Assembly: GCA_008330645.1 (NCBI GenBank)
Contig: VLTN01000034.1
Span: 248,001 to 312,000, forward strand
Reading direction: 5' to 3'
DNA: 64,000 nt
From: Cafeteria roenbergensis
Lineage: Eukaryota; Sar; Bigyra; Bicosoecida; Cafeteriaceae
Translations under genes and position numbers: made by a program
The notes under the pieces: model-generated
Databases searched by the model: none
Seen by the model: the letters and a program-made list of their open reading frames with translations, nothing else
What the model was told of the DNA's origin: nothing
In this document: positions 1 through 64,000 of the stretch, piece by piece
How the letters are laid out: the number at the start of each line of letters is the position of its first letter
Position numbering within the stretch: position 1 is the stretch's first letter

Positions 1-3000
1 TCCCACAGCGCCACAACGCAGGCCACACCAGTCAACGCGAGCCACGGGGCAGCGATGCAGCACTCCGCAGCAGCGAGCCGCCGCCGCAGCTTGAATCGAG
101 CGTCGGCCGTCATGCCCATCGACGACCCTCCGCTGCACAGCCCTGACAGGAGGAGCCTGGCCGATCGGAGGTCGACGATGGACAGCAGCAGCGTGAGCGC
201 GACAACGCTTGACCGGGCCTTTCTCTCCCGAACAAACCGCCACCCCAGCACACCGCCATCTGCAGCAACCAGCGATGCAGCGATTGCCAGCCCGGGAGAG
301 CTGCCCGCGCAGAGCCAGCAGCGACAGCAGCCGTCCAAAGAGGGAGCGGAGCAGCAGCGCCCCGCCATCACGGCCCCAGTTCGGCACAGCAGCGGCATCA
401 GCACGCCAATCAGCAACAGGGCAGCAGTCCCAGGCCGCCCCAGCACAATCACCGATGCAATTGCAGCCAGCTGGCCGACCAGCACCAGGGCAGACCCCAG
501 GCATCCGACCACATCCGAGAGACGCGCGTGCGGCGCTGACCCGGCGTGCTCACGGTCGGCTGCCGCGCAGCCGAAGCAACACGCGCCGCACCGCCCGCCG
601 CCAACACTCTCAGCTGCCGTCGCCCCGACAGCCGCTTCCGCGGCTCCTCTCGTCTCGCCTTCGGTTGCCCTGCTGGCGCTCCCTGGCGCAGCCGGTGCGA
701 GGCCGTGAGGGGGCTGCTTGTCACCAGCAAACTGGTCCTGCCCTCCGCCGCTCCGCAAGCCGACTGCACCCCCTCGGCCGCCATCGCCTCCGCCAGAACC
801 GGGCTCGCCGCTCTGGGAGCCAGCCTCCGAGCCGGAATCGCCGCTCCATGAGCCTTCGCTCTGGGACTCGAGGCTGAAGTGGCCGGGGCCAGCCGCCGCC
901 ACTCCGCAGCTGCCACTCTCCGGCTCCGCAGTCCCCGCCGCGCGGGCCGCGCCTCCAGCTCGTCGCCCCCAGGTGTGCTGTGCCGGGTCGAATGTCGGAA
1001 GGGACACTGCGCCGCACGGGCTCACGGCGGGGCTTCCAGCCGCCCCCCTGGTCACTCGTGCGACACTGACCGTCTCCTGCCAGGTCCCCGCGCCGCCGAT
1101 GGTTCTGTCAGTCGATCCGCCTTCTTCGTGGCTGGTCGGGACGGCGGAGCTGGGCGTCGGGGCTCGCAGCTGGCTCTGACTCGACAGCGACGAGACTTGG
1201 ATTGAGCCTTCCAGCATCGTCCCGTCGGGGACGCGCCACCCGCTCCGCAGGGCTGAACGCCCGAGCGTCGCAGTCGAGGGGTTCGCGGCGGGGGTAATCA
1301 GGCCTCTCGCGGCACACCGATGCCCACAGCACCAGCAGCAGGCAGCGGCCGGAAGAACTACGCCCACGCTCCACAGCGCGGCCAGGGAACAGCCCCCGGG
1401 CGGTCTGGTGGTGGCGGTGCCTGCCAGGGGTGTCACAGCTCCGCCATCGCGACGCCGCAGCCCACCGCCTCCCCCGCTCCCCCGTGCCCGCTGCAGCCTT
1501 GAGGGGCTGCCCGCCGGCTGCAGCGCGCGCCTGGGACTGCCAGCCGTCTGAACGGGCGTGCCCGCGCAGCCAGCTCCGTCTCGCACCCCGTCGCCGCCGC
1601 CTGCGCCGCTGGAAGCTCCCCCCATGGGCTGCAGCAGCAGAGCCCCGCCCCTCTGTCTCCGCTCCACCGACTCCCACACAGAGCCGTGGGCCGCACAGTA
1701 GCTAAGCGACAACGCAACGTACGCCGCGACTGCGGCCGCAACGGGCAGCGTGAGCCACATCAGCGTCTCTTGCTTCAGGTCGCCGCACACGACTAGGGAC
1801 GGGGCGCTGGCCGCGTGAAACGGTGCCCCGGTGGGAAACGGAGGGGCCCAGCCCGACACGAGGCCGTCAGTGATGCTTCTCAGCAGGAGGACGATGGAAG
1901 GGTCTGCGCCCGCTGCGCGCTCCCCCGCCTCCCTGCGCGTCTCGCTGCCGCAGGTGTACACGGGGAACACCGTCACGCTTGCCGGCGACACCGCTGCAAG
2001 CACTGTGAGCGGAGTGCTGAGCGTGGGCGCGAACCGTAAGCTGCTCGCCAGAGCCGCGGCAGCGAACGCCGCCGTGCTCATGGCTGGGCTGCCGGCCTCA
2101 GCCCAGGGGGCTGTCCCTGCTGCGTCTCGACGAGAAGACGAGGAAGCCGCTTCCGGATGAACTGGCGCCGCAGCGATTCCAATGTGCGTGCAGAGGCAGC
2201 TGCTGGTCACGCCCTGCCCATATGCCCCAATCAGGGCATCCCGGGAGGGTGACTTGCAGAGGGCGTCGGCGGTGAGCGAGGGGTCAAACCCCACGACAGT
2301 TTCGCGCACCTGGAGGGCGTGCTCTGCGGTCACAATCCCCTCCCTGGAGATGATGGCTCGGCTGCCTGTCGCGTTGTTCAGCCCAGCCAGGGTGACGACG
2401 TCTTGATGGAGTTGAAGCAGCAGGTGATCCAGCGCCAGCCTGTCGCTGAGAGCGGATTCAGCGTGCCTGAACGCAGGGTCCAGCGAGAGCCCCCCCAGAC
2501 ACGCCTGCACAACCATGGACTGGGGCACAGCGCGGCGGAGGGACACCTCAGTGGGGGCAGGGCGGCAGGCAAGTGACTGGCCGGTGGGCGGTCCTGCAGA
2601 CTGGCCATGGCGGAAGCCGAAGGCATCTGGCCAACCAGAGCCAGGGAGCGGTCGCACTGCGGCGGGACGGGCCACTGGGAGGCCGCTTCGCCCCCGGTGG
2701 GCAGGCCGGCCCAAGCCTGCATCCTTCCACGGCGCGAACTGTGCCCAGCGCTCCAGACCCTCGCGAGTCCAAGGCAGGTCGTCAGTCCGCCCTGCGGCAC
2801 CGATCACTCCAGCCCAGCCGATGGGGGAGGCCCAGGACACGGGAAGGGCAAGCCAGCTTGCAACTCCGTCGCCTGCGGCCCACACGCCCCGCTGCAGGGC
2901 GTCCTGCCCAGCAGCAGTGTCGGCAAGCTTGCACAGTCCTGCCGCGTCGTCCACGCTGCCCTGCAGCCACTGCGCCGCACGGCTCGCAGGGTCAGAGGGC

Positions 3001-4361
3001 GTCCCGCACAGGGCCGCGTGCAGGTCGACAGCCAACACGTCGCCGGGGTCGGCGCACGTGGCCTGGCAGACCGTGCGCCCGGCAAGAGCAAAGTTGCTCG
3101 TGTCGGCCAGGCGACACGCGAACAGCACTCCAGGAGCCCAGGTTGGCATGGCATCTGCAAGCGCGGCAGCCGGGGCGGTGTGGGCAAGCACCAGGCGATT
3201 CGCAAGCGTAAATGGCCGGTCCGAGAGGTAGAAGCCCAGGGTCGAGGCGGAGCCGCCCGACCCGGACCGCGTCACCCGCCCGGTCGGGCTCAGGGACGCG
3301 CGCGTTCCCCACACGAGCCGGCCGTCACTGAAGGAGGGTGGGAGTCGGCTGATGTTGTCGGCCTTGAGAGGCGGCTCTGTGATGGCCATCGCAAAATTGC
3401 ACCCTTCTCGCGCAGCGGACGGCAAGAATGGCTCGCTGAGTCCCAGGGGAGTCTCGACAAAGCCCAAGCCGGTTCGCCTTGTGCACGTCTGCTCGAGAGT
3501 CACCCCGTCGATCCACACGCGCATGCTTCCAGCATCGAGGTTGTGAGGGAGCACCGCCATCACAACATGGTGCCAAGAGCGCAAGTAGGACTTCTCCAGG
3601 CGCAGGCTGCTGGCAGCGTGGCCGAACGCAGACAACACAGTGCCAGGAGACTTGATGGCGCTCCCATTCACCCGCGCGGCAACGTGAGCACGCGAATTCC
3701 TCTGGTCCACGCCCACGAGCAGGCACGCCAACGAGGACCAGCAGGATGATGCCGTGATGACCTCCACCTCCGACGACCCCATGGAAAACAGCCCAAACGC
3801 CGACACGCGAGCTGTAGGCCCTTGCCACCACATGGAGACCACGTAGGCTGATCCGTTCCCGAAGGCGGCGTCGCCTAGTACGTTGCTTCCGGAGGTGGGA
3901 GCGCCAAGCGGGGAGTTTGACCAAAGCGTGTCGCCTGCCACCACAACGCTGGGAAGCCCGTGGACCGCGGCCGCAGAGAGCGCGGTCAGCAACTGGGCCG
4001 AGTCCCAATGATACCCAAGCGCGCATGCCGACCTGCCACGATCTGCCCCCGGCGGCATCAGCGACGCGCTAGAGTTCGACCGGCGGCGTTGCCTGCTGGC
4101 CAGCCAGCCCGCTGGGACCGGAGCGCAGACGCTCCTGTTGCCCACAATGTCGTCGGCCACGAGCGAGGGGCTTGGCTTGCCACCGGTTCCCGAGAGCGGC
4201 TCCAGCACCGCGCCTGCTGCCCAGCCCGCGGCCGCGCCTTGCGTCTGAAAGGCTCGCTTGAGCGACTGCCAGCTGGCTGGCGGCGCCTGCTTCGCGAGGC
4301 CGCCGGCGCCGAGGCACGCGAGCGCCAGCACGGGCAGCCATGCCACGGACCCACGCCGCAT
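1..4361 (-). CDS. Large secreted LamG-like, multi-pass membrane protein (3' end beyond window)
   Basis: One minus-strand frame is open from an ATG at 4361 to base 1 with no stop, giving at least 1,453 residues; the stop lies outside the window. A TAG closes the frame near 4593, and no other in-frame ATG lies between it and 4361. The N-terminus (MRRGSVAWLPVLALACLGAG) is a good signal peptide. Residues about 170-290 look like a LamG/concanavalin-like fold, with a beta-strand pattern around RSWHHVVMAVL and MRVWIDGVTLEQT. Hydrophobic spans lie near residues 868-892, 993-1012, 1286-1313, 1318-1338 and 1435-1453, separated by Ser/Gly-rich loops and Cys clusters. It is divergent to the next gene, which has a similar plan: signal peptide, long ectodomain, C-terminal membrane spans. 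A cell-surface adhesin or sensor is plausible. The exact family was not recognised. Confidence 0.75.
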   Translation of the reverse strand, partial: MRRGSVAWLPVLALACLGAGGLAKQAPPASWQSLKRAFQTQGAAAGWAAGAVLEPLSGTGGKPSPSLVADDIVGNRSVCAPVPAGWLASRQRRRSNSSASLMPPGADRGRSACALGYHWDSAQLLTALSAAAVHGLPSVVVAGDTLWSNSPLGAPTSGSNVLGDAAFGNGSAYVVSMWWQGPTARVSAFGLFSMGSSEVEVITASSCWSSLACLLVGVDQRNSRAHVAARVNGSAIKSPGTVLSAFGHAASSLRLEKSYLRSWHHVVMAVLPHNLDAGSMRVWIDGVTLEQTCTRRTGLGFVETPLGLSEPFLPSAAREGCNFAMAITEPPLKADNISRLPPSFSDGRLVWGTRASLSPTGRVTRSGSGGSASTLGFYLSDRPFTLANRLVLAHTAPAAALADAMPTWAPGVLFACRLADTSNFALAGRTVCQATCADPGDVLAVDLHAALCGTPSDPASRAAQWLQGSVDDAAGLCKLADTAAGQDALQRGVWAAGDGVASWLALPVSWASPIGWAGVIGAAGRTDDLPWTREGLERWAQFAPWKDAGLGRPAHRGRSGLPVARPAAVRPLPGSGWPDAFGFRHGQSAGPPTGQSLACRPAPTEVSLRRAVPQSMVVQACLGGLSLDPAFRHAESALSDRLALDHLLLQLHQDVVTLAGLNNATGSRAIISREGIVTAEHALQVRETVVGFDPSLTADALCKSPSRDALIGAYGQGVTSSCLCTHIGIAAAPVHPEAASSSSRRDAAGTAPWAEAGSPAMSTAAFAAAALASSLRFAPTLSTPLTVLAAVSPASVTVFPVYTCGSETRREAGERAAGADPSIVLLLRSITDGLVSGWAPPFPTGAPFHAASAPSLVVCGDLKQETLMWLTLPVAAAVAAYVALSLSYCAAHGSVWESVERRQRGGALLLQPMGGASSGAGGGDGVRDGAGCAGTPVQTAGSPRRALQPAGSPSRLQRARGSGGGGGLRRRDGGAVTPLAGTATTRPPGGCSLAALWSVGVVLPAAACCWCCGHRCAARGLITPAANPSTATLGRSALRSGWRVPDGTMLEGSIQVSSLSSQSQLRAPTPSSAVPTSHEEGGSTDRTIGGAGTWQETVSVARVTRGAAGSPAVSPCGAVSLPTFDPAQHTWGRRAGGAARAAGTAEPESGSCGVAAAGPGHFSLESQSEGSWSGDSGSEAGSQSGEPGSGGGDGGRGGAVGLRSGGGQDQFAGDKQPPHGLAPAAPGSASRATEGETRGAAEAAVGATAAESVGGGRCGACCFGCAAADREHAGSAPHARLSDVVGCLGSALVLVGQLAAIASVIVLGRPGTAALLLIGVLMPLLCRTGAVMAGRCCSAPSLDGCCRCWLCAGSSPGLAIAASLVAADGGVLGWRFVRERKARSSVVALTLLLSIVDLRSARLLLSGLCSGGSSMGMTADARFKLRRRLAAAECCIAAPWLALTGVACVVALW

Positions 4362-4463
4362 CCCAGGCTGGCCCGCGAGGGAGGGGCGCTCCAGCGACGG
4401 GCAGGGAGGGGCGGGCAGCTCTCGCAAGGCTGTGCAGGGGAAAACGCCATGCCAATCGTGCCT

Positions 4464-4471
4464 GGCAGAGC
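4464..4471 (+). promoter_or_regulatory. GGCAGAGC word upstream of the LamG-like gene
   Basis: A perfect GGCAGAGC lies 103 bases upstream of the minus-strand ATG at 4361. The same octamer, in either orientation, sits 69-145 bases before eight other predicted start codons. A promoter role is inferred from position only. Confidence 0.35.
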
Positions 4472-4654
4472 CGCGCTGCGACTGCGCCGAGGCGTTGCGA
4501 CGGCGCCAGCGCGTCGAGGGCCCGTCGGTCGGCGTCTGGGCGTTGCGACTCTGACGTTCGCCGAGGCCTCGTGTGCGCAGAACCCGGGGCTAGCTGGCTG
4601 TGGCGGAGGCGGGGCACCACTATTCCAGGGCAACCCACTCGTGGGGCGCTACAA

Positions 4655-4694
4655 GCATGCAGACATGCGCGGGCCAAGCATGCGGCGTGCATGC
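4655..4694. promoter_or_regulatory. Cluster of three GCATGC palindromes
   Basis: GCATGC occurs at 4655, 4678 and 4689, in the middle of the divergent region between the two surface-protein genes. Equivalent clusters were not noticed elsewhere in the window. A protein-binding role is speculative. Confidence 0.25.
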
Positions 4695-4776
4695 GAGCGT
4701 GCACCAGGCGCGCCAAAGGCTTGGAAGCCCATCGCTCTCCCGTCGACGAATGGCAGCCTCGCGGTTCGAGTCGCCT

Positions 4777-4784
4777 GGCAGAGC
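4777..4784 (+). promoter_or_regulatory. GGCAGAGC word upstream of the Ser/Thr-repeat gene
   Basis: A perfect GGCAGAGC starts 148 bases before the ATG at 4925 (141 from its end) and is followed by the AT-rich stretch ATTAAAAAAC. It belongs to the set of octamers placed before start codons in this window. Confidence 0.35.
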
Positions 4785-4924
4785 CCCATTAAAAAACCTG
4801 TCGAATTGGTCGCGTCGAACAGCGCTGCGTCAACTTGCCACAGCGCGCGCCTCCCGGCGGACCACCCGCCGCCTCTGGGGCTGACCCCGGCGCTGCTGAG
4901 TCGGGCCGTCAGCCGAACCTGCCC

Positions 4925-7900
4925 ATGTGCACGCCCAGCGCGCGCGCGCCCAGCGCCTTGGCAGCGCTGGCAGCACTTGCGGTTTTGCTTGCCGAACCGT
5001 GCGCATCGACACCAAGCTCCAGCTCTGGGCACGGGCGAGCTTTGACTGCCTACCCCGACAGAGTAAGCCGCTGTGCCTTTGGTCACGAAATCCACGCTGC
5101 GCGGGCCACGTCGCGGAGCCGCCTTGCTCGGGTGGAGCCAAACGCCATGCTTCGGGTGCTCGTTTCGTCTGGTCCCCGCAGAGTTTCATCATCTCTGGGG
5201 CCCAATTTACTACTTCTAGAGCTTTGGTTGGCTTCGACGTCAAGGTGGGCCTCATGCATGGAGAGCCCGGCACTAGCTCTCGGCTGGGGTCCAGCGACGG
5301 CCAGAACCTTGACGTGATCTTGTTCTTCAACTGCTTCGTGTCCCTTTGAGCTGCTGATGTGCCGTTGCAATTGTCGCCCAGGTTGCTCTCAAGGACCGAA
5401 AGGAGTGGGAAAAAACGAAGCTACACACCGCCAGGTCCACGTCATCCACTTGCTGTGGCGGATGCAACACGCCCAACACGGCCCTCGTTTCTCCGGAGTT
5501 CCTCGAGGATGTGAACGATGACGGGCTGTTGCGATTCAAGTTCCCCGGTGACTCAACCTTCAATGTGCCTGCGGGGAACACCCTGATCATGACTCATGAA
5601 AGTAAGCTGGATGGTGCGGTGTGCCCAATCTCGGACATGGAGTGCACTGACCAGGTGACAGCTCGACACGCTGTCCACGTGGACACTAAATCGGACTTTG
5701 TTTTGGCGTGGACTTCGTACTACAAGCTTCAGCTTGCGCCCATCTGCGGGTCCAACGCTCCCCACCCGGCAGAGATTCGGCTGCTGACGTCGTTCGTCAA
5801 GGCTGCAGTGCCTATCACAACTCCGGCAAGCATTTCTGCGGTGTCGCTCCAAAGCGATATCGTTTTGACAAACGTCCGGAGCCCATCGATCGACGAAGAG
5901 CATTGGTGTGGCCACGAATGCCATGACATTCTCAACGACAACATTGCCCAGCTCCCGCTCCAGTCGACCCCTCAAGCCCGGTCGTTGTGCACCTTCAACG
6001 GCGAACAGAACTCAGTTACGTTCAAACCGCTCAGCAAGCTGTGTCCTGAATCGGCAGGCAAGCGACAAGCAGCAATTGTTTCCGTTCAAACACGGTCGGC
6101 CTTTCAACCAAACTCGGAGCTCGTGGGTATTCATGTTTTTCCCCCTATGCCGTCCTCCACGCCGTCCTCCACGGCCACGTCCACGCCGTCCTCCACGGCC
6201 ACGTCCACGCCGTCCTCCACGGCCACGTCCACGCCGTCCTCCACGGCCACGTCCACGCCGTCCTCCACGGCCACGTCCACGCCGTCCTCCACGGCCACGT
6301 CCACGCCGTCCTCCACGGCCACGTCCACGCCGTCCTCCACGGCCACGTCCACGCCGTCCTCCACGGCCACGTCGACGCCGTCCTCCACGGCCACGTCCAC
6401 GCCGTCCTCCACGGCCACGTCCACGCCGTCCTCCACGGCCACGTCGACGCCGTCCTCCACGGCCACGTCCACGCCGTCCTCCACGGCCACGTCCACGCCG
6501 TCCTCCACGGCCACGTCCACGCCGTCCTCCACGGCCACGTCCACGCCGTCCTCCACGGCCACGTCCACGCCGTCCTCCACGGCCACGTCGACGCCGTCCT
6601 CCACGGCCACGTCCACGCCGTCCTCCACGGCCACGTCCACGCCGTCCTCCACAGCCACGTCCACGCCGTCCTCCACGGCCACGTCGACGCCGTCCTCCAC
6701 GGCCACGTCCACGCCGTCCTCCACGGCCACGTCCACGCCGTCCTCCACGGCCACGTCCACGCCGTCCTCCACGGCCACGTCCACGCCGTCCTCCACGGCC
6801 ACGTCCACGCCGTCCTCCACAGCCACGTCCACGCCGTCCTCCACAGCCACGTCCACGCCGTCCTCCACGGCCACGTCGACGCCGTCCTCCACGGCCACGT
6901 CCACGCCGTCCTCCACGGCCACGTCCACGCCGTCCTCCACGGCCACGTCCACGCCGTCCTCCACGGCCACGTCCACGCCGTCCTCCACGGCCACGTCCAC
7001 GCCGTCCTCCACAGCCACGTCCACGCCGTCCTCCACGGCCACGTCGACGCCGTCCTCCACGGCCACGTCGACGCCGTCCTCCACGGCCACGTCCACGCCG
7101 TCCTCCACGGCCACGTCCACGCCGTCCTCCGCGCCGTCATTGACGCCGTCGTCGACTGCCACAGAGACGACAAGCAATGCGGGACAAAGTTCACTTGAGG
7201 CATTGTCGTGCCGGTCTCTCTTCCCATCCTCAGGTGCAACTGTCACGTGTAGCAGCAATAGCCAAGGCCCTTGGCCCAACGGTGCTGAATGCCATATGAC
7301 GTGTGGCCAGCAGGGCGTGGTTGGCCCAAGACCTATAATTTTGAAGCTATCCCCGAGCGTTGAGGAGGTATGGACTGTATTGCCGGAACAGGTGCCCACG
7401 AGAGTTGCCGTCGCCTCCAGCGAGAGTTCGGGGCCATTGGCGGCAGTGGGGCGCCTGGACACACGAATGCGGTGTTCGTCAGGCAAGTGGTTTTCTCAGC
7501 CAAACGGAGGGGCATGGCAAGAACTGACTGATCCCGAAGTCAGCAGCTCTTTTGTTGCGTGCACTGTCATGGACCCGCAGCCTCCACTTCGCCCTGCCGT
7601 CCAGTCTTGCAGCACTCTTGCAACCATCGACGTCCTGGTTCCCCTCGGCGTGCGTTTCCGCCACGCTCCTTCAGGCAGCTCTGCTGCTGCCGCAACGCGT
7701 GCAGGCAACATGTCGGCGAGCTGTCGAGGCCAAACTCCCCCAAACTGGTGGGCAGGTATCGGCGCCTGGTTTCCGACCCAGGTGCTTCTGTTCATCCATC
7801 GATCTCCCTCATCCACACTTCAATCTGCCCTGGGCGCCGTGGTTGTCAATTCAACATCAATGTCTGGGACTCTCCTTGCCAGCGTCGGCATCGACCCTGA

Positions 7901-10900
7901 CGTTGGGGAGGCAACTGCGCTTGAAGTTTCAAGGCACGTGGCCAGCCGGACATCGGCCCACCTTTCTGTTAGCCGCGATTCAACAGCCGAAGCGACCGCC
8001 TGGCCAGATTGCGCTGGCTCGCTTGTTGCAGCAGCCGGCCATTCGTCGCTGAGGGTGAAACTTCAAATTGAGCTGAGCAGCGAGTGGCTTGATCAGCCGT
8101 TCACCGTGGTCGCGGCTGCCGGTGCAGGCAGCGCACAATCAGAGGTCAGGGCCCTAGCCTTCGGCATGCAGAGCTCAGAGTTCGTGGCAACGTCGTGGTC
8201 TTGTCGCCAGCTGCCGTTCAACGTTGTTGCGCCGCATGCGTTGAAGTCAGGATCCGCCGTCGTTCAGAGCTCGGCTTCATCCTCCCGGCTTGCGATTGGG
8301 TCAGCCTCTCCCAACGCAGAAATGCAGTTTGCGCTTCCGAGCCCGCCGGCGGCAGGCGAGACTCTTGTTGTTGGGTGCCAGTCGACCGTATCATCATTGC
8401 GCTTCGATCACTCTCGCGCGGCGATTGACGCAGACCTGTTTGCAGCGGGGGGGCAACTCCACGTCTCTGCGTCGCTCGACTCCAGTGAGGACAGTACCGT
8501 CACGGAGGGTGACGTTCTTTGCAGCTTCACTTCCACCTCGGCCTCGCTTGCTACCGCCGCTGCAACGCTGCAGGAAGCCCAGAGTGCCATGAGCAGCAGC
8601 CAAGCTCGACCCGGGAAGCGAGGCCTTCACAGGAAGCTCTCGAGTGCCTTCCCGGAACCACCCCCAGGCGCCCGGTTCGCGACGTTGCAGCCGGTGTCTG
8701 TTCTCGTGCGGCTGGTGCCGACTTTGCTGCCTCGAGTGCGAGATGTGCTTGTTCGCCAAGAGGGCGAAGCACTGGGAAACACTTCCAGCTGGCGCTCTTC
8801 GGCTCTGTCGCAGGTGCGCGTGCTGCTGAATCCTTCAACGGCGCTGCCGTCGGCGATCGCGATTGCAAGCCTCTTAGGGCCAGTTTGGGAGACGGCCACG
8901 AGCGAAACCGCAGGGCTGCCCCAGACAGACGGGGTCCAGCTGGCTTCCAGCGGCTCCAGCGAGATCATCATGCTGATGCGCCCAGGCTCCTTCTGCTTGG
9001 GCGCTGCGACTCGCGTGTTGGTCGGTGCGGCTGAAGGAGTCCCACTCGAAGTAGCCCCCGACGGCTCTGCCATGCGCTTGCGGCTGCCAAAGCAGGCGGA
9101 GGCCTGCAACTCGTCTAGGTCTGGCGCCTGGGGCTTGGGCGGCTCGTGGGTTGAGCTGCGCTTGCAATCGCAGTCAGAAGAGTGTGGGTGGCAAGGCATC
9201 ACCATTCTTCCCGACGGGCGAAGCCTTGGAGACGTGCAGTGGACTGCAAGCGTCGCTCGCGAGTCCCGGATCCAGCCGCTGTGCCAACAGGCAGCGCAAC
9301 GCCTCGATCTCGTCGCAGATGGGGGCAAAGTCACCCTTTGCCTTGTCGGGGTCGAGCCGTCGCGGCTCCGCAAGGGCGGCTACGAAATTGACCTTAGCGA
9401 CGCACAATCGGATCTGCTGCCTCAGGCGGTTGTGGACGCCGGGTACGAATGGTCAACTGACCCTCAAGCGCGGACCCTGCGACTGGCAAGCGGCGCGCCT
9501 CTGGCTCAGGCGCTGGCCGTCTACTTTGTTGACCAATGCGAAGGGTTCGAGCCCCCTGGGCAGGCATGCGTGGATGGCACTGCCACGCTTGACTGCGCCC
9601 ACGGTACCGGAGACGCTTGTCGCTCCTGCTCATCGTTGTGCCCGGCTAGAAAGCCGGGGTGCGGCGTGTGTCCAGGGGGCTTCCGCGTCTGGCCGGCCGC
9701 AGGCTTCTGGGTGCGCAGCGAGGCAGCTCGAGTTGTGGCTCAATGCGCGCCGCCCGCCGAGCGCCGGTGCCTTGGATGGGACGTATCTAAGGCAGTCAGC
9801 CGGTGCGGCCAGGGGTTCATGGGCGACGCCTGCTCATTGTGCTCCGCAGGCTATTTCCCCGACGCCGTCGAGGGCTGCGCTGTGTGCCCACCCGGCTCGC
9901 CACTGGAGCTGCTGCTGACCCCCTTGGCCCTGTATGGCGGGCTCGCATTCGGACTTGCGTTTGGCTCCATGTTGCTGTTCGGGACCTTGCAGTGCGCCGC
10001 TTCGGACGCGGATCGTCAGGAGGCGCTGGTGCGGTCGAGAACTGCGGAGCACTTGGATCGTGGAGACCCTCCCTGGCGTGCGCGCCGGGCAGCTGAAGCA
10101 GAAGTTGCGACCAAGATTCGGGCCCAGGGCTCGGTGCCAAGAGTCGCGTGCGCCAGGTCGATGGCCGGACGGGCGGCTGGGCGTGCAGCGCAGCTCGGCC
10201 TCTGGTCAGTGCTGAGCCTCCAGACTCTCGTGCAAGTGTCACGATCGTTGGCAAAAGGTGTCCCCGACGTGGTGGCTCGCGCGTTTTCCACGCTTTCGAT
10301 CTTCGAGCTGTCGCCATCCGTTGCTGTCCACCCGCGGTGTCTGTCTCTGCCGGAACTGACAGTTGAGTCTTCCATTCTCATTGCAGTGCTGTCGCTGACT
10401 GCCGTGGTTGCACTGCTCGCCCTGGCAGTGAGCTGCGAGCCCCGCCCAGAGTCGGGCGCTCGCATCATGCCGTCCACAGCAGCAAGCATGCTGCCGCGCG
10501 TCTTCGCTGCAGCCTCCGTATCCTATGTGCTGGGAGTAAACACGATTGTGGCAGTTCTCCACTGCATCCCCGACACGACTGTGTCGGGAAGCGACTGGAC
10601 CGTCATGGCTTCCAATCCTTACATCCGTTGCGGATCGGCAGAGCACGCGCGGGCTTGGTTGCTTGCCGTCCCGGCCGCAGTCTGCGTCGCGTTCGGGCTT
10701 CCCGTGGGTACATGGCTCTTCGTCAGACAGCGATCTGCGTGGCTTCTGACTCTGGGCATCACCACAGCCGGGGCCAGCGGCCCGCGTATCGCTGTCGGGC
10801 AACAGGCCGGCCAATTGGATCAAGCCTCCGCAAAGCTGCCAGCACCAGAGCGCCGACCAAGCCGGCCGAGAAAATTGCAGGACTCCATCGGTCGCCCCAA

Positions 10901-12248
10901 AGCACCCGCTGCCGGCGCAATCAGAGCTAGGAGGCTGCGCCGCGGCAGCCAAGGCGGGCGTGCAAGGAGCACAGGCCCGCACGGCGCCGGCTTCGGCAGT
11001 GCTTCCGTGTCCTGCACGACAACAAGGCGGTCACAGTCCGCATTGCCGAAGCGCTTTCCTAGCCGTTGCGTTGCACAGACTAGCTTGTCATCCACGGGCC
11101 AGCCAGTGAAGCCAGCTGAGCCACCCCCGCCCGAGGAAGAAAAGCTGGTTCTTGTGCGAAACCCGATGCTCGACGCTCGCCCAATGCGGGCACAGCAGCG
11201 GCGGTCTGCGAGGAGCTCTCCCTCGCCTGCTCGCCGCGCACGGACCAGGCACCTCAACGACGGCTGCTGTTGCAATCGCCACTCATTTCCAAGCTGCTTG
11301 GTTCGGAGAAAGCTATCCCCAAGCCGTCTTCAGGCCCCAAAGCTCCTCGCCGCAAACACGCGGAGTGCCGGTGACTCAACCAAGCCAGCCCAATCCATCG
11401 ACAACAGCAACTTTGTCCGAGGCGACGCCGCAATAGCGTCCTGCGTCGCCCGTGATTTCCGCCCGTCACGAGCGTGGCACATCCCTGCAGGGCAGTTGGC
11501 GTTGCTGGCTATCGGCTGCAGCAGCGAGGTTCTCGTGGCATCGCCCAACCGCACGCTGCTGACCGTTTTGATTGGCAGTGCAGTCACAACGTTGGTGTGC
11601 TGCATAATGGCGGTCATCGTGACGCTGGACCAGCCCTACGCCTTAGGGCACTCCTGGAAGCGTTGGCTTCGAGTGCTCACGCTGCTGCTCACTGCAGTGA
11701 CGGCGTGGCTGAACCTGACGCAGCTGGCCGCTTCTGGAATGCTGGCCAGCCCGGAGCAAGCGACAGTCCTCGTGGATCCAGACGCGGCGCGAGCTTTCGT
11801 CGGCCCTCTCGCGTTCACAGCGTTTGGAATGAGCGCCCTGCTTCTCGTCGCGATGGCGGGCGCTGTGTTTGGAGGGCTTGGTCGCGAAACAGCTGTGGCC
11901 ATTGCATGCGAGCGCTGTGCCGCCAGGGCCTGCAGACCTCCAGAGGTTGCCCACGCTCCCGTTGCAAAGCCCTTTGGACGCGCGATCGCGTCCGGGCCAT
12001 CGCAAGATATACCGAGCCTCAGGAGGAGTCTGCAGGCTGGAAGGGTTTCTCCGCTCATCACGGCGCGACGCCAAAGCCAGCCTCATCTTGCGGCGGCGCA
12101 GTTTGAGGGGCTGGCGCCCTTGGACGCGCTCGACAAGCCTGTCGGCTTGCTGAGCCCGACAGGGTTTGCAAGGGACATTGACTGCCGTCGCGACCGCAAC
12201 CACGGAGGGGCCGCCATGACTCGAGTTCGAGCGAATCGCCATGAGTGA
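4925..12248 (+). CDS. Giant cell-surface protein: signal peptide, 41-copy S/T/P repeat, Cys-rich stalk, about 9 membrane spans
   Basis: Three exons are proposed: 4925-5062, 5182-5337 and 5382-12248, all joined in phase 0, giving 2,386 residues. Exon 1 encodes a signal peptide (MCTPSARAPSALAALAALAV). The first intron (GTAAGC...CCGCAG, 119 nt) is convincing. The second is only 44 nt with a weak GTGTCC donor, but is needed to join two good reading frames. Residues about 355-684 are 41 near-perfect copies of STATSTPS, a likely heavily O-glycosylated stalk. Residues about 1478-1601 are Cys-rich with spacing like the GCC2/GCC3 and ephrin-receptor-like modules of many protist surface proteins. About nine hydrophobic spans follow to the C-terminus. 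The 5' third is lower in GC (about 52-55% in sampled lines) than its neighbours. An adhesin or sensory receptor is likely; the ligand is unknown. Confidence 0.75.
6151..7137 (+). repeat. 24-nt in-frame tandem array, about 41 copies (STATSTPS)
   Basis: The 24-base unit CCGTCCTCCACGGCCACGTC(CACG) repeats about 41 times and encodes an 8-residue Ser/Thr/Pro/Ala repeat. Variants are almost all synonymous single changes: tcGacg for tcCacg in seven units and acAgcc for acGgcc in about four. This indicates recent expansion with selection on the peptide. A long frame on the opposite strand is a by-product of the period being a multiple of three. Confidence 0.95.
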
Positions 12249-12500
12249 AAAGACATGGTGTTGGAGCTGGGGCCCATTCATCAAACACATTGTGCCTGCT
12301 TTGTCGAGAGAGTGCTTCTCGATGCATTGCGCTCGCTTCGGACGATTTTCGTGCTTGAACGTACCGGTTCGATCACGGCGCAGCGAGACTGAGTGAATGA
12401 CTGCCCCGTTCCCAAGGCTGGCGAGGCCCTCGGCCGGGCTGCTCAAGCGAATTTGCACTCGCGCGAACACACAACATGCAGATCCGGTACAAAAGCTCAT

Positions 12501-15500
12501 CTAGCCGGCGTCTTCGCGTCCGCTGCCAGACGAGTCGTGAACGGCGGTGGAGGGGTCCACCGGGCCTGGCGGCCCCGCGGCCCAGTTGTTTGCCTCCATG
12601 ACGCACGCAAAAGCCCCTTGAGCTTTCCGCCATTCGTCGTACTCGTCCTGGGTCTGGAAGCCGTAGCGGGCCAGGAACAGCTGCTGGTGCTGCTGGGCCA
12701 TCATGCCATCGTTTTGATCAGCGCTGCGGGTGCCTCTGGTTCCCCTAGTCTTGTGCGCGATGAACGAAGACTGCACGGCAATTGCTTGCCAGTGCGGGTC
12801 GACCAGCACGCGGTGGTAAAAGTCAATGTCCTCGCTGCTGTGGGGCGAGAACATTGCGTCATAGTACCCGATGGACGAAATCATCTTGGTCGAGAGCAGC
12901 CAGGGGTGGAGCGGCAGCGCATTCCGGTGAACCCTGCGCTCGCGAATCGGCGCTGCAACGCTCTCAAAGTCCTCTGGCCCCATCGCATCGAAATCTGGGT
13001 GCCGCAGCTGGCACGGCATGGCCACGCCAGCGAGCGGGAATTGGTCCACGGCCTCGAAGAGCGGCCTTGCCCACTGCGAGAGGAAGAGCATGTCGTCGTG
13101 AGCCTCCAGCACGCGCGAGAAGGAGCCGGATTGCATCACCTGCGCCATGATCGCGAGGCGTGGAGCGGTGATCCCGGCATTTTCGCCGTTTGACCCGTAC
13201 AGCACCACCGTTGGCCAGGTCAGCGCCATAGTGGACCGCGCAAAGGCTGCGGCCGGTGATGCCGGCTCGTTCAGGAACACAAAGGCCGTCAGCTCCGGCA
13301 CCTGCGACCACAAGCCTTGAAGCTCGAGATCCAATGCGTCCTCCGCCCAGGGGTGGGCCCTCACGGGGGACCACAGCGCGTCAGATGAAGTGAGGGACGA
13401 CCACATCTCTCGGAGCATTGCGTCGTTGTGATCGACGACGAGGCTGATGGCCACACGCTCCACGAAGTCGCGTGACCGGGCGGCCAGCAGCGGCCGCAGC
13501 GGCCGCATTGGCTGCCGGATGACGTCATCGATGGCCCGGAAGCGCATTTCCGACCAGACGAGCTGCGCCTGCTGCTCGGCCGACAAGCGGTGGTGCTTGG
13601 CGGGCAGGCGCCGCCGGTGGCCCAGCACGAGGCTCAAGTCGAGCAGCAGCGTGGAGGCGTGACCGACGCGGTAGACTGCGCTGCCGGCGCAGTGGGCGCG
13701 GGCCCTGGCGTCGGACGCAGCGGCCGAGGCCAGAAGCTTGAGCCGCTCGCGCCTGGGACGGGACACGATGGCGCGCTGCGCCTCGCGCAGGCCGATGAGG
13801 AACTTGCGGCAGGCCCCCGAGTTCGCGTCCGTGGCCTCGATGGAAGCGGGGAAGAGCCGCGAGGGGTCGAAGGGGTCCCAGGCAATCGACAGACCCACCT
13901 TGACGCGCGCCATCAGCGGGCTGGCCGGGACGTTGGTGTTGAGCGCATGGTCGTTGTGGTGGCAGTGGGAAGTGTTCCAGGCCACAGCGTGGCGGGCCAG
14001 CCACAGGTCCTTCGTCGCCTGGTTGGCGAGCGCTCGGAGAGTCTCGCCGTCCACGGTGGTGATGGCGTGCTGACCCGCCTCCAGTGGCACCACCCAGTCA
14101 GCCCCCAGCATGGCTGCAGTCTCATACCCAACCTGCCACACGGTGCCAGCCCCTCCAGTCGCCGTGGCTGCGCCCGCATCAGCCTCGTCCGCCGCCCCCC
14201 CTTCCTCCTCCGCAGTGTCATCGCTGTGCTCCTCGTCGGCGAGTTCTTCGCGCTGGGCTCTGCCCCGTGGCAGTCGCCCAGCGGCCGCACTGCCACCGAC
14301 TCTCTCTGCGTCGTCCTCCTCCGCCGCCCCCACTGCCTCCTCCTCTTCCTCCTCCTCCTCCTCCTCACGCGCCTCGGGATCCGCTGCCGGATCTGCAGCA
14401 AGCCCCTCCTCGATGTCGTCAACATCGCGGCTGTGTCCCCCATCGTCGCCACGACCGGCAGGGCCATTCCCGCCGTGTCGAGCGGAGCCACGTTGTGCCC
14501 CGCCCGCCTGCAAGTCATGCTCAGTCGAAGTGCCGACGGCTCTCTCTGCTCCAGCACGGGTGGCGCCGAGCGCCCGCGCTCGCGGCGCTGAGAGGCCGCT
14601 CCTAGCTGCTGCCTCGGGCAATTCGTGTCCTGCGCCGCTGGGTACGTGACGCGACGCATCTGCCGCAGCGGTCGATTGCGAGGCAGCGTGCAGAGTTCGA
14701 GCGCCGGCCGGCGACGGCGCCTTGGAGGCTGCGTTCGAAGAGGCCTTAGGCTTGGTGGCGGGCGACCGCGCCGGCTTGGGCGCGGCCAGGTCAGCTGACC
14801 GGCCCCGCAGCTCCGACGCCAAGGCTGTATCGATCACGGTCACTGGTACCCGCTCGGCAACGAAGGCCGCGAGCGCGTCCGTTGCCGCCTCGGCTGGGGC
14901 GCCGTCTGCCAGCACCACCACGCCGTCCACCGCCCCGGCGAGATCACGGGCTGTCTGGCCAGCTAGCATGCCCGACAGCCCCGTGGGAAGCCGCAGCACG
15001 GCCACCACTCGGTTCGAGTGCACCTTGCGAGGAGACGCCTCGTGCGGGTCTGACACGGCCAGCTGACCGAACCCGATGGCGCAGTCGAGCACCATCACCC
15101 GGGGCAGCACGGACGTCCCGTCGCTGGCAGAGCTGGACCCGGCAGGGCTGGCTGCCCACGCAGCAAAGTCGACGATGCTGCCGGCAGAGCCCACCCCGCT
15201 GGCGGGGCCTGCGTCTGCGTACGCTGCCGCCGCTCCCGGCAAGCCCCAAGCCACCATGAGGGCGCAGCTGAACGGGGCGGTGCCGGGGATGGGGTGCTCC
15301 CAGTCGGAGCGAAGCGTTGCCATGTCAGCAGTGCCAGTGACCCGCACGCACGCTCTGTGCCTGCCGCTGGCCCACACGGCCGGTCCGTTGGGCGTTGCTC
15401 GCCGCCCACCTTTCCCCGCGGCTCCGCCCACTCCACCCGACGTTGGGTCCGACCGCGGGCGGAAGGCAGCGCCGCCCTTCCCGTCCGTTGCCGCACCCGG

Positions 15501-18500
15501 CCACGGCTCCGCCGCCCAGTCGCCCTCAGCGCAGTCGATGACTGAGGCCGTTTCCGGCTTGGCCCGAACCACCCAGACGCCCCTTGCGTTGGCTGGGGCT
15601 ACGACGTCGAAGGAAGCCTGCAGCCCGCTTTGAAGAGTGGTCGGGGCCAGAAGCGTCGGCGCAAAGAGAAGCGCAGTGGCAGCGCGACGGAAGGACAGCC
15701 GCGAGGCGCACGACCCGCCCACCACCGGGTTCAGCCGCCAGCTGGACAGCCGCAGCGACCCACAGACGGTCACAACCAAGTCAGCCGCCGCCCGTGCCTC
15801 GCCCAGCACCATCGCGCGGAGCGACTCCACAAGCAAGCGACGCTGCAGAGCTCTTCCGGCAGAGCCGGATAGATGGGCCAGCTGCAGCGACAGCGCTGGC
15901 AAGAGTCCGTCGGTGTACAGCACCCTGGGCGTCGGCAGAGCCGCTGTGGGCTGCGCCCGCATGACGACGGAGGCCCTGGACACGAAGTGCGCGCAAGGCA
16001 GAGCCGACGCCGATCGGCCAGGCGTGGGGCCCTTCCTTGGCCCCTTGAGGTACTTGTTGAGGGTCACGGGGTCGTGGGAGCCCCCTCGGCGGAACGGGTC
16101 ACCGACTCTCCGCGGCGGCTGATGCTGCAGAAGCGAGCCCCACGGGTCGGATCCGCGCCCGAGGTCGACCACGACCGCGCCGCCGAAGCGCGTGATGGAC
16201 TCAAGGCTGGTCTCAAGCGACACCATGACCGGGTCACGCACTGGGGCGGCCGGGACGGCCCGAGCAGAGCCTGAACCAGTGCCGGTCGACGTCTTCGGCG
16301 GTGCACCGGACGACGTCGGCGCTGACGGGCCGCCGGCGCCGCTCTCAGCGTGGCCTCCGGCCGGATGCGACCCGCCATCCGAAGCGCCTTGCATGCCGGC
16401 GTGGCCGCTTGCCGAATCAGCTGACCGCGCTCTGAGCTCCGACCGCAGGCCGTGGACGGACACGCACTCGCTCGCCACGCTGTCGAGCCCGAGAGAGAGG
16501 AGGTGCGCAGGAAGCGACGGCGGAATGATGACCCGGGGCCGGACAAACACAATGCCGGCGCAGAGAGGGTCCGCCACGCAGGCGTCACCGGCCACCTCGC
16601 GAACACCCTCCCACACCGCAGGGGACCGGGCGCGCCACTCCAGCGACAGGCCGGGCTCCTCCACGGAAGCCCCCGCTGAACGCGGGCCAGCAGAGCTCTG
16701 GTCCGCACCAGGGTTCGCGCCGCCAACGCCAACGCCGCCGCCGCCGCCGCCGCGGGAGGCAGAGGCCGGGGGGGCACTTCCGCGGCCGCCCCTCACCCCT
16801 CCACCAGAGCCAGCACCGGCACTGGCGTCGGCACTGGTACCGGTACCGGCATCGGAACCGGCCCCAAACCGCAGGCCGGAGCGCCTGGATGTGGCTTCCT
16901 CGCCGGGTGATGGCCCTCCTTCGGCAGAGCTTGAAGTGCTGCTCAGCCTTCTTGCCGTCGATCCTTGCGGATCCTTCCGCTTGTCGCGGTGCTGCTGGTG
17001 CACCGGCGCGGGCACGGTGCGGGCAACCGGGGTCACTTCCCGAACCCCCACCGGAAAATCTGCGCTCCGCACCAGATTCGCCAGCTCTACCGGAGGGATC
17101 CGGACCCCGGGGCGGTGAAGCAGAAGCAGCGACACCTTGGCCCCTGTGCTGTCCCCAAGACGCGCCAGCGATTCGAATGTCACTCGGATGTGATCGGCGG
17201 ACCCCTCCACCAGCGCCGCCACCAGGACCCGCTGCTGAGAGACGCCGAGCAAGAGCGGCAGCTTCGCCGTCACGCTGGCCTGCGTAGCCTCAGAAGGAGC
17301 CGTCTCAGGCGAGAGAGCGCGACGCGCCGTCTCCGGCTCGCGCCAGACGCTGCCGGCACTGCCCTCGGCTGCTGGCGCCTCTGGAGCCTCATCCGCTGCT
17401 GACGACGCCTGGGCCGCAGATTGGTCCCCCGCCACGTGTTCCGCGCCGGCAGGACCGGGAAGTCCTTCCGATGGCCGCGGAGCCGCAGCGGCAAGACGTC
17501 GCTCGCCGCCGGGCGACGCACCCGGCTCCTCTGCCCGTGGCAGAGAGGGCGCTGCTGGGGCCACAGCCGAGGCTGTGACAGTGGTGGCGGCGTCAGTCGA
17601 GTGAACCACCGATACCAGCTGCAGGACCCCGCACGCGAAACCGCAGGAAGGGGCCTCCATCGCCGCGTCTCGCTCGATTGACACGAGGGACGCGACCGCC
17701 GAAGCGCCCGCCACGCGCGTGGCCACCTCCGCAGCGCTGATGGACTCGTGGTAGACTACGAGGTGAGCGGGTACCGGCAGCGGTTTCGGGTTGCTGACGT
17801 CCCAGTCCACCGCGCGAAACCGCATGTGGGACTCGAACAAGAACTGTTCCCGCGAGACATGCCCGCTTTGCTCGCTCGCCTCGGCGGTTTCGTGGCTCTG
17901 CCGGGGTGAGCGCCGGAGCAGGACGCGCACGGCAAGGCCCAGCCGCAGGGCCGCTGCGACCACGCCGCCAGCGGCAGACGACTTGCCCAGAAGCCGGCGC
18001 AGCTCCTGACCGCTGGGGCGACCGGTCACTGCGGGAAGCAGCACCTCCATCTGCGGGAGGGCCAGCGGCACGCCTCGCGCTGCGTCGGCCCCCAGCCACC
18101 GGAGCGGAGGCTCCGTGAGCCCGACCGTCAGAGACGCTCTCGTGAAGGGGTCCGATTCGGACAACTGCTGTTCCGTGCTTTCGGGCAGAGCCAGCGGTTG
18201 GAAGACATCGGTGTCGCCTGCAGGCGGGCTCTCGGAGCCTGGGGTAGCGGCCTGCTTGCCGCGCGAGCCACCGGCGCGCGAGGCAGCTTCCGGGCCAGGG
18301 GTGGCGAGCGTTGGAGGAGAGTCGGCCTCAGCGAGAAGGGTTCGCGGGGGTGACCCCGCGCCAGTCATTCCACCGGCGCGCACCGGCCCCGACCCGCCTC
18401 CACCTGAGCCAGCAGCCAGCGCGCCGGTCAGCGCGCCGTGGCTGGCAGGAGCGGTGCCAGCGCCGCCTGCCGCCACGTCACTGGAGCTGGTGCCGGCTGC

Positions 18501-21500
18501 AGCGTGCGTGGCGGAGGTGACGTCGCTGCCGCGCCCGCTTGCGCCGCCGCTGCCAGCAAGGTCGCCACCGCCGCTCGTTGTGGTCACGGACCCAACAGCA
18601 CCTGGCAGAGCCCAGTCGCCCCTTGCAGCCGCGGCGGCGGCGGCCCCGCTGCTGCCAGCGGGCCAGCTCTCTGGCAAGCCCGCCGATGTCGGGCCGGCCC
18701 GGCCCCGCTGACGTCCAGTATGGTGAAACCGCTGGGGCCACACGGGCAGAGTGCCGGCGCCAGTGGCGCCTCCTGCGTCGCTCCCAGTCGCCGCGGCGCC
18801 CAGGCCAGCTCCTGCTGCAGCGCCTCCTCCTGCTCCGGCCCCGGCGGCTGCCCCCGCCCCTGCTCCTGCTCCGTGCGCTGCTGTTTGAGTTGCAGATTGG
18901 CCCGCGGATGAGCTTGACGGCTCAGCCGAGGCGGAAGCCTTGTCCAGCAGCCTGACCCACCTCCGCTTCCAGGCGCTTCGAGAGAGCGCTCTGCCAGACA
19001 GCTTCGCCTCGGCTTGCATCTTGCGCAGCTCTGCCATTGGCAGCGCCATGGCGTGAAAGGCATCGTTGAGCGACGCCAGCTGAACGCTGCTGGCGGGTGC
19101 GCTGTGGTCGTGCGGCGTAGCGGCCGGACGCTGCGCCGTGCAGTGGGGCGCCGGTGCTCCACGCGTTGCCAGGGCTCGAGACGGCAGCAGAGCCGCCTGG
19201 AGCCCGCCGGCGATCGGGGGCGATCCCTCGCGCCCGGGTCCACGGCTCTGCAGGTGCCGAAGACCGGAGGAAACCCCTCCGGGAGGGCCAGCGCTGGAAG
19301 AGGCATGTCCTGTTGGGCCCTGCGTTCCGGTCCGTCGCGGCTCAGCGATGACCCAGCCAGTGAGCCCTGGAATCACGATGGACATTGCTGCGCCCGCTGA
19401 TGCCGGGGTGACCACCGCGCATCCCAAAGCCATCGCCCGCACAGCCACGCTGTCCGGGCCAGACGCCCACTGCGCTGGCGCAACGAGAACGTCGACGCCT
19501 TGCAGAGCCGAGTGCAGAGCCGCGTCACCGGGGCCCAGGCGGACGACCGACACTCGACTTGCGGCGTCGCCCCCGAGGCGCCAGGCCTCCGCTTGCGTTG
19601 TCACGCGCCGCTCCGTGCTGGCGTCTGACCCCGCGTCTGACCCCACCAGCCACGTCACCCGCAGCTTGGGCAGGTCCTCAAGCGCCCGCTCGACCGCCGA
19701 CAAGGACGGCTCGCCTGAGAGCAAGCCTGCTCTCGATCCTTCCAAAAGCGGCGACGTCAGCATTGAGTTGTCCGGCGACTTGCGCAGTTTCGTGGACGGG
19801 GCAGCTGAGCGCCCGGACGCGGCCGAGGACGACGTTGTTCTGGGCGCAGCGGGGCCCCAAGGGGACTGGCCTGGGACCCCCAGGCGCCGACCGCCGTGCG
19901 GGGCGCTGCCAGACCCGCTGCGCGGCAGGACGTCGTCATCGTGGTCGCCTGCAGCGCTGCGAGAGGCCCAGGCGCTGCCCTGCGGTGTGGCGGCGGAGCC
20001 GAGAAGCGACGCGCTCGCGCCCCGGCCAGCCGAGCTGCCACCGGCCGCGCTGTGAGCAGTGCCTTGAGGGAAGCCGCCCAGGGCGTGGGTGCCCCATGCC
20101 GGCTGCACTGTGCTCAGCAAGCGGCCGTGGCCAGAGGCAAGGCGGTCGGCCGTCCGCCGCGGCGTCGGCAGTCGATCCAGCATCGCTGGCAGCGCCACGT
20201 GGAGCTCAAAGTCCACGCCGGCGACCCCCGCAGGCGCCTCGGACGAGCCAGGCACTGCTTCTGCGTCGTCGTGGGCCGCGGGGGTCTGGCTGGCCGAGGA
20301 CGTCGGCGGGGCCTGCGCGAGCGGCACCACGTCCACCATCACGCCGGCATCGTTGAGCGACTCCGCGACCAGCGGCGATTGCGGGAATCGCTCGTCCACT
20401 ACCAAGGCCTGGAAGCTCGTCAGAGCCTTCTTGAGGGTGGCAGGCAGACGGCCACCACCGCTGGCAGCACCAGCCACTCCTGCAGGCGTGGCGGCACCTG
20501 CGGCCGGCGGAGCAGATGGCGCTGCGCCCTGCTGCCCCAGGGGCGACGCGCTGGCCTCAAACGCCCACCAGCTCCTCCCACGGACCGTGCCTGCCTCTGC
20601 GTATCTCGCTTGGTCGATGGTCGACCATGCTGAAGGGGCCCATCTCGCGTCCATCACGCCAATGGCTGGCGCCAGCGGGCGCCTTTGCCACTGCGGCGCC
20701 GACAGCGCAGCGCCGGCACCGCTCCCAGCGAGCGTGCCGGAGCCGCTGGCGCCACCGGACTCAGCGCCAGTCCCCGCGCTCGTGCCGGCAGGGCCATCCT
20801 CGTGCGACGAACGCGCGAGCGATCGTCCAGCAGCTGGACCCGGTCCGGCAGCAGCAGCAGCAGCAGACTCCCCCACTGCGACGGCCCTGCCGGGATCGCT
20901 CCCCCTCTTGCTCAACACGGAGCCACCGCTGGCTTGATCTGAGCCGCTCGCTTCGGCCTCTGCCTCCGCAAGCCAAAATGGTGCGTATATATGCGCGCGC
21001 GAAATGTTGCCAACCAGGCGTGAGCGCATCAGGTGCCAGCCGGCAGCGCCCCCGCGAGGCCCGCAGCCGGACAGACGCCCACTGCAAGTCGCGGCAGAGC
21101 CCGCCGCACGGACAGCGGCAGAGCTCGAGGGGGACGTCGTTGACGGTGATGACCGTGACGCCGCAGCCTCAACAGCTGACTGCAGCGGCTGCCCGCCAAG
21201 CCGTCGACCCGGCCCCAGTCCAATGACATCGGCCTCCAACGGGCACCCGAGGCCAGCTGCGGCGCCGCTGCCAGCGCTACATCTCCCGCCTGACACCAGC
21301 CGCCCCACCCCGCTCAATCGCTCTGCGTCAAGGACCGCAACTCTCAGGTTGAGAGACGCTGCTGCCACCACCAGCTCTGCCATACCACTGGGCAGAGCCG
21401 ATGCATCGGGTCCGGATGGATCGTGGGGGAGCCCTGGCGTGTGGACAGTCACGGTGCGACTGACGTCGGCGTGGCCAGATCCTGCCGGACTTGACGCCCA

Positions 21501-23264
21501 GAGCTTCAAGAACGGCAGAGCAGCGAGCGTTGCCCCCAGCCGGGCAGGCGGCAGGGCCGCATCGTGCGCGCGCGGCGGCGAAACAATTTGCCGGGCGGCG
21601 TGAAGCACGGCGGAGATTTGTTCCACCGTGGCATCGCCAGCCGCAGGTGGCCCCTCTCGGCCCTGCAGCGCTGCGCTGGAAGGATCCCGGCCAGGCCTCA
21701 CTCCAGCCCCTGATCCCTCCAAATTGTCGCGGCGTGGCCCCTCGCTGGCACCGCTCCTCCTTCCATCCGCCCCTTCCAGCGCTTCCTGGGCCGCGCCTGC
21801 CTCATGCGCCTTCAACCGCAGCGCCGCCCCCGCATCGGGGTCTGTCCTGGGGTCTGGCTCCGCCCCCGCCCTGCCCCCCGCCCTAGCCCCCGCCCTAGCC
21901 TCCGCCTCGGCTACCGCCTCCTCGCTGAGCGTGGCCGCTGCCTCCAGCCTGACATCCGCCTTAGCCTCCGCCTCGCTCCCCGGGGGCATGAACGCCTTCA
22001 GAGACTCAACCTCTTCATGCGAAACCGCTGCCACTCTTGCAGCCCGATCGCGAAGCTCTGTTGGCAAGACGTCGACAGTCAAGTCGCTCAGCGTGATGAG
22101 GGACGCGAGCGACCCGACGTCGGCCCATGCCGGGAGCGTCAGCCCTGCCGCCTGAAAAGCATCCAGGTCCAGCCACAGAGCAGACTCCGGCAGAGCGGCC
22201 GCGTAAGCCCTGGCCAGGGCGAGGTGCGAAGCCAGGATCAGCGGCCTCCGCGCAGACAGGGCGCGTACGGCGACGCTGCATGGCCCGGCGTCGACCACGC
22301 CCTGCGCGGCGAACCTGGGGGTCCAATCCCTCCAGTTCTGCGTCGGCCGAACGATTGGCCGCCCGCCGGACATCGCCGCTTCGGCAACTTTTTGCAAGAA
22401 GTGCCTGTCCCTGTCGGCAGAGCCATCGAGCTCTTCGCGCTGCCTGCCCGGTGAGAGGAGGCTGAGCCCGGCGGAGAAGAGCTTCAAAGCCTGCTCCGCG
22501 AGGCTCAGCGGCTTATCGGGCGAATCTGCCGACTGGTCTGGGGATGCGAGGTCGCTTCCCCCGTGCCCAGACCACTGGTCCATCCAGCTGCGCGGGGAGT
22601 CCTCGCTGCCGCCAGCCGGCTTGCCGCCCGGGCCGCCACCCACGCCGGAGCCTTCAGCGGCTGCGGTCCCGTGCTCGCTATGCTGCTGCTGCTTCTGCTG
22701 CTGCTGGTCGCTTCGCTGCTGTGTGGCAGCCGCCACGGGCGGCCCGTCGTGCTGGCAGTGCGCGACCGTGGCTCCCCGCAGCGCCAGCGCCGACGCAAGG
22801 TGGGCCCCGCGGACATCCGAAGTGAAGTTATCCTGCGACACCCGCAGGAGGATGTGACCGCCGAGGGAGGCTCCTGCGGCGAGAAGGCCGGACAGTTGCA
22901 TGACCTGCGGAGGCTCCGGCCCCGACACCGCAGCGGCCACGACAGCGTCCCGCACCGCACTGGGCAGGGCGGGCGGAACGAAGCGAGACTTGCCGTCGTG
23001 GCCCCATAGGATGCTGTCCTGCTGGCCCCACGACTGCGGATGCGAGGAGCGCGTTGCTTGTTGAACAGAACCTTCCGGGAGCGAGTGCGGCCCTCTGCGC
23101 ACACCGGCTGCCGAGTCAAAGTCCGAGCCCGAAAAGGTCAGAATGATCATCACCAGGCCCGCGACCAGCGAGAAGGAGAGGAGCCCCACGCGAATGGACC
23201 AGTCTGCCGGCACCTCCGGTGCGAAACACGTGGGCCTGCGCCTGGCTCCGCGAATTCTGGGCAT
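12501..23264 (-). CDS. Giant multidomain glycosyltransferase-like type II membrane protein
   Basis: A single intronless frame of about 3,587 residues. The ATG at 23264 (MPRIRGARRR) is chosen because a lone membrane span (GLLSFSLVAGLVMIILTFSG) follows about 25 residues later, the usual Golgi or ER type II layout. The frame stays open upstream to 23651 but adds only Arg-rich sequence. Around residues 1195-1310 there is a GT4-like C-terminal half with the usual Rossmann pattern: RVTWLVGSD, DVLVAPAQW, SVAVRAMALGCAVVTP, GLTGWVIAEP. A second GT-like segment begins near VLVAALVEGSADHIRVTFES. The last ~540 residues are GT-A/GT2-like, with a candidate metal-binding LEAHDDMLFL (about 3390) and a candidate catalytic SSEDIDFYHR (about 3480). 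Long Ser/Gly/Ala-rich linkers and an acidic run separate the blocks. Acceptor and donor sugars cannot be inferred. The convergent neighbour ends 252 bases away. Confidence 0.75.
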   Translation of the reverse strand: MPRIRGARRRPTCFAPEVPADWSIRVGLLSFSLVAGLVMIILTFSGSDFDSAAGVRRGPHSLPEGSVQQATRSSHPQSWGQQDSILWGHDGKSRFVPPALPSAVRDAVVAAAVSGPEPPQVMQLSGLLAAGASLGGHILLRVSQDNFTSDVRGAHLASALALRGATVAHCQHDGPPVAAATQQRSDQQQQKQQQHSEHGTAAAEGSGVGGGPGGKPAGGSEDSPRSWMDQWSGHGGSDLASPDQSADSPDKPLSLAEQALKLFSAGLSLLSPGRQREELDGSADRDRHFLQKVAEAAMSGGRPIVRPTQNWRDWTPRFAAQGVVDAGPCSVAVRALSARRPLILASHLALARAYAAALPESALWLDLDAFQAAGLTLPAWADVGSLASLITLSDLTVDVLPTELRDRAARVAAVSHEEVESLKAFMPPGSEAEAKADVRLEAAATLSEEAVAEAEARAGARAGGRAGAEPDPRTDPDAGAALRLKAHEAGAAQEALEGADGRRSGASEGPRRDNLEGSGAGVRPGRDPSSAALQGREGPPAAGDATVEQISAVLHAARQIVSPPRAHDAALPPARLGATLAALPFLKLWASSPAGSGHADVSRTVTVHTPGLPHDPSGPDASALPSGMAELVVAAASLNLRVAVLDAERLSGVGRLVSGGRCSAGSGAAAGLGCPLEADVIGLGPGRRLGGQPLQSAVEAAASRSSPSTTSPSSSAAVRAAGSAATCSGRLSGCGPRGGAAGWHLMRSRLVGNISRAHIYAPFWLAEAEAEASGSDQASGGSVLSKRGSDPGRAVAVGESAAAAAAGPGPAAGRSLARSSHEDGPAGTSAGTGAESGGASGSGTLAGSGAGAALSAPQWQRRPLAPAIGVMDARWAPSAWSTIDQARYAEAGTVRGRSWWAFEASASPLGQQGAAPSAPPAAGAATPAGVAGAASGGGRLPATLKKALTSFQALVVDERFPQSPLVAESLNDAGVMVDVVPLAQAPPTSSASQTPAAHDDAEAVPGSSEAPAGVAGVDFELHVALPAMLDRLPTPRRTADRLASGHGRLLSTVQPAWGTHALGGFPQGTAHSAAGGSSAGRGASASLLGSAATPQGSAWASRSAAGDHDDDVLPRSGSGSAPHGGRRLGVPGQSPWGPAAPRTTSSSAASGRSAAPSTKLRKSPDNSMLTSPLLEGSRAGLLSGEPSLSAVERALEDLPKLRVTWLVGSDAGSDASTERRVTTQAEAWRLGGDAASRVSVVRLGPGDAALHSALQGVDVLVAPAQWASGPDSVAVRAMALGCAVVTPASAGAAMSIVIPGLTGWVIAEPRRTGTQGPTGHASSSAGPPGGVSSGLRHLQSRGPGREGSPPIAGGLQAALLPSRALATRGAPAPHCTAQRPAATPHDHSAPASSVQLASLNDAFHAMALPMAELRKMQAEAKLSGRALSRSAWKRRWVRLLDKASASAEPSSSSAGQSATQTAAHGAGAGAGAAAGAGAGGGAAAGAGLGAAATGSDAGGATGAGTLPVWPQRFHHTGRQRGRAGPTSAGLPESWPAGSSGAAAAAAARGDWALPGAVGSVTTTSGGGDLAGSGGASGRGSDVTSATHAAAGTSSSDVAAGGAGTAPASHGALTGALAAGSGGGGSGPVRAGGMTGAGSPPRTLLAEADSPPTLATPGPEAASRAGGSRGKQAATPGSESPPAGDTDVFQPLALPESTEQQLSESDPFTRASLTVGLTEPPLRWLGADAARGVPLALPQMEVLLPAVTGRPSGQELRRLLGKSSAAGGVVAAALRLGLAVRVLLRRSPRQSHETAEASEQSGHVSREQFLFESHMRFRAVDWDVSNPKPLPVPAHLVVYHESISAAEVATRVAGASAVASLVSIERDAAMEAPSCGFACGVLQLVSVVHSTDAATTVTASAVAPAAPSLPRAEEPGASPGGERRLAAAAPRPSEGLPGPAGAEHVAGDQSAAQASSAADEAPEAPAAEGSAGSVWREPETARRALSPETAPSEATQASVTAKLPLLLGVSQQRVLVAALVEGSADHIRVTFESLARLGDSTGAKVSLLLLHRPGVRIPPVELANLVRSADFPVGVREVTPVARTVPAPVHQQHRDKRKDPQGSTARRLSSTSSSAEGGPSPGEEATSRRSGLRFGAGSDAGTGTSADASAGAGSGGGVRGGRGSAPPASASRGGGGGGVGVGGANPGADQSSAGPRSAGASVEEPGLSLEWRARSPAVWEGVREVAGDACVADPLCAGIVFVRPRVIIPPSLPAHLLSLGLDSVASECVSVHGLRSELRARSADSASGHAGMQGASDGGSHPAGGHAESGAGGPSAPTSSGAPPKTSTGTGSGSARAVPAAPVRDPVMVSLETSLESITRFGGAVVVDLGRGSDPWGSLLQHQPPRRVGDPFRRGGSHDPVTLNKYLKGPRKGPTPGRSASALPCAHFVSRASVVMRAQPTAALPTPRVLYTDGLLPALSLQLAHLSGSAGRALQRRLLVESLRAMVLGEARAAADLVVTVCGSLRLSSWRLNPVVGGSCASRLSFRRAATALLFAPTLLAPTTLQSGLQASFDVVAPANARGVWVVRAKPETASVIDCAEGDWAAEPWPGAATDGKGGAAFRPRSDPTSGGVGGAAGKGGRRATPNGPAVWASGRHRACVRVTGTADMATLRSDWEHPIPGTAPFSCALMVAWGLPGAAAAYADAGPASGVGSAGSIVDFAAWAASPAGSSSASDGTSVLPRVMVLDCAIGFGQLAVSDPHEASPRKVHSNRVVAVLRLPTGLSGMLAGQTARDLAGAVDGVVVLADGAPAEAATDALAAFVAERVPVTVIDTALASELRGRSADLAAPKPARSPATKPKASSNAASKAPSPAGARTLHAASQSTAAADASRHVPSGAGHELPEAAARSGLSAPRARALGATRAGAERAVGTSTEHDLQAGGAQRGSARHGGNGPAGRGDDGGHSRDVDDIEEGLAADPAADPEAREEEEEEEEEEAVGAAEEDDAERVGGSAAAGRLPRGRAQREELADEEHSDDTAEEEGGAADEADAGAATATGGAGTVWQVGYETAAMLGADWVVPLEAGQHAITTVDGETLRALANQATKDLWLARHAVAWNTSHCHHNDHALNTNVPASPLMARVKVGLSIAWDPFDPSRLFPASIEATDANSGACRKFLIGLREAQRAIVSRPRRERLKLLASAAASDARARAHCAGSAVYRVGHASTLLLDLSLVLGHRRRLPAKHHRLSAEQQAQLVWSEMRFRAIDDVIRQPMRPLRPLLAARSRDFVERVAISLVVDHNDAMLREMWSSLTSSDALWSPVRAHPWAEDALDLELQGLWSQVPELTAFVFLNEPASPAAAFARSTMALTWPTVVLYGSNGENAGITAPRLAIMAQVMQSGSFSRVLEAHDDMLFLSQWARPLFEAVDQFPLAGVAMPCQLRHPDFDAMGPEDFESVAAPIRERRVHRNALPLHPWLLSTKMISSIGYYDAMFSPHSSEDIDFYHRVLVDPHWQAIAVQSSFIAHKTRGTRGTRSADQNDGMMAQQHQQLFLARYGFQTQDEYDEWRKAQGAFACVMEANNWAAGPPGPVDPSTAVHDSSGSGREDAG
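14336..14377 (-). repeat. Trinucleotide run encoding poly-Glu
   Basis: A CTC/CTT-type trinucleotide run encodes about ten consecutive Glu residues inside a longer acidic linker of the glycosyltransferase-like gene. It is part of the coding frame and shows repeat-driven growth of the linkers. Confidence 0.85.
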
Positions 23265-23657
23265 TCCGGCCGCACGCCGCCGCGCCAGCGACACGCTACC
23301 CGGCAAAGGGAAAGGCACAGGGCGAGCTGCCCCCGCGCCGCGCCGCCCCGCGCTGTGCGGGAGCCGGGTGAGTCGGCCGGAGCTGGCAGTCGTCGCTGAG
23401 ACAGCGAAGCTCTGCCAACCACCAGCTTTTTCTGCAGCAGGGCAACCCGGCCCCGAATTCTGTTTCCGCGTGTGGCCCCGGCGCACGCGTCCCCATCCGC
23501 CCCTTGCGCGCCGCCACACTGTCTCGCTGGCTTGCCTCTGCGAGGGGGAGAGCCGCTCAGCGCCCCGTGTGGCCACTCTGAAGCGCGTTTGGGCTGGCGC
23601 CTGGCGGGTGCGTGCACGCCGGTTGCTCGTTACGGAGACTGACTCATTCACAAGGCT
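23265..23657. promoter_or_regulatory. Upstream region of the glycosyltransferase-like gene
   Basis: 393 bases between the stop of the TrmO gene and the preferred start of the giant glycosyltransferase-like gene, both on the minus strand. The latter's frame is open across it but encodes only Arg/Ala-rich sequence, so most of it is taken as 5' untranslated or promoter DNA. It holds a GCTCTGCC word at 23409-23416. No other gene is supported. Confidence 0.45.
23409..23416 (-). promoter_or_regulatory. GGCAGAGC word upstream of the glycosyltransferase-like gene
   Basis: Read on the minus strand, GGCAGAGC lies 145 bases upstream of the ATG at 23264, within the 69-145 base range seen for the other genes. 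Function is inferred from position only. Confidence 0.35.
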
Positions 23658-25956
23658 TCAGGACTTGTCACCAGGAGGGCTGGGCGCAGAGCCCGCCATC
23701 CCCGCAGAAAGCAGCTCCCACGACGACGCCGATGAGGCCTGTGCGGAGCCATCTCTCGACTGCGCTGCGGCAGGCGGCACCTCTTGCGGCGACTCTGCGT
23801 GCGCTGCCATCCAGGCTTCTCGAGCCGCCTCGACGTCGTCGTCCTCCTCAACAGCACTGCCGCCAGCACCAAGCGCGGCACGCGCATCAGCAGGCGTGCC
23901 GGGTCCAGCCACGGTGGCTTGACCGGCCGCTCCAGCCGCCGCAGCCGCCGCCGAGGACTCAGCCGCCGCAGCCGCCGCCGAGGACTCAGCCGCCGCAGCC
24001 GCCGCCGAGGACTCAGCCGCCGCAGCCGCCGCCGAGGACTCAGCCGCCTCATCCGCCGCAGGCTCCTTGCTGGCCTCTTCGCTGCTCCCCACCGCGCCGC
24101 TCCGAGCCACGGCCTTGCCCTCCGCAACCGGCAGCGCGCCAATGGGCCGTCGTCTGCGATCGACCATCGCGCCAGTGACGAGAACGACAACGGCAGGGTC
24201 GTCCGGCGACCCTTCCGAACTCAGCCCGAGTGCGGCCATCACTGCCGGGTCGCCTTGCGCCGCATCAGCCTCGGTCGCACTTGCACCGGCGCCAGCGCCG
24301 CCCGCCGCAGCGCCAGCCAGCTCTGCAACCACGGCCGCCTCTTCGAGCGAGAGCGCCGCGTCGGCCGCTGTGAACGGAGCCGCCGCTCCTTGCCGCGACC
24401 TGGCCGCCGCTAGCGCGCGTCGCGTCGTCAGCAGCCTCCTGTAGGTGAGCGACGCGCCGTCGACCCACACGCTCAGCTCCACGTCGTCGGCCGCCGAGTC
24501 AGCAGCAGCGTTGGCCGCGACACGCCCACCGCGCTGGAACGCCGACCGGACGTCAGCGCCCAGCACCTGCGAAACCGCTGTCATGAGCTCCGAAGCTTCG
24601 TCGCGCCGGTAGAGCTTGCACGCCCGTTTGTCCGCGCACACCCGCTGCAGGCCCTCGGATGCCGCTGCGGACCACCACACCGTTCGCGGGATCACGGCGG
24701 CGGTTTCGCCGCTTTCGGAAGGCGTCACCGAAACCGCCGAGGGCCGCGCAACCCACGAGGGATAAACGGCCCCAGGGGGGGCGTCGTAGGCCGCGACAAA
24801 GGGCTTGATGTCGAGGACGGGGGTGCCCTGCGTGAAGTCCACGCCCGAAACGAGCACCCAGCCGCCGGAGGGCAGACCGGCCTTGCCGGGCTTCCCGATG
24901 GCTTCTCCCGCAGGGCGCTGCGCAGCCACGCGACCGCCGTGGACTGCTGCTCCTCTCGGCCTCGCTGACGCCGCCGCTGCCGCCGCCGCTCCGGCCTGAT
25001 CGGCATCGCCACCTGCCGTCGAGGCGTGCGCAGCGGGGGCGTCGGGCGAAGCTGCCCTGAAGACGTTGACGCCGTCGCTCACCATGAGAATCCGGACAAT
25101 CGTTGCGCCGACGTGGTTGGGCCTGTGGGGCGTGCGCGTGGCCAGCACGCCCACTTTTGCCCCGCCTAGCGCCGGCGGTTTCACGCTGCCGTTCATGGCT
25201 CTGCCGCGGGATGCGAGGGCTCGCTTCCTGGCCGCGGTGTTTGTGTTCGTGTCGAAGGCGTAGAACACCATGGCGTGGCTGTAGGCTTGCAGGCCCGACA
25301 GGGAGGAGTTGGCCACCCACGGGTCGAGGTGGATGCGCGCGCGCGTCGCAGGGGCCAGGCCTCCCTGGCGAGGGGTGTCTCTGCTGATGCGGAAGCACGA
25401 GGTGGCTCTGCCGATGGCGCGCACCTGCATGGACCAGGAGCCGTCTGGGGGCGGCGAGGGCAGGGGGCTGGGAGCCGGGCCGGAAAGGGCAGCAGCCGGC
25501 CTGGGCTTGCGGGGCGGGCCGGCGGCGGTCTGCGCGTCGGAGCCAGTCGGCCGGCCGGACAAGGCGGCGGCAAGGGCCTGCGGGGCGGGGAGGGGGGGTG
25601 GGCTCGGGGAGCGAGCTGGCGCTCGCAGGGGCGTGCCATGGGCGGGGCGGGACTGTCGGCTGCGCCTCGCAACCGCCTGCGCGAGTGGAACGCCGTCGTC
25701 GCGGAAGCCGGCTCTCGCCGGGAGCGCTGCTGAGCGTGCAGGGCCCGCCGCGCACGGGGAACATCGGCCAGCTAACCTTCTCGGCAGCGAGCTTCGCATC
25801 CAGAGCGCGCGCCGCAGCCGCCAGGGCGTCGTCGCGGGCGGCGATTGCGTTCTGCTCGCGGTGCCACAGAGACGCCGCCCCAACGACTGCGCCTGCTGCT
25901 GCCAGCGCGCCGGCCACCCACGGCAGCGACGACGAGGTCCCGCCTTCCTGGCTCAT
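23658..25956 (-). CDS. TRMO: Membrane-anchored TrmO-type tRNA (adenine-37-N6) methyltransferase
   Basis: Exons 25956-25777 and 25676-23658 join in phase 0 across a 100-nt GTTAGC...GCGCAG intron; another acceptor is possible a few codons on. The product has 732 residues. The N-terminus carries one membrane span (LPWVAGALAAAGAVVGAASL) and a short Ala/Lys helix. The TrmO (TsaA-like, UPF0066) domain starts near residue 143 (MQVRAIGRATSC) and has the family signatures DTPRQGG, LQAYSHAMVFYAF, ATRTPHRPNHVGAT, VSGVDFTQGTPVLDIKPF and a C-terminal VLGADVRSAFQR like the DPR motif. The family methylates t6A37 of ANN-decoding tRNAs using S-adenosylmethionine. Odd features are the anchor, Pro-rich linker and a long Ala/Ser C-tail with four 9-residue repeats. 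It is divergent from the acid phosphatase gene, with 171 bases between starts. Confidence 0.88.
23937..24053 (-). repeat. 27-nt in-frame tandem repeat (ESSAAAAAA) x4
   Basis: Four nearly identical 27-base units encode a 9-residue Glu-Ser-Ser-Ala repeat in the C-terminal tail of the TrmO protein. The period is a multiple of three, so the array keeps the frame. Confidence 0.9.
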
Positions 25957-26127
25957 TGCCCGGGCCGGGGCGGACTACGGCGCACTGTGAGGCGCGGCGC
26001 GGCGAGCAAAGGCCCACACTCCTGGTGCTCTGACCTCGGGCAGAGCCCGTCCGGCCAGCAGCCGTCGATCGCCGCGCCTGCAGTTGCAGAAGCTGCGCCG
26101 CGCCCACCTCAGGCGCGTCAAGCTGCT
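25957..26127. promoter_or_regulatory. Compact divergent promoter, TRMO / acid phosphatase
   Basis: Only 171 bases separate the two start codons. One GGCAGAGC word at 26039-26046 lies almost exactly in the middle, 83 bases from the TRMO ATG and 82 from the phosphatase ATG, so a single element could serve both genes. No TATA-like sequence is visible. Confidence 0.5.
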
Positions 26128-28173
26128 ATGCCTTCGGTCAGCTGCGCCCTGGCGGCGGCCGCCGCCCTCCTGCTGGCGAACCCGGTTGCGGGGGGCGTGA
26201 TGCGTGAGCCAGCGCCGCGGCGCGCTCCGAGGTTTTCGAAGCCGCCAGCGCACCGCGACACTCGGACGCGCAGTTCGCAGCGCTGAGAGCGACGCACGGC
26301 CCGCGTCTCGGCGCGGCCTGGTGTCGATGTGGGCGGAGGACGGTGCTGCTGACCGCGGGGCGGCCCCGTCGGGCGTGGAAGCGCGCGACCCGCTTGAAGA
26401 TGCGATATCCAGTTGCAGCAGCAGCGCCGTTGGCCAGGCCCCTGCTGCGCGACCTCACGCCCACGCGCCGCTTGCCCTTGCGCGCTCCCGCGCAGCGCCA
26501 CCGCGAGACGTGGCCCGGTACAAGTGGCTGGTGAACGCCGGGAGCAACGCGTCGGAGCCGCAGCAGGTGCACGCGTCGTTCGGCGAAGATCCCATGACGA
26601 GTCTTCAGTTCGTCTGGAGCACTCGAACGGCAGCGGACACCATCTTGAGGTTTGGCGAGGCTGGCAAGCCGATGACTTCCATCGCGAACGGCACGAGCAC
26701 CCCGTTCGACGAGCCTGTCCAGTTCATTCACCGGGCTGCCGCCACCGGCCTCAGGGCTGGCACCACCTACTCGTACGTCGTGGGATCGCCAGCCGGCGGC
26801 TGGTCCAACGTCAGCACCATGACCACTGCTCCCGTTCCCGGCTCGCCCGAGGCAGGCGCGCTCGTGTTTGCTGTCTACGGAGACATGGGCCTCGACAACG
26901 AGCGCTCCCTTGCCTGGCTGGTCAAGGACGTCGAGGCCGGTGCCTTCGACGCAGTGCTCCACGTCGGGGATCTCGGCTACGACCTCGACTCTGACGGGTG
27001 AGACGCAGCCGAGCGCGGGGCATGCAGCTGCCATCGCCTTCACGTTGCAAGCGCGCTCTTGGGCCAGCACCGCCAAGCCGCGGCAGCTGGAGGAGCACTT
27101 CCGCCGCGCGCCCCTTTCAGCAACGCTGGGCGACGAGCTGCTGCTGGAAGCGCGTCGACCGTGTCTTGACTTGTCGCTTGCAGGGGGCTGCGCGGAGACG
27201 CGTTCATGAACAGCATCGCTCCCATCACCGCTCGGGTGCCGTACCACACCATGCCGGGCAACCACGAGATTGAGGGTGGCACCTTCAAGGCGTACCGCTC
27301 CCGCTTTTGGATGCCTGCGTCGAATGACGCTCTCTATCACAGCATCGACGTGGGCAACGCTCACTTCTCGATGATCAGCTCCGAAATGTACTTTGCCATC
27401 AGCGAGTACGGGCTGCTTATGATGCCCGAGCAATTCACCTGGCTCGAGAAGGACCTCGCAGCCGTGGACCGCACCAAGTCCCCGTGGCTCGTTCTCATGC
27501 TGCACCGCCCAATGGTGAGTCGCCCTGCAAGGTCGCCGCGTGGCCCGAGAGCTCTCCCCGCCAGACGCTGCCCAGCGTCAAGCGGTGTCGTGGGAGGCGA
27601 CACAGCAGCTTCTCATCGCGTGTTTTCAAGCCGCGCCTCACCCGGAGCGCATCCGCTTCACCCGCAGCTTGTCTCCCGCCAGTGCAATCGCCCCATTTGC
27701 GCTCGCAGTACTGCCAGGACGACGACTCGCAAGGCGACGCGTGCCACACGCTGACCAACCCGACCCGCGTCGGCTACTTTGGGCAGTACGCTTTGGAGCC
27801 GCTCCTGCTCAAGTACGGCGTGGACCTCGTGGTCGGGGCCCACGAGCACTTCCTTGGGCTGTCCAAGGTGCTGTACAACAACAACGCCTCGACGGCTGTG
27901 ATGTCCAACCAGACCGACGGCTCCATCCTCTTCCGCAACCCCGGAGCCCCGGTGCACATTCTCGCTGGCAGTGCAGGCTGTCCCGAGAAGCTTGACGTGC
28001 TCTCGCCCACGCAGCCAGAGTGGAGCGCAGGGGCATGGGACGTGTACGGCTACGGGTACCTGAGCTTCCCGAGCGCCAGCCGCGCCACCTGGTCCTTCCG
28101 CAACGACACGGACGGCAGCATCATCAACCGGTTGGAGTTTCAGCAGGATCACCACGGCCCGTTCGCCGCGTAG
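26128..28173 (+). CDS. Secreted purple acid phosphatase (metallophosphoesterase)
   Basis: Four exons: 26128-26203, 26493-26997, 27184-27514 and 27709-28173, joined in phases 1, 2 and 0, giving 458 residues. All donors are GTGAG; acceptors are CCGCAG, TTGCAG and TCGCAG. The start at 26128 gives a signal peptide (MPSVSCALAAAAALLLANPV). An N-terminal fibronectin-like PAP domain spans about residues 30-130. The dinuclear metal-site motifs follow in order: YGDMG (155), GDLGYD (184), GNHE (219), LMLHRPMYC (about 298) and GAHEHF (347). The family hydrolyses phosphomonoesters with an Fe(III)-M(II) centre, outside the cell or in vacuoles, often to obtain phosphate. The HRP-MYC junction across intron 3 reproduces a conserved PAP sequence and confirms the splice. 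Several N-glycosylation sites are visible. Confidence 0.93.
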
Positions 28174-28433
28174 GCTGTTTCGTGCCTCGCGAATCACCGG
28201 CTTGCTTTGCTTCGCGCGTGGTGGGCAAGGCGCCAATCTTTATAAAACCCGGCTGTTGGGGCATGAATTCACTGCAGAAGAAGCGTGCGCGCGCCAGGTC
28301 ACAGGCCGCTGCTGCTGACGAGCGAAGACACCCGCAGCCGAGCCAGCTTTCGGCCTCACAAGCGAGGCGAGCACACCCGCACGCATCCGCCCTTGATTAT
28401 TGGCCGGGTGGGCGCCGCGGCCAGCATCGGGGG
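28174..28433. other. Convergent 3' intergenic region with TATAAAA
   Basis: 260 bases between the stops of the phosphatase and the alpha/beta hydrolase. It contains TTTATAAAACCC near 28238-28249 and TGATTATTGGCC near 28393, unusually AT-rich for this window. Because two 3' ends meet here, these are best read as polyadenylation-type signals. A short unannotated transcript cannot be excluded. Confidence 0.35.
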
Positions 28434-29692
28434 CTAACTGCGGGCACTGCGCGCCGCAACCGTGGCCTTGTGCTCCTCGAAAAAAGCCGCCACCTCTGCA
28501 AGCACGGTGTCTGCAGTGTCAGCGTCCAGGTGCGGGTGGTGCCCCCCTTCCATATGCACCCTGCGTGCCCGCAGCGCCTCTGCTCGCCCCTGCGTTCGCT
28601 CTTCCCCCCACGGCCAGCCGTTCGCCGTCGTGAGCAGCAACGCAGGCACTTCCACGGCCCTCAGCGCCGCAAGCACCTGGTCCTCCGACTGGTAGCTGAT
28701 GGACTGGCGACGCAGCCCCGGGTCGTGGGTGAACTTGACGCGCTCCGAGGAGGCGTCTCGCTCATCCGCCGGGGCCACCGACCACGCCACGAGCGCCAGC
28801 GCCGCTTCCGGCGTGAGGATCTGCCCGTCGTTGCGGCCAACCACCGACTGTCTGCGCTGCGCCGCGGCCGCTTCCAGCGCCTCGTACGCTCTTCCGCCGC
28901 CGGCCCCACCAGCAGATTGCGAAACCGCAGACGCCGCGTCCCCCCGCCGATGCATGCGCTGCACCCTTGAGCGAAGAGCGTCCTGCAGAGCTCTTCCGGC
29001 ATGGCTCGGGGGCTTTGTGAAGAGCCCGTGCCCCTCGATGAGCGCCATGGCGTCGACGCAGGCGGTGCCGAGGGCAGCCGCAACCATGGCCGACACCGCC
29101 CCACCCATGCTGTGGCCGAGCAGGAACAGCGGGCGGTCTGCCGGGATGGCCTTGCGCGGGCCGTCCGGCCCGTTCTCAACCCACCCCAGCCCCACCAGCG
29201 CCTCGAGCGCCGCGCTGGCGTTGAGCGCCTGGTGGTACTCTCCCCAGGGCTCGGCCCGCGCGGACACGCCGTGGCCGGGGAACGTCAAGGCCGCGACGTG
29301 GCATCCGTGCCGCTCGCCCAGGGCACGCCCAAGCTTGCTGAAGGAGCCCGCGTTGTCCATCCACCCGTGCAGGGCAAGGACGGCGGGGCCGCCCGCCTCG
29401 GCATCGCCCCACTCCAACCGGTGCATGGCCGCGCCCCCGTCTGCGAGCGGGACGGGCAGACGCAGCAGCAGCAGCAGCAGCGTGCCACACGAAAGCAGCG
29501 AGAAGTGGCGGGCGGGGCCGTTGGCGCAGGCCGCGGGGCGAGAATGGGGGCAAGACCAGACGCGGAGCAAGGGGCGCAGCTTTCGTCGCACGCACCCACC
29601 AGCGGCGCCACGGTCTCGCGACAGCGCGGGCCGGCGAGGCGCGCCCGAGCGGCCGCGATTGCCGCCGCAGCACCAGCCCTCGCGACGCTCAT
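28434..29692 (-). CDS. SERHL-like alpha/beta hydrolase
   Basis: Exon 2 (29440-28434) is clear. Exon 1 (29692-29596) is proposed because its GTGCGT donor and the CTCGCAG acceptor join in phase 1 and give the sequence VAPLVDGGAAMHRLEWGD, as expected at the start of the fold. The product would be 367 residues with an Ala/Arg-rich N-terminus that could be an organelle targeting peptide. Motifs are VLALHGWMDNAGSF (oxyanion loop), LFLLGHSMGGAVS (nucleophile elbow, Ser of GHSMG), DAMALIEG after strand 6, and a C-terminal MEGGHHPHLD carrying the catalytic His. The order and the VGRNDGQILTPEAA segment resemble animal serine hydrolase-like (SERHL) proteins, whose substrate is poorly known. It lies tail-to-tail with the phosphatase. 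Confidence 0.75.
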
Positions 29693-30085
29693 CGCTGCGA
29701 GTGGAGGGAAGAGCGCGCGCGCGGCAGATTGCGCCGAGCGGCGCCTCTGCCGCTCCGCTGCGGGCCTCGTTGCCAGCGGTCTGTGGTCGCGAACTGCAAC
29801 GACAGGGCGACCCGAGCGACCGGCTGTCGCACCGGAGCCCCTGCACGCGCGCGCGAGTTTCTTGCGCGCGGTGGTGACCTGCCCATGGGGCTGCGGCGGC
29901 GTGTGGCGGACGGCGACGGCGTGTGCAACTGCGGCCGCCCAACACGGTCGTGGCAAGTGCCCGCCCGCCACGCAAAAACACGCACACACACACACCACCC
30001 AACCCCAGCCCCCCCCCCCCGCCTAGCCCACGGGCCAGCAAGAAGCACCCGGCGGGAGCCCGGTCTCCGCGCTCCTCGTCGATGT
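29693..30085. promoter_or_regulatory. Region between the small membrane protein and the hydrolase
   Basis: 393 bases holding the 3' flank of the two-span gene and the promoter of the hydrolase, both on the minus strand. It contains a CA-rich microsatellite (about 29979-29998) followed by a homopolymeric C tract (30010-30020). No GGCAGAGC word and no supported gene are seen. Confidence 0.4.
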
Positions 30086-31007
30086 CTACCTGCGGTGCAA
30101 TGCGACCTCAGGGCGGGCCGGCCGCTGGGCGCAAATGCACCCCACGCTCAGAGCCCCCGTGCACGCGTAGATGACGGCCGCCCAGAGCAGGTTCGTCGAG
30201 TGCTTCTCGTAGTCTCCACTGAGCCTGATGTACTCATAGCCGCTGGAGGTCAGGCCAGCCAGAACAAGCTGCGAGGCGGACGCGAGCGGGGCGAAAGGGG
30301 GAGCGTCATCAACTTGGAGCGGCGGCGGCCGCGTGCGTGGCGCCCAAAGGGTGGTCGCGCGGGGTGCCTCCCCCAGGCGCAAGCACCGGCGCCATAGCAG
30401 CCTTGCCGCTTGCCTCGGCTAGACGCTGGAAGGCCGGGGCGGCGGGGCGCCGCAGTGTTCCCGGCCAAGTTGCATTCAAGCAAGCGAGCTAGCCGCGGCC
30501 CCAAGGCGCGCGAGCGCGCAGCGGGCTCAGCGCCGCGCCAGGTCTGAGGCGCTCGCAGCAAGCGCACGCTGGGCACGCACGCCGGGGCTGCAGCACGGCG
30601 CGGCAGGGGCTGGCTCGCGCGCTCGCGTCTGGGGGGCTCACGAGGAAGAGCACTCCGGCGATGCTGAGGCTCAAGCACAGCGGGCCGCACCAGGTGGGCA
30701 GCCAGCGCAGGAACCGCGGCTTCGGCGCCTCCCCGGCGTGGGCCTTGTCCGCGGCAAGCATCTCGAAGAGCTCGTGGTCGTGGGAGGAGTCCTGCAGCCC
30801 CGGGACCTCCGTGCCCAGCACGTCGCTGCCGGGGCGGATGAGGCTGGAGGAGGATTCCACCGCCCCGTAGTCCATGGCCCCCGAGAAGACGCCGTCGATG
30901 TCCTGAGAGTGGGAGGACGAGAGCCGCGAGGACCTGCCCCGCTGCGCGCCGCGGTCGTCGAGTGCCGTGCGGCCTTGTGTTCCGTCAGAGCTGGCCCTGC
31001 GCAGCAT
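30086..31007 (-). CDS. Small two-span membrane protein, possibly RNase kappa-like
   Basis: Exons 31007-30642 and 30268-30086 join in phase 0 across a 373-nt GTGAGC...CTCGCAG intron, giving 182 residues. A 100-residue Ser/Asp-rich N-terminal region precedes LPTWCGPLCLSLSIAGVLFL, which the splice extends into a first membrane span, then a loop (GYEYIRLSGDYEKHST) and a second span (LLWAAVIYACTGALSVGC). The C-tail is short and basic. The CGP motif at the first span, two spans and a short basic tail resemble RNase kappa, a protein associated with the V-ATPase membrane sector. That assignment is by eye and uncertain, and the long N-terminal extension is unlike animal RNase kappa. It is divergent from the PH-B56 gene. 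Confidence 0.65.
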
Positions 31008-31317
31008 CCGCGATGGCCGATGGGCCGGCGAAAGTCAACCGGCGCGCCTGGCCCCGGCCGCGGCGCGCTACCGCGCTGTTTGCCGCGGTGGGCGGCGATG
31101 TACCGCTGCGACGGCCGCGCCGGGCTGGTCGGGCGGCGTCGGGGGCGGCGTGGCCGCGGGCATGCGGCGCTTTCACCCCGCGCAGAGTCGCCCTGCCCGC
31201 CGGCGCCCGGCAGGGCCAGCGCGCGGCAGTTTGCTTGAGCGACGTCCCTCGGCCGGCGGACGGGCCTCGCATCGCACGGCCCGATCTCGAGCCCGAAGGC
31301 TTCGGGCGGCCGTTGCC
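31008..31317. promoter_or_regulatory. Divergent region, two-span protein / PH-B56 gene
   Basis: 310 bases between start codons at 31007 (minus) and 31318 (plus). It is very GC-rich with many CGCGC runs. No TATA-like element, no perfect GGCAGAGC and no gene were seen. Confidence 0.4.
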
Positions 31318-34046
31318 ATGTCGGGGGGGAACAGGTCCAAAGTGCAAACCGTGACGGACCGGGCGGGGTGGCTCGCGCGCCACGAGGAGGGGCGCAAGTG
31401 GGCAAAGGTCTTCGTGGTGAGCAGCGGAGCGCACGGCGCCGCCTCGCGAGGTCCAGCCGGCTTTCTGCCGGCCTCGTGGCCCGCCGCCGCGGACGCGCGG
31501 GCGGCGTGCCGCGCGCCTCGTGCGCTGCGCGGCCGAAAAGCAGGCTGCCACCGCGGGCGCGATCGGCTCTGGCCCGTCAGGCGTTACAGTTCCAAGCGCT
31601 CGCTGCCGCGATTGCGCCTCGCCCCCCCGCCGCGCTGCGCTGCGCGGCCCACCGCCGCCCCCGCTAGGCTGCGTGCGCGGGTCGCGATGCCGTGCGCTCG
31701 GGGCGCAGCTTGCAACTGGTCGCGCCGTCCCCGCCTCCGCGTTCCGATCTTGCGCAGCACCTGCGAGGCCACACCCTGTCCGTATTCGCCGACAAGCCCG
31801 CCAAGGTGAGGCCGCCCCGCGCTCGCAGCGCGCGAGCACGCCAGCGGACACCGCGGGCCGGCGCGCACTGCGTCGCAAGGGAAGCGGCTGGGGCGCGTCT
31901 GGACCTGCGGGGAGGGCGACTGCAGTCCGGGAGCGTTCACTGGCCGGGCAATGGGGTCGCCTGAACTGGCAACGCGCTCCGATCTCCCGCGCGCGGCCGC
32001 CTCGCGCCAGCGCGGGCCGGCGCGCCAGCCCTCCGCTAGCCGCCCCGCCCTTGGCCGGCCTTGGCCGCCGCGCCACGGGGCCGGGGAAGAGGCGGCCTCC
32101 GTCGTGCCAGCCGCGCGAGCCGGCCGGCCCACCCGCTCGACCAGCTCGCGACTGCCCGCGACGGTCCTTCACCCCTCGGTTCCTCTCTCCCCTGGCCCGC
32201 TGCCCCGCCCCTACCCCTCCCTCCTCGTGATCGCTCGGTTGCCGGCGCGCCTTTGCAGGGGGCCGCCGAGCCGCTGGTCCGCGTGGACATTCGCCATGCC
32301 ACAGTTGCGCCGCTCGAGGCCGCCCGCACGTCGAAGCGGCACGCCTTCGAGGTCGTGTGCGCGGAGCAGCCCGAGGGCGCCCAGGCCGGCGAGGAGCCCG
32401 CCGCGGCGGCCCCGGACGCTGCGGCGGGAGCTCCTGCCGCCGCCACGGCCCCCGCCGCCGACGACGGTGCGGCGCGCGTGCGGCTTGCCTTCGCTGGGGA
32501 GTCGCGCGAGGACATGGAGGGCTGGCTGTCGTTCCTCGCAGCTGCAGCCGTGCCCCCCACATGGCCCGGGGGCTTTGGCATCGACAAGCGCCCCGCCCCC
32601 TTCCTCTACAGCCGCGTGGAGCGCGCGGCGCAAATCGCGGCCCAGCACGTTCGCCAGGACGGCGGGTCCGCTGCCGACGCCCGCGCCGCCGCCGAGGCCG
32701 AGGAAGCCCGCCTCTCGCCCATCCACCGCCTGCCCGCAATCAAGAGCGTGCCTGCCTGGCAGCAGCGCGCGCTGCTGCTGCGCAAGCTCCGCCTCTGCAG
32801 CGTGTCGTTCGACTCAACGTCCTCGCCCATGATCGACGCGGGCGAGGCCGAGGAGGAGGCCGCCGCAGCTGCTGCGGCGGCGGGCGGCGACGGCTCGTCC
32901 GTGCCCTCCGCGACGACCCTCGTGGCCCGCGACACGAAGCGCCAGACCCTTCTCGAGCTGGTGGACGTCTGCGACACGTCGCGCACCGCCTTCAACGACT
33001 ACCGCGTTCTGGACGACACCTTTGCGATGCTGCGGGCCAACCTCATCCGGGCCCTCCCCAAGCCAGTCGCGCCCACGCCCGGAGACCCCGACGAGGAGGA
33101 GGAGCCCTTTATGGACCCGCAGTGGCCGCACCTCGCCGTCGCCTACGAGCTCCTCCTCCACCTGGTCTCGCTCGACTGGATCGAGCTCCCCCTCAAGAAG
33201 AAGGTCATCGACCCCTCCTTCGTGCGGGGCCTCCTGCAGCTCTTCGACTCGGAGGACATGCGCGAGCGAGACTACCTCAAGACCATCACCCACCGCATCT
33301 ACTCCAAGCTCACCCAGCGCCGCGCCCTCATCCGCCGCGTCATCTGCAATATCTTTTTCGAGTTCGTCTACGAGACGCAGGAGCACAACGGCGTCGCGGA
33401 GATGCTCGAGATCCTCGCGTCCATCATCAACGGCTTCGCGGTGCCCATCAAGGACGAGCACAAGGTCATGCTTGCGCGCGCCCTGGTGCCGCTCCACAAG
33501 CCCGCCAGCGTCATGACCTACCACCCCCAGCTCTCCTACTGCATGGCGCTCTACGTGGCAAAGGACCACACCCTCACCCGCGAGATCATCCCCGGCCTGC
33601 TCCGCTACTGGCCCTTCGGCAACAGCCAGAAGCAGATCATGTTCCTGAACGAGCTGGAGGACGTCTTCGAGTACGTCCGCGACGACGACATGCCCTTCTT
33701 CCGCCGCCCCCTCGCCCTCCGCCTCAAGAAGGTCCTCGGCGGCTACCACTTCCAGGTGGCGGAGCGAGCCCTCTGCCTGTGGCACGCCGAGCGCTTCGCC
33801 GTGCTCATGCTGGAGGGGGCAGCCACCCGCTCCGAGATGCTCCCGCACCTCTTCCCCATGCTCCACGCCAACGCCCACCGCCACTGGCACGAGTCCGTGC
33901 GCCAGCTCTCCGCGCACATCCTCGATCAGTACGCCGAGACGGACTCCGACCTCTTCGAGACCTGCCTGGCAGCGGTCCCAGCCGACGCGGACGAGGACGA
34001 CGGCGGGGGCCTCGGGCACCTTGAGAAGCCGCCAGCGGCGGAGTGA
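31318..34046 (+). CDS. PH domain fused to PP2A B56-type regulatory subunit
   Basis: Three exons, 31318-31416, 31758-31805 and 32259-34046, all join in phase 0 and give 644 residues. The first two small exons encode the start of a pleckstrin-homology domain: AGWLARHEEGRKWAKVFV then LRGHTLSVFADKPAK. The start of exon 3 completes it with RHAFEVV and a final helix ESREDMEGWLSFLA, interrupted by an Ala-rich insert at about residues 94-120. Residues about 210-620 are a full B56 (B') HEAT-like domain with WPHLAVAYELLLHL, LLQLFDSEDMRERDYLKTI, YETQEHNGVAEMLEILASI, YHPQLSYC, KQIMFLNELEDV and FQVAERALCLW. B56 subunits direct PP2A to substrates; the PH domain would be expected to bring the holoenzyme to phosphoinositide membranes. 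Animal, fungal and plant B56 subunits known to me lack a PH domain. Confidence 0.88.
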
Positions 34047-35168
34047 TGCCGTATCGCCCCCCCCCCGCGAGGAGGCGCGCCGCGCCCCGGAGGCCCAACC
34101 CGGCCCAGCTCTGGGGCTGGCCTCCCCCCGCCCTCCTCTGCCCTTCCTTCCTTCCCTCTGCTCGTCGTCTGAATCACGTGCTCCTTCTCTTGCCAACCGC
34201 CCACCCCCCATCCCCCCCCACCTCACTCCCCAAGTGTGTGTGCGTGTGTGTGTGTGTGTTTTGCCGGGGCCGCTCTGACGAGCAGCCGCGCGCTCCGATA
34301 CCCCCCCCCCCTCCTCTGGACTCCCTCCATCCCTCCCTCCATCCATCCACTGCTGCAGCAGTCCCCAGTGCCGGCCCACCTCCCACCGAGGTGCCGGCTG
34401 CTCGGCACCCTGGCCGGCTAGCCAGCTGGCCGGCGCGCTGCGCGCAGCGGCCGCAGCTGGATCTGCCAGGCGCTCCCGCCTGCAGCCGCCCTGCGGTGCC
34501 GCTGCGCACGGCCTCGGTCACAGCCAAGGCTGGCGAGTGGCCCGTGCGGCCAGCCGTGGCCGCATCGCTGTCCGACTGTTGCTCTGTTGGAGGACTGGTA
34601 TCGTGAGCCAGGCGCGCCCGCTACCCCCCTCCCCCTTGCCGCCTGGCGGCAGAGGGACGGACCCGCGCCCGCTCGCGGGGCGCACGGACCGCTTGGTCCG
34701 GCGCCTGCGAGCGGTGCGCGGAGCGGGCGCGGCCTAGTCTGCTGCTCTCGCGATTTCCCCCGGCCCGCGCATGCAAGCTGTGCTTCCCGGTGGGCCAGGT
34801 CAACCACGCGCCGATCAGCGCGTGCGTGAAGACTGGCCGCCGCCGCCGGCGCATGCCCTGTCTGCTGAATGCGTGGCCGCGTCGCGCCCTGCGCAACGAA
34901 CCGTCGCTGTGCCCGTCACCGCACCAGACGCCGCGCCCACCAGGGCCACCAATCAGCTTGCAGCGCGGGTCCTTGCACCCAGCCACTCACGCGGCGCGGC
35001 GGAGAGGGGGCGCCAGTTTAGTGGACCTTTGCCATCGCGCCCGTTGGCAGAGCCCGCCACCAGCAACCCAGCCAGCGCCGCGGGCGCAGCCCCGATAGGG
35101 CACCACAGGAGCAGCTTTCCGCCTCCTCCCGGCTGCAGCTAGCCGGTCGCACTGCGCACTCGGGCCGG
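34047..35168. other. Long intergenic region with GT microsatellite
   Basis: 1,122 bases between the PH-B56 stop and the next start. It contains homopolymeric C tracts, a GT microsatellite at about 34233-34261 and CCATCC-type repeats near 34321-34350. Several short open frames exist but none has a credible protein pattern. The last 120 bases include a GGCAGAGC word. The middle could hide a non-coding RNA, but nothing specific was seen. Confidence 0.5.
35046..35053 (+). promoter_or_regulatory. GGCAGAGC word upstream of the coiled-coil gene at 35169
   Basis: A perfect GGCAGAGC ends 116 bases before the ATG at 35169. It belongs to the set of octamers placed before nine start codons. Confidence 0.35.
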
Positions 35169-38100
35169 ATGGCTTTCGACGGGTGCCTGTCGGCTGCAGG
35201 TCCGCCTGCCCCTCCTGGAAGCCGCATCTGCGTCGCGGACCTGCGCCATGGCACGAACGACTGGCTGAACATCCAGGTCAGGCCCATGCCCCACTCCCCA
35301 ACCCTGCGGGCACGCGCGGGAAGGCCTTGGGGACCGGCCCGCTCGTTTCCTGCGGGCGCACCGTGCCGCACTGCTGCAGGCAGCCAGCGCTCAGACCGTG
35401 CGTTGCCACGCAACTGCAGCCGCGATGCAGACCCATCGTCGCCTGCCCGTCGCAGGACGGCATCCGCCACGCGATCCTGGACATCCTAACGGAGCTCGGG
35501 CGCCAATCCCACCGCGCGGACGCTGCGGAAAGCGCCCTGTCCGCTGCTGTGGACAGGTTGGCGACCAAGTCGCGGGTCGCGGAGCTGGAATCGGAGCTTG
35601 CCGTGAGACGGCCGCCGCCCGGTGCCCGTATGCACTTTCTCCGCAGGGCCGCCTTTGCATCGCGGCCCCGCCCTCTGGCGTCTTCGCCACGTTCGTGCCC
35701 CCGCGTTCGCCGTTCGCTCAGGGCTGTTAGGGCTGGCGCCGCCCCGTTCGGTCCCCGCTTCTCGCTCCCCCCCCCCCCACCCCCCGCCGACCCTTCGGCC
35801 CCCGTCATCCTCCACACGCCCCTTGTCGGCGCCACGCAGTCGGAGCGACGCGCAGTGTCTCAGCTGCAGGCGGCAGTGCGCGCCCTTCAGAGCGACGCAG
35901 AGCGGAGAGACGACGCCATTGGCGCCCTGCCGACCCACGGTGAGCGCCGGGCGATGGCTGCGCGATGGGAAACCACGGGCTGGCTGCAAACGATGCTTTC
36001 GCTTCAGCAGCGGGGCGATCGCAAGCGTTCGACCACAGCACGGGCCCCGGCGAGTGCCGCTGCAGCAAGCGCCGCTGCAGCAAGTGCTGTCGTCGCCAGT
36101 CAAGCTGCCTGTGGCGGGCTCTTCGCTCGTTGCAGTGGGCCATGCGTCCATCTTGACCGCGTCAGCTCTCGATCAGAGTGTTATCACCGCGCCATCTGTG
36201 CCGTTTGCCTTCGCAGAGGAGCTCGAAGCCGTTGGTCGTCGCGCCAGCGACGTCGCGGCGGCATCGGGAAGGGAAGCTGGCAGAGCTGCGTCGGCAGCAG
36301 CTGCCAGCGAGGCTAGCTCTGCCAGGGCACAGTCCAAAGCGGCAGAGCAAGCAGCAGCAGCAGCGCGAGCCGACGCGGCGGCCGCCAGCGCCGACGCTAG
36401 GCTTGCTCGGGAGGCGGTGGCAGCCGCAGAGGCTGCCGCAGAAGCCAAGAGCAGCTCTGCCGCGGCGCAAGCTGCAGCGGCGGCTGAGCGGGAGGCAGCA
36501 GTTACGCGTGAAATGAGAGACGCGATCGGAAGGATCGCTGCAGTGGAGGCGGCGCTTGCGAGCAAGGCCGACGCTCGCCGAGTCGAAGCTGCGATTGACG
36601 AAGCCTACAGCTCTGCCGCCCCTCGGGCGGAAGTGGACGCGGCACTCCGCCGAAAGGCCAGCAGGGAGCGTGTGCGCGCTGCGCTGGAGGAGGCAGAGGC
36701 GCGGTCGCGGCAGCGGGACGAGGACGTGGCCGCCGAGGCACGGGTGAGGCGATCGACCAAGGCAGAGGGCGGGCTGGGTTGCAGCACGGCCGTGGCGGGG
36801 TGGTGGCCGAGACTGCATTTGGAGGCGGGGAGGGAGGGGAGCAGCGGGCGGGGGGCAGGGGCGGGTAGGGAGGGGCCGAGGGGGGAGGGGGGGGCAGGGG
36901 CGGGTAGGGTGGGGCCGAGGGGGGAGGGGGGGGCAGGGGCGGGTAGGGGGTGGCTTCGGGGCCGTGTGAGGCCGCGGCTGTGCTCCGTCGGCAGAGCTGC
37001 ATGCTCGGCAGAGCTGCGGTGCTTGGTTGCACGCCCCCACTGCGCGCGCGCGTGGGGCTCCCGCTCTTGCAGGCAACCTGGTCGCGATGTCCGTGTTTGC
37101 GCCTCCGGCTCGCAGCGCCTGGGAGCCCGTGTTGGCTCACTCGAGACAGCGTTGCGAGCGAGCAACGCAGACGCTGGCGCCGCTGCGCGCATCCTGGCCG
37201 AGGATCTGGACAAGCGCGTCGACGCTGCAACGCGTGAGGCCGAAAACCTACCGCCAGCTCCGCCGCCTGAGCGCCTGAGCGCCAGTGCGCCTGAGCGCCA
37301 GTGTACCTGAGCGCCAGTGCGCCTGAGCGCCAGTGTACCTGAGCGCCAGTGTACCTGAGCGCCAGTGCGCCTGAGCGCCAGTGTACCTGAGCGCCAGTGT
37401 ACCTGAGCGCCAGTGTACCTGAGCGCCAGTGCGCCTGAGCGCCAGTGTACCTGAGCGCCAGTGTACCTGAGCGCCAGTGCGCCTGTGCTCCTGTGCGCGG
37501 CTGTGCGGCGCTGGGTCGCTGTTGCGGCGCTGGCGCCGTGGGGTTGGACTGTGCCGCGAGCGCTGACATGGCTTTCGCGCGACCCGCTGCTGTGATTGGG
37601 CTTCACGTCGCAGGCGGGACCGCCGAGGCTGCAGAGCTCGCAATCGTCCCACTTCGTCGCGAAGTGTCCCAGCTCAGGGGCATCGTTGAGTCGCTCAAGT
37701 CCACAGCGGTTTCGCAGGCAGACGTCCGTCGCGCGATCCAGGGCGAGGCCGAGGCCGCCGCGGAGTCGGTGACTCGGCAGCGGCGCGCAGTGGAGGCTGC
37801 GGAAGCCGCTGCCATGGCAGCCACTGAGGCGGCGGCCTCGGCGGCCGAAACGCTCCACCAGATCCAAGACGGGGGTCTGGCGGCGGCGGCAGAGGCGCTG
37901 CCACAGGGCCCAAGCTCGCCTCTGCGTCGCTCCATGTCGCAACGGCTCTCTCGGTCAATGGGTCCCCGAGCGACGGGAGCAGGGGGGCGGCGAGGCGGCG
38001 ACGACGAGGCCCCGCGTGGCCGCAGAGGCAGCGGCGACCGACTTCAGACTGGAAACGGCCGGGTCAGGTGGGAGTCACCAGGCCATCACGGCGTGGCCTC

Positions 38101-39469
38101 GTCCCAGCAGGCCGGGGCTGGCGACGGGCCCTTGGATGGGTGGACCCACGCAGCGGGCGTGGCCACCGCAGCACAAGCGGCTGCAGAGGCTGCGGCCGAG
38201 GCCGCCGCCAAGGCCGCGGCAGCTGCAGAGGGCGCAGCGGAACGCTCCGCGAACGCCTCGCGCCTGTGCTCCACAGAGGCTTCGGCCGCGGCCAGCTCTG
38301 CCGCAGACGCCGCCGGGTCAGCCGCCGCAGCGTCGCGACGAGACACGGTTTCGTCGTCCCACCTTGAGGGCACCGCAGCAGGGCGCGTGAAGTGGGTCGA
38401 GGCAGAGCTCGAACGGATCCGCGGCGAGGTGGCAGGCATGGAGGCTCTGGTCGGCCGCGTGGCCGCCGTCGAGTCGTCCACCGCGGCTCTGCGCACGAGC
38501 TGCGATCGAGCATCGAGCTCTGCCAAGGCAGTAGGATCCTTCCTGACTGCCTTGCAAGACCAGGTGCGAATGCTTGACGCAGCCGTCACCGGAGGCCGCA
38601 CCGCCGCCGCCGCCGCCGCGGCCTCCGCCGCCTCCGCGCCCGCCGCCGCCGCCGGCCTGGCTTTCACCGAGGCAGGCTCTGCCGGACTCGGCTCTTCCAG
38701 CGGGCTGACTGGAATGGGGCCCGCCGCCACTTCCGCCGCGGTCGCTGGGAGGCGTGCGCTGGCAGGTGGCGGGGAGGCTGGCGGCGTGGGGGCTGGAGCG
38801 GTCAAGCCGCAGTCGAGCATGGGTCGTCGGCCCGTCCGCGGCAAGTCACCCGCGATGCCCCCGCCTGTGCCGTCTCTGGTGCTTCGCCGTCCGTCCCCGG
38901 CGCTGGGCGCGTCCGTGTCACGGGCCCGCCACCACGAGGCTGCGCTGCGCGCGCCTCACGGCAGCGGCGCCTCCGCTGCGCCTGCAGGGGGCGGCGGAGG
39001 CGGAGGAGGGGGAGGCCCCGATGGTTTGGTTGCTGGGCCCAGGGGCATGGTCGGGGGGGGTGCCAGCGTCGGAGGCGCGGGGGCGAGCGGCTCGACGGAC
39101 GAGGACGAGTTCGAGGTGGGGCAGCTGCTTTCGCGCAGGGCGGCGAAGCGAGCGTCGGAAGTTGCAGCGTCGGCCATGGCGGCTGCTGCCGGGGAGGGCG
39201 CGAGACCCTGCCCTGCTGGCGGAGGCGGAACGGCTGACTCCTGGCTGGGCGGCGACGCTTGGCAGGCGCGCGCACAGCCGGCCGGCAGCAGTCCAGGCTC
39301 GAGCCGCGGCCCCGGAGGCCGCGGCGGAGCAGCAGTCGACAGGGACCCGTCCCCGCGCGAAATGAGGGCGGCGCCAGGCCGCGGGGCCGCGAGAAGGAGC
39401 CCGGGGGCGCGGCGCCGCGCGCGCGCGCAGCAAGCGTCGGACCTTTGGGCTGGCGAGGCGCGGGAGTAG
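35169..39469 (+). CDS. Six-exon Ala-rich coiled-coil protein of unknown function
   Basis: Exons 35169-35276, 35456-35602, 35840-35939, 36136-36743, 37116-37233 and 37614-39469 join in phases 0, 0, 1, 0 and 1 and give 978 residues. Donors are GTCAGG once and GTGAG otherwise; acceptors are all GCAG. The first 36 residues are not helical (MAFDGCLSAAGPPAPPGSRI). Residues about 37-400 are alpha-helical coiled coil, alternating charged heptads (ATKSRVAELESELA, LQAAVRALQSDAERR, VAALASKADARRVEAA-like) with extremely Ala-rich helix. A second coiled coil (LRREVSQLRGIVESLK) begins exon 6. The C-terminal ~350 residues are Ser/Gly/Arg/Pro-rich and probably disordered. Such architecture fits a cytoskeletal or basal-body scaffold, but no family was recognised. 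Introns 4 and 5 carry tandem repeats. Confidence 0.75.
36821..36955 (+). repeat. G-rich 39-nt tandem repeat (x3) in an intron
   Basis: Inside intron 4 of the coiled-coil gene, the word CAGGGGCGGGTAGGG recurs at 36856, 36895 and 36934, a period of 39 bases, in a strand that is almost entirely G with some A. Runs of four or more G at short spacing could form G-quadruplexes in the pre-mRNA. Confidence 0.8.
37274..37481 (+). repeat. 16-nt minisatellite (x13) in an intron
   Basis: Inside intron 5 of the coiled-coil gene, CCTGAGCGCCAGTG plus a dinucleotide (CG or TA) is repeated 13 times without spacers. Only the dinucleotide varies, in the order CG TA CG TA TA CG TA TA TA CG TA TA CG. The 16-nt period is not a multiple of three, in keeping with intronic location. 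Confidence 0.93.
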
Positions 39470-39652
39470 CGAGCCCCTGCCTGCCCCGCGCACGCGCGCA
39501 CACTGCACCGAATTGACGATGCTCTGCGAGCTAGATTGGAGAGATTGGCCTCTGCGTGGGGATTCCGCCGAGGGCGCAGGACTGCCATTGCAAGCGAATC
39601 GCAAAATTCCCAGTGGTTGTTGTTTCGGGCTGCAGCGCGACAAACACCGGCC

Positions 39653-39660
39653 GGCAGAGC
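39653..39660 (+). promoter_or_regulatory. GGCAGAGC word upstream of the saposin-like gene
   Basis: A perfect GGCAGAGC ends 99 bases before the ATG at 39759, in a 289-base intergenic region that also has an AT-rich AATCGCAAAATTCCC and ATTGG words near 39536 and 39545. A promoter role is inferred from position. Confidence 0.35.
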
Positions 39661-39758
39661 CAGCGAGCGATTTGCGATCGAGCAAGGCGGGCAAGCCACA
39701 GAGAGGCCGCGGCAGCAGCCGCGCGCCCTCGCACCGCGTCGGAAGATCTGGCGGGGCC

Positions 39759-40872
39759 ATGCGCGTCCGCATGGGTCTGGTGAAGACTGTGACTGCCTTC
39801 GTGGCCGCCCTGGTGGTCGGGATGGCCACCTCTGTGGCGGCGGTGAGCCCCCTGGCGGCTCCGGCTGCACCAGGCGTCCCTGCCCGCGCCTTCCGCCACC
39901 CCGATGCGTCCCCGCTCCCCCCACCGGCCCCCGCAGGAGGACATGACGCGCTGCCAGGTTTGCATCTATGTGAGCGCGCTGGGTCCGGGCGGATCGTGGC
40001 ATCCTGCGAGCAGGAGGCAGCCCGCGCGCGCGCCGTGCACAACTGGCACGGGCGGGCGCGGCGCTCCCTGGAGCTCCTGACGGGCTTCCAGCCGCTTCCC
40101 TGGGCGCCCTTTGCGCGACGTAGACCTTGCATGACCGGGTCCTTCGTGGCTTGGGGCCTATGGCCCGGCCGGAGCCCCGCGAGGCCCTCTGTTGCGCGCG
40201 GCCCGACCTGGCCAATCGTCTCGTGCCTCCCCGCCCCGCCCACCCGCGCCCCGCAGACGCTTGAGCGCATCAAGAACGGGTACACGTACTTGCTTCCCAA
40301 CATTTGCGAGGAGCTCAACGCCAAGTACCCCGGCACGGACGGCGCCCCCAAGCCGCTGTACGGCCAGTGCATGGCTCTTCTCTCGGGCATGTCCCAGTGG
40401 GGCGCGGACGTGAAGCACTGGTGGCACTTTGGCTGCTACAAGGTTGAGGACTACGGCGCGATGGAGCTCATCCAGCCCTGCCCTACCCACGCCGTTTGCG
40501 CCAAGGTGAGGGGCGCACAGCGCAGCGCGTCGCGGGGGGAGCCGCCGCCCCCCAGGCGGCAACATGCCGGCGGCGCAACCGGCTTTCCCTGCCGCCTGCC
40601 TCGGCGGTGGCCCTCTTGCTTCGTCCACCGCGTTGCCCCCCGCCCCTGCTCCTCACACCGGACCGCCTCCGCCTCCGCCGTGGGGCGCTGCCTGAGCCAG
40701 CCGCGTCCAGCGGGCACGCCGCTCAACCTTCCCTCCCGGCCACCCCGCCTCGCCTTCCGCGTTCCCGCAGATCACGGACCTGAACAAGGTGCCCTTCTGC
40801 GAGTGGCCCAAGTCCGATTCTGACATGGAGGGTCTCAAGTCCTGCAAGGACGAGAAGTGCGGCGAGACCTGA
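39759..40872 (+). CDS. Small secreted saposin-like Cys-rich protein
   Basis: Four exons, 39759-39842, 39937-39969, 40257-40505 and 40771-40872, all join in phase 0 and give 155 residues. Exon 1 is exactly a signal peptide (VTAFVAALVVGMATSVAA). The mature part starts EDMTRCQVCIYTLERIKNGY, then has NICEEL, YGQCMALL, HFGCYK, QPCPTHAVCAK, PFCEWP and a final SCKDEKC. The paired CxxC start, amphipathic helices and even Cys spacing match saposin-B-like folds, which bind lipids or disturb membranes. The tail between the last cysteines is unusual. Exon 2 is only 33 nt. The neighbours on both sides are on the same strand but unrelated. Confidence 0.82.
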
Positions 40873-41326
40873 GTCGACTGCTGCCTCCGGCCGCTGCGGC
40901 CAGCCAGGCCGCCGGTGCCCCCCGCCCATGGATGCCCAGCGTGCCCCCGGGATAGAGGGGGCGGGGGCAGGGGCGGGGAGCCACTGTCACGTGCAGTGGG
41001 GCGTTGCACTGGATGTGCGGCCTTGCTGTCACGTCTGCCTTCGTTCAATTCTGCGTTGCGTCTTGCCGCTGCGCCGTCAGCACACTCGTCACCGGCCACA
41101 TGCCACACGCCCGATCAAGTGCGCAAAGGAGTGCGTTGGGGAAAACCGAGAATTTCCCGGCCGCAAATATGCAAGCGAGGAGTCGTCGGTTCAAGCCAAT
41201 GCGTGGCGGGGCTCTGCCCAGCTCGCAATTTCAGTCGCAATCCAGCGCCTGCCCGCACAGGCCACGCGAAGACAGCGCGCGGGGTCGCTTCGGAGCGAGC
41301 AAGCACCTTCACACCGCGCCGTTGCA
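40873..41326. promoter_or_regulatory. DDX1 upstream region
   Basis: 454 bases between the saposin-like stop and the DDX1 start. The half nearest DDX1 is less GC-rich and contains GAATTTCCCGGCC, CCGCAAATATGC, a CCAAT at 41196-41200 and a GCTCTGCC word at 41211-41218. No gene is supported here. Confidence 0.45.
41211..41218 (-). promoter_or_regulatory. GGCAGAGC word (reverse) upstream of DDX1
   Basis: GCTCTGCC on the plus strand ends 109 bases before the ATG at 41327 and 11 bases after a CCAAT box. It belongs to the octamer set placed before start codons. Confidence 0.38.
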
Positions 41327-44300
41327 ATGTCCGGGGGCTTTCCGGACCTGGGGCTCCTGCCGGAGCTGGTCAAGGCCACGCAGACGGCGGGCTGGCTGTG
41401 AGTTTTCGAGTTTGCGCGCGCCTGGTTCCGGCCCCGGCAGCGGTGCCCCGCAAGGGCTCGCCTGTGGAGCCATGCGCGTCGCGTGCTCCGTTTGCCATTC
41501 GCCACCCTCGCAGTCTGCCATCGGATGTGCAAGACGAAGCGATCCCGCTGATGCTGGGCGGCGGCGATGTCATGGTGGCCGCTCAAACGGGCTCCGGCAA
41601 GACTGGCGCCTTCGGTCTGCCAGCTGTACAGCTCGCATACGAGATTCGGCAGCGGCAGCTCTCGGGGGTGGGGTCTGGCGGCGGAGGAGGCGGCGGGGGT
41701 GCTGCCGCCGCTGCCGCCGCAGCGCCAGCTGTCGGCCCTGCTGCGCTGTCCGTCGAGGACCGATCCTCCTGGCTGGCGGTGGACCCCACCGGGCTGATCG
41801 CGCAGAGTCGCAACGAGCACACGTGGGGCGGCGTCCGTGGTACCGTCGGTGAGCGCCGCCCGCCGCCATGCAGGCCCGCCCCGCAGAACGTCGCAGCCGC
41901 CCCCCGCCCTCCCCTGCCACCCCCCCAACACACACACACCTCCCCTTTCCTCGTCTGTCTTGCGCCGCTAGCCAGCTTCCCGGAGCGTTCCAGCGTTGCT
42001 CGCCCCTGGTGCCCGAGGGAGCCGCCACGCCACCCCAGTCGGCCACGTCTTCAGTCGTGGCTGCCCAATTGCCCGACGCGCGACCGCTCGCAGGTGTTCG
42101 GCGCGGCAAGGTGTACTTCGAGTGCACGATGAGAGACGAGGGCATCGCTCGCGTGGGCGCAGGCACCGTCGCAGCGTCGCTCGACCTCGGTACCTGCTCG
42201 CAGGGCTTCGGCTACGGCGGCACGGCGAAGCGCTCAAACAGCAGGCGCTTCGAGCCCTACGGCGAGACGTTCGGCAAGGGGGACGTCATCGGGGTGATGC
42301 TCAACGTCACTGGCGTCGGGGCCAAGGGCTCTGCTGGATCCGGCTCTGCCGGTACGATCGCCTTCTCGAAGAACGGCGTGCCTCAGGGCGAGGCCTTCCA
42401 GCTGCCCGCCACGGCAACGCCTCTCTTCCCGGTGGTGTGCATGAGGAACGGCGAGGTGGAGGTCAACTTCGGGTCCAAGCGCTGGGCGCACGCCCCGCCC
42501 AGCGGTTTCGTGGGGCTTGCGTCGCCGCCAGCCGCTGCTGCGGCGGCTGCTGTCCAGCTTGCCGCGCTGGCACCGGCGGCGGCCTCCGCGTCGCCCGCCT
42601 CTGACACGCCGGCGAGCAAGGCACCGCTCGTCCTGGTCCTGGAGCCGACGAGGGACCTGGCAGAGCAGACCTTCGACGTGCTGAGCGGTTTCGCGGCCGA
42701 GGTGCCGGGCAACATGGTCCGGTGCGCTCTGCTCTGCGGCGGCGTCGACGGCCGCAAGATTGCCTCCGCCATCGCCAAGGGGGTGGAGGTCGTGGTGGGC
42801 ACGCCCTCGCGGGTGTTCGACGCCACGGCTGGGAAGAAGGGCGGCGGGCTGGACCTGTCGCGCGTGCGAGTGCTGGTCCTCGACGAGGCGGACCGGCTGG
42901 TGAACGACGCGGAGGACCGCGACCGGATCGACAAGATCTGGGCCAAGCTGCCTCGCGCGGGCGTTGAGGGGGAGCGCCTCCAGACGTGCTTCTTCAGCGC
43001 CACGCTGCACTCGCCGCAGATCGCCTCTCTGGCGGCCAGGGTCTGCCACGAGCCCACCTGGGTCGACCTCAAGGGCAAGGACAGGTGAGACCCCATCGCA
43101 GTGTTCCCGACCAGGCGCCGCTGTCGGCCTGCGCGTTGCATGGCGAGTCCTCCAGTCCGGCTCGCTTCCTCTGCTTGGGGGGGGTTGGCCGGGAGGGGCG
43201 GAGCGGGCATGCGTGGCGGCGGAGGCGGGGGCGGGGGCGGAGGCGGGGGCCATGTGTGTGTGCGTATGTGTGTTTGTGTGTGTGTGTGTTTGAAGGGGGC
43301 ATTGGGGCTTCCGCCACGGCGCGTGGCCTCGCCTTCCACATTGCTGCGCGTGCGCCGCCGTGATGCGATGGGGCGAGGGGCTTCCTGCGCGACTCGCTTT
43401 TGACCCGCCCGTGATGGTGACTTGACGGTGCCGACGGCCTGCGCTCGGCGCCGCTGCTCGCAGTGTTCCCGACACGGTCCACCACGCCGTCGTGGAGGTG
43501 GACCCCCGACGCGACCTGACTTGGGCGGGGCCGCTTGGCGCCGCCGCGATGCGCTGGAGCGACTCGGTGCATTCCACGGACCGCCGGCGGGGCCTGGGGG
43601 CGCTGCCGGCTCCTGGCTCCGATGGGGCGGTGTCTCTCACGGAGTCGGAGACGTCGCTCGGCGTGAAGTTGCTCAAGCTCGTGATGTTGGCGGACGTTCT
43701 TGACGCCATGGGCAAGGACCAGTGCATGGTGAGACAGGGCGGTGATGCGGGCGTGACGTGCGCACGACTGGCGGTGCACCGCCGCCTGCGACGGCCACCG
43801 CCCCAGGCGACGGGGAGCCTGCCTCCGGGGCGTGCCACTCTCCGCCGCCGCGCTGGCCGGGCGTGGCCGTGCCCTGCGGCTCGTGCCATCCCCCTCCGAT
43901 GCTGTTCCCCTGCCCCCCTCCCCCCCCTCCGCCCCCGCCCCCCTTCCCTCCGATGCTGCCCCCTCGCGTGCTGCTTCACACCCGATGCTGCTGCACACCC
44001 GATGCTGCTGCATTCCCGCCCCCGCTCGCTGCTCGCCCTCCGCAGATCTTCTGCCGCACCAACATGGACTGCGAGTTGGTCTGCGGCATGCTGACGCAGC
44101 TGGGAGGCGGTGCCGAGTTCCGCGCCGGCAGCGTGTCCGGCAGCGAAAACGCATACAGCGCCGTCATGGTGGGCGGCGCGGTGCCGGGGCAGCAGCGGCG
44201 GGCGAATCTCGCGGCCTTCAAGGACGGCGCGGTGCGCTGTCTCGTGTGCACGGACGCCGTGGCCCGGTGAGACGCTGGTACCAGCGCTCAGCGATGCCCG

Positions 44301-45584
44301 GCAGCTGCTGCGGGGAGTGCCGCGACACCGCAGCAGCAGCGGCGGCAGCAGCGCCCGCGGGACGGGAATGGCAGCCCGGCACAGAGCAGAGCCAACCAGC
44401 CTCCCTCTCCTTGCTCCATCGCGCGCCCCTCATCCACCCTCTCCTTGCTCCATCGCGCGCCCATCCTCCGCCCTCCCCTTGCTCCATCGCGCGCCCCTCC
44501 TCCGCCCTCCCCTTGCTCCATCGCGCGCCCCTCCTCCGCCCTTCGCAGCGGCATCGACGTCACTGGCCTCCCGTTCATGATCAACTTCACTCTGCCCGAC
44601 GATGCAGAGCAGTACGTGCATCGCTCCGGCCGCGTCGGCAGAGCCGACTGCCTGGGCCTGGCCGTGTCGCTCGTGGCTGCCGCAGGCTGCAGGGAGCGCC
44701 TCTGGTTCTTGCAAAAGTCCGCCGGCCGCCTGGGCCGCGACAACATCCCGTCGGACCGCCGTGACTTCGCTGCCGGCGGGAACTGCGTCTGGAGCGACGA
44801 GGCTGCGTCTCTGGCTGCGGTGGAGGCCAGACTGGCCAAGGGGGGCTTCCAAGGCATGGTCGCGCCGGCCACGGCCGCGGGCAAGCCCACGATTCCGCGC
44901 ATCGCGGCGGTGCCCCTGGTCCGTCCCGATGGCAGCGACGAGGCCGATGCCGCGGTGGCGGCCAAGGCGGCGGCTCTGCCTGGAGCCTTTGCACTGTCAG
45001 GCATGTCGTCCGGAGCGTCGTCCTCGTCAGGCTCTGCCGTGCCTCGCATCGCTCCGTCAGGCCGCCGACTGCTATACGGGATCAAGTTCCCGCCCGGCAT
45101 CGGCACCGGCAGCGGGGCCGCGTACGGCGAGACCGCCGCGGCCGATGGCGGCAGCGCGGAGGGCGCAGCTCGCCTGATGGTGCTGCGGCCCACGGTTGAC
45201 TCGCTCTGCGCGCTGGAGCAGCAGAGCCAGTCGGCGTACCTGTCGCTCCGGGCGCGCTTTGGCGGCGCTGGCATGCGCGGCGCCGACACGACTGACCGGC
45301 CGGGCAGGCCGCTCACTGCCGCGGTGATTCGAGCTGAAACGGGCGACGGACTGCCCGCTGCGCCAAAGCACGTCAAGGCGCCGAGCGCCACCCCGACGGG
45401 GCCGGCGGCCCGACCGTCGTCGTCGTCGTCGTCGAGCGGCGGGGCCGGGCGCGGGTCGCCCAAGCCGAGCGCAGGCGGGGCTTCGGGCGGAGGCAGCGGT
45501 ACAGGGGACGGCGGCGGGAACAGCGCCGGGGGCGGTGGCGGGTCTCGCCGCGGGCGCCGGCGCAAGAAGCCCGCGCGTGTGTGA
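41327..45584 (+). CDS. DDX1: DEAD-box RNA helicase DDX1 (with SPRY insert)
   Basis: Six exons, 41327-41397, 41514-41848, 42094-43084, 43464-43728, 44046-44266 and 44549-45584, join in phases 2, 1, 2, 0 and 2 and give 972 residues. Motifs in order: Q-motif region WLLPSDVQDEAIPLML, Walker A AAQTGSGKT (about 47), a SPRY domain (about 140-300) inserted before motif Ia as in animal DDX1, PTRDLAEQ (321), GTPSR, LVLDEADRLV (about 397), FSATLHS (437), the DDX1-type SVPDTVHHAVVEV, IFCRTNMDCE, VCTDAVARGID and VHRSGRVGRAD (about 652). DDX1 takes part in tRNA ligase and mRNA 3'-end complexes. The position usually holding HGDR between motifs IV and V is MVGGAVPGQQ. A Gly/Ser/Arg-rich tail ends in RRGRRRKKPARV, longer than in animal DDX1. 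Confidence 0.95.
43247..43293 (+). repeat. TG microsatellite in a DDX1 intron
   Basis: An imperfect TG run lies in intron 3 of DDX1, preceded by a GGCGGGGGC-rich stretch. Similar GT/CA runs occur in other non-coding segments of the window (near 29985, 34245 and 41930), and none was noticed in exons. Confidence 0.85.
44397..44548 (+). repeat. 34-nt tandem repeat (x4) running into a splice acceptor
   Basis: In DDX1 intron 5, TTGCTCCATCGCGCGCCC recurs at 44411, 44445, 44479 and 44513, an exact 34-base period. The last unit flows directly into the acceptor CTTCGCAG at 44541-44548. The repeat is pyrimidine-rich, so it has multiplied the polypyrimidine tract. Confidence 0.9.
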
Positions 45585-45773
45585 TGCAGGCGGTCGGCCG
45601 CGAATCGAACCAAGCAGCAGCCCGCAGCACTGCCACGCACCACGCAGCTTGCATCGGGGGTCTCTGCTGGCCAAAATGCGCGCGCATGGGCGCAGGACCG
45701 CGGCGCTGCAGCGGGGGTTGGCGAGCACGCGCCGACGCTTTCCGCGCGCCGCGGCATTTCTGGGAATCGACCA

Positions 45774-45781
45774 GCTCTGCC
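45774..45781 (-). promoter_or_regulatory. GGCAGAGC word (reverse) upstream of the MFS transporter
   Basis: GCTCTGCC on the plus strand ends 69 bases before the ATG at 45850, the nearest of the octamers seen before start codons. The 265-base intergenic region holds no other clear feature. Confidence 0.35.
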
Positions 45782-45849
45782 AACGGCGGCGAACGTCGCG
45801 GCACGATCGCAAGAGCGAGCCACTTGCCGGCCCCTGCACGGCAGCAAGG

Positions 45850-48800
45850 ATGTCCGCCGCGGCGCGGTCCCACAGACCCGAGCTGCCACGCCACAGCCAT
45901 GGCCCGGCGTTGAGGGGGGTGGTGTCGGGGCCTGGAACTGGGGAAAACAGCGGGGAGCGCGCCGGAGTTGCAATCGAGCGGTCGGCGTCCTCCATCCCCA
46001 CCACGGTGGAGGAGGCGCCGCGTGCCGAGGCCGACCCGTTTCCGTTTTGGAAGGTGCGCAGACTGCAGGTGCCCGGGATCAGCGCGGGCGCCGGGACGCG
46101 AAGGCTCGCCGCGAGCTGCGCGCTTTCTCGCAGCTTGCAACCGGCAGGCTCGGGTCGCGACTGCCGCACCGCGAGCTTCCGGTCGTTTGAGCTTGAGCGT
46201 CGCCCTGGCGTGGCCCCTCGCCGTGCGTTTCGCAGACTGTCATCGTGTCGATGCCCCAGTTCTCGATGAGCTCCATCACGGTGAGGCGATGAGCACCGCG
46301 TCACGGCGGCACTGAGTCGCGGTTTGGTGCGCGCGGGCATCCCATCGCACGGCGCCAGCCACGCGCCCGTGGTCGACTCCGCGACGGAGTGCGCAAAGCT
46401 CACACGACCGTGCCCGGTTCGGCCTTCGTGGGCGAGCCTGTAGGCCGAATTGAGCGCTCGCTTCACAAGGCGCCCCCGATCTTGACTCATCGCCCGCTCC
46501 CCGCAGATGCTCCTGAGCATTCACCTGCTCAACTTTTTCTTGCGGCTCGGGGCGCCGACGGCAACTCTGACGCTGGTCATCACGGTGGCGCGGTCTATCG
46601 ACCTGCTCTCGGACCCCGCTGTCGGCTGGGCGACGGATGGCAACGTGCTGCGCATGTGCGGACCTTGCAGATTTCCCCGTGGCGTGCGCCGCAAGCCCTT
46701 CATGCTGCTCGGCGCACCCTTTTACAACCTGTTCCTCGTTCTGCTGCTGGGGACCCCGTTCGAGTTCGAGGGCACTGGCTGGGGTGAGAGGCCCGCGCGG
46801 CACGCGCCCTGCACGGTCCGTTGCCTGCTGCCGATCCAGCGCTGCAGCGAGCCATCTGCGGCTCCTCGCTGCCCTCACGACTCCCTTTGCGGCGGTTGGG
46901 CATCACGCACCATCCGATGCTCTGCGTCGTGACCAGCGGAGGGTGAAGATTGTCGGCCCCACCGCCTGTCCATGCTGTTGCCTGCCGCTCATGCGCAGCT
47001 GTGTCTTACGGCTTGTTCAACATCCTCCTGTATCTCGCCGACACGGTGACGCATGTGCCCTACAATGCCTTGCTTCCCAGCTTGTCCCAGGACCCCAAGC
47101 AGCGCGAGACCATTTTCAGCTTCGCGCGAGTCATCAACTCGCTCGGCGTGATGTTCGCGGCGCTCGCACCCGTGCCGTTGGGCATGCTGCTGCGCACGGA
47201 TGAGTGCATGGTAGACAAGTGCGCCGCCTGCCCCTTTCAGCTGCCATCCAACCAGACGCTTGGGGAGTTCTGCCCGGCCATCCAGCAGGGGCTCCCGCTC
47301 TCCCCAGGTTGCCGCTGCCTGCAAGCGTGCGACGGCGAGTGCGGGCTTCAGGGCGAGCGCGAGGGCTTCCGCGTCATGGGATACGTGTTCGCCACCTGGC
47401 ACCTCGTTGCGATGCTTCTCGTCATCATCTTCATCGAAGAGCCTGCCGAAAAGGAGCTCGGTATCAAGGGGGGCCTTCCCTGCCTGTACGATGCAGCGTC
47501 TCGCGCGCGAGTAGCGGCACTTGAAAACGATGGAGCTTGGAAGGTGGGAGGATCCCCCACGCAGACGAGCGCCAAGGTTGGCGCTGCCGCTGGCAGCCAG
47601 GCAGGGTCCGTCGAGCTCACAACCCCGATCAAGAAGACCCAAGCGCAGTCCGTCGCACGAGATGGCACCGGAGGGCCAACAATCCAGCGATCGGCGGCGA
47701 GCACGTCCGCACTGGCTCCCGCAGCGGACGCCGACGCCGGTGCCACCCCGCCTGAAGACGAGGCCAGCGACATGGAGCCCATCGTTGCGTCGATCAACAA
47801 GACGTTCAGGAACAAAGGTGCGACTGCCCTCGACAGGCCAGAGCCCGTCGTTCCGCCCACCCGCCCGCCGCAGCTGCTGCACGCGCGCCTCGCCGGACGG
47901 ACGCTTGTCTTCGCCCGTCTCACAGCCCTGACGCTGCCAACTGGCTGTCTCGCCGCTGCCCCGCTCGCCCGCGCTCTGGTATTCCCCGTCACGACTCCTC
48001 GCAGCGTTCCGCACGCTCATCGTTCCGTGGCTCCTGGATATGGCCTCCGTGTCACTGCTTGGGTCTATGCTCACTCTGTACGTCACCTACGCGGTCCGGC
48101 CGACCGACCCCACCGTGGTTCCTGAGTGCGCGGGGGACGGCATTCGGGAGGTGTTCGGCATTCGGGGCTCCATCTGGTGCAGCGGCGACAGCGTCTGGCT
48201 CGGGATGGGCCTTCTCGCGCTGATGATCGGACAGGTGGCCTTCGTGCCTGTCTGGCGCATGATCTCCAACCCGTTCGGCACGCGCAACACGTGGCTCATG
48301 TTCAACCTGCTTGCAGCTGTCACCACGGGCCTGTTCATCTTCGGCGGCGTCGGAACTCCCCGCATCACGGTGTTCCTCAGCCTCATCAACGGCATCCCCA
48401 TGGCCGCCATGTTCCTCAACGACGCAATCGTGTCGCAGGTGATCGACTACGACGCGAACCTGCAAGGCGGCCAGCGCGCCGAGGCGCGGTTCATGCTCTT
48501 CCAGTCGTTCATTCCCAAGATCATCTCCATCCCAGCCTCCGTGCTGCCGCTCTCCGCGCTATCGGCGTTCGGCTTTGTCGAGCCCGTCAACGGCGTGGCC
48601 CAGCCTCAGTCCCCCTTCGTCGTCAACTACGTGCAGGCCGTGTTCTTCGGCGTGCCGACTGTTCTCAGCCTGCTCTCCTTCTGGTACAAGCTGTCCTTCC
48701 CTATCCGCTACGACGAGCAGCTCGACCGCATCGCCTACAACAACGCCGTCCTCACTGGCGAGGCCAGCGCCAAGCACTCGGCCAAGGGGTGGCTGCGGGA

Positions 48801-49869
48801 CCCGCTCGACCCGAGCCTGGCGACCGCTAGCTCGCGGAGCGCCCCCGCCTGTGCTCGCTTCTTCAGCTGCTGCTCGGGCGCCGGCGGCCTCTCGGCCACG
48901 GAAAAGGCGGACAAGCACACCCGCACGCGCGCGGCCGTGGAGCGCCGCGACGAGCCGCCTCTGATCCGAGCGGCCGCGGGCGAGGGCGCGAGCGACGACG
49001 GCCTCGCCGGCGGGCCCCCAGGCATGGCGCTCGTGCAGCGGCGCAAGGGCGGCGCCGGCGACAGGCAGTCGACCGAGCTCCGGGCGGCGGGCCTGGCGTC
49101 CACCCAGGCCGCCAGCCAAGACTCGGAGAGCAGCGGCCCGGGCGAGCGCGTGGTGCCCCCGGCGGCGGGCGCCGGGGCACCGCCCATGGCCCGGCTGGTG
49201 AGCGAGCGCGAGGAGGAGCGCCTCCGCGACGAGCAGGTTCGCCGCCGAGCCGAGCACGAGGCCGCGGAGGCCGAGGGCACACTGCCCGCTCCGCAGCCCA
49301 CCCTGGCGCGGTGGATCCCCGGCATGCCCCGCCCCGAGGCCGACGTCCCGCGGCTGTCCGTCTACGAGCGCGTGCCGCTCACGGCTGAGGACAAGAGGGC
49401 CTTCTTCGTGTTTGACCACTTTTCGCTCGCCGAGCTGGGCCTGTGGTCCCGCTTCGGGCGAAACTTCCTCGACGCCCAGGTGCGGAGCCGCAGGCGCACG
49501 CTCTCGGTCGTTCTCCTCTTCCTGGCGCTGGCCGTGGCCGGCCAGATCGGCACTGGCATGATCGAGTCCGCCGTGCTGTCGTGGGTACCGACAATCTCGA
49601 TGCTCTCGTTCGGCCTCACGCTCGGCCTCCTCGTCATGACCCACTTCAAGGTCCGGGCATGCTCAAACCTGCGGCTTCCGATGTGCAGAGCCGAAGGCCG
49701 CTTCGAGAAGTGGATCAAGTTCAACGCCATGGCTCTGCAGCTCGACTGCCTTGAGCTGGAGCTAGTTCCCACCGCAGCAGTCGCGACGGCGAGCAGCACG
49801 CCCGGCGTGCCGGAGCTGGGCTCCGCTGCAACCGCCCCTGTCGCGGCAGCGCGCAGAGCCACTCAGTGA
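45850..49869 (+). CDS. GPH-family MFS sugar:cation symporter-like transporter
   Basis: Five exons, 45850-46053, 46236-46280, 46507-46783, 46999-47817 and 48005-49869, join in phases 0, 0, 1 and 1 and give 1,069 residues. The N-terminal ~65 residues are soluble. GPH/MFS_2 signatures follow: FWKTVIVSMPQFS, LRLGAPTATLTLVITVARSIDLLSDPAVGW, RRKPFMLLGAPFY, DTVTHVPYNALLPSLSQDPKQR, a second half starting FRTLIVPWLLDMASVSLLGS, and IPMAAMFLNDAIVSQVIDYD. About twelve spans are expected. The family moves glycosides and other solutes with H+ or Na+; eukaryotic members include SUT- and MFSD-type proteins. Odd features are a Cys-rich outer loop (about ten Cys, near 47205-47345), a long charged central loop, a ~230-residue linker after the last GPH span, and two extra C-terminal spans. 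Confidence 0.85.
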
Positions 49870-50272
49870 GGGCCGCCAACGGCTCGCTGAGCTTGCCTCA
49901 CTGCCGGCATTGCTAGGTTTGTTCGCTTCGACCAGATCTCGAGAGTTCCGCGTGGATTGACAGCGTGCACTGTGGGCCGCTGCGCGTGAGTTGCCGTCCG
50001 CCAATCGACGCAACGACCTGAGCGACGCAGCTCCTGTTCGAAACGGTGCCAGCCGCGGGTGCATACACTCGGACCAGCGCTCGGTATAGGCGCAATGGAG
50101 CCAGGCCCGCGCGGCCGCCACACGAGGCCAGAGCCTGCACGCCCCCGCAATGCCCGCACGGCATGGCTTGTGTGCGCCGGTTCCCAACAATGAGGCTGCT
50201 TGCACTGCCACGCTTTGCAGGTGGAAGGCAATGACCTCTCGCAGCGGATCTCGCGCGCTCTCCGCCCGGCCG
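49870..50272. other. Convergent 3' intergenic region
   Basis: 403 bases between the stops of the MFS transporter (plus) and the giant coiled-coil gene (minus). Both 3' ends lie here. No repeat, RNA gene or polyadenylation-like AATAAA was recognised. Confidence 0.4.
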
Positions 50273-53200
50273 TCACTCGCCGTACTCGCCGCCATCCCAC
50301 ACAGCGGCCGGCTGCTGGGCCAGCGCTGCGGCTCCGACTTCCCCCCAACGCTCCCCGGAGGCGCCGTCATCGGAGCGGTCGGCGTCAGAGCCTGCCTGCC
50401 GAGATGGGCCGCCCTCGTGCTGGTCTCTGCCCCGCTGCCACGAGCGCCGGCTCTGCTGCTGCTCCTCGCGCAAATCGAAAAAGTGGCCCGCCGACTGGCC
50501 AGCAGAGCCGGCTAAAGAGCCGGCTAAAGAGCCAGTTCCCGCGTCGGTGCGAGCAACCAGCCCGTCGTCCAGCGATCGGCGGACGGCCTGGCGCCGGCTG
50601 ACCGTGCGCTGGTGCTCAGTCCACGCATCGCTCAGCGGTCGCGCGTCGGCACTCCGACGCTCCGCCGGCAGCTCCCGCGGCTCGCCACGGGCAGAGCCCC
50701 GGACGGCGGGGCCCGCCCCTGCTGCATCGCTCGCTTCAGCTTCGCCAGCTGAGGCGTCGACGCTGCCCTCGGATGCGGCGGCGGCGGCGGCGGCATCGTC
50801 GTTCGCAACGCCCGCCACACCTCCAAGGCCGGCAGGTGCCGCGCCCTCTGCTGCCGCGTGAGACCCCGCAGAGCCGGCGCCGTGAATATGGTGCATCGGG
50901 CGGGCGCCGTCCGCGCTCGCGGCTCCGCCGCCACCTTTGCCGTGTTCTTCAAAGTGGTGCAGCGGCTCTGCATCGTCATCGACAAGCTGCCCGTGCGGCG
51001 GAGCCGATCCCTCCAGTCGGGTCGACAGCCTCGCAAGCGCGTCTCTCATTGCCGTCGCAGCGCGCACAACCGATGCCGCGGACGGGAGCCGCCGCTGCGA
51101 GCCGAGGGGCTGCGTTCCACCGGAGGCGACCTCCGACTCTGCATCCTCGGCAGAGCTGTCATGACCTGCACCGGCAGAGCTGGATCCGCCAGTGACTCCA
51201 ACGATGTCAGCCAACTCGCGCAGCGTCGATCGATGCTCTGCAACGACTTGAGTCATTCGCGAAACCGTGGGAGCAACTCCTGCCAGAGACGTCACCCCCA
51301 TTGCTCGCATGCACTGCCCCAGGATTGCGTCCTCAACCGAAGCTGCAGAGCCGGTTCGTAAGGCCTCTGCAGCCGCGAAAGTGGCGTGATGCCGAAGAGA
51401 CAGGTTCTCAAAGTGGACGAGCGACGCAACCTCCCTCGCGAGCGACTCAACGTCAGAAGCCAGCAACCCCTCCCGGGCAGGCAGTCCTGGAGGCACTCCC
51501 AGCAGCGCACCGGCTCTCGCGTCGACGTCCTGCGGCGCAGGGCGACGGCTGCCGATCCTTCCTGTTTCGTGCGACCTGCCTTCCTGGTCCTCCGCTGACG
51601 AAGTGGACGGACCTGTGATGGAGCTGTGATGGGCTCTGCCAGTTGCCACGTCGTCAGCGAGCTCTTGCACGCGCCGGCGCCCAGCCTCGCCCATGCGGCT
51701 CACCCTCCAGCGAAGTGCCCTGCAGAGCCGATTTGCAAGCAGCTCTGCCCTTCGCGCCGCTTCGGCGCGCGCGCGTAACTCCACGACGCGCGCTGCGACG
51801 CGTTCTAGGAAGGATCCGCCGTCAGCTGACTGGTCCGAAGAGGCGCTGGACGGCGGGCCAGCCCGGCCTCCTGTCTCGGTCTGGATGCCGTCCGCACCGC
51901 GCCTGGGCTGTGCGGGGTCCAGCGACCGTCGCGGCGGTTGCGGTTTCGCGTGAGCGGCAGGCCCACGCGCCCGCCTCTGCAGGCCCCCGGATGATGACGC
52001 CTCCGAAGCCGGAACAGCCGCTGCAACGGCCCTGACGAACCGCTCCAGGGCCGGAAGCGACGAAACCGCTCGCTTGACGGTCCTGACGGCAGCCGGAAGG
52101 CCGTTGGGGTCGGCCACGCCCAGGTCCACGCACGCCTCCTTCACGATGGCGGCCAAATCGGCTCTGCCCATAACGGACACCTGGGCGGACAGTCCTGATT
52201 CGTGTGACTGTCTGTCGATGGACGCGAGATGGCCAGGCCGCGTCAGCCTTCGCCTTGCACTGGCCTCCTTCCGCAGCGACTCCGCTCGTGACATGAGTGA
52301 CTCCGAGTCGATGCCTGCCTCTGATGCGGCTTCCGCCACAGAGCGGAGTCGCTCAATCTCCGTTCGTGCGTCTCGCCACGCCTCCACGGTGGGGCGCGCC
52401 GCGAGCGCCACTCTGAGCGACTCTGCGTCGCGCACCGCCTCGGCCGCTCGCGCATCGGCAGCTTCTGCCGCCTCTCGGAATCGAGCGACGTCGCGCCCAG
52501 CAACGGCTTCCCGACTCCGCACTGCCGCGGCTCGTGCCTGCAAGGCTGCCTGCACCACCAGCAGGGACCGTCGCTCACGCTCCAGCTGCAGGGACAGCTC
52601 TGCAATGCCGGATCCCTCCCAATGAGCGGGCGGGCGCAGGGCGGGAGTCATTGCCCGCTGCTGGCCCGGATGCGTGGCCAGGCCGAGCGACGCGTCGGCG
52701 CTTGAGGAGGAGGCGCTGTCGGCGGGCCAGCTGGCCCTCGTACCGGGCACAGCGACGGCGGCGGCAGCGCCTGCGGCAGCGGCAGAGCCAGCGATGGCGG
52801 GCCCAGGCGGTGGGACCGGCTCTGCCGTGCCTGGTACCGGCTCTGCCGTGCCTGGTACCGGCTCTGCCGTGCCTGGTTCCGGCTTGGCCGTGCCTGGGGC
52901 CGGTTGCAGCTGGCTGGCGTCGCGGTCGGCGCGGAGGTCGGTTTGCAGCGTCCGCAGCAGCAGAGACGCATCGAGGGCGAGTCGCTCGTTCACGGGTGAC
53001 TCGGGCACGATGGGCTCCTGATCCGACTCTGACGCCGCCGGAATGACGGCGCGCTGACCATCCTGCGACTGCTCAGCGCCTGCCGCAGAAGCCCCGCCCG
53101 CCACACCCGCGCCGTCGGGACCGAGCGACTCCGCGTCTCCGCCTGGCAGCGACGACACACCGACAACTGGGCCGCCAGAGGCACCGGTCGCACTTGCAGC

Positions 53201-56200
53201 GCCAGCTCCGCCCGCAGAGCCCGACGATGCGGCGACTGTGGGCACCTGGCTGGGGCCGTCGCCCAGTGATGCACGCCCTCGGGATGCGAGGTCGCCCACT
53301 GAGTCGTCTCCCTCGCTGCCCAGCAGCGCGTCGCGCGCCACAGCAACTGCAGCTGCCCGAGCAGCCTGCGCCGCGAAACCGCCCCCGCCTCCATGCAAGT
53401 GGGTCTGCCTCAGCGCGTTTTCGGCGTTTCGAAGTGCCGACGCAAGCGCAGCCACCCTTGACGCCAGTGACTCCGCGTCCTGTGTTGCCCGGGCCGCTTG
53501 TGCTCTCACTCCAACGGTGAGCGCCACCGCTGCCGAGTCGGCAGAGCTCGATGCAACGGGGTCACGCCCGTGAGCGACGCGGAAGAGCGACTCTGCGTCG
53601 AGCCTCGCGCGCTCCCAACGCCGAGCCGATTCCTCAAGGCGGCGCCTGAGAGACTCAGCATCGCTCTCAGCGCGCGCAGCGCGACGGTCAGCTTCCTGCA
53701 CAGCATCGGTCAAACGATTCGCCGTTTGCTCTGCGGCCAGCTCGGCATCGGAAGCCGCTCGGCGAGCGGACTCCGCATCCGACTCCGCATCTGCGACACG
53801 CCTCTCTACGTGGGCCAGCTTCGCTCGCAGCTCTGCCCCCTCCGAGGACGTCAACCGCCCCCGAGCCGCAGCAGCTTCGGCGGCGCCACGTTCTGCCGCC
53901 TGCAGGCGCCAACGCTCCGCTGCCGACGTCGCTTGCGACAGGGCCTCTTCAAGAGACCGTTTCTCGCCGGCCAAGCGATTCGCCGAAGCCTGCGCCTTGG
54001 TCGCCGCTGCCTCCGCCTCGACCGCCTGAAGCCGCGCGGCCACCGCTCGCGATCGCGCCTCGCTCAGGCGCGCGTGCAACGCGGCCTCTGACTGCTCGGC
54101 CAAATGTTTCGCCGCTTCGAGCCGGGACTCCGCACGCCGTGACCGGCTCTCTGCTGCCTGCAGTCGGCCGCGCAGAGAGTTCAGGGTGGCCGAAGACGAC
54201 GAGTGACCCCGTCTGCCAGGGGCTGCCGAAACGCGCGACCTGTCATCCCGAGCGGAACCGCCGGCGTCGCTCAGTCCCACGACGCTGGGCGCTGCGTGGC
54301 CTTCACCAACTGACTCCTCGCTGATGTCCAACTGACCGGCACCTGACCCTGCAGCCGATGCGGAACCGCTCCTTGCTGAAGCAGCCACGCTGTCGCCATC
54401 GCCACGGACACCGCCCCTTGCCCTCGGTAGAGCCGTGCCAACGTCGGCACCAGCCTCCTTGGCCGCCCGCCAGGCGGCCTCCGCCCACCGACGCGCCTCC
54501 GATCGCTCTGCCCGGCTCTGCGCAAGGAGCCGCTCCGTCGATCGCACCTGAGTCTCCAGCTCTGCCACTCGTGCCGAGGCTGCAGTCAGCTGGCGGGACA
54601 GCTGATAGCGCTCGTCGACGTCAGTTCGGTCGGCTGCTCGGCGCTGCGCGTCTCTCAATTGCGCAGTGAGCGACGCCCTTGCAGTTTCATGCTCCCGCCT
54701 CTCTCGGGTCAGCTGCGAGTCTGCCTGGTTTCGCGCCGTCTCGAGCGCGCGGGCGCGGTCAGCGAGTCGTGCCACCTCGCGACGAAGCAGAGCCACTTCG
54801 GAGTCAGTCGGCCCGGGACCAACATCGGTCCCAATCAGCGCAGACAGCTCGCTTGCCGGAGCGGCAGCAGCATCGGTGACAGCGTCGGCACCAGCATCGG
54901 CAGGATTGGCAACAGAATCGGCAGGATCGGCCGAGGCGCTCTCCTCTGGGTGGCGGCGCTCGCTTGCGTCGTCGTCGCCTGCGGGAAGCCCTCCATCGGC
55001 ATCACAAGCGGCAGTGGTGCCAGCGGCAGCATCGCCAGACGCAGCGTGAGCGGCCGCAGCTCTTGGAGTTGCAGTTGCAGTTGCGGTTGCTGCTGCAGAC
55101 GACGATGAAGCGGTTGCAGGTCCTCTCTGCGAAACCGCTCGCCTTCCCCTGGCCGCGGCAAGCGCTGCTCGGAGTCGGCCTGCGGTCTCTGCAGTCATGG
55201 CCTTGGCTCTGCTGAGCGACTCCTCCGATGCCTGCAGCTGTGCGCGAAGCGACGCAGTTTCGGTTGCAAGCTGGTCCTTAAGCGACTTCACTTCCGTTTC
55301 TGCCGCTTCTCGAGCTGCCTGCGCCGCCGCCAGTCTGGCTTGGGCCTTTCGTTTGGCCGTCGTTGCTGCCAACTCCGCACGTCGGGCCCTGGCCCTCGCC
55401 TGGTCCGCATCCGCCTCCGCAGCTCCAGCGCGTCGCTCCGCGCTCGAGAGCCGGTCCATCAAGCGACTCGCGCCGACCGGAGTCAGACCACCGCCGGCAC
55501 CAGAACGGCTTCCAGCGGCTCTGCCTCCGGAGTCTGAACTGCCTGCAGAGCCAATGATAACCTTCATGCTTCCCACACTTCGCTGCTCTGCCGTGCGCAG
55601 CCGGATCCGAAGCTCCGCCACCTGAGCCCGAGACTGGGTGAGCGACTCGAGCGTCTCTCGGAACGCCTCAAGGACGTCGCTCTCCCGTGCCTGCACGTGG
55701 TCACTGGACCCCGTCGCTGCCCCTGAAGCGACGCCTGAAGCTGCAACTGCAACTGTGGCTGCAGGTGCAGCTGCGTCCGTGCCCGCTGCAGTCCCGGCCT
55801 CCCCCCGGGATGCGACTCGCTGGCCGGAGGTGGCGTCGGGGACTCCACCCGGCAGAGCCAGTGGTGCCTTCCCCGACACAGCCCCTCGCATCATCTGGGC
55901 GTCACGCTGAATCAGCGGAATGTCACGCCGCACGTGTGCCTGGCCGAGCCAAGCCCTCACGGCACGCCACGGCCGCGCCGTCAGCGTCAGCAACCGACGC
56001 GACCCGTCAGCTGACGCACGAATCGCGCCTGGGGTGAGTGCCGCTGCCGGATCTCCGTTTTGGCCGGGAATGGCTGAACGACGCAGCGAAGTGACGAGCG
56101 ACAGAGGGGTGCCTGTGCCATCGGTGATTCCTTTCGCCGACGCTGGCGCCGTCGGCCCACGGGCGAGGGGCTTTGCACCGTGTGCGCCGGCCGTCGAGCC

Positions 56201-58090
56201 AGCGCCCCCCGCACCAGCACCAGCACCAACACCAGCACCAGCACCAGCACCAGCACCAGCACCAGCACCAGCACCAGCACCAGCACCAGCACCAACACCA
56301 GCAGCACCAGCCGACGAAACCGCAGTCGAAGACGACGACAACGGTCCAGCCTCTGAGCCGGCCACTATCCGCCCGAGCAGCGCCGTTGGCAGAGCCAGAT
56401 CGGTGTCGCGGCGGAGCTCTGCACTCGACAGAGCCGAAGTGCTTCCGCCTGTCGCGGCGTGCGGGGCTCCGTGAGCCAAGCTCCTGTGATCGTCCCGAGA
56501 CCGATGGCTGACAGACCCGTGACCAGGCTGAGCCTCTCCAAGCGGGTGCACAGTCAAGCCAGTCCCAGTCACTCCAACGTCAACTCCGGAGAAATGAAAC
56601 ATCGCACGATCCTTGGCGGTGTCATCGCCGTATTGGAGTCGCTCCGCACCAAACTCCGCACGATGTCTGCCGTCGAGCGCTGCCCAGCCTGCCGCCTCCT
56701 CAGCCTCGGCCTCTGCCTCCTCCACCTCCTCCTCCTCTGCGGTTTCGTCGAGGAAGCGCCCGAGCGCGCTGTCGTCCAAGCCCAGGTCCGCTCCGGACGC
56801 AGCCCCTGCGCCGGGTGCCGACGCGTGCCCCGGTCGCGCGCCCTGCGGCTCCTCTGGCCGCCTCCGGCCTCCCGCGGCCGTTGCAGAGTCCGCCAAGGCC
56901 AGCTGGTGGGGTCGGACCGACCCTGCCCCAGTGGCAGCAGTGGCCGCGGCACCTTGGCTCGACGGCTGAATCGCGGAGGGAAGGGTCGGCCGTCCAGCTG
57001 ATGCGCTGGTGACTGATGCGTGATGCGCACCGGCCGAAGACATGATCGGTGCTGCAGGCCACGCAGAGCCACCAGTGACTTGCGTTTGATGTTCTAGTGA
57101 CCCGCCGACGACAGGCCCCCCTCCCCCTGACGGATCCAGCGGAAACACCTCCAGCGACCCCGCCGGCCCACCGGACGTATGCGTGGCTGCGGCAGACACA
57201 TCCGCTCGCCCGTCGGCACGAGGCGGCGACTGTGATGCTTGGGTGATGGGAAGTGACGGCGGACTGGCCGACTGCGCAGGCGCAGTGGCGCCGCCTGAAC
57301 CCACGGGCCTGTCTGGTGACGGCTCCTCCTCCACGAAGAGCCGGTGCGGTTTCACGTGGTCAGAAGCAGAAGGGGACGTGGCATGTTCCGCGTCAGCTGG
57401 CTGGCGTCCATCGGCAGAGCTGTCCTGGTCGTGGCTCTGCGAGGGCCAGACGTCGCTCACCGGTTCTCCGTCACTGTCCCATACGGCATCAGCGTCGGCG
57501 TCGGCGCCAGTGTCCGACCCGGCAGTGTGCCGGGCAGAGCCAGCGCGTGCAGCGGGTGGCTGTGAGAGCGAACGCTCAGACGCCGTCTCAGAGGCCCGCG
57601 CGGACAGCTCTGCCACTGCCGGGACAACTGCCCCCGTAGCAGCACGCCCGTCGGCTGATGTGGCGACATCCCTGCCGAAAGGAATGCGCTGGAGGGTCGG
57701 GTGGCCGCTTGCATTGCGCTGGGTCTGTTGGTCTGCTGTCGCGGCGCCAGTCGCCAAGCGGTGGCCAATGGCATGGAGGCGGCTGAAGATGTCGTCTTCC
57801 TCATCCTCGTCTTCTTCGGCTCGCACGGCCGTCGGTTTATCGGCAAGATGGGAGGTGCCAGAGGAGCTGGCGGCCGCTTCTCGGTGAGCAGCGTCCGACG
57901 GGGCCTGCGGCCTGCGCGCGCCACGGCTGGACGGTGAGGTGTGCGCCGACGGCGCGGCCATGTCTGCCAGCACCTGAACGTCCATTCCTGCGGCGACAAG
58001 GCTTGCAGCGTGCCGTGCAGCAGCGGTTGCTTCCGGCGACTCGGCCTCCCGTTGCTGCAGCCCCGGCGGGGTGCCCGGCGGGCTGGCCAT
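50273..58090 (-). CDS. Giant intronless coiled-coil protein
   Basis: One uninterrupted frame; the first in-frame ATG (MASPPGTPPGLQQREAES) is at 58090, giving 2,605 residues. Upstream the frame is open to 58201 without a Met. The N-terminal ~780 residues are Ser/Gly/Ala/Asp-rich and probably disordered, with an acidic patch (EEDEDEEDDIF) and a Gly-Ala run at about residues 593-626. From about residue 810 to 1530 a long coiled coil follows with heptads such as LTQSRAQVAELRIRLRTAEQ, EREAETEVK-like segments and AELETQVRSTERLL. Further coiled segments continue past residue 1850. The peptide DAESL (or ESDAESL) recurs at heptad-like spacing. The C-terminus is again low complexity. A golgin, centrosomal or flagellar scaffold is plausible, but no family was recognised. 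It is divergent from TMEM267, with a TATATA box 128 bases upstream. Confidence 0.8.
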   Translation of the reverse strand: MASPPGTPPGLQQREAESPEATAAARHAASLVAAGMDVQVLADMAAPSAHTSPSSRGARRPQAPSDAAHREAAASSSGTSHLADKPTAVRAEEDEDEEDDIFSRLHAIGHRLATGAATADQQTQRNASGHPTLQRIPFGRDVATSADGRAATGAVVPAVAELSARASETASERSLSQPPAARAGSARHTAGSDTGADADADAVWDSDGEPVSDVWPSQSHDQDSSADGRQPADAEHATSPSASDHVKPHRLFVEEEPSPDRPVGSGGATAPAQSASPPSLPITQASQSPPRADGRADVSAAATHTSGGPAGSLEVFPLDPSGGGGPVVGGSLEHQTQVTGGSAWPAAPIMSSAGAHHASVTSASAGRPTLPSAIQPSSQGAAATAATGAGSVRPHQLALADSATAAGGRRRPEEPQGARPGHASAPGAGAASGADLGLDDSALGRFLDETAEEEEVEEAEAEAEEAAGWAALDGRHRAEFGAERLQYGDDTAKDRAMFHFSGVDVGVTGTGLTVHPLGEAQPGHGSVSHRSRDDHRSLAHGAPHAATGGSTSALSSAELRRDTDLALPTALLGRIVAGSEAGPLSSSSTAVSSAGAAGVGAGAGAGAGAGAGAGAGAGAGVGAGAGAGGAGSTAGAHGAKPLARGPTAPASAKGITDGTGTPLSLVTSLRRSAIPGQNGDPAAALTPGAIRASADGSRRLLTLTARPWRAVRAWLGQAHVRRDIPLIQRDAQMMRGAVSGKAPLALPGGVPDATSGQRVASRGEAGTAAGTDAAAPAATVAVAASGVASGAATGSSDHVQARESDVLEAFRETLESLTQSRAQVAELRIRLRTAEQRSVGSMKVIIGSAGSSDSGGRAAGSRSGAGGGLTPVGASRLMDRLSSAERRAGAAEADADQARARARRAELAATTAKRKAQARLAAAQAAREAAETEVKSLKDQLATETASLRAQLQASEESLSRAKAMTAETAGRLRAALAAARGRRAVSQRGPATASSSSAAATATATATPRAAAAHAASGDAAAGTTAACDADGGLPAGDDDASERRHPEESASADPADSVANPADAGADAVTDAAAAPASELSALIGTDVGPGPTDSEVALLRREVARLADRARALETARNQADSQLTRERREHETARASLTAQLRDAQRRAADRTDVDERYQLSRQLTAASARVAELETQVRSTERLLAQSRAERSEARRWAEAAWRAAKEAGADVGTALPRARGGVRGDGDSVAASARSGSASAAGSGAGQLDISEESVGEGHAAPSVVGLSDAGGSARDDRSRVSAAPGRRGHSSSSATLNSLRGRLQAAESRSRRAESRLEAAKHLAEQSEAALHARLSEARSRAVAARLQAVEAEAAATKAQASANRLAGEKRSLEEALSQATSAAERWRLQAAERGAAEAAAARGRLTSSEGAELRAKLAHVERRVADAESDAESARRAASDAELAAEQTANRLTDAVQEADRRAARAESDAESLRRRLEESARRWERARLDAESLFRVAHGRDPVASSSADSAAVALTVGVRAQAARATQDAESLASRVAALASALRNAENALRQTHLHGGGGGFAAQAARAAAVAVARDALLGSEGDDSVGDLASRGRASLGDGPSQVPTVAASSGSAGGAGAASATGASGGPVVGVSSLPGGDAESLGPDGAGVAGGASAAGAEQSQDGQRAVIPAASESDQEPIVPESPVNERLALDASLLLRTLQTDLRADRDASQLQPAPGTAKPEPGTAEPVPGTAEPVPGTAEPVPPPGPAIAGSAAAAGAAAAVAVPGTRASWPADSASSSSADASLGLATHPGQQRAMTPALRPPAHWEGSGIAELSLQLERERRSLLVVQAALQARAAAVRSREAVAGRDVARFREAAEAADARAAEAVRDAESLRVALAARPTVEAWRDARTEIERLRSVAEAASEAGIDSESLMSRAESLRKEASARRRLTRPGHLASIDRQSHESGLSAQVSVMGRADLAAIVKEACVDLGVADPNGLPAAVRTVKRAVSSLPALERFVRAVAAAVPASEASSSGGLQRRARGPAAHAKPQPPRRSLDPAQPRRGADGIQTETGGRAGPPSSASSDQSADGGSFLERVAARVVELRARAEAARRAELLANRLCRALRWRVSRMGEAGRRRVQELADDVATGRAHHSSITGPSTSSAEDQEGRSHETGRIGSRRPAPQDVDARAGALLGVPPGLPAREGLLASDVESLAREVASLVHFENLSLRHHATFAAAEALRTGSAASVEDAILGQCMRAMGVTSLAGVAPTVSRMTQVVAEHRSTLRELADIVGVTGGSSSAGAGHDSSAEDAESEVASGGTQPLGSQRRLPSAASVVRAATAMRDALARLSTRLEGSAPPHGQLVDDDAEPLHHFEEHGKGGGGAASADGARPMHHIHGAGSAGSHAAAEGAAPAGLGGVAGVANDDAAAAAAASEGSVDASAGEAEASDAAGAGPAVRGSARGEPRELPAERRSADARPLSDAWTEHQRTVSRRQAVRRSLDDGLVARTDAGTGSLAGSLAGSAGQSAGHFFDLREEQQQSRRSWQRGRDQHEGGPSRQAGSDADRSDDGASGERWGEVGAAALAQQPAAVWDGGEYGE
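52817..52901 (-). repeat. 21-nt in-frame repeat (PGTAEPV), about 4 copies
   Basis: Four 21-base units encode a Pro-Gly-Thr-Ala-Glu-Pro-Val repeat within a disordered linker of the giant coiled-coil protein. The first three units each contain the octamer GCTCTGCC; the fourth is diverged at that point. Confidence 0.88.
56212..56311 (-). repeat. Hexanucleotide run encoding (Gly-Ala)n
   Basis: About 16 units of ACCAGC (plus strand), with three ACCAAC variants, encode an alternating Gly-Ala run in the N-terminal low-complexity part of the giant coiled-coil protein. Interruptions change GA to GV. It is a length-variable locus by appearance. Confidence 0.9.
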
Positions 58091-58591
58091 CGAGGCCAGG
58101 GACACCTGGCAACGGAACCTGCTGGCCAAGCACGGGCCCTGGGCCTGTGGTCTGGACGTGGGCGGCGCCGGGCTGTGGCAGCCCGCATTCAAACGCGGCA
58201 ATCGCTGTCGCAGGCCCTATATACGCCTCGCTGCAAACACTGGCCGATGTTTGGTCCAGCCGAGCATTCCGCTCGCCACAGCGGCGTTGCAGCGCAGGCA
58301 GCCGAAGGCCGGACAGCGTCAAGTTGGCAGCTGCATCCCTTTGCTGCGAAAGCACGGCGGCTGCAGCGCTCTGAGGCGCTTGGTCGGCAGTTTTGTGCAT
58401 CGGTCCTCCACGCGCGGCTGCCAGCTCGTGCTTCCTCCCCCCCAACACACTCGCCCCTTCCCCCTCTGTCTCCTCAAGGGAGGCTCCCCCAACAAACGGG
58501 TCAACATCGATAGAGCAGGCCGCGCCGGCGTCCAAGTTCCGGCTGCGCGCGCCGCGACACTGGGGTGGTTTTGGGTTGGCCAGACGGGAAG
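58091..58591. promoter_or_regulatory. Divergent region, giant coiled-coil gene / TMEM267
   Basis: 501 bases between start codons at 58090 (minus) and 58592 (plus). It contains CCCTATATACGCC at 58215-58227 but no perfect GGCAGAGC word. Upstream of TMEM267 there are C-rich tracts (58437-58470). No gene is supported. Confidence 0.45.
58218..58223 (-). promoter_or_regulatory. TATATA box candidate for the giant coiled-coil gene
   Basis: TATATA flanked by GC-rich sequence (minus strand GGCGTATATAGGG) lies 128 bases upstream of the ATG at 58090. It is the only TATA-like hexamer of this kind noticed in a promoter region of the window. Confidence 0.4.
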
Positions 58592-59305
58592 ATGGAGGCC
58601 GGCAGCAGGCGTCGCGACGCCATTTGGTGGCTGGCATGCCTCGTTGTGGCCAGCCTCGCGGGGGACGCGGGCGCCGGGCCTGCTGTGCGCGCCGCTGTCG
58701 CGGCGGCGACGGGCCAAGCCTGGGCGGGCCGTGTCGTGGCTGCAGCGTGCGACTGGCTGGCGCATGCGCTGGTGGCAGCCTTTGCGTGGATGTGCGCACG
58801 GGCGGTGGGCGTGCGGGCGACCTCACACCACGCGGCGCTGCGGCAGGCCGCGGCGGCCGCTGCCGTGGCGGCTCTCGTCGACACCGACAGGTTCGTCGAA
58901 ACCCTCTCGCTGCGTTTGGATGCGTCGTCGTTGCTCGGCCGCCAGGCATTCTGGCACTGCCTGCCGAGCATTTGCGCGCTCGCCGCAGCAGCGTACTGGG
59001 CGGGAAGGTGGCGGCCGGACGCCATCGGTCGGTGCGTCGGAGCCACCCGCCACGTGTCGGAGGCGCTGGCTTGCATCGTGCTGGTTGCGGGTCTGACTCA
59101 CACACTGAGAGACGCGGCCCGGAGAGGGCTCTGGCTGCTTCCGCCGGGAAACGGCTTGCGCACTCCGCCGCTTGGCGTGCCGCTGTCCCTTGCGGCGCAG
59201 TGCGGAGTTGCGCTGGCGGCAGGGCTCGCGATGCGCCGCCTCGGCTTGCAAAGGCGCGCGGCCCGAGAAGGAAGCGCAGCGCCGAGCGCGGAGGACGGCG
59301 TTTGA
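58592..59305 (+). CDS. TMEM267: TMEM267-family multi-pass membrane protein
   Basis: A single exon encodes 237 residues from the ATG at 58592 (MEAGSRRRDAIWWLACLVVA); the frame is open further 5' but only through a GTG. Five or six hydrophobic spans are visible. Two blocks match vertebrate TMEM267 (C5orf28): AALVDTDRFVETLSLRL with FWHCLPSICAL after it, corresponding to the IDVDHF...SL...FLHC block, and THTLRDAARRGLWLLPPG, corresponding to the SHHIRDGIRHGLWICPFG block. Length (vertebrate about 215) and order agree. The biochemical role of the family is unknown; the conserved Asp and His residues recall membrane-bound hydrolases of the YdjM type, which is inference. The His of the DVDH motif is Arg here. 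Confidence 0.82.
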   Translation: MEAGSRRRDAIWWLACLVVASLAGDAGAGPAVRAAVAAATGQAWAGRVVAAACDWLAHALVAAFAWMCARAVGVRATSHHAALRQAAAAAAVAALVDTDRFVETLSLRLDASSLLGRQAFWHCLPSICALAAAAYWAGRWRPDAIGRCVGATRHVSEALACIVLVAGLTHTLRDAARRGLWLLPPGNGLRTPPLGVPLSLAAQCGVALAAGLAMRRLGLQRRAAREGSAAPSAEDGV

Positions 59306-59610
59306 GTGGTACGTGTGACTCTGCCCCCCCCCTCCCCCCCGGCCACAAGGCTGTCGGCGGCCAACCGAGAACCGCCATGCCCGCACAACTGTCCTGCTTG
59401 CGGCCGCCAAAACGCATGTTTGCATACCCACAAATATAGCAGTTGAAGCGAGATTGGCGGCTTGCCCGCGCTGCTGCCGCAGGCCACTCACCTCCGGCCA
59501 CGGCCTGAATTCTACCCGGCGCACGTGCAGTGCCTGGATTCCGTCCTGAGGCTGAGCCCTTGCCGGATAGCTCGGGCTCTGCGGCTTGCGGAGGGAGCCG
59601 GAGTGGTGAC
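59306..59610. promoter_or_regulatory. Upstream region of the repeat coiled-coil gene
   Basis: 305 bases with an AT-rich island at 59405-59460 containing AAACGCATGTTTGCATACCC, then CACAAATATAGC and an ATTGG (CCAAT on the minus strand). A near-match GCTCTGCG lies at 59577, 27 bases before the ATG. No gene is supported. Confidence 0.4.
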
Positions 59611-62600
59611 ATGTCTGCTGGCCCCCTCCAATCCGACGTGCAGCGGCTCCGGCGCGAGTTTCTGAGCGCCAGGCGAGCCGCAGCCGAAGCAGATGCGAGC
59701 GGCACGGCAAGCCGCCGTCGGATTGCGACCGGGGCGTGGCAGCAGCCTCCTGTGGACAGCGGGATGTGGTCGGGCAGGCTGTCGACCGTTCGCCGCCGAT
59801 TGCACAGCCCCGCGCCCCGCAGCCCCCCCGCAAAGGGCGGAAGCGGCGGGGATGGCACTCGCCGTCATCGGCCTTTCTCGAGTGGGTCAGGGGAGCATCA
59901 CGTGCCGGCAGTTGCCGGGCACTGGGACGGCTCTGGCTCGCTTCCTGCTGGCTTGGCTGGCCGCAGCTGGCCGCGGAGCAACGGCCAGCCTCTGGCCAGG
60001 CCCGCGTCGTCCGGGCGCTCCCTCCTGTCGCCTCCCCGCGAGGCGTCAGGGGCGCTGCGCCGAACGCCCAGCCCGACGCCCTCCCACCCGTTCAGCGGCG
60101 CCGCCGGCCGCAGCGGGGGCGGCCCTGAAACCGCCAGCCCGGGACGCGGAGTGCCCGATCGAGCGACGCAAGTTGCTCGCGCAAGCAGACGGATTCTCAG
60201 CGCACTTTCACCGACGGGCGCCACAGGTCTCGCGACGCCAGTGCCTGCCATTCGGAAGCGACTCGCGAAGAGGCAGCATCAGCAGCCCATCACCGAGCAG
60301 TCATCACCCGAAGACGACTCGAAGTTGACATTGGCCGGAAGTCTCGGGTCTGACCCCGCTACCACCCTCGCCAGTCCTAGCGGGCAGAGCCGTCTGCTGT
60401 CCCCGTGGCAGCCCCGTCCGCTCGGCCCCAGCCCCAGCGGCCACCTGTCCCCCGGCAGAGCCGCCCGTGGCACCCCCAGCGAGAGCCTCTCACCGGCTCG
60501 GCACCCCGTCACCCCGAGAAGGCCCCCCAGCCAGGCGGCAGGTGGCGTCGGCACCGGCAGCAGCGGCTTCGCGGCCTTGGACGACAGCCCAACTGAGGAC
60601 GCAGAGGCAGCGCGGACTGCCCCACCAGAGGAGACGTTGACCGCGGTTTCGCGAGCCGAGGAGGCCGAGGCGGCGCTGAAGGCTGCACAGGAGGAGACGT
60701 TGACCGCGGTTTCGCGAGCCGAGGAGGCCGAGGCGGCGCTGAAGGCTGCACAGGAGGAGACGTTGACCGCGGTTTCGCGTGCCGAGGAGGCCGAGGCGGC
60801 GCTGAAGGCTGCGCGGGCAGAGGCTGCATCCACAGTTGCGGCTGCACAGGTGGAGACGTCGACCGCGGTTTCGCGAGCCGAGGAGGCCGAGGCGGCGCTG
60901 AAGGCTGCGCGGGCAGAGGCTGCATCCACAGTTGCGGCTGCACAGGAGGAGACGTCGACCGCGGTTTCGCGAGCCGAGGAGGCCGAGGCGGCGCTGAAGG
61001 CTGCACAAGAGGAGACGTTGACCGCGGTTTCGCGTGCCGAGGAGGCCGAGGCGGCGCTGAAGGCTGCGCGGGCAGAGGCTGCATCCACAGTTGCGGCTGC
61101 ACAGGTGGAGACGTCGACCGCGGTTTCGCGAGCCGAGGAGGCCGAGGCGGCGCTGAAGGCTGCGCGGGCAGAGGCTGCATCCACAGTTGCGGCTGCACAG
61201 GTGGAGACGTCGACCGCGGTTTCGCGAGCCGAGGAGGCCGAGGCGGCGCTGAAGGCTGCGCGGGCAGAGGCTGCAACCGCAGTTGCGGCTTCGTGGGAGA
61301 GGGAATCGACCGCGGTTTCGCGAGCCGAGGAGGCCGAGGCAACGCTGAAGGCTGCACAGGAGGAGACGTCGACCGCGGTTTCGCGAGCCGAGGAGGCCGA
61401 GGCGGCGCTTAAGGCTGCACAGGAGGAGACGTTGACCGCGGTTTCGCGAGCCGAGGAGGCCGAGGCGGCGCTGAAGGCTGCGCGGGCAGAGGCTGCATCC
61501 ACAGTTGCGGCTGCACAGGTGGAGACGTCGACCGCGGTTTCGCGAGCCGAGGAGGCCGAGGCGGCGCTGAAGGCTGCACAGGAGGAGACGTTGACCGCGG
61601 TTTCGCGAGCCGAGGAGGCCGAGGCGGCGCTGAAGGCTGCGCGGGCAGAGGCTGCAACCGCAGTTGCGGCTTCGTGGGAGAGGGAATCGACCGCGGTTTC
61701 GCGAGCCGAGGAGGCCGAGGCAACGCTGAAGGCTGCACAGGAGGAGACGTCGACCGCGGTTTCGCGAGCCGAGGAGGCCGAGGCGGCGCTGAAGGCTGCA
61801 CAGGAGGAGACGTTGACCGCGGTTTCGCGAGCCGAGGAGGCCGAGGCGGCGCTGAAGGCTGCGCGGGCAGAGGCTGCATCCACAGTTGCGGCTGCACAGG
61901 AGGAGACGTCGACCGCGGTTTCGCGAGCCGAGGAGGCCGAGGTGGCGCTGAAGGCTGCACAGGAGGAGACGTTGACCGCGGTTTCGCGAGCCGAGGAGGC
62001 CGAGGCGGCGCTGAAGGCTGCGCGGGCAGAGGCTGCAACCGCAGTTGCGGCTGCACAGGAAGAGGCGTCTACCGCGGTTTCGCGAGCCGAGGAGGCCGAG
62101 GCGGCGCTGAAGGCTGCACAGGAGGAGACGTTGACCGCGGTTTCGCGAGCCGAGGAGGCCGAGGCGGCGCTGAAGGCTGCGCGGGCAGAGGCTGCATCCA
62201 CAGTTGCGGCTGCACAGGAGGAGACGTCGACCGCGGTTTCGCGAGCCGAGGAGGCCGAGGTGGCGCTGAAGGCTGCACAGGAGGAGACGTTGACCGCGGT
62301 TTCGCGAGCCGAGGAGGCCGAGGCGGCGCTGAAGGCTGCGCGGGCAGAGGCTGCAACCGCAGTTGCGGCTGCACAGGAAGAGGCGTCTACCGCGGTTTCG
62401 CGAGCCGAGGAGGCCGAGGCGGCGCTGAAGGTTGCACAGGAGGAGATATTGACCGCGGTTTCGCGTGCCGAGGAGGCCGAGGCTTTGATGGAGGCAGCAG
62501 AGCTGGCCGTTGAATCCACTCTTGGCAGGGCCGACGAGGCGGAGGAAAGATTGGCCGAGTCGCAGGAGACGATCGATCGCCTCACCGGTGAGCTGGAAGA

Positions 62601-62782
62601 ACTCACCGCTTGGCGGCGGTCGGCGTCCGAGCGACACTCCGAGTCGCTCAAGCTGTTGGAGCGTCAGGCTGACGGCCGGGTGGCAGAGCTTCAACGAAAG
62701 GTAGAGCTGCTCACTTCGAAGCTGGAGGCGATGGACACACTTCGGCAACGTCTCGAGGCAGCGGAGGCGCGACGCCGACAGC

Positions 62783-62842
<60 letters not shown>

Positions 62843-64000
62843 TGAAGCAGCGGCAGCAGCAGCGCTCGCAGACCCAGCCGGCGGTGCCGGGACTGCCTGC
62901 AGGGCTGTCCACAGGAGCGCCGCCAATTGCAGCGAGCAGCGCTGCCGGTGCGTCGGGCCCGGTCTCTGGCGATGCTGCTGCCGCACCGGCGGCGGCGGCG
63001 AGCGATGCACGACCTCTGGTCTCGCCCAGCGGGTCGCCCACGGGTCCTACGCACCACGCCTCGGCGGTTTCGCCCGATCAGTCCCATCGATCGCAAGCTC
63101 TGCTGGCCGTGGCGAGACGACGTCGGGAGCTGGCGGATGCGCCGAGGATGCGGCCGGCGCCGCCTCCGGCTCTGCCACCGGGGATGTCGATTGAAGACTT
63201 GTCTCGACGGCTTGCTGACCGGCGTGCGATGGCAGCTGACCCGCTGGCTTGCGGAAACCTCCCGGCAAGTTCCTTGCCGCCCGCGCCTCCGCCGTCGCCT
63301 GCCGGGGAAGACAGCGACGCCATCAGCAGCCAGTCAGGCGAGGAGGCCCCCACTGCGGAGAGGGAAGATGACGGTGATGTATCTCTGACGCGCCACGGAC
63401 ACGCCGTTGATTGGGCTGAAACCAGGGGCGGCCCCCATGCGCAACCCGGCACGGAGAGCTCCAACTCCGACTCTCAGTTGGACTCCGAATCTGGAGATCA
63501 TGCCCCAACTAGGGGCAGGGCACCCACCAACCATACGCAGCAGCCCGACCACGAGGTGTCCGTTGGGGCGCGCAGGTCCAAGCCTTCGCCTCACAGGGCT
63601 CCTGGTTCCCGTGCGAAACCGCCCGGTGCGAAACCGCCCGGTGCGAAACCGCCACCCCCTCCCAAGAGCCGCTTGGCTCCGCCACCGGCTCCATCGCCCA
63701 CGCCGGGCTCACCTTCGGCGAATCGTTTGGCCGATTCCGAAGCTAGCCTCATGGCCAAAGGCAGAAGGCAGGACTCCGGGAACGAGTCGCTGGAGTCTGA
63801 CCCCGAGGCAGGCACGCCAGCGACTCGGACTGGGACTGACACACCGATCGACGAGGCCACGCATGCACCGCCCCCCCCGCCGCAGGGCCAGCCCTCCCCC
63901 CGTGAAAAGCCGCCCGAGTTCCAGAAGGGGCCCTCCGAGGCCCCCAAGAGGCGAAGCGTGATTCCGGTCGGCAGCCGCCCGCCGCCGCCGCCGAAGCAGC
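59611..64000 (+). CDS. Coiled-coil protein with 24-copy repeat and poly-Gln (3' end beyond window)
   Basis: The plus frame from ATG 59611 (MSAGPLQSDVQRLRREFLSA) is open to the window end, at least 1,463 residues with no intron. Residues 1-340 are Ser/Pro/Arg/Gly-rich and probably disordered. Residues about 341-958 are a helical array of 24 SRAEEAE units. A non-repetitive coiled coil follows (RADEAEERLAESQETIDRL, KVELLTSKLEAMDTLRQRL), then 19 consecutive CAG codons encoding Gln. The C-terminal part is Pro/Ser-rich with KPPGAKPPGAKPPPPPK and RPPPPPKQ, possible SH3- or EVH1-type ligands. Composition recalls cytoskeletal scaffolds. The opposite-strand frames over the array are repeat artefacts. 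No family was recognised. Confidence 0.75.
60633..62484 (+). repeat. Mixed 63/96-nt coding tandem array (24 SRAEEAE units) with higher-order copies
   Basis: Two related units alternate: 63 bases (21 residues, AAQEETLTAVSRAEEAEAAL plus Lys) and 96 bases (32 residues, with an 11-residue AEAASTVAAAQ-type insert). Thus the units are three heptads, or three heptads plus one hendecad. Marker variants show higher-order duplication: GGAAGAGGCGTC at 62058 and 62376 (318 bases, two of each unit), and GCTTCGTGGGAGAG-type markers at about 61290 and 61671 (381 bases, three short plus two long). Nearly every unit contains GCGGTTTCGCG or GCGGTTTCGCGT. Confidence 0.93.
62785..62841 (+). repeat. CAG run encoding 19 Gln
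   Basis: Nineteen uninterrupted CAG codons in frame in the repeat coiled-coil gene, followed by CTGAAGCAGCGGCAGCAG. The absence of interruptions suggests it is length-variable. Confidence 0.95.

Follow-up and report, generated by a model that had tools for sequence, protein, structure and literature searches.

The GC-rich genome of Cafeteria roenbergensis carries a dispersed excess of a short word centred on GGCAGAGC/GCTCTGCC that goes beyond base, codon or protein make-up. Our best reading is that it is a recognition word in double-stranded DNA, held by weak selection or biased repair and working much as HIP1 may do in cyanobacteria without being a member of that class.

Within the window, that is, the whole stretch of 64 kb analysed here, there are 72 copies of the word, 39 on the forward and 33 on the reverse strand (Table 1), where 5.3 are expected from independent bases, 14.3 from an order-3 and 26.5 from an order-4 Markov model. 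Across the 36.3-Mb genome we counted 20,918 copies, or one per 1,735 bp, compared to 3,302 of the reversed word, with nearly equal totals on the two strands (10,543 and 10,375). The extended form YGGCAGAGCY occurs 12,543 times against 881 genome-wide, and the decamer CGGCAGAGCC 58 times against 5.9 expected in a masked sample. An earlier sequence-only reading had described the octamer as iterated throughout the window, on both strands and in nearly every gene. The iteration and the use of both strands are borne out, and its hand count of at least eight copies between 15,000 and 18,200 proves to be exactly eight (about 0.26 expected from independent bases, scaled), but nearly every gene goes too far and the spread is uneven: the word is absent from 26,047-35,045 and 45,782-50,689, stretches that hold a B56 phosphatase subunit, an alpha/beta hydrolase and an MFS transporter.

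Table 1. Positions of the main word GGCAGAGC (exact search of the window, both strands) and of the second word GCGAAACCGC.
Feature	Position	Strand
GGCAGAGC	4464..4471	+
GGCAGAGC	4777..4784	+
GGCAGAGC	9064..9071	-
GGCAGAGC	10637..10644	+
GGCAGAGC	14257..14264	-
two GGCAGAGC, 15126 + 15183	15126..15190	+
three GGCAGAGC, 15858 + 15934 + 15997	15858..16004	+
GGCAGAGC	16923..16930	+
GGCAGAGC	17895..17902	-
GGCAGAGC	18184..18191	+
GGCAGAGC	18604..18611	+
two GGCAGAGC, 18988 + 19028	18988..19035	-
two GGCAGAGC, 21093 + 21117	21093..21124	+
divergent GGCAGAGC pair, 21374 (-) + 21391 (+)	21374..21398	.
GGCAGAGC	21514..21521	+
GGCAGAGC	22189..22196	+
GGCAGAGC	22416..22423	+
GGCAGAGC	23409..23416	-
GGCAGAGC	25198..25205	-
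GGCAGAGC	25405..25412	-
GGCAGAGC	26039..26046	+
GGCAGAGC	35046..35053	+
three GGCAGAGC, 36279 (+), 36316 (-), 36341 (+)	36279..36348	.
GGCAGAGC	36454..36461	-
GGCAGAGC	36610..36617	-
two GGCAGAGC, 36990 + 37007, possible intron (splice sites by eye only)	36990..37014	+
GGCAGAGC	38295..38302	-
GGCAGAGC	38401..38408	+
GGCAGAGC	38517..38524	-
GGCAGAGC	38676..38683	-
GGCAGAGC	39653..39660	+
GGCAGAGC	41211..41218	-
GGCAGAGC	42343..42350	-
GGCAGAGC	42659..42666	+
GGCAGAGC	44637..44644	+
GGCAGAGC	44973..44980	-
GGCAGAGC	45031..45038	-
GGCAGAGC	45774..45781	-
GGCAGAGC	50690..50697	+
two GGCAGAGC, 51149 + 51173	51149..51180	+
GGCAGAGC	51633..51640	-
GGCAGAGC	51742..51749	-
GGCAGAGC	52161..52168	-
GGCAGAGC	52781..52788	+
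three GGCAGAGC, 52819 + 52840 + 52861, in 21-bp tandem repeat	52819..52868	-
GGCAGAGC	53540..53547	+
GGCAGAGC	53830..53837	-
GGCAGAGC	54505..54512	-
GGCAGAGC	54559..54566	-
GGCAGAGC	55518..55525	-
GGCAGAGC	55585..55592	-
GGCAGAGC	55851..55858	+
GGCAGAGC	56388..56395	+
GGCAGAGC	57413..57420	+
GGCAGAGC	57533..57540	+
GGCAGAGC	57607..57614	-
GGCAGAGC	60383..60390	+
GGCAGAGC	60454..60461	+
GGCAGAGC	62682..62689	+
GGCAGAGC	63169..63176	-
GCGAAACCGC	8902..8911	+
GCGAAACCGC	17635..17644	+
GCGAAACCGC	17814..17823	+
GCGAAACCGC	22019..22028	+
GCGAAACCGC	24569..24578	+
GCGAAACCGC	24700..24709	-
GCGAAACCGC	28919..28928	+
GCGAAACCGC	37706..37715	-
GCGAAACCGC	42685..42694	-
GCGAAACCGC	51940..51949	-
GCGAAACCGC	53373..53382	+
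GCGAAACCGC	55129..55138	+
24 copies of GCGAAACCGC inside tandem array 60,628-62,483	60643..62464	-
GCGAAACCGC	63064..63073	-
three GCGAAACCGC, 63613 + 63628 + 63643, in 15-bp tandem repeat	63613..63652	+

Ranked by order-3 z-score, GGCAGAGC is the 18th octamer in the unmasked window, behind words that come mostly from tandem arrays, simple repeats and single-copy AT-rich DNA; in 200 kb from other loci, likewise unmasked, it comes 4th. Masking the tandem repeats brings it to 1st place in predicted coding and to 2nd, behind poly-C, in predicted noncoding DNA of the sample; these ranks cover the window and sampled loci. Predicted noncoding DNA of the sample has 49 copies against 11.8 expected, the scarce confident noncoding DNA (10.5 kb) has 4 against 1.5, and putative introns (11.3 kb) hold 8, where the reversed control has 2. 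When the 64 GGCNNNGCC words are compared, AGA/TCT alone stands out (7.95-fold, all others at most 1.72). A hairpin or palindrome-repair origin is ruled out, as only this one of the 64 is marked and there is no coupling between flank positions -1 and +9 (C/G pairs in 64 of 199 copies, about 61 expected from single columns). One locus, L020, carries a 395-bp satellite with 10 extra copies and was for that reason left out of gene-level counts, while it is included in the 200-kb rank, the GGCNNNGCC comparison and the flank-coupling test.

Protein sequence does not explain the word, as had been argued from the letters. Predicted coding segments of a 254-kb sample, on which the codon test was made, contain 138 copies, compared to 27.7 ± 4.8 after synonymous shuffling and a maximum of 38 in 200 shuffles. 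Similar counts after shuffling, or enrichment limited to one codon phase, were the two outcomes that the sequence-only reading had named as counting against it; neither was seen in the sample. Its claim of several reading frames holds strongly for four of the six strand-by-frame registers and hardly for the remaining two, which show little excess (5 vs 3.2 and 4 vs 2.7). Sense and antisense copies in genes are balanced (68:61, with 16.7 and 11.4 expected). Otherwise rare codons are chosen where they complete the word: AGA makes up 3.2% of Arg codons yet fills 19 of 58 positions between GGC and GC; TCT, 8.4% of Ser codons, fills 40 of 83 in GC-Ser-GCC; GCA, 13.4% of Ala codons, 44 of 104 in G-Ala-GAGC; and GCT, 12.8% of Ala codons, 17 of 44 ahead of CTGCC. 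In segments encoding hydrophobic protein, word density falls about threefold, from 1.33 to 0.39 per kb.

Although sharp, the word is imperfectly so, because variants at the inner positions of CGGCAGAGCC are not in excess while those of the first G are. One-base variants at the third to ninth base of CGGCAGAGCC number 80 against 85.9 expected, whereas first-G variants are over-represented both in the octamer (143 vs 87) and in the decamer (38 vs 12.7), where the excess is found at both outer positions and at the first G (38 vs 7.2, 12.7 and 9.3 for positions 1, 2 and 10). The octamer has 24 one-base neighbours, which together count 798 against 701; this surplus falls on variants of the first G, of the sixth base (219 vs 176) and, to a lesser degree, of bases 3 and 8, while bases 2, 4, 5 and 7 show none. 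Near-matches of the core show no overall depletion, and the flanks are not conserved past about two bases per side. A transposon origin was rejected, as no flank is shared among copies.

Copies are also clumped and regionally patchy. Close inverted pairs reach about 3-fold, and direct pairs about 7-fold, the number that random placement would give by a hand estimate, local tandem duplication accounting for part of the direct-pair excess. Abutting head-to-head copies form the 16-bp palindrome GCTCTGCCGGCAGAGC, which is over-represented: by hand count, a gap of 0 occurs in 14 of the first 50 listed divergent pairs (of 337), where 1.6 would be found if gaps of 0-30 were even, and in none of the first 50 listed convergent pairs (of 281). 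Seven of these 14 lie on contig 12, and the preference is partly expected, by an estimated factor of about 3, because abutting words meet each other's flank preference. Word density differs among loci beyond protein content (chi-square 68, 19 degrees of freedom). Per 10 kb, the hot loci L031 and L032 carry 29 and 30 copies and the cold loci L029 and L030 carry 2 and 3; all four had been picked beforehand for their high or low density. Base composition was rejected as the source of these densities, as dinucleotide ratios in the 11 loci compared show no difference that could account for them. The 20 contig ends searched (300 bases each) have no TTAGGG- or TTTAGGG-type repeat. In the L020 satellite, GGCAGAGT replaces the word in 4 of 14 units read; a paralogue comparison of insertion and substitution found no informative pair outside that satellite among 40 of 51 alignments.

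A second word, GCGAAACCGC, unrelated to the main one, occurs 2,499 times against 249. Within coding segments it favours one strand (18 GCGGTTTCGC to 4 GCGAAACCGC, with 1.4 and 0.3 expected); the tandem array at 60,628-62,483 was masked in repeat-masked statistics.

Several other explanations would account for parts of this pattern. That protein or codon composition, through A-E-L coiled coils and GSA, SSA and GRA linkers, produces the word is highly improbable and already contradicted: GSA, GRA, ALP, SSA and xAEx are indeed its commonest peptide readings, but shuffles that preserve the protein yield only a fraction of the observed copies, and GGCGGAGC and GGCCGAGC, with the same AE reading, stay near expectation (78 vs 67.4 and 56 vs 65.5). 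An RNA-level element in transcripts, acting as a splicing, stability or translation signal, would fit the presence of the word in predicted exons and putative introns as well as the strand bias of the second word; the main word, however, is as common in antisense as in sense and is therefore no one-strand RNA signal, which makes this account very unlikely. It is extremely improbable that systematic base-calling or assembly error converts neighbour sequence into the word, given that the largest deficit of any one-base neighbour is about 12 against 139 extra copies in the masked sample; many copies sit inside long open frames and so are not indel errors.

That the copies are traces of a very short insert or mobile sequence, which spread and is now decaying, seems unlikely, even though this would be consistent with about 21,000 dispersed copies and with tandem and abutting pairs. 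Taken alone, the 97 octamer neighbours above expectation are compatible with decay, as a neutral steady state would give about 150 (estimate), but their uneven placement is unlike decay, the seven inner decamer positions lack the roughly 39 variants that decay would add (estimate), and conservation stops about two bases into each flank; a very recent burst would evade the argument from variant positions. A doubtful but more serious possibility is functionless molecular drive, in which biased repair or gene conversion would favour the word over near-matches in heteroduplex and let it build up at sites under little protein constraint and perhaps in regions of frequent recombination, much like the repair ratchet proposed for HIP1 and the uptake drive proposed for DNA uptake words. 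Clumping and patchiness that persist after codon-use correction, the low density in hydrophobic segments and the spread between the preselected hot and cold loci all speak for drive, whereas the undepleted near-matches of the core speak against it. So does the lack of any match to the C5 DNA methyltransferase domain, PF00145, in a six-frame search of this genome (exon-split genes can be missed), leaving a HIP1-type repair ratchet without an obvious driver; the search covered methyltransferases of the C5 type, and the ten control genomes with matches are all prokaryotes. PF00504, sought as a sign of a photosynthetic lineage, also had no match.

Tentatively, and with somewhat less than even confidence, we prefer to read YGGCAGAGCY as a double-stranded-DNA word that is recognised by a factor and kept by weak selection wherever the protein allows. 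A sequence-specific nuclear factor would read it (core GGCAGAGC) as double-stranded DNA in either orientation, and weak selection on the site would retain copies wherever the encoded protein permits. The over-represented GCTCTGCCGGCAGAGC suggests that the factor can probably bind as a dimer, and its likeliest role would be in recombination and repair or chromatin organisation, rather than in the transcription of single genes. What we observe is the excess, its independence of protein and codons, the absent transcriptional strand bias, the intolerance at inner bases, the clumping and the patchiness. We infer the factor, its dimer and its role, as well as selection instead of biased repair as what keeps the word. 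Clumping and patchiness count against selection for a recognition site, because a function needing regular sites would not predict them; further points against it are the imperfect sharpness, the two weak registers and the scarcity of confident noncoding DNA. Possible, if rather doubtful, is a broader picture in which YGGCAGAGCY and GCGAAACCGC at least form a small lexicon at tens of thousands of coding and noncoding sites, regionally concentrated, as a HIP-like marking of a eukaryotic genome that would be independent of C5 methylation and have a dimeric reader. Should this be a eukaryotic case of iterated words, a DNA word rather than translation would set which synonymous codons, and perhaps which of some amino acids, many genes use.

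Bacteria are known to have iterated words, whose cause is still disputed between methylation-linked repair, uptake drive and selection; HIP1 among them is read in several codon registers. The bacterial recombination word Chi is short and non-palindromic, with an orientation bias that follows replication direction, and GGCAGAGC resembles it in being short, non-palindromic and present in many dispersed copies. We know of no natural competence here. The likeness to HIP1 or uptake words proposed from the letters is partly supported: GGCAGAGC is highly iterated as DNA sequence, in both orientations and in several registers. It is, however, unevenly spread over genes and, unlike HIP1, no palindrome, and the six-frame search found no C5 methyltransferase domain. 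Among the matches listed in a literature search, seen as titles and starts of abstracts and mostly from non-subscription journals, none describes the GGCAGAGC word or a HIP-like word in eukaryotes.

HIP1 (GCGATCGC) and the other highly iterated palindromes of cyanobacteria occur about once per 1,000 nt, and a repair ratchet is the model proposed for HIP1, according to the part of the source available (PMC4390886). GGCAGAGC is likewise a dispersed over-represented octamer at one per 1-2 kb, but HIP1 is palindromic, whereas GGCAGAGC differs from its reverse complement, is clumped and patchy, has an unrelated second word alongside it and resides in a nuclear rather than a cyanobacterial genome, one that encodes B56, SPRY-DEAD and RAP proteins and has putative introns. 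A spread levelling near one per kb, which we would expect from the repair model as far as that part of the source sets it out (PMC4390886), is not seen, as copies clump and loci are heterogeneous. For the uptake words of Haemophilus and Neisseria, uptake drive is the proposed model, and the available part of its source describes them as short, non-palindromic, without orientation bias and gathering in noncoding or less constrained coding DNA, with some mismatched forms accumulating too (PMC1939737). On that description, GGCAGAGC is similar in being non-palindromic, unoriented and enriched in noncoding DNA and in coding DNA under less constraint; of its mismatched forms, those changed at an outer base or at the first G are in excess, and those changed at other inner bases are not. 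A eukaryotic iterated word, apparently without a C5 methyltransferase, would help to separate methylation-linked repair, uptake drive and selection.

The octamer GGCAGAGC (other-strand form GCTCTGCC; hereafter the word) occurs 39 + 33 = 72 times in the window (positions 248001–312000 of contig 34), where an order-3 model expects 14.3, and 10,543 + 10,375 = 20,918 times in the whole assembly (36,303,456 bases in 167 contigs, the single genome analysed), that is, once per 1,735 bases, compared to 3,302 copies of its letters read backwards. A pyrimidine is favoured at both flanks, and the wider consensus YGGCAGAGCY is found 12,543 times genome-wide against 881 for its control. As reversal preserves base composition but not full context, we give more weight to the Markov and codon controls. 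The over-representation claimed by the sequence-only reading is real. In the 254-kb sample, its prediction of a top or near-top rank holds once tandem repeats are masked (12,660 of 254,000 bases hidden), the word being the first octamer in predicted coding DNA and the second, below poly-C, in predicted noncoding DNA. By order-3 z-score without masking, its rank is 18th for the window and 4th for 200 kb drawn from other loci.

Coding labels come from an unsupervised three-periodic model applied to the window plus twenty samples of 10 kb (loci L009–L028), with contigs 1–20 each supplying one, and these and the gene labels are model predictions made without RNA support. L020 was left out of the codon-level sample because its 395-bp satellite carries the word, leaving 254 kb; codon tests thus span 0.7% of the genome, and whole-genome counts cover named patterns alone. 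The genome is taken to be eukaryotic from its size, from window genes that encode a B56 phosphatase subunit, a SPRY-DEAD helicase and an MFS transporter, from a RAP-domain protein at another locus and from putative introns; no chlorophyll-binding protein was found in it.

Protein make-up and codon usage do not account for the word: predicted coding DNA of the 254-kb sample holds 138 copies, far above the 27.7 ± 4.8 of 200 synonymous shuffles, and the decamer form CGGCAGAGCC occurs 56 times compared to 4.6 in the same shuffles. Rare codons turn up at the positions that complete the word, with AGA in 19 of 58 GGC-Arg-GC contexts (3.2% overall) and TCT, GCA and GCT filling 40 of 83, 44 of 104 and 17 of 44 word-completing contexts (8.4%, 13.4% and 12.8% overall). 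Enrichment had been proposed for all codon phases, and it is clear in four registers (GGCAGAGC in phase 0, 19 observed against 2.3 shuffle-expected, and phase 2, 44 against 10.8; GCTCTGCC in phase 0, 17 against 4.2, and phase 1, 40 against 4.5), but not in GGCAGAGC phase 1 (5 against 3.2) or GCTCTGCC phase 2 (4 against 2.7). These two require Gln-Ser or Leu-Cys, and as CAG already makes up 87% of Gln codons, synonymous changes could add few copies in the Gln-Ser register. Read along the sense strand of predicted genes, the two forms are balanced (68:61).

Predicted coding DNA has 0.77 copies of the word per kb and predicted noncoding DNA 0.66; the noncoding label is soft and covers at least a portion of a gene-like region, around 10–12 kb of the window, that has a relative in L025. 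Long open frames span nearly all of such GC-rich DNA; a strict noncoding set with no frame of 300 codons (10.5 kb) has 4 copies against 1.5, and 38 putative introns (11.3 kb) have 8 against 2 for the reversed control. Density declines from 1.3 per kb in the least hydrophobic protein segments to 0.4 in the most hydrophobic ones, with observed/shuffle ratios between 7.8 and 3.9 across classes, a count that takes in the hand-picked loci L029–L032. Contrary to what had been suggested, the word is not in nearly every gene, since long word-free stretches of the window contain conserved genes.

Repeats, word-rich genes and a gene-like resemblance in the window and sampled loci (L, locus; C, contig)
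Feature	Location	Observation
Nested 63/96/159-bp tandem array	window 60628-62483	predicted coding DNA; 24 copies of GCGGTTTCGC
24-bp unit, about 41 copies	window 6156-7130	98% matches; inside open frame
16-bp unit, about 13 copies	window 37274-37479	adjoins word-rich DNA
Gene-like region and relative	window 10145-11737; L025 3844-5418	72-80% identity; window copy unlabelled by coding model
395-bp satellite, 15 copies	L020 2725-8635 (C12)	14 units examined: word in 10, GGCAGAGT in 4
RAP-domain protein	L032 4229-10000 (C12)	1,924-aa reading frame; 27 word copies
Candidate, probably a divergent P-type ATPase	L022 2641-6813 (C14)	11 word copies; E1-E2_ATPase match under curated cut-off; DKTGTLT and GDGTNDE identified by eye

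A second word, GCGAAACCGC (GCGGTTTCGC in the table and in the strand comparison below), has 2,499 copies genome-wide (reversed, 249), 25 against 2.1 in the masked sample and 40 in the window, including those of the tabulated array. Its first two bases accept variants (8 against 2.3 and 6 against 2.2), and variants over the next seven positions sum to 32 against 33.9. Unlike the main word, it favours one strand within coding segments (18 GCGGTTTCGC and 4 of the opposite form, small numbers).

Copies per locus exceed a Poisson spread after codon-use correction (chi-square 68.4, 19 degrees of freedom, window and 19 loci), partly owing to clumping within loci. Two regions chosen from pair listings as hot contain 29 and 30 copies in every 10 kb, and two chosen as cold 2 and 3. 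Among pairs with gaps of 0–30 in the genome, 670 + 655 are direct, 337 divergent and 281 convergent, where random placement gives roughly 92–95 for each of the four counts (hand estimate). Among the matches listed, 14 of 50 distinct divergent pairs abut, 7 of the 14 on contig 12. The abutting divergent form with a following C gives 59 + 67 matches (reversed control, 0); among the matches listed (100 of 126, to contig 68), 5 of 72 distinct abutting sites lie on contigs 1–11 (hand count), which hold 28.6% of bases.

The word is sharp, but imperfectly so. In the masked sample CGGCAGAGCC occurs 58 times against 5.9, its one-base variants at positions 3–9 sum to 80 against 85.9, and variants are over-represented at the outer bases (38 against 7.2 and 38 against 9.3) and at the octamer's first G (38 against 12.7, decamer count). 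If copies were inserted sequences now decaying freely, we estimate about 150 additional octamer neighbours over all positions; the total, 798 against 701, is compatible with this, but the excess is uneven. It concentrates at two bases, the first G with 143 against 87 and the sixth base with 219 against 176, is smaller at bases 3 and 8 and is absent from bases 2, 4, 5 and 7, a spread better matched by a motif in which a few positions are looser. The neighbour pattern thus implies that copies are young, conserved or restored. Nor does any one-base neighbour show a shortfall large enough for a base-calling artefact to have turned it into the word.

Together, the facts fit a word of double-stranded DNA whose copies are maintained or re-formed at individual sites where proteins allow. 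Either weak selection through a putative DNA-binding factor or a functionless drive could be responsible. The patchiness points towards drive; the intolerant inner bases and abutting pairs make us lean slightly to selection.

No match to the C5-methyltransferase family PF00145 was found in a six-frame search of the whole genome, which can miss exon-split genes, CpG depletion is absent in the eleven loci examined, and full-text searches found no description of the word among the matches listed. The word may resemble DNA-uptake words, the other comparison made by the sequence-only reading. The likeness to HIP1, the highly iterated palindrome of cyanobacteria, raised by the sequence-only reading is partial: palindromy, evenness and host set the word apart from that class, and what it shares with HIP1 is being dispersed and blind to protein sequence.
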